30,960 nt of DNA from a virus, in the IMG/VR virus record IMGVR_UViG_3300038701_001058, positions 1 through 30,960 of that record; one strand, given 5' to 3'. This document shows positions 1 to 30,960 of the stretch, one piece after another; within the stretch, counting starts at the first letter, position 1; the number at the start of each line of letters is the position of its first letter. The notes under the pieces were generated by a model that was given only the letters and a program-made list of their open reading frames with translations, made no database searches and was not told where the DNA came from. Made by a program: the position numbers and the translations under genes.

Positions 1-2
1 AA

Positions 3-344
3 GACTGGGCACGTGAGCACGCGCCCGAGCATCTGGAGACGCCCAGACGAGCCATAGAGGCAAAAGAAGCGTGGTGTAGAGGCGAGGCTGGCGCCGACGA
101 TTTGCGAGCTGCAAGGGTCGCCGCAGGGGCCGCACGGGCCGTCGCAGGCGCCAGCGCCTGCGACGACGTCTGGGCCGCCGCAAGGGCCGCCGCCTGGGTT
201 GTCGTAAGGGGCCCCGCAAGGGGCGCCGCAAGGGGCGCAGCATGGGCAGCCGCAAGGGGCGCCGAATACCAGCGATGGTGTGGTGTGTGGACGGCGCATG
301 TGATCGAGGAGGTGCTTCGTGGCGAAGCGTTGCGTCAGTTTTGA
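3..344 (+). CDS. C-terminal part of Ala-rich tandem-repeat phage protein (5' end outside window)
   Basis: The reading frame is open from the first bases of the window to a TGA at 342-344, so this is the 3' part of a longer gene. The visible part begins with a charged stretch (DWAREHAPEHLETPRR), then IEAKEAWCRGEAGADDL. An Ala-rich section follows, built from four-residue units such as AARG and AAWA, and the protein closes with EYQRWCGVWTAHVIEEVL. Phages of GC-rich hosts often carry proteins of this layout: a helical charged segment, AAW/AAR repeats and a short helical tail. Their role is generally unknown. The repeat region is a 12-bp tandem array in the DNA, so copy number may vary between relatives. 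A TTG at 102 could serve as a start, but codon use and frame continue upstream without a break, which favours a truncated gene. The next promoter overlaps its stop codon. Confidence 0.6.
   Translation, partial: DWAREHAPEHLETPRRAIEAKEAWCRGEAGADDLRAARVAAGAARAVAGASACDDVWAAARAAAWVVVRGPARGAARGAAWAAARGAEYQRWCGVWTAHVIEEVLRGEALRQF
178..261 (+). repeat. 12-bp tandem repeat array in the coding region
   Basis: About seven head-to-tail 12-bp units are visible. CCGCAAGGGGCG occurs exactly at 214-225, 226-237 and 250-261, with degenerate units at 178-189, 190-201, 202-213 and 238-249. Related out-of-phase copies occur around 121-132. The unit is a multiple of three and encodes AARG- or AAWA-type tetrapeptides in the frame of the partial gene. 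Confidence 0.7.
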
Positions 345-369
345 CGAATCGAGCACAGCGTGTCATGAT
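341..369 (+). promoter_or_regulatory. Sigma70-like promoter with TGn-extended -10
   Basis: TTGACG at 341-346 is followed by 17 nt and then CATGAT at 364-369, preceded by TGT (an extended -10 TGn). The -10 matches TATAAT at only four positions. However, the -35, the spacer and the TGn are the same as in the two better promoters at 1144 and 3832. Transcription would start near 376, inside the structured leader. The -35 overlaps the stop codon of the preceding gene. Confidence 0.45.
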
Positions 370-373
370 CCAT

Positions 374-425
374 GTGTCGCCGACCACGGCGACACGTCGA
401 GACTCCCCGTGGGTAGCAGTCTCGA
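374..425 (+). ncRNA. Structured leader: two strong hairpins
   Basis: A perfect 9-bp hairpin (GTGTCGCCG at 374-382, CGGCGACAC at 387-395, loop ACCA) is followed at once by an 8-bp stem (TCGAGACT at 397-404, AGTCTCGA at 418-425). The second stem encloses a small CCC-CGT-GGG hairpin at 405-413. The region lies between genes, begins at the predicted transcription start and has no ORF with a credible SD. It could be the 5' part of a small RNA or an mRNA leader that continues into the tRNA-like element at 518. No T-run follows, so it is not an intrinsic terminator. Confidence 0.4.
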
Positions 426-517
426 GCGCCAGCTAGCGGAGCGCAAATCACTAGCACGTCGTCACGCTTGATCTCCGGGCGGGGGCGCCGATGGGTCGAG
501 CGGCATGGCTGTGAGGA

Positions 518-572
518 GCGAGGTAGTGGCGAGCATGGTGCTCGGAAGGCGGTTCGACCCCGCCGCCTCGCG
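518..572 (+). ncRNA. tRNA-like element A (acceptor stem plus T-arm, no clear anticodon arm)
   Basis: A perfect T-arm is present: GGCGG (548-552), loop TTCGACC (553-559), CCGCC (560-564). The next seven bases, GCCTCGC (565-571), pair fully with GCGAGGT (518-524) with one G-U. Between them lies only one hairpin, CGAGC/GCTCG (530-534/540-544). An alternative 5' end at 479 (GCGGGGG, one mismatch) would add a D-arm-like hairpin, GCCG/CGGC at 487-490/501-504, with a 10-nt loop, and would make the 530-544 hairpin a long variable arm. In neither fold do I find a five-pair stem with a seven-base loop. The element ends 31 nt before the start at 604. Confidence 0.4.
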
Positions 573-603
573 TGCCGGAATGGGCCGGCGAGAGGAGGGA
601 GTG

Positions 604-885
604 ATGGGAGCGGTGAGGGAGTTGTTGCGGGAGCTGGTGCCCGTGCTTGTGTTGGGCTTGGTGATGGCGTGCGTGGTGGCGCCGGTGGCGGGGTTGTTTG
701 TGTGGTTGGGGGAGCCGCCAGTCGACGTTGTTGGTGTTTCTCTGGTTGCATGGGCGCCCATGACGGTTTTTGCCTGCATGTGGGCGTTCGGTGGTCGGTA
801 TGAGCAGTCCTCCAGGTGGGAGGAGGCCAAGGCGCGGGCGGAGAAGAAGGCGGCGCAACGGGGCGACCTGTCGGGGGTGGGATGA
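604..885 (+). CDS. Small membrane protein with two transmembrane segments
   Basis: A 93-residue protein of unknown function. Two hydrophobic segments are evident, about residues 11-35 (LVPVLVLGLVMACVVAP and on) and 41-63, separated by a short GEPPVD turn. A charged, Lys/Arg/Glu-rich tail follows (RWEEAKARAEKKAAQR), which should be cytoplasmic. I chose the ATG at 604 because AGGAGG at 593-598 sits 5 nt upstream. In-frame upstream starts (505 and beyond) have no such SD and would run through tRNA-like element A. Two transmembrane segments and a charged C-terminus resemble class II holins in topology. No endolysin or spanin is nearby, so a lysis role is only a possibility; superinfection exclusion is another. 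The next gene overlaps by 4 nt (ATGA). Confidence 0.55.
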   Translation: MGAVRELLRELVPVLVLGLVMACVVAPVAGLFVWLGEPPVDVVGVSLVAWAPMTVFACMWAFGGRYEQSSRWEEAKARAEKKAAQRGDLSGVG

Positions 886-1133
886 GGCCGAACACGGGAC
901 TCGCGCCCGAGCAACTCGAGGAGCTTCGGCGAATGACTGGGATCGAGTCGGTGCGGATGAAGGCGAGGCAGTCGGGGTCGGCCCCCGAACTCGTCGACTA
1001 CTACCTGGCTCGACTCGTCGAGGCGTTTGTACACGGGTGCAACCGGAGCAGCTATGTGTTGAGGGTCGGCCGGCTGGAGGGGCCGAGGTCGCAGAGGAGG
1101 AGGAGGGTGAAGCGACGAGGCAGGGTGCGTTAA
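882..1133 (+). CDS. Hypothetical small basic protein
   Basis: An 83-residue product whose ATG overlaps the stop of the previous gene in an ATGA arrangement, so the two are probably translationally coupled. The N-terminal two thirds is mixed helical (APEQLEELRRMTGIESVRM, then ELVDYYLARLVEAFVHGC). The C-terminal end is strongly basic (SQRRRRVKRRGRVR) and could bind nucleic acid. I do not recognise a family. A longer in-frame reading from 816 exists, but it is Gly-rich, out of keeping with the rest, and overlaps the upstream gene. The gene ends 10 nt before the -35 of the next promoter, so the pair 604/882 looks like a short operon. Confidence 0.5.
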   Translation: MRPNTGLAPEQLEELRRMTGIESVRMKARQSGSAPELVDYYLARLVEAFVHGCNRSSYVLRVGRLEGPRSQRRRRVKRRGRVR

Positions 1134-1143
1134 GGGGCCAATT

Positions 1144-1172
1144 TTGACGGCTTGATTCCCACCTGATCTAAT
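1144..1172 (+). promoter_or_regulatory. Sigma70-like promoter with TGn-extended -10
   Basis: TTGACG at 1144-1149, a 17-nt spacer, and TCTAAT at 1167-1172, with TGA immediately before the -10 (extended -10). The predicted start near 1179 gives a leader of about 185 nt that contains tRNA-like element B and ends at the RNA ligase SD. The flanks CTGATCTAATG and TTTGACGG are shared with the promoter at 3832. Confidence 0.7.
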
Positions 1173-1267
1173 GCCTCCTGACACCGACGGAAGATGTGCT
1201 CCCGAGGCGTCACCCACCCGAGGCGAGAGGAGGCAGTCATGTAGCGGGAGCAGTCCGGCACCGAGGC

Positions 1268-1341
1268 GCGGTGCGTATGGGAGAGGAGCCGGGAGACCGG
1301 GTGCGGCGAGTGGTTGGCGGGTTCGAGTCCCGTGCGTCGCG
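1268..1341 (+). ncRNA. tRNA-like element B upstream of RNA ligase
   Basis: The T-arm is GCGGG (1317-1321), loop TTCGAGT (1322-1328), CCCGT (1329-1333), five pairs with one G-U. GCGTCGC (1334-1340) pairs at all seven positions with GCGGTGC (1268-1274), two of them G-U. The total of 74 nt is normal for a tRNA. The middle does not fold into a D-arm plus a five-pair anticodon arm: the clearest structure is CCGG/CCGG at 1289-1292/1297-1300 with a GAGA tetraloop. A competing six-pair hairpin, GCACCG/CGGTGC at 1258-1263/1269-1274, would sequester the 5' acceptor strand. The element ends 21 nt before the ligase ATG and overlaps its SD region only slightly. Confidence 0.4.
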
Positions 1342-1362
1342 TGGACAGGCAAGGAGGAGACG

Positions 1363-2637
1363 ATGAGGGAGATTACGACGTACGAGTTGCCGGTGTTGCT
1401 TGGGCGGCTGATGGAGGAGCCACAGGTGGTTCTGCGTGCCATCCACGACGACCCCAAGATCAAGAAGCGGCGCGGCGGCCCGGATGGACGGCTGGTGATC
1501 GCCAACACCAGCAAGGCCCTGGCGCGCCCGGAGTACGAGCATCAGCTCTACGCCAAGGGTATTGTGTATGACCCCTTGGCGTGGAAGGTCGTGAGCGTGC
1601 CGCTGCTCAAGATGCACAACCACGGCATGGACGAGGTGAGTGACGCGACCACGAAGCGCATGGAGGGCTGTCCGTGGTGCATCGAGGTCGCCGAGAAACT
1701 CGACGGCACCATGGTTCAGTCGTTCGTGTTCGAGGGCCGTGTGTGGTTGGCGACGCGCGGCGTCATCGAGGGCGACCCGGAGCATGGGGAGGAGTACCTG
1801 TCGCACGCGCGCAGGCTCCTCGAGGGTACGCATGCGCTCAATCCCGACCCACACTGGGGCTACACGCTGACCTACGAGCTCATACACCCGAGCACGCGCG
1901 TGATCACCGACTACAGGGGCAAGGAGTCCATGGTCCTCCACGGCGCTACGGTCACTCGATCGGCCTATGTGGTGCGCCCAACGGGGCTGCGGTTCCTGGC
2001 CAGGGTCTTGAACGTCCCCCACGCTCACGCGTACGTCTACAACGACAGTGTGGCCTACTACGAGTACGCCCGCACACTCGACGACGTGGCCCGTGGGTCC
2101 CTGGGTGCTCTAAAAGGGGCCACGACCCACCCCGAGGGGTTCGTCATGTCGTTCGTCGACGACGACCAAGTGTTGCACAGGGTCAAGGTCAAGACGCCGG
2201 AGTACGTCAAGCTGCATGCGCTCAAGTTCAACGCGACGCTCAAGACGGTGAGCAAGGCGGTGATGCAGGACGATGCTCGACTCGAGTGGGACGTGTTCAG
2301 GGCTGACGTGCTCGATGCGTCTGGTGTCGAGCTCGACGAGGAGACGCTGGCCGTCTACCGCGAGCACCACACGTCGGTGTGTGACTACGTGGATGAGCGG
2401 TACCGGTTTGCGGTCGAGGTGGACGATTGGGTGGCGCAGGCGTTCGATGAACTCGGGCCGCCCGAGTGCAACTCCGACTACGGACGGTTCGTGTCGTGGC
2501 TCAAGGAGCGTGGGCATGGTGAGCACGTGGGTTTGTTCATGCGGTCGGTGCGGTCGGGTGAGCCGGTAGACGTGGACAGGTGCATGTGGGCCAAGCCGTT
2601 GCACAATGGGTTCAGGGCGTTTTTGGAGGTGGAGTGA
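1363..2637 (+). CDS. RNA ligase, T4 Rnl1-like nucleotidyltransferase
   Basis: A 424-residue protein that should join 3'-OH and 5'-phosphate RNA ends through an enzyme-AMP intermediate. The covalent nucleotidyltransferase signature is clear: motif I EKLDG with the adenylated lysine at about residue 112. Further motifs are TLTYELI around 168-174, PEGFV around 257-261, and the closing VKVK motif V around 274-278, in the right order and spacing. T4 Rnl1 is about 374 residues, so this is slightly longer, with an extra helical C-terminus. I chose the ATG at 1363 for the AAGGAGGAG just upstream; the frame continues further up but would cross tRNA-like element B. In T4 the enzyme repairs tRNA cut by a host anticodon nuclease. 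An equivalent role here is inference, but the tRNA-like element directly upstream makes it attractive. It is first in an operon of small genes. Confidence 0.85.
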   Translation: MREITTYELPVLLGRLMEEPQVVLRAIHDDPKIKKRRGGPDGRLVIANTSKALARPEYEHQLYAKGIVYDPLAWKVVSVPLLKMHNHGMDEVSDATTKRMEGCPWCIEVAEKLDGTMVQSFVFEGRVWLATRGVIEGDPEHGEEYLSHARRLLEGTHALNPDPHWGYTLTYELIHPSTRVITDYRGKESMVLHGATVTRSAYVVRPTGLRFLARVLNVPHAHAYVYNDSVAYYEYARTLDDVARGSLGALKGATTHPEGFVMSFVDDDQVLHRVKVKTPEYVKLHALKFNATLKTVSKAVMQDDARLEWDVFRADVLDASGVELDEETLAVYREHHTSVCDYVDERYRFAVEVDDWVAQAFDELGPPECNSDYGRFVSWLKERGHGEHVGLFMRSVRSGEPVDVDRCMWAKPLHNGFRAFLEVE

Positions 2638-2876
2638 TGAACGTGCAGCCGAATGAGGCGTTGCGGGAGGCGAGGGAGCGGATTGCCGAGCTCGAGGCCC
2701 AGGTGTTCGAACTTGAGGCGCTTGTGCCGCGCGAGGAGATCGAGGGGGTTCGGCCGTGCATGGGCAACGGGGCGGTGTATCGCGTGATGTCGGGTGAGTT
2801 GTCGCCCGACGAGGGGGAGGTGGTTGCGGCCAAGATCATGCGCGCCGTACGGATGGCGCGAGAGGAGGGGTTGTGA
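2637..2876 (+). CDS. Hypothetical coiled-coil protein
   Basis: A 79-residue product. The start overlaps the ligase stop in TGATG, with GGAGGTGGAG just upstream, so translation is coupled to the ligase. Residues 5-30 form a strongly charged helix with heptad-like leucines and valines (ALREARERIAELEAQVFELEAL), a likely coiled coil. The C-terminal half (SGELSPDEGEVVAAKIMRAVRMAREEGL) also looks helical. I do not recognise a family. Its position suggests an early accessory function, perhaps oligomerising with the next product, which is also coiled coil. Confidence 0.6.
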   Translation: MNVQPNEALREARERIAELEAQVFELEALVPREEIEGVRPCMGNGAVYRVMSGELSPDEGEVVAAKIMRAVRMAREEGL

Positions 2877-3127
2877 TGGAGCACTGGCCAGCACAGACCG
2901 ACGAGGAGCACGACCTGGAGCTGATGCAACGGCAGTTGCGCAGGGTCGAGCGGGAGCACGACGAGAATTGGAGCACGGACGAGGAGCTCGCCGAGGCGCG
3001 CCAGGACGTGGAGCGCGCACAGGCGGCGCTCAGGTACCGCGCGTTGATGCGAGCCAAACAGGGGATGCGGGCGGACGTGGCGGCGCGGGTGCGCCAGGTC
3101 GCCCGGGAGATGGGAGTGGTGCGATGA
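2876..3127 (+). CDS. Hypothetical charged helical protein
   Basis: An 83-residue, almost wholly alpha-helical product rich in Glu, Arg and Gln (ELMQRQLRRVEREHDENW, EELAEARQDVERAQAAL), consistent with a coiled coil across most of its length. The C-terminal part is basic (MRADVAARVRQVAREMGVVR). It starts at the ATG of a TGATG junction, with GAGGAGG in the end of the preceding gene acting as SD; a GTG one codon earlier is less well spaced. No recognisable family. Adjacent coiled-coil genes suggest the two may pair. Confidence 0.6.
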   Translation: MEHWPAQTDEEHDLELMQRQLRRVEREHDENWSTDEELAEARQDVERAQAALRYRALMRAKQGMRADVAARVRQVAREMGVVR

Positions 3128-3366
3128 GTGAGCCGGTGACCTACCGGATCAATGAGTGGATGATGGCGAGCCTGCTCGAGGGTCGCAGCGTCCACATCCG
3201 GGGTGATGAAGACCACACGCTGGGGGAGGAGGTGCGCGTGTCGTGTGGGCGCGATGAGCGGCGCGCGGTCGTGCTGGGGCGCCTGTATGTCAGGAGCGAC
3301 ATGGGCGAGGCGTGGGAGACGCGGGTGCGGCTGCTGACGAAGGAGGAGCGGGATGCAGAGGGTTGA
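3124..3366 (+). CDS. Hypothetical protein, possible PUA/ASCH-like fold
   Basis: An 80-residue product starting at an ATG that overlaps the preceding stop by 4 nt. After TYRINEWMMASLLEGRSVHIRG comes LGEEVRVSC and a strand-rich centre (RAVVLGRLYV). The order 'LLEGR-x-xxIR, G-x-x-V-x-V, V-V-x-G-x-x-x-V' is reminiscent of small ASCH/PUA-type RNA-binding domains. The similarity is weak and seen only by eye. Such a fold would be in keeping with the nearby RNA ligase. The 3' end overlaps the next gene by 14 nt. Confidence 0.55.
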   Translation: MSEPVTYRINEWMMASLLEGRSVHIRGDEDHTLGEEVRVSCGRDERRAVVLGRLYVRSDMGEAWETRVRLLTKEERDAEG

Positions 3367-3598
3367 GGTCACGACGCGTGGGGGCATGATTGCCCTCGAG
3401 GTGGAGGTCGGCGACCGGAGGGTGACGGCGCTGCTAGGGCTCGATGGCGCAGCCAAGGTGCGTGACGGCCTCGAGACGGCGCGCAAGGTCGCCAAGGCCC
3501 AGCGAGACGTGGGGCGGTACGACCATGACGAGACGGAGGCCGAACGCGAGGTGCGCTACGCGCGGATGCAGGGCCTCGTGGACTCCCCGGACTATTGA
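3353..3598 (+). CDS. Hypothetical small protein
   Basis: An 81-residue product with a strong SD (AAGGAGGAG) inside the preceding gene, whose end it overlaps by 14 nt. The first half is beta-rich (RVEVTTRGGMIALEVEVGDRRVTALLGL). The second half is helical and charged (VRDGLETARKVAKAQRDV, DETEAEREVRYARMQG). No known motif is visible and I do not recognise the family. The mixture of a small beta sheet and a charged tail is typical of phage accessory proteins of unknown role. Confidence 0.6.
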   Translation: MQRVEVTTRGGMIALEVEVGDRRVTALLGLDGAAKVRDGLETARKVAKAQRDVGRYDHDETEAEREVRYARMQGLVDSPDY

Positions 3599-3605
3599 GG
3601 TGGGC

Positions 3606-3830
3606 ATGAGCAAGAGCACGCCGCCGTTTTACCTCCAGGTGCTCGTGGGCGGTGCGTGGGAGCCGCTCACGCGCGACGGCATCCCCATCGTGTGCCAGAC
3701 GTGTCCGGCAGCTCGGCGTGAGTTCGCCAAGCGGCTGCCCATCGCCTACGAGCGTGCGCGCCAGGGCGGAGAGGTGACGGCGCGCATCGTGGACAGGTGG
3801 GGGCACGTTCAGCGGCTGCCGAGGGCGTGA
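3606..3830 (+). CDS. Hypothetical small protein
   Basis: A 74-residue product starting at the ATG at 3606, 7 nt after the preceding stop, with GAGGTGGG as SD. The sequence is compact and mixed alpha/beta (FYLQVLVGGAWEPLTRDG, then VCQTCPAARREFAKRLP, then GEVTARIVDRWGHVQRLP). A single CQTC pair is present but there is no second pair, so a zinc site is not supported. It is the last gene of the ligase operon: the next promoter begins 1 nt after its stop. Confidence 0.55.
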   Translation: MSKSTPPFYLQVLVGGAWEPLTRDGIPIVCQTCPAARREFAKRLPIAYERARQGGEVTARIVDRWGHVQRLPRA

Positions 3831-3831
3831 T

Positions 3832-3860
3832 TTGACGGATGGTACGGGGACTGATCTAAT
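3832..3860 (+). promoter_or_regulatory. Sigma70-like promoter with TGn-extended -10
   Basis: TTGACG at 3832-3837, a 17-nt spacer, TCTAAT at 3855-3860, preceded by TGA. The geometry is identical to that of the promoter at 1144, with the same flanks (TTTGACGG and CTGATCTAATG). Transcription would begin near 3867, about 17 nt before tRNA-like element C, a short leader as expected for a tRNA transcript. Confidence 0.72.
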
Positions 3861-3883
3861 GGTCAAGTGAGGTTGACGAGTTG

Positions 3884-3971
3884 GCCGGGGTGACCCAATT
3901 GGTAGAGGTGCACGGACGGGCAACGGATGGCCCTACCCCGTGGGTTCCTGGTTCGAGCCCAGGCCCCGGCA
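3884..3971 (+). tRNA. tRNA-like element C, with an oversized anticodon region
   Basis: This is the most tRNA-like of the four elements. Acceptor GCCGGGG/CCCCGGC (3884-3890/3964-3970) pairs perfectly, with discriminator A3971. A D-arm of ACC/GGT (3893-3895/3907-3909) carries the classic AATTGGTAGA loop sequence. The T-arm CCTGG-TTCGAGC-CCAGG (3947-3963) is perfect. The anticodon stem CACGG/CCGTG (3911-3915/3938-3942) holds a 22-base loop instead of seven, inside which GGGC/GCCC (3918-3921/3930-3933) can pair. Alternatively ACCC-CGT-GGGT (3935-3945) forms a type II variable arm, leaving a 25-nt anticodon region. No fold puts a T at position 33 next to a usable anticodon, so isotype is unassigned. 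A 15-nt insertion or intron is possible. The 3' CCA is not encoded. Confidence 0.55.
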
Positions 3972-3983
3972 TGGAGGTGAGGG

Positions 3984-4100
3984 ATGATCGGCAGGTGGAG
4001 AGACATGGACGAGGGCACCATGGGGCGGCTGTTGCTGATGGTGACGGCGGCCGTGGTGTTCGGTGTGGCGTTGCTGGGTACGCCAGCGGCGTGTGTGTGA
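3984..4100 (+). CDS. 38-residue hydrophobic peptide
   Basis: A very short gene with a good SD (GGAGGTGAGG) directly before the ATG, which lies 12 nt after the tRNA-like element. The product is a basic/acidic start (MIGRWRDMDEG) followed by a single hydrophobic stretch (LLLMVTAAVVFGVALLG) and TPAACV. It could be a one-pass membrane peptide. A lipoprotein signal is less likely, because the only Cys is the penultimate residue. No family is recognised. The in-frame reading of the downstream methyltransferase extends back over 4100-4174 but has no better start than 4175. Confidence 0.45.
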   Translation: MIGRWRDMDEGTMGRLLLMVTAAVVFGVALLGTPAACV

Positions 4101-4174
4101 CGGCTACGAGGGGACATCGTGGGCGAGACGAGGGAGAGGCAGTGGTGGAGTGGGCGCGGTGCGTGGGAGGTGGC

Positions 4175-4735
4175 ATGACCATCCCCTACGCATCATCAGA
4201 GCACAATGAGTGGTGGACCCCTGAGAACGTACTCGAGGCGGTGCGCGTGCTCTACGGAGGGCCGCCCGACCTCGACCCGGCGTCGTGCGCCGAGGCGAAC
4301 GCCCGCGTGGGCGCGCTCGACTACTACAGCCCCGAGAAGGGGCAAGACGGATTGGTACTCCCGTGGCGCGGCAAGGTGTTTACGAACCCGCCCTATGGCT
4401 ACCGTGAGGGGCGGCAGTCCAATCAGGCAGTGTGGATCGAGCGGGCGTTTCGGGGGTGGGCACGCGGCGAGTTCGACGAGCTCGTGGGGGTGTTCGCCGC
4501 TCGCCCTGGTACGAGGTGGTACCGGTGGACCCAGCACATGTGCCGCTGCGTGCTCGACGAGCGCGGGTCGTTCGTGGAGCCGGATGCGCGCAGGATCGCG
4601 CGTGAGGCGGCAGGCAAGGCGTATGGGGGCGACACCAAGGGGACGGTGGTGGTCTACATGGGGTGGCGTTGGGGTGCGTTCTACGAGGCGTTTGGCCACT
4701 TGGGCGAGGTGCTCGAGCCGAGGAGGGGCAGATGA
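4175..4735 (+). CDS. Phage Dam-type DNA N6-adenine methyltransferase
   Basis: A 186-residue protein of the phage Dam family that transfers a methyl group from S-adenosylmethionine to adenine N6. Diagnostic features are the N-terminal NEWWTPENVLEAV, LDPASCAEANARVGA around residues 33-47, and the catalytic NPPY at 71-74 within VFTNPPYG. These follow the family order, and the length is normal. The SD is GGGAGGTGG ahead of the ATG at 4175; a longer in-frame extension upstream lacks family similarity. Phage genomes use such enzymes to evade host restriction or to mark their own DNA. No cognate restriction enzyme is visible here. The stop overlaps the following homing endonuclease start by 4 nt. 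Confidence 0.85.
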   Translation: MTIPYASSEHNEWWTPENVLEAVRVLYGGPPDLDPASCAEANARVGALDYYSPEKGQDGLVLPWRGKVFTNPPYGYREGRQSNQAVWIERAFRGWARGEFDELVGVFAARPGTRWYRWTQHMCRCVLDERGSFVEPDARRIAREAAGKAYGGDTKGTVVVYMGWRWGAFYEAFGHLGEVLEPRRGR

Positions 4736-5655
4736 TGGTGGGTGCGCGAAAGAGAAGGCCACGCAGTGGCTTGTGGGGCAAAACAGGCGTCTATGCGATC
4801 GAGTGTGTCGAAAATGGAAAGGCTTACGTTGGCCAAGCCACCAACATTGGCAAGCGCATCAATCATCACAGGTGGTCGCTTGATGCGGGGAGGCACGCCA
4901 ATCCACATCTCCAATCTGCGTGGGACAAGTACGGTGAAGAGTCTTTTACCATTCGGATTCTGGAAGAGACTTCGGATCTTGACGCCGCCGAAGAGCGATG
5001 GATGGACTCATTGGATGCGATCAATTCAGGGTTCAACCAACGCAAAGGCTGTCAGCCATTGAGGGGTGAGAGCGCTCCGAGGGCCACATTGACTGAGGCG
5101 CAGGTCAAAGAAGCGCGCAGGCGCTGCTTGGCTGGCGAAACAGGTGTCGACGTCGCTCGCGAGTTTGGAGTGACCAGTGCTGCGGTTTGTGGGGCTGTTT
5201 CTGGCAGAACGTGGGGTCACATCAAAAATCCGCCTCCGGTGGAGAATGCTCGTGAAAGGCGTACGCGCAGTTCAAGGCGAAAGCTGACAGAAGAATCTGT
5301 TGCGACGCTTAGGAGGGATTTCAAAGCGGGCAAATTCAGGGTTGGCACAAGAGCAAAGGAGATGGGCATAAGCCCCAAGAGTCTTCGTGCCGCTATTTCT
5401 GGGGCGACATGGCGTAGCGTAGCTGAGCCACCGGCAGACCCGAAGCACTTTGCTGGGATTGCGAAGGGTGCTGGGCACCATGCAGTTGCGCTGACGGCAA
5501 ATATGGTCGTGGAGATACGGCAACGGGCGAAAAGTGGAGAGCGGCTTGTCGACATTTGCAAATGCTATCCGGCGAGCAAGGCCACGATCTACGAAGCGGC
5601 CAAGGGCAAGACATGGAAGTACCTCGATGAGGTTGAGGCACCCTATGGGGTATAG
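4732..5655 (+). CDS. Free-standing GIY-YIG homing endonuclease with three helix-turn-helix repeats
   Basis: A 307-residue protein. The N-terminal nuclease domain (about 18-105) has the GIY-YIG pair as GVY (19-21) and YVG (32-34), the catalytic Arg in KRINHH (about 42), an acidic EERW (87-90), and the closing GFNQRKG. The remainder is three copies of a ~45-residue DNA-binding unit at about 120-164, 185-230 and 254-298. Each begins LT-x-x-x-V and ends in a T-W-x-x-(I/V/L) motif, typical of nuclease-associated modular HTH repeats. The DNA from about 4760 to 5620 is visibly less GC-rich than its surroundings, a sign of recent acquisition. It sits in ordinary coding sequence rather than an intron, so it is a free-standing element. 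The start could be 4732 or 4735. It overlaps Dam by 4 nt and the next nuclease by 11 nt. Confidence 0.85.
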   Translation: MMVGARKRRPRSGLWGKTGVYAIECVENGKAYVGQATNIGKRINHHRWSLDAGRHANPHLQSAWDKYGEESFTIRILEETSDLDAAEERWMDSLDAINSGFNQRKGCQPLRGESAPRATLTEAQVKEARRRCLAGETGVDVAREFGVTSAAVCGAVSGRTWGHIKNPPPVENARERRTRSSRRKLTEESVATLRRDFKAGKFRVGTRAKEMGISPKSLRAAISGATWRSVAEPPADPKHFAGIAKGAGHHAVALTANMVVEIRQRAKSGERLVDICKCYPASKATIYEAAKGKTWKYLDEVEAPYGV

Positions 5656-5920
5656 GAAGAAGGTAGACAGAAACCAGAAGGAGATCGTGCAAGCGCTCAG
5701 AGCTGCTGGGGCAACGGTCGAGTTACTTCACACTGTTGGCGCAGGGGTCCCCGACTTGATGGTTGGTGTCAACCAGACCAACTACCTCCTCGAGGTGAAG
5801 ACAGCCAAGGGCAAGCTCACCAAGGATCAAGTGGTGTGGCACGCGGCGTGGAAAGGACAGGTGGCGGTGGTCAGAACGGTCGAGGAGGCGCTGGCGGTGA
5901 TCGGCGCGGAGGTGGAGTGA
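5645..5920 (+). CDS. VRR-NUC-like PD-(D/E)XK nuclease
   Basis: A 91-residue nuclease. After a basic start (GYRKKVDRNQKEIVQALRAAG) comes GAGVPDLMVG with the first acidic residue D37, then YLLEVKT with E50 and K52. KGKLTKDQVVWHAAW (Q62) completes the VRR-NUC pattern. Phage members of this family are stand-alone, about 90-110 residues long, and resemble Holliday-junction resolvases and structure-specific nucleases. The start ATG at 5645 lies inside the end of the homing endonuclease gene, whose last codons double as its leader with GAGG at about 5635. It may cleave branched DNA in replication, recombination or packaging. The C-terminus (GAEVE) is dictated by the SD of the next gene. Confidence 0.75.
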   Translation: MGYRKKVDRNQKEIVQALRAAGATVELLHTVGAGVPDLMVGVNQTNYLLEVKTAKGKLTKDQVVWHAAWKGQVAVVRTVEEALAVIGAEVE

Positions 5921-6249
5921 TGGAGTTGAACCCGAACATCCGGCGCACTGTGGCGTGGCTCAACGAGCGCGACTGGCACACCTGCGACTCAGGTGACGGT
6001 GCAACGCAGGACTACGAGTGCGACTGGCCCACAGCGTATGTGGTGATCGATGGATGGTGCGGCCCTGGGTTCGGCAGCACTCCGCCGAACGAGTATGCGC
6101 GTGATTTGCTGTCGGATGTCGAGCGTCTCCTGGGCAAATCCCTGGCGGGTGTGTCTGTGGAGTTGTCGTATTCGCTGCCCAGTGAGCGCATGTTCCTGGT
6201 TCTGCTGGGTGTAGACGATGCGCGGCTGTTTGGGGCGGAGGTGGAGTGA
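5920..6249 (+). CDS. Hypothetical phage protein
   Basis: A 109-residue product starting at the ATG of a GGAGGTGGAGTGATG junction. It begins with NPNIRRTVAWLNERDWHTCDSGDG, continues to an acidic/aromatic centre (YECDWPTAYVVIDGW), then CGPGFG and a helical part (EYARDLLSDVERLLG). The segment 'WLN-x-RDW-x-TCDSGDG ... AYVVI' recurs in uncharacterised proteins of phages of GC-rich hosts as I remember them; no function is known to me. The same 15-base junction recurs at its own end. Confidence 0.6.
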   Translation: MELNPNIRRTVAWLNERDWHTCDSGDGATQDYECDWPTAYVVIDGWCGPGFGSTPPNEYARDLLSDVERLLGKSLAGVSVELSYSLPSERMFLVLLGVDDARLFGAEVE

Positions 6250-6515
6250 TGAGCGACGAGAAGGCGATATCGGTGACCGTCGACGGTCCGTTTGTGCTCA
6301 TCACGTACGGAGTGTGGGAGCTGTGCGTTCAGGCGGGTTCATTGGCATACATCTCGACCGAGTTGAACCCGGATCGAGGAGGTATGCGGGTCAGCCTGGA
6401 GGCCGAGCGTAAACGGTTGGTTGAACTCACGTTCGATACCAAGGATGAGGCAAACCGGTTCGCTGCGCGGGTCCGCAAGGCAGCGCTCGAAGCAGGCCAA
6501 TGGAGGCGAGGATGA
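6249..6515 (+). CDS. Hypothetical small protein
   Basis: An 88-residue protein, start coupled by TGATG to the previous gene. The N-terminal half is beta-rich (ISVTVDGPFVLITYGVWELCVQAGSLAYIS); the C-terminal part is a basic helix (DTKDEANRFAARVRKAALEAG). The layout of strands then a helix suggests a single compact domain. I do not recognise it. The end overlaps the next gene by 4 nt (ATGA). Confidence 0.6.
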   Translation: MSDEKAISVTVDGPFVLITYGVWELCVQAGSLAYISTELNPDRGGMRVSLEAERKRLVELTFDTKDEANRFAARVRKAALEAGQWRRG

Positions 6516-6757
6516 GCGAAGACGATCAATCGGGCGCCTACCCTTACACGTGCCTAGTGGTCGAGGAGGAGTGGTCGCACTCCGGCCTCGGGGAGATCGA
6601 GCGGTGCTGTGAAATGCATGCGTACGCGCGGACCATGCTCGAGGCGAGCCCAGCGTCTGCGGTGGCGTACAGCAAGGGCGCGCGTCGCGCAGGGATGCTC
6701 GCCACGCTGTGGTGGCTGACGGGGTGGGTAGATCTGCCCGAGATGGAGGTAGAGTGA
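6512..6757 (+). CDS. Hypothetical small protein
   Basis: An 81-residue product. Its ATG overlaps the upstream stop in ATGA, with GGAGGCGAGG as SD. It has an acidic start (SEDDQSG), a centre with two adjacent cysteines (IERCCEMHAYARTMLE), and a moderately hydrophobic C-terminal helix (AGMLATLWWLTGWVDL) that could touch a membrane but is short for a transmembrane segment. No known family is apparent. Confidence 0.55.
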   Translation: MSEDDQSGAYPYTCLVVEEEWSHSGLGEIERCCEMHAYARTMLEASPASAVAYSKGARRAGMLATLWWLTGWVDLPEMEVE

Positions 6758-7311
6758 TGAGCACGCCCGTCTATGACCCGCAGGTAACCGCCCGCTCCTG
6801 GGCGCTCTCCACGCACTCGACGCCCTACGTTCGGCGCCGCCGCTACACCAGCGCGCGCCACTTCGTCGAGGTGTGGCTTAAGCTGGAAGCGCTCGTGGCC
6901 ACGGCGCGTTCATCACTTGGTCCCCAACTCGACGCGCTCGAGCTCGGCTGGGTCGAGGTCGGCGCGCAGGCGCCCGAGGGCTACGAGCCCATGGACGATC
7001 TCGTGGAGTGTCGCGAGGTGTTGCGCTACTGCCTCGCGCAATCGCTCCACGCCAACGCGTGGGGCGAGTTTGGGTTGCATCGACCACGTGAGATGTGGGC
7101 GGCGTGGTGGCTCCTGCGTGTGCGAGGTGGCACGCAGCGTGATGTGTGTAGCCAGATCAACACGCGCATCGCAGACGGTGAGCTCGGCGGCTCCTACATC
7201 AGCAGCCACGAGATCATGGAGAAGTGGGCGCGCAAGGTCGACGCGCTGATCGAGGGTGAGTTGTTCGAGCGATGGGCGCTGGTGCGCAACGTGGTCAAGG
7301 AGGTGGAGTGA
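6757..7311 (+). CDS. Hypothetical protein
   Basis: A 184-residue soluble, mostly helical protein starting at a TGATG junction with GGAGG upstream. The N-terminus contains a basic stretch (PYVRRRRYTSARHFVEVWLKLEAL). The middle is EPMDDLVECREVLRYCLAQSLHANAWGEFG, and a C-terminal segment, MWAAWWLLRVRGGTQRDVCSQIN, then SSHEIMEKWARKVDALIE, could be a helix-turn-helix. The 'GGTQRDVCSQIN ... SSHEIMEKW' region resembles sigma-region-4/antitermination-type HTH spacing (two helices separated by a turn), so a transcription regulator is one possibility. I would not assert it. It ends GGAGGTGGAGTGATG into the next gene. Confidence 0.5.
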   Translation: MSTPVYDPQVTARSWALSTHSTPYVRRRRYTSARHFVEVWLKLEALVATARSSLGPQLDALELGWVEVGAQAPEGYEPMDDLVECREVLRYCLAQSLHANAWGEFGLHRPREMWAAWWLLRVRGGTQRDVCSQINTRIADGELGGSYISSHEIMEKWARKVDALIEGELFERWALVRNVVKEVE

Positions 7312-7778
7312 TGGAAACGGTGAAACTGCGCAAAATCGGGTGGTTCGAGTTAGGTAAGGCCGAGGCACGCCGGGAGTTTCGCGAGAGGCATGGCGAGCAC
7401 ATCGACGATGTGACGAGCGCGATGTGTGCGGCAGCCCACGTCAACCACAAGCAACTCGAGCAGGAGACGACCGAGTTGAGGCGTGAAGCGCTTTCGGCAT
7501 CCATTGCGTTCGCGCAAAGCAGTCTCGAGAACAGCGGCGTCTTCGTGGCGTTTGCGTGTGGCATGGTGGTGTCGATGGCCACGACTGGTTGGTGGAACCT
7601 GCTGGTGGTGCCTTTCATCGTGGCCTACGGCGTGTTCGCTGTGCGTGGGCGCCGTCAGTGGAACACGGCGCGTGGGCACATGGAAGCGATCTGTAACTAC
7701 GAGGTGCCGCCCAAGCGGTTCGTGTGGTTCACCGACGACGAAGACGTGATGGACGTGTTCGTCGGGGAGGAGGAGTGA
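7311..7778 (+). CDS. Hypothetical membrane protein with two transmembrane segments
   Basis: A 155-residue product. Residues 1-70 are soluble and helical (ARREFRERHGEHIDDV, QLEQETTELRREAL). Two hydrophobic segments follow at about 76-92 (VFVAFACGMVVSMA) and 95-112 (NLLVVPFIVAYGVFAV) with a short turn. A 45-residue soluble tail then ends DVMDVFVGEEE. The topology places both ends on the same side, presumably the cytoplasm. The function is unknown; phage membrane proteins of this kind may act in exclusion or in remodelling the host envelope. It starts at a GGAGGTGGAGTGATG junction. Confidence 0.6.
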   Translation: METVKLRKIGWFELGKAEARREFRERHGEHIDDVTSAMCAAAHVNHKQLEQETTELRREALSASIAFAQSSLENSGVFVAFACGMVVSMATTGWWNLLVVPFIVAYGVFAVRGRRQWNTARGHMEAICNYEVPPKRFVWFTDDEDVMDVFVGEEE

Positions 7779-7987
7779 TGGCGGTTTGTCGTGGCGAGGA
7801 TGGCGGCGTGTGGGTTGAGTTGATCAGCGGCGACTCCGTTGGGGTGGAGTCGGATGGTGAAGTGTGGGTGTCAACAACGGGCGTAGACCTTGAGTTCAGG
7901 CCAAGCCCGTGTGATTTGAGGGCGTGGGGGCAAGCGATGGTTGAGGCGGCAGATCGGTTAACGCGTGAGGATGAGGAGGAGCGATGA
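7778..7987 (+). CDS. Hypothetical small protein
   Basis: A 69-residue acidic protein, start coupled by GGAGGAGGAGTGATG. It is mainly beta in pattern (GGVWVELISGDSVGVESDGEVWVSTTGVDLEF) with a C-terminal helix (AWGQAMVEAADRLTREDEEER) and a CDLRAWGQAM turn. No family is recognised. Its stop overlaps the next start by 4 nt. Confidence 0.55.
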   Translation: MAVCRGEDGGVWVELISGDSVGVESDGEVWVSTTGVDLEFRPSPCDLRAWGQAMVEAADRLTREDEEER

Positions 7988-8151
7988 AGGTGTTGGAGGA
8001 GGCGGGCAAGGCGTTTGCTCGAGAGGTGTTCGAGGCGTTCGTCAAGCGCGCTGCCGAGTCGTTTGGAGACCAGGTAGGGCAAGCTCTTGGTGAGAAATTG
8101 AGGGTGGCGCTGATGCCGGATGTTGGCGACGCGCCGCCTGAGGAGGAGTGA
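7984..8151 (+). CDS. Hypothetical 55-residue protein
   Basis: A short gene with its ATG overlapping the preceding stop (ATGA) and GAGGAGGAG as SD. The product is an amphipathic helix for nearly all its length (KVLEEAGKAFAREVFEAF, then KRAAESFGDQVGQALGEKL), ending in an acidic PPEEE. The frame is confirmed by tight coupling at both ends, since it stops in the TGATG that starts the next gene. Function unknown. Confidence 0.55.
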   Translation: MKVLEEAGKAFAREVFEAFVKRAAESFGDQVGQALGEKLRVALMPDVGDAPPEEE

Positions 8152-8477
8152 TGAACATCGAGATCAAGCGTTTCCAGGGCTGCTCGCGTCCGCGTGTCCT
8201 CATCGAGGGGCAAGAGATCGGCGGGACGTGGCCGCAGTGGCTCCAGGACTTCGTGCACTGCGTTGAGGAGGAGGGCCTGACCGAAGCGCGGGCGAGGCTT
8301 GACCGCATGTCATTCCCGAGTCGGGACACGGTGGAGGAGCGTGTGTGGCGTGAGGCGTACCCACACGGGTTGCCCTTGGGGTCTATGCCCATGCCGGTGT
8401 GCGGCTGTACGCGTCCATGCGAGGGCATGGTGGGGTGCCCTCATGCGCTGGTGGTTACGTGCGGTGGGGGTGAGTGA
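8151..8477 (+). CDS. Hypothetical protein with Cys-rich C-terminus
   Basis: A 108-residue product begun at a GAGGAGGAGTGATG junction. The first part is ordinary globular sequence (IEIKRFQGCSRPRVLIEGQ). The C-terminal 30 residues contain four Cys and a His (VCGCTRPCEGMVGCPHALVVTC), which could form a small zinc site or disulphides. There is no signal peptide, so a metal site in the cytoplasm is more likely. Family unknown. Confidence 0.55.
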   Translation: MNIEIKRFQGCSRPRVLIEGQEIGGTWPQWLQDFVHCVEEEGLTEARARLDRMSFPSRDTVEERVWREAYPHGLPLGSMPMPVCGCTRPCEGMVGCPHALVVTCGGGE

Positions 8478-8740
8478 TGAGCGAGAGATGGGACGCGGCC
8501 ATGGAGCCAACGGCGCGCGAGTTCATCCGCCGCCACATGCCTCCGGGGGAGGAGAGACGCGCGGCGTTGTGGCGCATGGGCATCGAGCCGGAGCTGGAAG
8601 ACTATCCGCCTGTCCGCGTGGACGCTGCGCGTGTCGCGCGCGATCTGCGCAGGCAACAAATGGTGCGTCGTATGGTCGTGTCGATGGTGAGACAGGTAGT
8701 TTCAGTGGTTGCAGGGGTCTTTAGGAGGGCGAGGTTATGA
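8477..8740 (+). CDS. Hypothetical basic protein with amphipathic C-terminus
   Basis: An 87-residue protein, start coupled by TGATG. The N-terminal half is charged (EFIRRHMPPGEERRAALWRMG). The C-terminal half is a long basic/hydrophobic helix (RQQMVRRMVVSMVRQVVSVVAGVFRRARL) with the look of a membrane-associating amphipathic helix. This could bind membranes or nucleic acid. No family is recognised. The end overlaps the next gene by 4 nt. Confidence 0.5.
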   Translation: MSERWDAAMEPTAREFIRRHMPPGEERRAALWRMGIEPELEDYPPVRVDAARVARDLRRQQMVRRMVVSMVRQVVSVVAGVFRRARL

Positions 8741-9165
8741 GCGACAAGATCCAGACATACCAAGACGCGCGCGCCTTGGGCCTCTCCCATGAGGCAGCGT
8801 TGGAGGTGGCGCACATCTCACGCGCCATCGACTACGCCGCGCACGTCGCATCGGGCATGGCCAGCGCCAACGCAGCGAAGGCGGCGGGTTACGCAAGCAG
8901 GCCCGACGGCGCCACGAAGGCTCTCGCCGCGCGCGCGCTCGAGGTCAGGGACGCCGCCGCCGAGGCCAAGGGCGCGTGGCAGGGGATGTGCCCGAACTAC
9001 TATCGCACGAGGCGCGCCGAGATCGAGGGCAAGATCAGTGCGCTACAGGCGCAATGCGACGAGATGAGGCAGCTTGAGCGCGCCTGCCTCGCGCTGGCCT
9101 TGAGTGAGTGTGGGAGGCATCCGACCTCCCACACGCCCGATTCTGGCGACTCTGCCGATGGCTAG
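8737..9165 (+). CDS. DNA-binding protein, terminase-small-subunit-like HTH
   Basis: A 142-residue protein with SD TTTAGGAGGG before the ATG. Residues 30-60 (AIDYAAHVASGMASANAAKAAGYAS) match the common 'xxYaxxxxxGxxxxxAAxxAGYs' helix-turn-helix seen in small terminase subunits and related phage DNA-binding proteins. A helical C-terminus follows (AEIEGKISALQAQCDEMRQLERACLAL) that could oligomerise as a coiled coil. A second, better small-terminase candidate starts at 9235, so this gene may be a paralogue, a cofactor, or a transcription regulator of the late genes. The stretch 9166-9234 after it is non-coding. Confidence 0.55.
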   Translation: MSDKIQTYQDARALGLSHEAALEVAHISRAIDYAAHVASGMASANAAKAAGYASRPDGATKALAARALEVRDAAAEAKGAWQGMCPNYYRTRRAEIEGKISALQAQCDEMRQLERACLALALSECGRHPTSHTPDSGDSADG

Positions 9166-9217
9166 TGTTCATGCGGGTTTGCGCGTGTTGCGTGGTCTCG
9201 AATGATGTTCGTGACGC

Positions 9218-9223
9218 TATAGT
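9218..9223 (+). promoter_or_regulatory. Weak candidate -10 (TATAGT) in the gap before the packaging genes
   Basis: The 69-bp gap between 9165 and 9235 is less GC-rich than its surroundings and contains TATAGT. No acceptable -35 lies 16-18 nt upstream; the nearest TTGCGT (9188-9193) is 24 nt away. A start near 9230 would also remove the GAGGAG SD at 9226-9231. A late promoter would be expected in this place, but the evidence is poor. Confidence 0.15.
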
Positions 9224-9234
9224 GTGAGGAGACG

Positions 9235-9699
9235 ATGACAGGCCGACCTACCAAATGCACACCGGAGTTGCTGGAGCAGTTCGGGCAGACGCTCGAGCGG
9301 GTGCTCTACATCGAGACGGCGTGTGCGCTCCACGACATCAGCTCGGACTCGTACCGCCGTTGGGTGGCCCGAGGAGAGGCTGAGCTTGCCCGCGTGGCCG
9401 CTGACGGCCGCAGGCGGGTGAGGGCGGAGGAGCAGCCGTTCGTGGACTTTTGCGGCATCTGCGCGCGTGCGAGGGCACGCGCTGAGGAACGGCTCCTGTC
9501 GACTATCGAGTACCACGCCACCATGGACGCTGGCGGCGACTGGAAGGCGGCGGCATGGAAGCTCGAGCGTGCGTTCCCCTACAAGTGGGGCAAGCGCGAG
9601 CGCATTGAGCACTCGGGCAAGGTCGACTCCGATGTGACTTTCCGCGTCGTGGTGCCTACACCGTCCAGCCTTGGAGACGATGAGCCAGATCACAGTTGA
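9235..9699 (+). CDS. terS: Terminase small subunit
   Basis: A 154-residue protein that should recognise the packaging site and load the large subunit. The start TGRPTKCTPELLEQF followed by IETACALHDISSDSYRRWVARGE is the typical HTH of phage small terminases (GRPTK-xxPE ... A-x-x-x-x-I-S-x-x-x-x-x-R-W-x-x-R-G-E). The centre (ARARAEERLLSTIEY) is the helical oligomerisation segment. WKAAAWKLERAFPYKWGKRER is another hallmark of this family. The SD is GAGGAGACG before the ATG at 9235. The end overlaps the large subunit by 20 nt, as is usual for this pair. Confidence 0.75.
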   Translation: MTGRPTKCTPELLEQFGQTLERVLYIETACALHDISSDSYRRWVARGEAELARVAADGRRRVRAEEQPFVDFCGICARARARAEERLLSTIEYHATMDAGGDWKAAAWKLERAFPYKWGKRERIEHSGKVDSDVTFRVVVPTPSSLGDDEPDHS

Positions 9700-10891
9700 G
9701 CTGCCGCGCCTCTACCCGGCGCAGCATGCGGCCATCTTTGCCCCACAGCGATACTCCATCATCGAAGCGTCTACCAAGGCGGGTAAAACGATGGGGTGCA
9801 TCGTGTGGCAGATGGCGCAGTGTATGGAGCGCGAGGGCAACCACTGGTGGGTCGCCCCCGTCTATACACAGGCTCGCATCGCCTACGAGCGCGCCAAGTC
9901 CTACCTGCCTCGCGAGCTCTACACGGCCAACGAAACCCGCCTTGAACTCACGCTGCTCAATGGGTCCGTATGGGTGTTCAGGTCGGCAGAGAAGCCAGAC
10001 AACCTCTATGGTGATGACGTCCTCTCGGCTGTCGTCGACGAAGCCTCACGCATGAGGGAGGCGGCGTTCATCGCGCTGCGCTCTACGCTCACTGCGACGC
10101 AGGGGCCGGTGCGCATCATCGGCAACGTCAAGGGCCGGGGTAACTGGTTCTACCGCGTGGCGCGCAAGGCTCAGTCTGGCGCCAAGGGCTACAGTTATCA
10201 CAAGCTCACCGCGCTCGACGCAGTGGCCGCCGGGGTGTTCCCTCGTTCGGAGTATGACGACGCCAAGGACGCGTTGCCCGAGCACGTGTTCCGCGAACTC
10301 TACATGGCCGAGCCTTCCGACGACGGCGGCAACCCGTTCGGGCTCCAGGCCATCGACGATTGCGTGGGCGCCATGTCCACGCGCCCGCCGCTCGTGTGGG
10401 GATGGGATCTCGCCAAGGCGGTCGACTGGACCGTGGGTATTGGGTTGGACGACGAGGGCAACGTGTGTCGGTTCGAGCGCTGGCAGAAGACGCCGTGGGG
10501 CGTGACCAAGGCTCGCATCCTTGCAGCGACCTCCGATGCGTTCGCGCTCGTCGACTCCAGCGGTCTCGGTGATCCAGTGCTCGAGGATATGCAATCCGAT
10601 GGGCTGCGCGCCGAGGGGTTCAAGTTCTCGTCGTCGTCCAAGCAGCAGTTGATGGAAGGGCTAGCCGCTGCGATCCAGCAAGGTCGCATGCGCATCCCCG
10701 CTGGCCCGATTGTGAGTGAGCTCGAAACCTTCGAGTACGAATACACGAGGACGGGCGCGCGCTACTCGGCGCCCGCCGGTCTACATGACGATTGCGTGTG
10801 TGCGCTCGCGCTTGCGTGGCGAGCATGGGAGCGCAGCCAACGCGCGCGGCCCCGATTGAGCGCGTCAATGGGCGGAGGAGCCAGACTTTGA
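9680..10891 (+). CDS. terL: Terminase large subunit (packaging ATPase/nuclease)
   Basis: A 403-residue motor protein that pumps DNA into the prohead and cuts the concatemer. Walker A is ASTKAGKT at about residues 30-37. Walker B with catalytic acid is SAVVDEAS at about 116-123. The C-terminal RNase H-like nuclease has acidic residues in WGWDLAK, in VDSSGLGDP, and in GLHDDCVCALALAW. The length is slightly short for the family (usually 420-550) but all motifs are present. The ATG at 9680 has GGAGACG upstream; a TTG at 9671 is an alternative. The portal start overlaps its stop. Confidence 0.92.
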   Translation: MSQITVELPRLYPAQHAAIFAPQRYSIIEASTKAGKTMGCIVWQMAQCMEREGNHWWVAPVYTQARIAYERAKSYLPRELYTANETRLELTLLNGSVWVFRSAEKPDNLYGDDVLSAVVDEASRMREAAFIALRSTLTATQGPVRIIGNVKGRGNWFYRVARKAQSGAKGYSYHKLTALDAVAAGVFPRSEYDDAKDALPEHVFRELYMAEPSDDGGNPFGLQAIDDCVGAMSTRPPLVWGWDLAKAVDWTVGIGLDDEGNVCRFERWQKTPWGVTKARILAATSDAFALVDSSGLGDPVLEDMQSDGLRAEGFKFSSSSKQQLMEGLAAAIQQGRMRIPAGPIVSELETFEYEYTRTGARYSAPAGLHDDCVCALALAWRAWERSQRARPRLSASMGGGARL

Positions 10892-13083
10892 AGCGACTGC
10901 TTGACGACATCATGGCACGTCACGGCGTGACGCTCGAGCAGCCTCGAGGCATTGGCGCGCCCGTGCGGCTCTCCTCTCCGGCGCAAGGTCGCGTGACTTC
11001 GCTGGCCGAGCAGGACCCCATCGGGCAGCCCGGTACGGTCATCCGAGACGGCGACATCTATGCCGAGCCCACGAGCCGCTACCGGCCTACCTACGTGCGC
11101 GGCTACTCGGGCGACCATGGGCTCTATGAGGAGCATTACCGCTCCGAGCCGCTGATCTTCGACGCTGTGCAATCGCACACCGAGACGCTGGTGCAAGGTC
11201 AGGTGCAACTTCAGGCGCCTGCCGAGGTGGACGATGCGATGCGGGAGCGCCTCGAGGACTTCGTGGACTTCCACAACGCGCGTTTGTCGAGCATGCCCGG
11301 TGGCTGGCCTCGCTACATCGAGCACGCCGCCTCCTGCCTCATCTACGCCTATGCTACGTTCAACATCGTGTACGGCGGCGTGGGCGAGGGCGAGCGAACC
11401 TACATCCATGAGCTGCGCTACTACGAGCCGAGCACTATCGACAAGTGGTGCTTTGACGAGCAACTGCACACGCTACTCGGGGTCGAGTACCGTACCACCG
11501 GCGACGGCGACTCGAGTTGGTACGTGCCCGCCGTGGGCGATTCGGTCACTGACCGCCGCCTGCTGCTCGTCAACCTCAACGCGCGCGGCAACAACGTCGA
11601 GGGCATCAGCCCGCTTCGCCCCACGATCTTCTACGTCAAGGCCAAGCAGCTCTTGATGCAGATTGCGATGGTGGCCGCCGAGAAGTATGGCATCCCCATC
11701 GCTGCGGTGCGTGAGGTGGTCGTGCCTCCCGGCGCGGGCTCGCGCTCCATCGAGGACGACGCCGACACGATCTTTCGTGCGCTCAAGTATCAGCAGGCGG
11801 TCAACGCGCACGTCGCCAAGCTGCCCGCCGGGCTCGACATCGAGTACAAGGGTCCGCAGGGTCAGATGCCCACGTATGGCGATCTGATCGCGTACTGTGA
11901 CCAGATGATCGCCACGACGTTCTCGGTCGAGGGGTCCCTGCTAGGGCTACAGCAGGCTGTAGGCTCGTATGCGCTGGGCGAGGTCAAGGAGCGCGACGCG
12001 TTGCGTAGCGCGCCCTACTATGCGCGTCGCATCCTCGCGCCCCTCAACGAGATCATCCGTGAGCTCGCGATCTCCGAGTTGGGCGAAATGCGCGAGTACC
12101 CCAAACTCGTGTGGCGCATGGACACCGCAACCGATGACGGCGCGTGGCTCGAGCGCGCGACCACGGTCTTTGGCGGCTCGATCGACACGTGGCCAAAGGC
12201 AGCGCAAGCAGTCGCCCTCGAGATGCTCGACCTCCCGCCCGACACGTTCGAGTCCACCGAGGGGCGCGAGGAGCCCGAGCCCGCCGCGCTCGGGCTCTCC
12301 GAGTGTGGCCACGACCACATCACGCTCGCAGACTGGACACCGGCGCCGGTGAGCCTTGCCGAGGCCGACGCCGACGCGCTCGAGGCGATCATGGACGACG
12401 CCGAGGGCGCGCTTGCGCTCGAGCTCGGGCGCATCCAGCGCCAGATGCGCGCAGATTGGCGCGAGTTGATCCGAGACAACACTACGTCTGATGACCTGCT
12501 GGCAGACCGGCGCACGCTGCGTGACCGCTACGAGCCCATCATGCTCGACGCCGTGACGCGCGCGATGGCCGACGCAGCCGAGCAGGCCGGTGACGCCATG
12601 CTTGAGGCGTTGGGCGCTGAGGGTACGTATACGCTCGACATGGATGGCGAGATCGAGATGCTGGCCGTGGCCACGGCAGACGAGGCGCTGAACCGAGTCG
12701 TCGGTGTGATGACGCAGGCCGAGGTGGAACGCCAGCGCGGCGGCTCCAGGCTCACGGTCCCCATCCTCGCGGCCGCCACCCTCGCGCTGATCGCTGCGCG
12801 CGTGACCAGTAGCGCCATCAACCGCGCGCGTGACCGCGTGGTGCAAGGCGTCGCGTCGGCGCGGCGAGAGCGCGACGAGAGCGTGGGCCGCATCATGGCG
12901 ACCCGCAGCGCGGTACTCGACAACGCCACGTGCAAGCCTTGCCGTGACCTCGACGGTAAGCGCGCCGTGGTGGGCACCGACGCATACCGCCGCCTCCTTC
13001 CGCCCAACAGTTGCCTTGGGCTCGAGCGTTGCCGTTGCATCATGATCTATGACATCCCCGAGCGCGTGAGGGACGCAGAATGA
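10888..13083 (+). CDS. Portal protein fused to a MuF-like minor head domain
   Basis: A 731-residue protein. Residues ~20-450 form the portal, the dodecameric ring at the head vertex; regions such as HTETLVQGQVQL, YGIPIAAVREVVVPPG and EGSLLGLQQAVGSYALGEV are typical of SPP1/Mu-type portals. After an acidic linker comes a second, mostly helical domain. It ends in a MuF/SPP1 gp7-like signature: ATCKPCRDLDGK with C682 and C685, then PPNSCLGLERCRC with C709, C715 and C717, a presumed metal site. In most phages these are two genes. The start is the TTG at 10888, with GGAGGAG at 10874-10880 and overlap with the terL stop; upstream in-frame ATGs lie inside terL. Confidence 0.85.
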   Translation: MKRLLDDIMARHGVTLEQPRGIGAPVRLSSPAQGRVTSLAEQDPIGQPGTVIRDGDIYAEPTSRYRPTYVRGYSGDHGLYEEHYRSEPLIFDAVQSHTETLVQGQVQLQAPAEVDDAMRERLEDFVDFHNARLSSMPGGWPRYIEHAASCLIYAYATFNIVYGGVGEGERTYIHELRYYEPSTIDKWCFDEQLHTLLGVEYRTTGDGDSSWYVPAVGDSVTDRRLLLVNLNARGNNVEGISPLRPTIFYVKAKQLLMQIAMVAAEKYGIPIAAVREVVVPPGAGSRSIEDDADTIFRALKYQQAVNAHVAKLPAGLDIEYKGPQGQMPTYGDLIAYCDQMIATTFSVEGSLLGLQQAVGSYALGEVKERDALRSAPYYARRILAPLNEIIRELAISELGEMREYPKLVWRMDTATDDGAWLERATTVFGGSIDTWPKAAQAVALEMLDLPPDTFESTEGREEPEPAALGLSECGHDHITLADWTPAPVSLAEADADALEAIMDDAEGALALELGRIQRQMRADWRELIRDNTTSDDLLADRRTLRDRYEPIMLDAVTRAMADAAEQAGDAMLEALGAEGTYTLDMDGEIEMLAVATADEALNRVVGVMTQAEVERQRGGSRLTVPILAAATLALIAARVTSSAINRARDRVVQGVASARRERDESVGRIMATRSAVLDNATCKPCRDLDGKRAVVGTDAYRRLLPPNSCLGLERCRCIMIYDIPERVRDAE

Positions 13084-14171
13084 ACGACACCGTTTCGCTG
13101 GAGCCTCGAAGCCTTGCTCTCATCGACATGGGCGAGGCCGACCAGGATACGATCCAGATGTTCGTGTGGGGCGAGGTGCGTCACCCGAAGATGCCAAAGT
13201 TCACCGTCGACAAGGCGTTTGCCGAGCAGATGGTGGCGAGCTTTGGCAAGCTCAAGGAGCACGGCTACTACCCGCCGATCATAGCCGACCACGGGCGCGG
13301 GCACGAGCCCGGCACGGCGCTTGGTATCGTGCTCGATGTGTTCATCAACGAGTCGGGCGTTGCCGCACGCGTGGAGTATGCCAAGGGCGTGCGCGAAGAG
13401 GTGCGCGCAGGCCGCCGCCCTTATCAGTCGCCAAGCTTCTACACAGAGTATACACACCCCCACACAGGCGAAGTGCTCAAGTATGCACTCCGCGAACTAA
13501 GCTTTGCCACCGTTCCGGTGCAAAAGAACCTTCCGCCGATGGGAGGATACTACAGCCTATCTGAGATTGGATGGGCCACTAACACACAGGAGGCCGTAAT
13601 GGCAGACCAGCCCGAGACGCCGGAGACGGCGCCCGTGGACAACATGGAAGACGAAAACCCCGAGATGGATCTTGCGGAGGAGTACGCCAAGCTCTCCGAG
13701 CGCATGACCGCGCTCGAGGAGCAGGTGCGCAAGATGATGGAGGGTCCGGGCGACGAGCCCGAGGAGGTGCCTTCGTCCGAGCCCGTCGCCAACGCCGAGG
13801 CAAGCGCCGATGAGCGCATCGCTGCGCTCGAGCGCACCATCGCGCTCAAGGACGCCGAGATCAACGTTCGCAGCGTGCTCCCCACCGCGCCCATGCAGGA
13901 GGTGACTGATTTGGCCGAGTCCATCGTCGACTCGCCCAAGCGCGGCGCGCGCCTGCTCTCGCTCGCGGAGCGCGCGTACAAGGCCGAGCCCACCACGAAC
14001 ACGATTCAGCAGCCGATGGGCGCGCCTGGTGCCTCGCCCGCCGAGCCCGTCGACTTTGCCGAGGCGTGGGACGCGTGCGCGTCCGAGCTCGGGACCACCG
14101 ACGCTGGCTCCATCGGTCGACTGATGGAGCGCCTGTACCCCCACCTTACCGGTCGCACGCTGATCGGCTGA
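13080..14171 (+). CDS. Prohead protease with C-terminal scaffold (Mu I-type)
   Basis: A 363-residue protein that should mature the capsid by cleaving scaffold and itself. The N-terminal protease domain (about 1-165) resembles the Mu I serine protease family: IIADHGRGHEPG with a probable catalytic His71, and RPYQSPSF with a probable Ser117, then LKYALRELSFATVPVQKN. From about residue 174 the protein is acidic and helical (EEYAKLSERMTALEEQVRKMM; ADERIAALERTIALKDAEI), the usual scaffold. A strong internal SD and ATG at 13588-13601 indicate that this part is also made alone. The start overlaps the portal stop by 4 nt. The last residues (IGRLMERLYPHLTGRTLIG) may contact the capsid protein. Confidence 0.85.
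   Translation: MNDTVSLEPRSLALIDMGEADQDTIQMFVWGEVRHPKMPKFTVDKAFAEQMVASFGKLKEHGYYPPIIADHGRGHEPGTALGIVLDVFINESGVAARVEYAKGVREEVRAGRRPYQSPSFYTEYTHPHTGEVLKYALRELSFATVPVQKNLPPMGGYYSLSEIGWATNTQEAVMADQPETPETAPVDNMEDENPEMDLAEEYAKLSERMTALEEQVRKMMEGPGDEPEEVPSSEPVANAEASADERIAALERTIALKDAEINVRSVLPTAPMQEVTDLAESIVDSPKRGARLLSLAERAYKAEPTTNTIQQPMGAPGASPAEPVDFAEAWDACASELGTTDAGSIGRLMERLYPHLTGRTLIG
13599..14171 (+). CDS. Nested scaffold protein (in-frame internal start)
   Basis: AGGAGG at 13588-13593 stands 5 nt before an in-frame ATG at 13599, the best SD/start pair inside the protease gene. It lies exactly where the protease fold ends and the acidic, coiled-coil scaffold begins. Initiation here gives a 190-residue protein equal to the C-terminal part of the protease. 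This matches known arrangements: lambda C/Nu3, and Mu I/Z. The excess of free scaffold over protease-scaffold would come from the stronger internal site. It should fill the prohead interior and be degraded on maturation. Confidence 0.7.
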   Translation: MADQPETPETAPVDNMEDENPEMDLAEEYAKLSERMTALEEQVRKMMEGPGDEPEEVPSSEPVANAEASADERIAALERTIALKDAEINVRSVLPTAPMQEVTDLAESIVDSPKRGARLLSLAERAYKAEPTTNTIQQPMGAPGASPAEPVDFAEAWDACASELGTTDAGSIGRLMERLYPHLTGRTLIG

Positions 14172-14217
14172 GTCCACACAACAGCCTCTCACGAGGCAGC
14201 ACATAAAGGAGGCCAAC

Positions 14218-14586
14218 ATGGCTCTCAACAACGCCGTCACCAAGCAGACCGCAGGCGCCGCCATCGGTCAGTACAAACTCGTCAAAGTCTCGGGCGCCAA
14301 CGTGGTCGTGACCACCGCTGCCACCGAACGCGTCCTGGGCTGCTCGCAGGCCGACGCTGCCGACTCGGGTGAGTCGCTGGCCATCACGCACGGTGGTCGC
14401 GTCAAGCTCAAGGCGTCCGGTGCCATCACCAAGGGCGCGCGCGTCGTGCCCGCCGCCGACGGTGAGATCGCCGCCGACGCTGGCACTTCCACGCACATCG
14501 CTTGCGGTGTCGCGCTCGAGGCCGCCGCCGCCGATGGTGACGTGATCGAGGTCCTGCTCGATCCGAGCATCACCGTCAACGCGTGA
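14218..14586 (+). CDS. Capsid decoration (cement) protein, DUF2190-like
   Basis: A 122-residue beta-rich protein located between the protease/scaffold and capsid genes, the usual place for the decoration protein. The sequence (IGQYKLVKVSGANVVVTTAATE, then GESLAITHGGRVKLKASGAITKGARVVPAADG and THIACGVALEAAAADGDVIEVLL) shows the alternating strands and 'G-x-I-x-x-G' turn of DUF2190-like capsid cement proteins. It has a strong SD (AAAGGAGG) 5 nt before the ATG, suggesting high expression. It is followed by two hairpins, one terminator-like, before the capsid gene. Confidence 0.7.
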   Translation: MALNNAVTKQTAGAAIGQYKLVKVSGANVVVTTAATERVLGCSQADAADSGESLAITHGGRVKLKASGAITKGARVVPAADGEIAADAGTSTHIACGVALEAAAADGDVIEVLLDPSITVNA

Positions 14587-14593
14587 CGATCCT

Positions 14594-14616
14594 GGCGTGC
14601 CCGTAGTGGGCGCGCC
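14594..14616 (+). other. 9-bp hairpin after the cement gene
   Basis: GGCGTGCCC (14594-14602) pairs with GGGCGCGCC (14608-14616), with one G-U and a GTAGT loop. It sits 8 nt after the cement stop and 15 nt before the terminator-like hairpin. It might protect the upstream mRNA 3' end or serve as an RNase cutting point. Confidence 0.5.
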
Positions 14617-14631
14617 GCTACACCACACACG

Positions 14632-14666
14632 AGAGCCCGCCCGGCAGCGACCGGCGCGGGCTCTTT
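14632..14666 (+). terminator. Intrinsic-terminator-like hairpin between cement and capsid genes
   Basis: AGAGCCCGC (14632-14640) pairs perfectly with GCGGGCTCT (14656-14664), with CCGG/CCGG inside (14641-14644/14651-14654). The stem ends in only TTT (14664-14666), so termination would be partial. As the capsid gene must be transcribed from upstream or from a promoter I cannot see, this is more likely an attenuator or mRNA-stability element. Confidence 0.5.
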
Positions 14667-14684
14667 GCATACAAGGAGCCTCAA

Positions 14685-15581
14685 ATGGGTTTCAACGCCA
14701 ACAGCCTGCCCGGCGACGTGCTCGACCGGGTGATCATGGGTCTCGAGGGCAAGGACGGCTCGGCCGTCGATCAGATCGGGACCAAAATCCCCGTGACCGA
14801 GCTTTCGGGCACCATCCCTGCCATGCCGAGCGTGTCGACGCTCGCCAAGTCCAACAACCCCGGCGGCATCCCCGAGGGGGCCGTGGCCAAGGACTTCGAC
14901 CTCAGCCTCTCCAGCGCGTCCTACGCGCTCAACCGCTACGTGGGCAAGTCCTACATCGCGGACGGTACGCGCGTGGCTCTCGACGGGCACGGGCTGCGCA
15001 CGCTCGAGTTCTACGCGCTGATGTGTCGCCGTCACTCGGCGGTTGACATCAACGCCGACCTCAACACCGTGCTCTCGTCCACCTCGCTCAACACCGAGGA
15101 GGCCGTGGGCAACGGCGCGTGGACGTCTTCGAGCTCGACGCCCATCGAGGACATGCAGGACGCGATGGCCAAGTGCGGTTACGGCGACGCTGCGTTCTTC
15201 GGCAGGGATGCCGTGGAGGCGCTTCAGCTCCATCCCGACTTCACTGCGCGCCTCTCGAACTACTCGGGCGGTGCGCTCTCCGAGGGTGAGGTGCTGGACG
15301 TGATCCGCCGCCTCTTCCCCTCGCTGCGCAAGATCGTGCTCGGCACCAACATGTACAACAGCGCCAACGAGGGTCAGGCGGCCACGCTGGCGTACCAGTT
15401 CGACGGCCTCGCGTGGATGGGCCACGAGGACGGCCTGCTCATCCCCGAGCAGACCGGCGCGCCCTCGACCGCGCAGTGGCGTGACGAGGATCGCGAGTCC
15501 ACCGGCATCCGCTTCACGCGCCGCCTCGACATCGTGCGCGTCCACCAGGACAAGGGCGCGGTCATCACGGGCGTGATCTGA
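14685..15581 (+). CDS. Major capsid protein (HK97-like fold expected)
   Basis: A 298-residue protein, in the canonical position after scaffold and cement genes, with a strong SD (AAGGAG) before the ATG. The N-terminal part (SLPGDVLDRVIMGLEGKDGSAVDQIGTKIPVTELSG) and the stretch YVGKSYIADGTRVALDGHG followed by a long helix (LRTLEFYALMCRRHSAVDI) fit the N-arm/E-loop plus spine-helix layout of HK97-type capsid proteins. The segments AAFFGRDAVEALQLHPDF and the closing GIRFTRRLDIVRVHQDKGAVIT are also typical of capsid proteins of this size. The identification rests on position and general pattern, not on a catalytic motif. A processing site cannot be identified with confidence. Confidence 0.8.
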   Translation: MGFNANSLPGDVLDRVIMGLEGKDGSAVDQIGTKIPVTELSGTIPAMPSVSTLAKSNNPGGIPEGAVAKDFDLSLSSASYALNRYVGKSYIADGTRVALDGHGLRTLEFYALMCRRHSAVDINADLNTVLSSTSLNTEEAVGNGAWTSSSSTPIEDMQDAMAKCGYGDAAFFGRDAVEALQLHPDFTARLSNYSGGALSEGEVLDVIRRLFPSLRKIVLGTNMYNSANEGQAATLAYQFDGLAWMGHEDGLLIPEQTGAPSTAQWRDEDRESTGIRFTRRLDIVRVHQDKGAVITGVI

Positions 15582-15614
15582 CCCTCCTCTCCTGACCGCC
15601 CGTAAGGGCACACA

Positions 15615-15684
15615 AGCGTGGCTGCTGCGGCAGACGGAGCGCGCGCCCATCGGCGTGTGCGGCGGTTCGATTCCGCCCGCGCTA
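15615..15684 (+). ncRNA. tRNA-like element D within the head gene cluster
   Basis: The T-arm GGCGG (15661-15665), loop TTCGATT, CCGCC (15673-15677) is perfect. CGCGCT (15678-15683) pairs with AGCGTG (15615-15620), with one G-U; A15684 would be the discriminator. If C15677 is given to the acceptor, that stem has seven pairs and the T-stem four. Inside are CTGC/GCAG (15622-15625/15630-15633) and CGCGC/GCGTG (15640-15644/15653-15657), the latter with an eight-base loop containing CAT at 15648-15650. This is not a standard cloverleaf. A GCCC-GTAA-GGGC hairpin with a GNRA loop lies just upstream at 15598-15609. The element ends 35 nt before the next gene. Confidence 0.4.
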
Positions 15685-15719
15685 CTCGATCAACCCCAAC
15701 CCCTCACCCCGAGGCTCAC

Positions 15720-16229
15720 ATGGCCATCAGATTCGACACCTTCGCAGACTCCAAGCGCTACCGGCTGCTTTGGATGGGTACCACTGCGATCAAGACCGAA
15801 GACGGCGTGACGCAGCCGTTCGAGCCGTTTGACGCCTCGCCGCGCTGGCTCCAGGGTCGCGGCGGGATGGCTCACCGCCTCGTGTCCGTCGAGGACTACG
15901 CGCGCGCCCTCGCTGCGGCCTCGCTCGAGGATCTGCGCGACCACGCGCGCCAGCGTCGGTGTGGTGACGAGTGCGGATGCACCAAGGGCGAGGCGCTCGC
16001 GTGTCTGCTCGAGGGCATCGCGCCCGTGCCTGCCTTCGAGGAGCCCGAGCCCGTGCCCGTCGACGAAGCGCCCGATGGCTTCGTGTCCATGACATTCGAC
16101 CTCGACGCCATGAGCCGCAACGAGCTTCGCGAGGTCGCCGCTGACCTCGGCCTTCAAGTCGGCGGCAACAAAGACGAGCTCAAGGCTCGCATCGAGGCCG
16201 CCCACGTCGAGACCTTCGAGGAGGAGTGA
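15720..16229 (+). CDS. Head-tail junction region protein with SAP-like domain
   Basis: A 169-residue protein directly after the capsid gene. The N-terminal half is unremarkable. Residues 81-95 hold four cysteines (CGDECGCTKGEALAC), a possible metal site. An acidic Pro-rich linker (PVPAFEEPEPVPVDEAP) follows. Residues ~131-163 (MSRNELREVAADLGLQVGG plus DELKARIEA) read as a SAP motif, a two-helix nucleic-acid-binding unit common in small phage head proteins. The start is the ATG at 15720 with a modest GAGG; the frame is open further up but would run into tRNA-like element D. It may bind DNA at the portal or act in assembly. Confidence 0.6.
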   Translation: MAIRFDTFADSKRYRLLWMGTTAIKTEDGVTQPFEPFDASPRWLQGRGGMAHRLVSVEDYARALAAASLEDLRDHARQRRCGDECGCTKGEALACLLEGIAPVPAFEEPEPVPVDEAPDGFVSMTFDLDAMSRNELREVAADLGLQVGGNKDELKARIEAAHVETFEEE

Positions 16230-16420
16230 TGCCCGAGCGCGACGAGAGAGGCGAGCGCGTGCGCTGCGTGGTGACCCCACGCGTGCGTGCGCTCGATGGC
16301 TGCTACCCCGGCGAGGAGGTGATCCTGTCTCGCGACGCTGCGATCGAGCACGCGCGTCGTGGTCGTGTCTTGGTACTCGGGCCGCTCGAGCCCACCCCCG
16401 CTACCGATGAGGAGGAGTGA
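16229..16420 (+). CDS. Hypothetical 63-residue protein in the connector cluster
   Basis: A small protein started at a GAGGAGGAGTGATG junction. It has an SH3-like strand pattern (VRCVVTPRVRALDGCYPGEEVILSRDAAIEHARRGRVLVLGP): a basic start, 'PGEEV-x-L', an alpha turn, then 'G-x-V-x-V-L'. This 'fiNG...GexvxLs...A..L...G.v..l' layout is common in tiny phage genes between the capsid and connector genes, whose role is unclear. It ends in EEE because of the SD of the next gene. Confidence 0.6.
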   Translation: MPERDERGERVRCVVTPRVRALDGCYPGEEVILSRDAAIEHARRGRVLVLGPLEPTPATDEEE

Positions 16421-16851
16421 TGGCCGTACGCACCTATGGCGTGGTGCTGGCTGACGTGCTCGCGCTGCTGCCCGTCAACACGACGCGCATTAGCGCCACG
16501 AGCAAACTCAGCACGACGCACATCACTGGTTACATCGAGGACGGCTCGGGCCGGATCACCGCTGCGCTCAAGCGCGCTGGTGTCGACCCTGACAGCCTCG
16601 ACGATGACACCACCGCGCAGGTCAAGCGCGCTCTCGAACACTACGTGGTGGCGGCGTGCATGGCCAAGCTTGGCCGCGCGAGCTCGACTGCCTACACCGA
16701 AGCCAAAGGCGTTTATGAGGAGGCGCTGGCGCGCTTCGAGGCGTCGGGCTCCTCACTCGCTGCGCAACCCACTTCGATCAAGACCACCGTGGACACGAGC
16801 CCGATCGTGGACACGCGAGGATTCTTCACGTCTGGCAAGGGCATCTGGTGA
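16420..16851 (+). CDS. Head-tail connector (adaptor) protein
   Basis: A 143-residue protein at the place of the gp6/gp15-type head completion proteins. It opens with VRTYGVVLADVLALLPV, then ITGYIEDGSGRITAALKRAG and a helix, TTAQVKRALEHYVVAACMAKLG, followed by a second helix (EAKGVYEEALARFEAS). Helical bundles of this size and pattern dock on the portal as adaptor rings in siphoviruses. The assignment rests mainly on position and helical pattern. It starts at GAGGAGGAGTGATG. Confidence 0.6.
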   Translation: MAVRTYGVVLADVLALLPVNTTRISATSKLSTTHITGYIEDGSGRITAALKRAGVDPDSLDDDTTAQVKRALEHYVVAACMAKLGRASSTAYTEAKGVYEEALARFEASGSSLAAQPTSIKTTVDTSPIVDTRGFFTSGKGIW

Positions 16852-17375
16852 CTTCCAAGACCGTACAAACGCACGGGCTCGATCTGCTGCGTGATCGTGT
16901 CGAGGAGATGTCCGGGCGTATGCAGCGCATGCCGCGCGCCACCGAAGGGCGCTTGCATGGCTATGTGCTGCTGCGCAACGAGGAGCGGTTCGCGAGCCAG
17001 AACGCCACCGAAGGCCGCAAGTGGGCGAACTACTCGCGTGAGCCACTGTATCGCGCATTCAAGCAATCGGTGCTGGGTGACCTCACCGTACTGCGTTGGA
17101 AGGGCGGCAAAGAGGAGCGCTTGTATACGTCTCTCACCAACCCAGCGCACCCCGAGCACGTCCACCGCGTGACGCGCGATACGGTCGAGGTGGGAACCAC
17201 CGTGCCCTACGCACGGCGCTTGCTCTCCGACGGCAAGAACCAATTTGGCGAGATTCGCAGCGGGCGTGACTTCATCACGCTGGGCGAGCGCTCGCGCTTG
17301 CGCCTCGTGCAACTGCTGACGGTCTACCTGGTGCGCGGCGAGTCGCATGGCAACGAGTGGAGGAAGCGACCATGA
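16848..17375 (+). CDS. Neck / virion morphogenesis protein (Mu gpG or HK97 gp10-like)
   Basis: A 175-residue protein. The start is GTG at 16848, overlapping the previous stop by 4 nt (GTGA), the only start compatible with the N-terminus. The sequence runs TVQTHGLDLLRDRVEEMSGRMQR, ATEGRLHGYVLLRNEERF, then WANYSREPLYRAFKQSV, HVHRVTRDTVEVGTTVPYARR and LLSDGKNQFG. The '...V-x-V-G-T-x-V-P-Y-A-R' element is characteristic of the tail-completion/neck family ('vgtnvpYAriH'). These proteins close the top of the tail or the head-tail joint. Confidence 0.65.
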   Translation: MTSKTVQTHGLDLLRDRVEEMSGRMQRMPRATEGRLHGYVLLRNEERFASQNATEGRKWANYSREPLYRAFKQSVLGDLTVLRWKGGKEERLYTSLTNPAHPEHVHRVTRDTVEVGTTVPYARRLLSDGKNQFGEIRSGRDFITLGERSRLRLVQLLTVYLVRGESHGNEWRKRP

Positions 17376-17986
17376 GCCACACGCCCATCGAATTCGCGCA
17401 GCGCTTCGCGATCGATCGCGTGATTCGCGTACTGCGCACACACCTTGCGACTGAGTTGGCGCGCTGCGCCGACCGCTTCGGTTTTGAACTCGACGCGCCC
17501 GAGGCGCACCACATCTTCCGCATCGCCAACGCGCGCGCCGAGGAAATCCTGACCAATGCCGACGTATGGTGTTCCGTGCTGCCCGTGAGCCCGCTTGCGC
17601 CCGTCGACGGCACGAGGCGCACCGCTGGCCCCGATACCTACTGCCAGCGCCAGACGCTCGACATTGAGTTGTTTCTGATGTTCACCGAGCCCGTGCAAGA
17701 CTTGCCCGGTTGCATCCTGCGGCCCGATGGCGTGACCAACACGACGGCGCTTGAGGCGCTGGACACGCAGGCCGAGTTTGTCGCGCTGTGCTCCGATGTG
17801 TACGCGGGCGCGCTGGCATACACCGCGCTCAAATACGCTCAGGATGGCGAGTCTATCCACGAGATCGCATTCGAGGGCTACGAGCCCGAAGTGCGAGGCA
17901 CACCGGCGGGCGGGCTGCGTGGCATGGCGCGTGTCCTGCTCCGACTCACGATCAACACTGCAGCGCCAACCAAGGCGCCGATCTAA
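17372..17986 (+). CDS. Probable tail terminator / tail completion protein
   Basis: A 204-residue protein just before the tail tube gene, with the ATG overlapping the upstream stop and GGAGGAAG as SD. An N-terminal helix (IDRVIRVLRTHLATELARCADRFG) is followed by a strand-rich part (TLDIELFLMFTEPVQDLPGC) and a C-terminal strand (GMARVLLRLTINT). The layout 'helix, strand, helix, strand' and the location between neck and tube genes match tail terminator proteins, which cap the tail tube. No catalytic motif is expected or seen. The identification is by context. Confidence 0.5.
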   Translation: MSHTPIEFAQRFAIDRVIRVLRTHLATELARCADRFGFELDAPEAHHIFRIANARAEEILTNADVWCSVLPVSPLAPVDGTRRTAGPDTYCQRQTLDIELFLMFTEPVQDLPGCILRPDGVTNTTALEALDTQAEFVALCSDVYAGALAYTALKYAQDGESIHEIAFEGYEPEVRGTPAGGLRGMARVLLRLTINTAAPTKAPI

Positions 17987-17998
17987 TACGAGGTCATC

Positions 17999-19093
17999 AT
18001 GGCTGGTATCTACAGCAATCAAAAGCGGCTCATCGTGGCCTCCGAGGCCACCTATGGCACCGATCAGGTGGACGTCATCTTTGGGGATGGCGCCACCGAC
18101 ATCATCTACCAGGACGTGTCGGCGCCCGTGCTCACGCCCAACCGAGAGATCCTGGAGATCGAGCGCGCGCGCTCGAGTCAGTCGGGCACGGCGCATCAGT
18201 CCGTTGCACGCGACGCCGACTTTACCTGCGTGGTCCCCATGACCGGGCGCGAGGGCTCGGGCTCCGGTGAGGAGGCGCCGTACTGGAGCCCGTTCCTCCT
18301 CGCCTCGGGATTCGCCGAGACTGTGGTGTCGTCCACCTCAGCCACCTATACGCTCTCCACGGCGCAGTCCTCGGGTATGACGGTCTACCTGTACCATGAG
18401 CTCGAGTCGGGCGAGCAGCGCCTCCAGCGCTCGGTTGGCGTGCGCGGCAACCTCGACATGACGCTCGAGGTGGGGCAAGAGGCGAAGGCCACCTTCACTG
18501 GCAAGGGACGCTACGTCGACTTCCTGAGCGACGCGGCGCAGTTCTTCAACGCGACGACCAAGGCGGCTGCGCTCGAGGCCGACGGCTCTACCGCCGTCAC
18601 TGCGCGCACCAGCGGCGCGGAGAAGTACGCCGAGGGGCCCATCATGGTCGTGCGCTCGGCAACCGTCACCGTCAACAGCAATACGTGGTGCCTGAGCGGC
18701 TTCAGTTTCTCGACCAACTGGAACCTCTACGAGCGCCTGTGCGCTTCGGCCTCGGGCGGCACGCTCGAGGAGGTCAAGTTGACGCGCGCGCCAGGCTCGC
18801 GAGCCGGTGGCGAGTTCAGTTTGGACACCGACTCTGAGACGGTGATCGACGACTTCATCGATCAGTACGAGCAGGCCAATGAGATTGCGTTCTCGTTCGT
18901 GCTCTCGGCGGGTGACGGCTCCTCGGGCTCGGCGCGCCTCACCATGAGCGCGAGCAAGGCGCAGATCGGCGCGCCGTCCATGAGTGACCAAGGCGGCTTG
19001 GTTGCCTTTGGCATCCCCTACTTCCTCAACGGCGATTGGTCCGATCTGGTGGCTGACGACGACATCACGATCACTTTCGACGCGGTGTCGTGA
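17999..19093 (+). CDS. Major tail tube protein
   Basis: A 364-residue beta-rich protein. The start (AGIYSNQKRLIVASEATYGTD) is typical of phage tail tube proteins. The strands (FTCVVPMTGREGSG, LYHELESGEQRLQRSVGVRG, DMTLEVGQEAKATFTGKG) include the conserved 'G-x-x-G ... E-x-G-Q-x-x-x-x-x-x-F-x-G-x-G' tube motif. The C-terminal third (AFSFVLSAGDGSSGSARLTMSASKAQIG) is another beta domain, so it is likely a long-form tube protein with a decorating Ig-like extension. It ends at a TGATG coupling to the next gene. Many copies should form the tail. Confidence 0.75.
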   Translation: MAGIYSNQKRLIVASEATYGTDQVDVIFGDGATDIIYQDVSAPVLTPNREILEIERARSSQSGTAHQSVARDADFTCVVPMTGREGSGSGEEAPYWSPFLLASGFAETVVSSTSATYTLSTAQSSGMTVYLYHELESGEQRLQRSVGVRGNLDMTLEVGQEAKATFTGKGRYVDFLSDAAQFFNATTKAAALEADGSTAVTARTSGAEKYAEGPIMVVRSATVTVNSNTWCLSGFSFSTNWNLYERLCASASGGTLEEVKLTRAPGSRAGGEFSLDTDSETVIDDFIDQYEQANEIAFSFVLSAGDGSSGSARLTMSASKAQIGAPSMSDQGGLVAFGIPYFLNGDWSDLVADDDITITFDAVS

Positions 19094-19725
19094 TGAGGTG
19101 GGCCGCACCAAGCGGCCCGGTCTTCACGCTTCGACCTCCGGCGCGCGCAGGCGACTACCTCGATGGGCTCGCCCACGCGCTTGCGCCGGTCGGGTTCGAC
19201 CCGAGCGTGGGTCTCGCTGCGCTGCTCGAATGGACGGCTGCGCACGTCACCGAGGCCACGCTATCGGATGGCGTGCGTGTGCCGGTGGACGCCGACATGC
19301 TCGACGGGCTGCTGATGCCGGTGGAGTTGGGCGACCTCGCGCGCGCTGTGATCGATGCTGCTGGTCTCTCCGCTGCGTTCATCGAGGAGGCGCGCGGTTA
19401 CTTCGACGTTGTGGCTGGTGGCGGCTGTGAGTGTCGATCGTGCGCGGGTGTCGACCCCGACGACGCGCGCGGCTGCCTCTATGCGCCCTTTGACCCCGGC
19501 GTGTGCGCGGCGGCCACAGCGTGGCTACCGCTGCGCGAGGTCAAGGACTACGACATGCCCGTCTGGGCATACCAGCTTGCTAGCGTGTGGGAAGCCGCCG
19601 TCTCGACGGTGCGCCGAGCAGCACGCGAGCAACACGAGGCCGAGCGCGCCGAGCGAGAGAGCCGCCGCCACGTCCACGAATACGCGCGTGGCCAGTTCGC
19701 CTCGCGCCTTGGCATCAAGTTCTAG
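19093..19725 (+). CDS. Probable tail protein / tail assembly chaperone, with Cys cluster
   Basis: A 210-residue protein between the tube and tape measure genes, coupled by TGATG. The centre carries five Cys in 27 residues (GCECRSCAGVDPDDARGC at about 111-128, and C138), suggesting a zinc site. This is unusual for tail chaperones. The C-terminal part is a long charged helix (RRAAREQHEAERAERESRR). Its position fits the first of the two assembly chaperones that load the tape measure, but I see no classical slippery site linking it to the next gene, which has its own SD. Confidence 0.5.
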   Translation: MRWAAPSGPVFTLRPPARAGDYLDGLAHALAPVGFDPSVGLAALLEWTAAHVTEATLSDGVRVPVDADMLDGLLMPVELGDLARAVIDAAGLSAAFIEEARGYFDVVAGGGCECRSCAGVDPDDARGCLYAPFDPGVCAAATAWLPLREVKDYDMPVWAYQLASVWEAAVSTVRRAAREQHEAERAERESRRHVHEYARGQFASRLGIKF

Positions 19726-19733
19726 GAGGTCGC

Positions 19734-20168
19734 ATGTTCCGTCGCGAAGTTGGTCGAATTGCCCTCACTGAGTATGGCGAGGGCGCGTGCCTCGTCATGG
19801 GCTCGGTGCGCGCCACCGTCCATCAAAAACTCGTGGTCGAGGCGCCCACGTTCGTGGCGGCTGCGGCTGCGACCAACGCCGAGGCCGAGGTGCCTGTGGC
19901 CGAAATTGCGGCAGTGGTCGACTACCTTGCGCGCGCTGTGATGCGCATCGAGGGTGTGCCCAACGTAACGTGGGATGGGCTGACCGAAGAGCAGCGCGTC
20001 GAGTTTGTCGACGGGCTCGGGGTCGTGCGGATCGCGATGCTCTATCAGTACTACAGCGTGCTTAAGCTCCACGCCTCGGGTGTGCAGCGATTCGGTGATG
20101 ACGTGATCGGGTTGATCGCGACGGGCCGCGAGCCCGAGCCCGTCGAGTCCTCGAGCGAGGAGGAGTGA
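19734..20168 (+). CDS. Tail assembly chaperone candidate
   Basis: A 144-residue protein with an own strong SD (TAGGAGG) 4-5 nt before the ATG, 8 nt after the preceding stop. It opens FRREVGRIALTEYGEGACLV and contains a helical centre (VPVAEIAAVVDYLARAVMRIEG) and VEFVDGLGVVRIAMLYQYYSVLKL. It ends in an acidic tail (EPEPVESSSEEE), which is also the SD of the tape measure gene. Position immediately upstream of the tape measure is the usual place for a chaperone. The identity rests on that. Confidence 0.5.
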   Translation: MFRREVGRIALTEYGEGACLVMGSVRATVHQKLVVEAPTFVAAAAATNAEAEVPVAEIAAVVDYLARAVMRIEGVPNVTWDGLTEEQRVEFVDGLGVVRIAMLYQYYSVLKLHASGVQRFGDDVIGLIATGREPEPVESSSEEE

Positions 20169-20174
20169 CCCACG

Positions 20175-22472
20175 ATGGCTGACGAAAAGGTCACAATCGC
20201 ATTCGTCATGGACGACCGCATCACCAAGGCGCTCAAGGGCATTGGTGACGAGATCGAGGACACCGGCGACGAAGCCACCAAGGCTAACCGCAAGGTGGGG
20301 GCGCTCGAGCAAGGCTTTGGCAAACTCAAGGGCGCGCTCGGCGCGGTTGGCGGTATGGCACTCAAGGGTGTTACCGCTGGCGCCGCCGCCGCGGCTGCCG
20401 CCGTCACTGCCGCGGCCATCGCTGCGAACAAGGCGCGCGAGGCTTGGGGCGAGCAGTCCGCCGCAGTTGGCGCCGCCGCTGATGCACTCGCGCGCGCAGG
20501 TGTGCCTGCTGACGAGTTGGCCGGGCGCCTCGACGAGCTCAATACTGTGGCGGGCGACCTCGCAGGCAAAACGCTGTTTGGCGACGAGGCGATCTTTGAG
20601 GCCGCCGCGCGATACACCAAGCTCACGGGCGACGCGACCGTGGGCACGCGTGAGCTCGACACCATTTTGGGTATCGCAGCAGGTACGCAACGTGACGCCG
20701 CCGACGCCGCCGAGATCTACGCCAAGGCGCAGAAGGGTGACATTGGTGCGCTCAAGGATCTGACGCCGCTCACGGTCACGCAGGAGAAGGAGCTTGCCAA
20801 ACTCGAGGGCACGACCAAGCAAGCTGAGTTGGCCACCGCTCTCCTCGAGGCGCAGTATGCCGGCCTGGCGCAGCAGACCGATCCCACAACGCAGTCGATC
20901 AGCAACCTGACCGATGCGTTCGGAGACAACACCCAAGCCATCGGCGGCGTGATCAACGAGAGCGGCGCGCTCTCGCCCGTGCTCGACGCCATTACGAGCG
21001 GCTTCCGCCTTGTCGAGCAGGCCGTCTATGACAACAGCGTGGAGCTACAGCAAGGGCTCATCACTGCGACCAAGGGCGCGGTGTCGATGCTCATTCAGTT
21101 GGCCACGTGGGTCAACGAGAACGCCTCGCTCTTTGGTCAGGCGCTCGTGGGCGTGAAGCTTCTGGGCGGCGCGCTCAACGTCGTGGGCAAGGTCGTCGGG
21201 GTCGTGGCCAATGCGATCCGAACAGGACTCTCTATGGCGCTGTCTGGGCTCATGACGGTGCTGTCTGAGGTGATGCTCTCAGTGTCAGATCTCGCAGGCT
21301 TCGTTGGGGAGGACGGGCTCGCGCGCGATTTCAAGAGCATGGGCGACTCGCTGGCCGAGTCGTCCACACAATTCTCGGACTCGGCGGCCAACGGATTCAG
21401 CGCCACACAAGACAGCCTGATCGGGCTCGAGGGCGCGCTAAAGGACATCCCAAGCGCCGCCGAGGGCTACGAGGAGAACGTGGCGCGCATCGAGGCCACC
21501 TCGAAGTCTTTCGAGGGAACGCTGCGTGGCGTCAACGATCAACTGACCAACGCGCGCGCCAACGTCCAGAAGCTCTCTGCCACGAGCGGCGGACTCAACC
21601 GGACGCGCACCAACGCACCTCCTGGTGACGACACCAAGCGCGAACGTGAGGAGATGGAGCGCAAGGCCAAAGCCGAGAAGGCTGCCGCCGAACGCAAGAA
21701 GCGAGACGACGCACTCAACGCCGCCAACGCACTCGAATTCCAAAACGCTGAGATCGCGCGCCTCGACAAGATCCGCAAGCTCGAAGAGGAGCGCCTCGAG
21801 CGCGCGCGTGAGCTCAGCGACATCATGGGCGAATTGGCGGGCGTCACCACTGGCATAGGCGCCGTGGATGGACTGAGCGCCGCATTCATCGGACTGGCCG
21901 AAGCCAACGAAATGAGTCGAGAGACCGCCGCCGAGGCTGCCAAGGCGGACAAGGCGCGCGTCAACGCCATTCAGGGCGTGGGCCATGCAGCAGCGGGCGC
22001 CGCCGAAGCCATCGGCGCGAGCGAGGCTGCTGTGTCTGCGATCAAGGCGATTGCCGAGACGGCAGCGGCTGCGTCTGCGACCGGTTTGTTCCTGTCCACG
22101 GGCAACCCTTCGTTCCTCGCTGCAGCGGGTCAGCACGCGTTTGCGGCGGCGACACACGCGGTGGTGGCGGGCACGTCCGTTGCGGGCAGTCCTGCCGCTG
22201 GTGGTGGTGGCGGCCCCTCGGGCTCAAGCGCGGCGACGCGTGGCGGCGGATTGTCCGTCGACCCGCAGGACATAGCGCGCATCAACGCCGAGGCTATCGC
22301 AGAGGCGCTGGGCGGCGGCGGCGCGGGCACGGTGATCATCAACCTCGACAGCCGTGGCAGCGTGGGCGACATGACCAACGATGCGGTGCGCAAGGTCGGT
22401 GAGGCTGCCGTACTCGCATTCGACCGGCGCGGCATGCGCGCATCCAACCTGCTGATGAGGCGCACGGGATGA
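20175..22472 (+). CDS. Tape measure protein
   Basis: A 765-residue protein, the longest of the tail body, which sets tail length and spans the tube lumen. It begins with a helical basic region, then a hydrophobic Ala-rich segment at about 57-80 (GMALKGVTAGAAAAAAAVTAAAIAANKA in part). The middle has further hydrophobic runs, and a strong coiled coil lies at about 488-553 (charged K/E/R-rich). A Gly/Ala/Ser-rich low-complexity zone sits at about 660-700, and the protein ends RRGMRASNLLMRRTG. No peptidase or lytic transglycosylase motif is obvious. The SD is GAGGAGGAG, 9-10 nt upstream of the ATG at 20175. From the usual ~0.15 nm per residue one expects a tail around 115 nm. It overlaps the next gene by 4 nt. 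Confidence 0.85.
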   Translation: MADEKVTIAFVMDDRITKALKGIGDEIEDTGDEATKANRKVGALEQGFGKLKGALGAVGGMALKGVTAGAAAAAAAVTAAAIAANKAREAWGEQSAAVGAAADALARAGVPADELAGRLDELNTVAGDLAGKTLFGDEAIFEAAARYTKLTGDATVGTRELDTILGIAAGTQRDAADAAEIYAKAQKGDIGALKDLTPLTVTQEKELAKLEGTTKQAELATALLEAQYAGLAQQTDPTTQSISNLTDAFGDNTQAIGGVINESGALSPVLDAITSGFRLVEQAVYDNSVELQQGLITATKGAVSMLIQLATWVNENASLFGQALVGVKLLGGALNVVGKVVGVVANAIRTGLSMALSGLMTVLSEVMLSVSDLAGFVGEDGLARDFKSMGDSLAESSTQFSDSAANGFSATQDSLIGLEGALKDIPSAAEGYEENVARIEATSKSFEGTLRGVNDQLTNARANVQKLSATSGGLNRTRTNAPPGDDTKREREEMERKAKAEKAAAERKKRDDALNAANALEFQNAEIARLDKIRKLEEERLERARELSDIMGELAGVTTGIGAVDGLSAAFIGLAEANEMSRETAAEAAKADKARVNAIQGVGHAAAGAAEAIGASEAAVSAIKAIAETAAAASATGLFLSTGNPSFLAAAGQHAFAAATHAVVAGTSVAGSPAAGGGGGPSGSSAATRGGGLSVDPQDIARINAEAIAEALGGGGAGTVIINLDSRGSVGDMTNDAVRKVGEAAVLAFDRRGMRASNLLMRRTG

Positions 22473-23386
22473 GTCTTGAGCATCGACGCGAGAAATGGCT
22501 CTATCCGGTCGTGATCGACTCGGGCAACGGTGGGATCACCGTCACCGAGGATGGAGGCTCGCCCGTGGCAGTGTCCGTCACTGCGGGCACGTACTATGTC
22601 CACAACGATACGGGCGGGCTCCTCCAGGTGCTCGCGGCTGCGCTCAATGCGCACGGCTCACTCTCGGGCACGTACTCATTCGAGCCCATCACGCCCACGC
22701 AAACGATGGGGCTGGGGCGCTGTGGCGTGCGAATGCGCGTGACCGGGCTCTCCACAAGCCTTTCCGTTACGGTCTTCTCAGGCGCCGCGCCGACGCGTCC
22801 GGCACTCGAGGAGTGTCTTGGGCTCGGCACGGGTGGCACATTCGCTGGCGTGGCCGACGGCTCCGACTTCATCGTTGACGGCCCGTTTTCGTATGCGGGC
22901 TCGTGGGTTCCGTATGAGCGCGTGGCCGAGCATCGACGCAGCGCGGGCGGCATCTTGTATGGGTCGAGCGAGTACACCGAGCGCACGGACTTCTACGCGC
23001 TCGACTACGGGCGTCGCACCTTCCGCACCACCCGGTATGAGTACCTTCCGAGCACGCGGATCTTCGTAGACCGCGCGACGGTCTACGAGTACGCGATCAA
23101 TGCCGAGGAGGCCGAGGGCGACACAGGCAATGCATTCGAGTCGATGTGGCGAGAGATGCGCCGTGGTGCGTCCATCTACGTGGTCCATTACGAGCCCGGC
23201 GAGCGCTTCACACTCGACAGCGCCGACACCTCAGCGCCTGCCACGTATGCAGCCGAGGAGCTTCGCGTGCGTGACCTCGCGGGTGCTCAAGACTTCTCGA
23301 GCATGGCCAGCGTGCAGCGTCTCGCGGGTGAGTACTATTCGGTGACCTTCGAATCCGTCGTGGTCGCTTCCTCCTACGCATACTGA
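22469..23386 (+). CDS. Distal tail / minor tail protein
   Basis: A 305-residue beta-rich protein immediately after the tape measure, starting in an ATGA overlap. This is the place of the distal tail (Dit-like) protein that links tube and tip. The sequence contains GGITVTEDGGSPVAVSVTAGTYYVHNDTGGLLQVLAAALNAHG in part, a domain that reads as 'x-tYyxxn...LlxxlaaaLN', found in small phage tail-tip proteins of this type. Later it has FRTTRYEYLPSTRIFVDR and ESMWREMRRGASIYVVHYEPGE. Specific function is inferred from position. Confidence 0.55.
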   Translation: MSLEHRREKWLYPVVIDSGNGGITVTEDGGSPVAVSVTAGTYYVHNDTGGLLQVLAAALNAHGSLSGTYSFEPITPTQTMGLGRCGVRMRVTGLSTSLSVTVFSGAAPTRPALEECLGLGTGGTFAGVADGSDFIVDGPFSYAGSWVPYERVAEHRRSAGGILYGSSEYTERTDFYALDYGRRTFRTTRYEYLPSTRIFVDRATVYEYAINAEEAEGDTGNAFESMWREMRRGASIYVVHYEPGERFTLDSADTSAPATYAAEELRVRDLAGAQDFSSMASVQRLAGEYYSVTFESVVVASSYAY

Positions 23387-23393
23387 GGGCACC

Positions 23394-26300
23394 TTGGGCC
23401 GCATTGTAGCCATTACATTCGACGGGCACGGGGGAGACGCCACGCGCTCGTCTGGAGACGCTTACTACTTCTCCACGACGGGCGAGGCGCCGGTGGGTTC
23501 GGCGTACCGCTGGATTCCAGGTTTGACCGACCTCCCGAGCGCGATCACTACCACGCTCGATCCGTTTACGGGCGACATGCAGGCGAGCGCGTTCAGTTTC
23601 GCGTTGGCTGCGTCTGATCGCATCGCGCAGGCGTTCATGGCTGAGCAGATCGCGCCTCCACACGAGCTCTTCACGGCCTCGCTCTCCGACTCGGCCACCA
23701 CGCTCACGCTCGCCACAGCCTCCTCCTACCCCTCGTCGGGTGAGGTCATTTGGATTGGCGACGAGTCCATATTCTTGGTGTCCGGCTCGGGGCCAGGGTA
23801 CGCCACCGTGCAGCGCGGCTACTACAATTCTACGGCCACCTCGCACACCTCGGGCGCCGCCGTCTTTACGAGCCTGCCGTACTGGCGTGGGCGCGCAGTG
23901 CGCCTGATCGAGCAGGACACCGACACGGGCACTATCACGACGCGCTGGCGCGGGCTCGTCACCGACATCGAGCAGGATGGGCCTCGCGTGATCGTGCAGA
24001 CAGTCGAGCTGCTCGGGGCGCTCGGCGGCGCCGAGGTCAACACCGAGTCGGCCCAGTTGCGCCACACTTTCCGTTGGCGACCGGGGCCGGGGGGCTACCT
24101 ACTCGGGGAGGTCGTGGGGCTCTCTCCTGCGCTGTGGTCGATCTCTGATGGCGACACGCTCACGCTCCAGGTCGACGATGCGCTCGTGAGCGCCACGCTC
24201 AAGGGGGGCGGCACGGTGTGGCGTCACGCGCGCGCTTCCTACCTGCTCGAAGGTTCGCCACGCACGGGCGCCGACGGTGAGGATGGTGGTGACGAGATCG
24301 CAGCCGAGCGGGCCTATGAAGTGCTCGCGTGGTCGCGCGCCGCCTCCATTGCGCCCACGTCCTCGCTCTCACAGCCGTATCACCCCGTGGTGGTCGCGCT
24401 CGCGCTGCTCACATCCACGGGCACGGGCGACAACGGGCCGTACGACGTGCTCGGAGAGGCGGCGGGGCTTGGTGTGCCGTGGTCGTTCTTCTCGGGTGTG
24501 GAGGCGTTCGTGGCCGACACCACAGCGCTCGCCATCGATCGGCTCGTGCTCGGGTGGGATGGCGAGCCGTGGACGCCGTGGGCGCGTGCGCAAACCATCT
24601 TGCGCGCCTTCGGGCTGCTCTTCGGTCGCACGGGCGACGGACTCATCACAATCCAGCGGCTGCGCACGGTCACTGTGGGCGACCTCGACGGCGCCTCTTC
24701 GCTTACGCTCTACCCCGACGTTGCGCCCAAACTCGGGCGGCGCCTCTCACGCACGCCTGCCGAAGTCACGGCCACTGTGGGCACGACGCCGTGGGCCGAT
24801 GGCACGCAGGTCACGATCCGCGCGGCTGATCGCTCCAGGCGAGGCGCGCGTCTGATCGACAATCCAACGTATGCGGTCGACCTCGAGGTGTTCACCCCCG
24901 AGCGGCTGCTGCCGGGCGGCTCGATCGCTGGGCTCGCCACCTCACTCACCGGGCTGCTCTCTATGGGCATCGACCTTGCGCCCGAGCTCTCAGGCTCGGC
25001 GGGCGACCCACAGCGCATCTCCGGCGCGTCTCAGGTTGAGCTCGGAGGCACGTACAAAATCGCCTCGCTCGGCGGCCTGCGCGATGGCTGGCTCGTGGAC
25101 GGCACCGGCGCGCGCGTGGCAGTGGGCGACAACGCCACGTTCGCAGGACTCGTGACCGCGCTGGCGTGGTCGCCCAGCTCGGGTGCCTTGGATGTCACTG
25201 TGCTGCTCACGTCGTGGCGCTCGGGTGAAGCTACGCTCGAGCGGGCGCCCAGCGCCATCGTGGGCTCAAGCTCGACTACCACTGTGATCAACCTCGACGC
25301 CACCGAGGCGCACGGTGCCTCTCCAGGTGACGCGTTCACTGTCGGTGATCAGATCGAGATGTGTAGCGCAGACGGCACGCGCTCGGGTGATGTGGGCACC
25401 ATCGCGTCCAAGACCGCCACGAGTATCACGATGGGCGCCGCGCTCGCCTCGGCGCCGGTGGCCGGGGAAGTCGTGCGGCTCCAAGAGTCCGTCAACTTTG
25501 GCAACACCACGCGCTACTCGTCGACCTCGCGCCCGTTTGCGTATCTGGACGCTGATGGCGCGACGGGCATCGAGGACGTTGATGGCAACCTGACCGGGCC
25601 AGATGTCTACGGATACGCTGGGTTCTCGGGCGGAGGCGGAGGTACCGCGCCAGCGCTCGCAGACGTGCCGTTTGTGGGCGTGGACGACGCCGCCGTTACG
25701 TCTGCTGACGAGACGGCCTCGCAGCCGTATGACGCGTGGCTGGCGTACACGCTGCGTGCCAATGAGAGCAACCTTATCCAGCGCGGCTATCAGGTGTCGT
25801 GGTGCCCGGTCACGCACGGCGCGGGCGACTATGGCTCGGGCTCGGGCCATCGTCCTTACGCCTCCTCGCGCCCGTCAACGATTCTGTATCTGCCGTGGCT
25901 TAAGACAGACGGGCTCAAGAGCATCCGACTCAACGGCATTGCGCGCGCGGGCTCCGAAACATCGAGCGCGCCTGAGCTCACCGCAGCGATCTACACCGTA
26001 ACGCTTGAGGTGGCGGGCAAGACACAGACGCGCCAACTCTCCGAGGCGATCGACATCGCAGAAGATTGGGCCGACGACTCCTTCGACCTCTCGGTCGACG
26101 TGCCCGAGGTTGGGCCAGTGTTCCCGGTCGCGCTGTGGGGTCAGTCCGACCCGCAGGGGTGGGTGGTCAGTGACGAGACGATCACCACGCTCACCGTGGA
26201 CTTTGGGCGCGAGGCGTCGGCGGACTCGGGCACGCCGTACACCGACACGACGAGCGCGCGCCCGAACGCCGACGCGCTCGACCTCCAGGTGACACAACTC

Positions 26301-27206
26301 GACGCGGGGCCGCTGCTCGAGCACTTGCAGCCAAAGTCCGCCACCGAGATGTACGTGACGGCGCCGCTGAGCACGCCCAACGATGGCGCCGTCACGCGCT
26401 GGCTCTCGTACCTCCAGGTGGCAGGTGTTGACATCGTGGCGGCGCACGAGGACTCGACGTATGAGGGCGACGCGACCTTGCGCCCGCTGCGCACGATCTC
26501 GTCAGACATCGAGGTCAACCGGCTCGCACGCGCCGAGGCTGCGCGCAACCGTCCTAGGCTGCTGTGGGTTGGACCGGTGGGTGATCGACCCAACGAGACT
26601 GAGACGGTGCTATGGCCAGCCGACTATACGCGGCGCCATGTCGTCCACAACGCCGACGACTCGACCACCACATCAAAAGTTCTCGATGCCTCGATCTGGC
26701 TCGACACGAGCGCGCCTCGCGTGATCGTGCTCGCGCACGTGTTGCCCGTCCACTACCTCGACCAACCGTTACTAATCGACCCGATCAGCAACGCATCGGT
26801 TGGCACGTGGGAGGGGCATCTAAAGGTACTCCAACTCGAGGACGGCGACGCGGGATGGTCGGGCGCCACGAGCGTCGGTGACACCTCGAGCAGCGTCACA
26901 GACTTCGAGCTCATCCACTATCCGGCGGTCGCGCGCGGGGACTTCCCGGCGCTCTATCAGCATCACTTGCAGCGCGAGAACAGCCTGTGGACGCACCGTG
27001 AGGGGCAGTTGTTCCGCGAGGACACGAGGCTTGTGCAAACGGTGGCGTTGTCCGTCGACGTGAGCGCGTACAACGCCACCGAGCCGCTGCGCGTAGAATT
27101 CCACCTCGAGCACACCTCGACGGACTGGGGCAACGGATTCAACAACGCAGCCACTGGGCTCGACCTGGTGGTCGTCGGCGTGACTGTGTGGGAGGCGCCA
27201 ACCTGA
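23394..27206 (+). CDS. Large tail tip / baseplate hub protein
   Basis: A 1270-residue protein, the largest in the window, after the distal tail gene. It probably forms the central tail hub that contacts the host. The start is TTG at 23394 with GAGGG upstream; no ATG occurs in frame until codon 62. Residues ~90-190 (LTLATASSYPSSGEVIWIGDE, then PYWRGRAVRLIEQDTDTG) resemble the first part of tail-tip proteins, with a 'G-x-x-x-I-G-x-E' repeat. The remainder is beta-rich, Ser/Thr-rich and lacks obvious enzyme motifs. The C-terminal segment, about 1150-1270 (SLWTHREGQLFREDTR and the strands after it), looks like a jelly-roll-type end domain. Its end overlaps the next start (TGATG). It is likely a host-range determinant. 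Confidence 0.65.
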   Translation: MGRIVAITFDGHGGDATRSSGDAYYFSTTGEAPVGSAYRWIPGLTDLPSAITTTLDPFTGDMQASAFSFALAASDRIAQAFMAEQIAPPHELFTASLSDSATTLTLATASSYPSSGEVIWIGDESIFLVSGSGPGYATVQRGYYNSTATSHTSGAAVFTSLPYWRGRAVRLIEQDTDTGTITTRWRGLVTDIEQDGPRVIVQTVELLGALGGAEVNTESAQLRHTFRWRPGPGGYLLGEVVGLSPALWSISDGDTLTLQVDDALVSATLKGGGTVWRHARASYLLEGSPRTGADGEDGGDEIAAERAYEVLAWSRAASIAPTSSLSQPYHPVVVALALLTSTGTGDNGPYDVLGEAAGLGVPWSFFSGVEAFVADTTALAIDRLVLGWDGEPWTPWARAQTILRAFGLLFGRTGDGLITIQRLRTVTVGDLDGASSLTLYPDVAPKLGRRLSRTPAEVTATVGTTPWADGTQVTIRAADRSRRGARLIDNPTYAVDLEVFTPERLLPGGSIAGLATSLTGLLSMGIDLAPELSGSAGDPQRISGASQVELGGTYKIASLGGLRDGWLVDGTGARVAVGDNATFAGLVTALAWSPSSGALDVTVLLTSWRSGEATLERAPSAIVGSSSTTTVINLDATEAHGASPGDAFTVGDQIEMCSADGTRSGDVGTIASKTATSITMGAALASAPVAGEVVRLQESVNFGNTTRYSSTSRPFAYLDADGATGIEDVDGNLTGPDVYGYAGFSGGGGGTAPALADVPFVGVDDAAVTSADETASQPYDAWLAYTLRANESNLIQRGYQVSWCPVTHGAGDYGSGSGHRPYASSRPSTILYLPWLKTDGLKSIRLNGIARAGSETSSAPELTAAIYTVTLEVAGKTQTRQLSEAIDIAEDWADDSFDLSVDVPEVGPVFPVALWGQSDPQGWVVSDETITTLTVDFGREASADSGTPYTDTTSARPNADALDLQVTQLDAGPLLEHLQPKSATEMYVTAPLSTPNDGAVTRWLSYLQVAGVDIVAAHEDSTYEGDATLRPLRTISSDIEVNRLARAEAARNRPRLLWVGPVGDRPNETETVLWPADYTRRHVVHNADDSTTTSKVLDASIWLDTSAPRVIVLAHVLPVHYLDQPLLIDPISNASVGTWEGHLKVLQLEDGDAGWSGATSVGDTSSSVTDFELIHYPAVARGDFPALYQHHLQRENSLWTHREGQLFREDTRLVQTVALSVDVSAYNATEPLRVEFHLEHTSTDWGNGFNNAATGLDLVVVGVTVWEAPT

Positions 27207-27736
27207 TGGCCAAGACGACACCGACGACATACACCGCCCCCACGCTGCTCGACATCAGCCCTAGCGGCGTGGTGCGCGACGACACATGGTCAGACCACAC
27301 GCAGCGCCTCCACTACCTCTATTCGCGAACAGGCGAGCGCATCCCGCTCTACAATGGAGACTCCATCAGCACCACGTCAACGAGCTACGTGCGCGCCGAC
27401 GAGCTCGACGGCATCGTGGGTGTGTGGCGACCTCGGCGCGTGGCTGACGGGGATGTGTACTTGCTCACACTCGTAATCTACGGCGAAGACATCCGAGTGC
27501 GCGCGACGATTTACGACGTGGCCGCTGGAGCCTCGCTTGACGTTACGGGCGTAGCCATCACCACCGGGCCTGAATGGGCATCGGTCACCTACTCGGGCGC
27601 AGCCGCCGACGTGCTCACAGCCGGTGTGCCCAAGCTGCTCGGAATCGACCTCCAGATACGCGCAGATACCACCGAGGCCACGCTGTATCAGGCGTTTGCC
27701 CACGCCGCCATCCTGACCGCCGCCCAGATCCCTTGA
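27206..27736 (+). CDS. Minor tail / tail tip accessory protein
   Basis: A 176-residue beta-rich protein (YTAPTLLDISPSGVVRDD, then RLHYLYSRTGERIPLYNGD, VYLLTLVIYGEDIRVRATIYD) with no signal peptide and few Cys. It begins at TGATG coupled to the hub gene. The pattern of short strands in the 150-200 residue range suits a small jelly-roll or galectin-like tail accessory. No family is recognised. It is probably a structural component of the tip. Confidence 0.5.
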   Translation: MAKTTPTTYTAPTLLDISPSGVVRDDTWSDHTQRLHYLYSRTGERIPLYNGDSISTTSTSYVRADELDGIVGVWRPRRVADGDVYLLTLVIYGEDIRVRATIYDVAAGASLDVTGVAITTGPEWASVTYSGAAADVLTAGVPKLLGIDLQIRADTTEATLYQAFAHAAILTAAQIP

Positions 27737-27755
27737 CGTTGAGGAGGCTCCAGCC

Positions 27756-28076
27756 ATGCCATCACTGACAGACTTTGCTATCCCTGTGGCCACGGTCACC
27801 ACCTCGCTCGACGGCGCTGCTGTGAGTGAGATCGACCTTGCGGCGGCAGGCATCGAGGCCGACGACCTTTATGAGCTCTCATTCCAGGGCGACAATACCG
27901 TCTTGGTGACGCTCTCGGCAGACAGCCCGCAGACGATCACCGAGACCATCAAGATCGGCGCCGAGCCCGTATACGGCCCGTTCTGCCGCCGCTATGCGCA
28001 CATGCGCTATCTGTTCGCTGCGAGCGCCACCGACGTGACCGTTACGATTTACCGCACCGACATGGGGGATTCATGA
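27756..28076 (+). CDS. Small tail accessory protein
   Basis: A 106-residue beta-rich protein with strong SD (GAGGAGG) before the ATG. The alternation of strands (FAIPVATVTTSLDGAAVSEIDL, then LYELSFQGDNTVLVTLSAD, VTVTIYRTD) suggests a compact sandwich. No motif is recognised. The end overlaps the following fibre gene by 4 nt (ATGA), so it may be a connector or chaperone for that fibre. Confidence 0.5.
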   Translation: MPSLTDFAIPVATVTTSLDGAAVSEIDLAAAGIEADDLYELSFQGDNTVLVTLSADSPQTITETIKIGAEPVYGPFCRRYAHMRYLFAASATDVTVTIYRTDMGDS

Positions 28077-29278
28077 GCGTCAAGATAGGACAGCCCAAGG
28101 CGCCGAGCCCCACCACCGTGGGCGGGTGGAACATCGTGGCGACTGCCGACGACTTCCCGCCCGCCAACGGTTCGGGCGTGCGCAATCTGCCAAGCGGCTC
28201 CTCTTGGCTCATCACAGGCGCCATCGACCTCGGCACCACGCGCCTCAACTGCACGGGCGCCGTGGCGCTCGCAGGCGCATCGCCCGAGACGTGCACGCTC
28301 ACATCCGATCTCGGCGCTGGCGTACCCATCGTCGAGAGCGATGGCACGCTTACGCTGCGCGACGTGGCTTTTGACCTCCAAGGCTCGAGCGTGGGCGTCA
28401 AGGTTGACGGATCGGTCACGGCCAACGCTGCGTGTGACTGGGTTGGGGTCAACTTCACGGGCTCGACGAGCGCGCGAGGCGTCATCCTCGACGATGTGAC
28501 CAACGCTATTTTCATGCTGTGTGCGTGGCTCGGGCCAGACGGCATCCTCGTCGAGACCGCCATTGACACGATCGCAGTCACGGAATCGCTCATGAGTCTG
28601 GGCGCGACTGGTCAAAAGGGCCTTGCGTTCGGCACTGACGCCGTGGTCAACCGACGCATTCGCTTCGAGTCGAGTGCGATCGTCGTGCTCTCGGGCGCTA
28701 CGGGTTTCGACGTGTCTGCGACCAATGCCCCTTCCTCAGAATCGTTCATTCTCAACCGCATCAACTTCGCGGGGCCGGGCACGTACACCAACGGCTTGGC
28801 CGTGCTCGACGACAACGTGAGGTGGTCGGAGTGTCGAGGCATCACCAACTCCACGCGCCTTGGTGAGATGTTCTTTTCGGGCAATTCGACAACGACGACG
28901 ATCTCGAGCTCAGACACATACGTCAAGGTGGCTGGCACCACCACGGCAGGCTCGATCAACCAACGATTCGACCACACGTCAGGGCGCCTTACCTATGCCT
29001 CAGCGCTCGCCGAGTCGTTTCGCATCTCGATCGTGGCCACGCTCACGAGTGGCAACAACCGAGTGATCGGGCTGCGTGCGTACAAGAACGGCGTCGCCGT
29101 CGATGCGCGCGTAAGCAAATCCACCACCTCGGGCACTGGTCGTAGCGAAAACATCGTTTACGAGGCCGCCGTTAAGCTCGAGCAGGATGACTACATCGAG
29201 GTGTTCGTGGCCAACACGACCGCCACCAACAACATTACGGTGGAAGACCTCTCCGTCACCGTCTCATCGCTCACGTAA
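28073..29278 (+). CDS. Tail fibre / spike: beta-helix-like body with C1q/TNF-like head
   Basis: A 401-residue protein. Residues ~40-260 have the repeating pattern of short strands and turns of right-handed parallel beta-helix proteins (LTLRDVAFDLQGSSVGVKV, CDWVGVNFTGSTSARGVIL, AIFMLCAWLGPDGILVET). The C-terminal 150 residues (TTTTISSSDTYVKVAGTTTAG, FRISIVATLTSGNNRVIGLRA, VYEAAVKLEQDDYIEVFVANTTA) match the trimeric C1q/TNF-like jelly-roll head of many phage fibres. It is likely a trimeric receptor-binding protein. Whether the helix carries an active depolymerase site cannot be told; no typical catalytic residue cluster stands out. Confidence 0.65.
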   Translation: MSVKIGQPKAPSPTTVGGWNIVATADDFPPANGSGVRNLPSGSSWLITGAIDLGTTRLNCTGAVALAGASPETCTLTSDLGAGVPIVESDGTLTLRDVAFDLQGSSVGVKVDGSVTANAACDWVGVNFTGSTSARGVILDDVTNAIFMLCAWLGPDGILVETAIDTIAVTESLMSLGATGQKGLAFGTDAVVNRRIRFESSAIVVLSGATGFDVSATNAPSSESFILNRINFAGPGTYTNGLAVLDDNVRWSECRGITNSTRLGEMFFSGNSTTTTISSSDTYVKVAGTTTAGSINQRFDHTSGRLTYASALAESFRISIVATLTSGNNRVIGLRAYKNGVAVDARVSKSTTSGTGRSENIVYEAAVKLEQDDYIEVFVANTTATNNITVEDLSVTVSSLT

Positions 29279-29287
29279 GGAGTCCCT

Positions 29288-29638
29288 ATGTCTGTCCGCA
29301 TCATCGCAGGCACATCCAAAACACTCACGCTCACTGTCTACGCCAGCGACGGCACGACCACCGTGGACATCACCACGGGCCACACCATCGATCTGCACTA
29401 CGTGCGCGCCGATGATCCTGACACCGTGGTCATCAACAAGGGCACGGCATTGAGCGGGGACGATGACATTGACGTGGCCACCTCAGGTGCGTCTGGCATC
29501 GCCTCGGCCACGCTAGTCGAGGCAGACACATCGAGCCTCGCTGTGGGCACGTACAAGGGTCAGTGGCGCGTGGACGACGGCACAGACGTGACGCTCGTGG
29601 CAGCGCCCGACCTCATCATCTCCGACACGTACCACTGA
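29288..29638 (+). CDS. BppU-like baseplate upper/fibre adaptor protein
   Basis: A 116-residue protein with SD AAGGAG before the ATG. The sequence SVRIIAGTSKTLTLTVYASDG then VDITTGHTIDLHYVRADDPDTVVINKG and YKGQWRVDDG is the N-terminal Ig-like domain seen in phage baseplate upper proteins (BppU-N-like): 'xGdtxxltvxvxdxdGxxxdltGatvxfxvr...v.....G.y.g.w...'. Here it is a stand-alone domain. It probably anchors or decorates the fibres next to it. Confidence 0.6.
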   Translation: MSVRIIAGTSKTLTLTVYASDGTTTVDITTGHTIDLHYVRADDPDTVVINKGTALSGDDDIDVATSGASGIASATLVEADTSSLAVGTYKGQWRVDDGTDVTLVAAPDLIISDTYH

Positions 29639-29650
29639 TCAGGCACACCC

Positions 29651-30960
29651 ATGACGACCAACACCAACGCTACGCTAGGGCAAGCGGTCGCCACGACGGG
29701 CGGCGCCACGCTCGGGCAGGTGATCGGAGGGGGAAGCGCCACGCTAGGCGCCATCTTCGCCTCACAGATCACCACGCCAGCCACGCCGGGCAGCGGCCCC
29801 GCTCCGGGCCCCGAGGACTCCGCCGTCCTGTGGCTCACAGCCGACCAAAACACGAGCGGCACGGGCAACCAAGTCGACACGTGGGCTACCCGCTCAAGCT
29901 CGGGTCTCACGCTCACCGAGGGTGGCGCGGGCAAACCGCTACAGCTCGGGCGCCGCGTCGACCTCGACAACGAGTCGACGCAAACCAACTTTTTCACTCT
30001 GGGCACGACGTCGACGTTCGAGGCCGTCACGAGCACGGGCGTTTTCACGCTCGCGTGGCGCGGCACCATTGATGTGCTCGACGGTCTGAGCGCTGGCGTT
30101 AACGGCATGCTCTTGGTCACCAAGAGCAACAGCCGTGGGTTCTTCCTGGGCTACAACAGCAGCCTCATGAACTTCACGGCAACGGACTCATCCAACGCAA
30201 ATCTGTTTCAGTTGCTCGACTCGACCTGGGGCGCCGACGTCGAGCTTGGTGCGCAGCACGACTACGTCATTCAGGGCGATGGCACCACGGTGCGCATGTA
30301 CCGCAACGGCGTCGAGGTCGACTCCGACACCATCACGACTCAGGCGGGCTCACATCAACTCACCCCACGAGTGGGTATCAGCGCCAACTCCCTCGCCTAC
30401 CAGATCGGCTCCATCGAAGGCATTTTCTACGACGATAGCGGGCCAGAGACGTACAGCGTGAGCGAGGCTCGCGCGCTCGTGACGGTCGCGCGCACCTTCG
30501 AGGCGAGCGACTACGGCACACCGATCGCCGAGTACAGCGCGCGGTGGGGCTATCAGGACGCGGCGGCGGTCTCCAGGCTCGTTGACGAGTCCGGGGGCGG
30601 TCACACGCTGGTCGCGCCGAGTGGCTCGAATGAGGCGGTGCACGTCGCCAGTGGCCCCCACAACGACCACGATGGCAGCGACTACTACCGAGGCGCCAAC
30701 AAGACCCCCTTCGACCCGCTGCACCAGACCCCACAGGGGACCGTCGTGGTGCGCGTTGCACTGCGCAGCGCCACGAGTGGTTCACGCCATGGCCTCTTCA
30801 GCACCGCAACGCTCACGAAATCAAACACGGGCGTGGCATTCATTTTGGATGATGTGTCAGGCACGAACAGGGTTCGTATCGGCGTCTTTTCATCCAGTGC
30901 TTCCGCCGTCTACGACCTCAACAGCGCGTCCGCCGACCTCACCCTCACTGGTGGCGAATT
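29651..30960 (+). CDS. Partial tail fibre with concanavalin/LamG-like domains (runs off the window)
   Basis: The frame from ATG 29651 is open to the last base, so this is the first ~436 residues of a longer protein. The N-terminus has three ATLG repeats (ATLGQ at 7-11, ATLGQ at 19-23, ATLGA at 30-34) followed by a Pro/Gly linker. Then comes a LamG/concanavalin-like sandwich: SAVLWLTADQNTSGTGNQV, WRGTIDVLDGLSAG, VRMYRNGVEVDSDTI, GSIEGIFYDDSG. The motif 'W-x-x-D-x-x-x-x-x-x-x-x-x-W-a-dxSg' and 'v-r-x-Y-x-N-G-v' are characteristic of carbohydrate-binding modules in tail fibres. A second similar sandwich appears to begin around residue 300. It may be a receptor-binding protein for a surface glycan. 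The SD is weak (CAGGCAC). Confidence 0.65.
   Translation, partial: MTTNTNATLGQAVATTGGATLGQVIGGGSATLGAIFASQITTPATPGSGPAPGPEDSAVLWLTADQNTSGTGNQVDTWATRSSSGLTLTEGGAGKPLQLGRRVDLDNESTQTNFFTLGTTSTFEAVTSTGVFTLAWRGTIDVLDGLSAGVNGMLLVTKSNSRGFFLGYNSSLMNFTATDSSNANLFQLLDSTWGADVELGAQHDYVIQGDGTTVRMYRNGVEVDSDTITTQAGSHQLTPRVGISANSLAYQIGSIEGIFYDDSGPETYSVSEARALVTVARTFEASDYGTPIAEYSARWGYQDAAAVSRLVDESGGGHTLVAPSGSNEAVHVASGPHNDHDGSDYYRGANKTPFDPLHQTPQGTVVVRVALRSATSGSRHGLFSTATLTKSNTGVAFILDDVSGTNRVRIGVFSSSASAVYDLNSASADLTLTGGE

Follow-up and report, generated by a model that had tools for sequence, protein, structure and literature searches.

We find four tRNA-like elements in a 30,960-nt stretch of viral DNA (IMG/VR record IMGVR_UViG_3300038701_001058; hereafter the window), each in an intergenic gap ahead of a protein-coding gene. 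One of these, element 4, is a real conserved RNA. Because a compensated 9-pair hairpin stands in for its anticodon arm, its conservation indicates that the element is maintained for something besides decoding. The acceptor/T-arm half of tRNA is present in all four elements, and a working anticodon loop in none. The elements are as follows:

518..571, + strand: element 1; acceptor 518-524/565-571; hairpin 530-535/539-544; T-arm 548-564, loop TTCGACC
1268..1340, + strand: element 2; T-arm 1317-1333, loop TTCGAGT; 3′ acceptor strand 1334-1340
3884..3971, + strand: element 3; acceptor 3884-3890/3964-3970; D arm; T-arm 3947-3963, loop TTCGAGC
15614..15684, + strand: element 4; acceptor 15615-15620/15678-15683; D stem 15622-15625/15630-15633; 9-bp hairpin 15639-15647/15652-15660 with a CATC loop; T-arm 15661-15677, loop TTCGATT

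The original prediction, made from the sequence alone, named four T-arm and acceptor sites, all on the + strand and in gaps. Scanning both strands of the window for five-pair T-arms with a TTCRANN loop returned exactly those four (548, 1317, 3947 and 15661), and after each comes a 7-nt strand with an upstream pairing partner. In dinucleotide shuffles of the window, 0.27 T-arms with a TTCRANY loop are expected, against 4 observed, and 0.12 are expected when an acceptor is also required, again against 4. When each gap was shuffled 10,000 times, T-arms arose in 0.05, 0.07, 0.01 and 0.02% of shuffles for gaps 1–4, respectively, and T-arms with an acceptor in no more than 0.02% (≤2 of 10,000 in each gap). 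The prediction had considered this recurrence unlikely to be due to chance, and a frequency of ≤0.0002 per gap bears it out. The same scan of 717 kb of related phage DNA gave 16 T-arms (one per 45 kb, or about 0.7 per 31 kb), of which at least one belongs to an ordinary tRNA-Thr and four represent a single site in four near-identical contigs.

By our own gene calls, based on ORFs and ribosome sites, the window contains four gaps longer than 100 nt (345-603, 1134-1362, 3831-3983 and 15582-15719). Together these amount to 779 nt, or 2.5% of the window, and each holds one element; none is seen in any gap of 46-98 nt. From the end of each element to the start codon is 12-35 nt, so the elements do sit directly upstream of protein starts, as had been proposed. 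This spacing leaves space for a ribosome site. In none of the four is CCA encoded directly 3′ of the acceptor, a feature that matches precursors trimmed by RNase Z. The neighboring genes are:

604..885, + strand: small protein gene after element 1; ORF with Shine-Dalgarno AGGAGGG
1363..2637, + strand: RNA ligase gene (T4 Rnl1-like) after element 2; PHROG 562, E 5.6e-22
3984..4100, + strand: 38-codon ORF after element 3; Shine-Dalgarno GGAGGTGA
14685..15581, + strand: major capsid protein gene before element 4; PHROG 1005, E 4.8e-9
15720..16229, + strand: SAP-domain protein gene after element 4; Pfam PF02037, E 3.3e-7

The protein encoded at 604..885 is probably a membrane protein, with no family match. 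We also considered and rejected a coding reading: the ligase start at 1363 is backed by homologues (alignment to two relatives, L112 and L113, runs from residue 1), and element 4 shows single-base indels between relatives.

The case for a conserved RNA comes from element 4. Capsid and portal searches of IMG/VR yielded three related contigs, L086, L082 (whole contig L087) and L083, and in all three an element lies between the capsid and SAP genes, the same place as in the window. The alignment describes one cloverleaf, with an acceptor of 6-7 pairs, a D arm of 4, a 9-pair hairpin closed by a 4-nt loop, and a T-arm; 97% of the cells in its 25 pairs are paired. Six pairs are doubly compensated (two each in the acceptor, D stem and middle hairpin), so the covariation in related phages that the prediction called for is found here. 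When partners were shifted by 1-3 columns as a control, 31-59% of cells were paired and at most 2 pairs were doubly changed. RNAalifold, unprompted, gave the same structure. The four sequences represent two lineages, and each compensatory change is probably one event; even so, six separate compensations across two lineages make a strong case. The hairpin that replaces the anticodon arm keeps its 9-bp stem and 4-nt loop in all four phages, with one mismatch in L083. As to the acceptor strands proposed at the outset, that of element 4 forms 6 pairs in the window and 7 in two relatives, the outermost pair (15614/15684) being A-A in two of the four phages, including the window; the claim fares less well for element 2, where the partner is ambiguous and the fold is not the most stable. 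Between the window and L086, element 4 is 96% identical, compared with 53% for the capsid proteins and 72% for the SAP proteins, which may reflect constraint or module exchange. The leader 3′ of the element is likewise conserved. A DNA pattern for element 4 matched only these contigs within IMG/VR.

Element 3 is the most similar to a tRNA. Against the Rfam tRNA model (RF00005) it scores 37.5 bits (gathering threshold 29, E 5.7e-7), whereas elements 1, 2 and 4 fall below threshold. It has U8, GG in the D-loop, a canonical T-loop and a discriminator A3971. The original prediction had seen no five-pair anticodon stem with a seven-base loop in any element; the absence of such a loop stands, but element 3 does have a five-pair stem (3911-3915/3938-3942, CACGG/CCGTG), which encloses 22 nt. 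Among the splits of this 22-nt loop that we tried, none gives U at position 33. The loop contains a helix, GGGC/GCCC, flanked by 2 and 4 nt, and thus lacks the canonical 3-4-3 bulge-helix-bulge of archaeal introns. The constrained tRNA fold has an energy of -37.9 kcal/mol, compared with a minimum of -43.0 kcal/mol. ARAGORN's designation of this element as tRNA-Pyl (cta) was rejected, since no U33 results and TAG is an ordinary stop. When viral contigs were searched with a D-loop/T-loop pattern derived from element 3, most matches spanned a tRNA length, and no span was as long as element 3.

In element 1 the D arm is absent, and both the minimum-energy fold and pair probabilities give an acceptor, one six-pair hairpin and a T-arm. 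The loop of the middle hairpin is of 3 nt, not the 7 nt of an anticodon loop. Element 1 is the second-best match in the window to a model built on element 4 (E 0.0064), probably driven by T-arm sequence common to the two. Element 2 is the weakest of the four. Its T-arm is exact, but the 5′ acceptor strand could be either 1268-1274 or the more compact 1302-1308, and with either pairing the structure lies 10-14 kcal/mol above a long rival hairpin (-29.7 for the tRNA-like fold versus -39.7 kcal/mol for the rival).

Default ARAGORN found nothing in the window, while relaxed thresholds gave hundreds of matches and were uninformative; a whole-window Rfam search also found nothing, missing element 3, which a small-region search later recovered. 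The elements searched reach 16.2-19.0 bits against the selenocysteine tRNA model (RF01852, threshold 47), and the best score against the mascRNA/menRNA model (RF01684, threshold 42.5) is 12.8 bits, for element 2 (E 4.9). Viral scans returned no homologues of gaps 1-3, and relatives identified by terminase (about 60% identity) are without the elements. The genomes in which these terminase relatives sit are those of Alphaproteobacteria, Myxococcales and Bacteroidetes, which makes a bacterial host probable; no prophage turned up in a portal search across bacterial genomes. The virus record may be a fragment.

Elements 1-3 are each preceded by a promoter-like site. The extended -10 pattern TTGACG-N14-TGNNNTRAT, searched on both strands with up to one mismatch, has three matches in the window (at 341, 1144 and 3832) versus 0.14 expected, an expectation that carries the caveat that the pattern was derived from these three sites themselves:

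341..369, + strand: extended -10 promoter-like site before element 1; TTGACG-N14-TGTCATGAT; also picked up by a generic sigma-70 scan
1144..1172, + strand: extended -10 promoter-like site before element 2; TTGACG-N14-TGATCTAAT
3832..3860, + strand: extended -10 promoter-like site before element 3; TTGACG-N14-TGATCTAAT

On the strength of this motif, we regard these sites as candidate promoters. The order in gaps 1-3 is promoter pattern, tRNA-like element, ribosome site and gene block. Gap 4, which comes after the capsid gene, has no extended -10 site.

How might these elements act? The reading we tentatively favor, at a little short of an even chance, is that all four are tRNA mimics that do not decode, that they are transcribed within gene-block leaders or junctions, and that RNase P and RNase Z excise them. 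The existence and placement of the elements, and the structural conservation of element 4, are observed; cleavage and its purpose we infer, because the anatomy resembles that of mascRNA/menRNA, the setting resembles that of mitochondrial t-elements, and model substrates consisting of an acceptor stem and T-arm suffice for cleavage by bacterial RNase P in vitro (PMC11143913). Each element retains the features that tRNA-end enzymes read (a canonical T-arm with the acceptor stem stacked on it) and has no usable anticodon loop. Host RNase P would cut at the 5′ side of the acceptor, and RNase Z or an equivalent 3′ of the discriminator, freeing a tRNA-like piece. The mRNA 3′ of the element would then begin with a short leader carrying the ribosome-binding site; in the gap that follows the capsid gene, the mRNA on the 5′ side would also gain a defined 3′ end. 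More broadly, it is conceivable, though doubtful, that tRNA mimics serve a tailed phage as markers of its gene blocks, by which host tRNA-end enzymes are made to cut the operon transcripts, akin to tRNA punctuation in mitochondria. Among the readings offered at the outset, that of tRNA mimics in leaders fits best. Divergent phage tRNAs would describe element 3, by its Rfam score, and then only without a 7-nt loop and U33. Intron-bearing tRNAs find no support, the element 4 family having a closed 9-bp hairpin and the loop of element 3 no canonical bulge-helix-bulge. Repair by the ligase finds nothing in its favor beyond the ligase gene that follows element 2, and the two ligase relatives found (L112 and L113) have no such element.

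Several observations sit uneasily with the processing model. The promoter-like site before element 3 ends 23 nt upstream of it, leaving little upstream RNA to separate; in this case the purpose would have to lie in the released RNA or in the 5′ end produced by processing. The tRNA-like fold of element 2 is unfavored; covariation is limited to element 4 and two lineages; and there is the A-A outermost pair in two of the four phages.

The anatomy closest to that of the elements, by comparison with published descriptions, is that of mascRNA and menRNA, which RNase P and RNase Z release from human MALAT1 and MEN-beta (PMC11693755). These RNAs have a tRNA-like acceptor and T stem-loop, a smaller D arm and few linker residues, with a longer compact-loop stem in place of the anticodon arm (PMC11693755). 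Element 4, as judged from covariation, follows a similar plan: its acceptor and T-arm are accompanied by a D arm of small size and, where the anticodon arm would be, a longer stem with a compact loop. However, mascRNA and menRNA are human nuclear RNAs lying 3′ of a long non-coding RNA, whereas element 4 lies between phage genes and its cleavage is only predicted. The closest setting is that of plant mitochondrial t-elements, tRNA-like structures at protein-gene ends that set mRNA ends via RNase P and RNase Z and are not aminoacylated (PMC11658184). Like these, the four phage elements lie between protein genes and adjoin gene borders. But t-elements belong to organelles, whose tRNA genes are their homologues, while elements 1, 2 and 4 have no identified parent tRNA and belong to a bacterial phage. 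Element 3 is like phage tRNA genes in scoring as a tRNA; those genes are clustered, whereas element 3 has its 22-nt loop without U33, and the elements occur as single copies at the starts of gene blocks. The tRNA-like end of tmRNA also has an acceptor and T-arm, a reduced D arm and no anticodon. It resembles the elements in this respect, but Rfam tmRNA models have no match at their sites.

Processing signals of this type beside genes are familiar from mitochondria and from two human long RNAs. Our non-exhaustive search of the open-access literature turned up no description of a phage genome divided by several such tRNA-like signals. If the elements are cut as expected, the phage uses host tRNA maturation for setting mRNA ends, some of the anticodon-less "tRNAs" of phages may be explained, and default tRNA finders overlook a class of phage RNA.

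Alternatively, the elements may work in trans: once freed, the small RNAs would act as decoys, or compete, for those host enzymes that read the acceptor/T-arm half, such as defense enzymes; their position before genes would then merely reflect free room in a compact genome. This is unlikely, though it deserves serious weight. All four elements retain the half in question with no normal anticodon loop, and phage tRNAs have been proposed to counter tRNA-targeting defenses via anticodon-loop changes (PMC10264068). The tRNA cluster of Streptomyces phage AbbeyMikolon has two members with undetermined anticodons, and the RNA ligase gene could be part of the same contest. On the other hand, the elements are single copies spread across four gene-block boundaries rather than a cluster, the site of element 4 is unchanged in two lineages, and anticodon nucleases cannot be baited without an anticodon loop.

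It is also possible, but improbable, that the elements remain uncleaved and act in cis as folded regulatory leaders, by binding a tRNA-recognizing protein, by altering the behavior of RNA polymerase where a gene block begins, or by shielding the 5′ end and ribosome site. The arrangement in gaps 1-3, the start codons 12-35 nt past the elements and the conserved leader downstream of element 4 are all in line with this idea. Yet a canonical TTCGANY T-loop on a 12-bp acceptor/T stack is what tRNA maturation enzymes recognize, so escape from cleavage would need explaining, and element 4 has no preceding promoter-like site.

Divergent or decaying phage tRNA genes with no leader function are a poor prospect. 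Element 3 scores above the tRNA threshold and gaps between phage genes are the usual place for tRNA genes, but the element 4 family preserves a non-anticodon hairpin through compensatory changes, its window and L086 copies are far more alike (96%) than the neighboring capsid proteins (53%), and four independent decays all sparing the acceptor and T-arm are unlikely. Finally, chance pairing is very improbable: stems form easily in a window of 65% G+C, and fold energies of the elements are only modestly lower than those of shuffles (z -0.6 to -2.8), but the shuffle frequencies in each gap argue against it, and the synteny and covariation of element 4 already refute it for that element.

Within positions 1262-1345 of the window, overlapping element 2 (the weakest of the four tRNA-like elements), lies a long hairpin of -39.7 kcal/mol (z -2.8). 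This hairpin and the T-arm of element 2 are mutually exclusive, and the two may represent alternative folds, or a switch. Between the promoter-like site ahead of element 2 and the element itself, we also observe two interleaved complementary pairs, 1172-1179/1228-1235 and 1197-1204/1245-1252, each a perfect 8 bp, which could possibly form a pseudoknot. In the first gap, two overlapping inverted repeats (369-382/387-400 and 397-404/418-425) directly follow the first promoter-like site; these are possibly a further leader structure or an operator.

The RNA ligase gene after element 2 (1363-2637) encodes a protein that, judged by sequence, is distant from known RNA ligases. Its identity to Streptomyces phage ligases is about 24%, a Pfam search with it returned no match, and two relatives, L112 and L113, share 31% identity over the ligase length.

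Streptomyces phage AbbeyMikolon carries a tRNA cluster (NC_047904.1 41010-41567), two members of which are annotated tRNA-OTHER. The anticodon loops of these two are abnormal; tRNA-like genes with doubtful decoding ability are also present in other phages.

The window has its portal, protease, capsid and SAP genes in common with the related contig L087/L082, but the ORF 5′ of the portal gene in that contig resembles a large terminase different from that of the window (region compared, 9671-10891). This looks like module exchange at the packaging genes.

Another coding feature of the window is the following:

4684-5655, GIY-YIG endonuclease gene

This gene possibly encodes a free-standing homing endonuclease. 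At 100-260, in the open frame at the window start, there is a degenerate, G+C-rich repeat of GGGGCCGC/GGCGCCGCAAG-like units, possibly low-complexity coding sequence.
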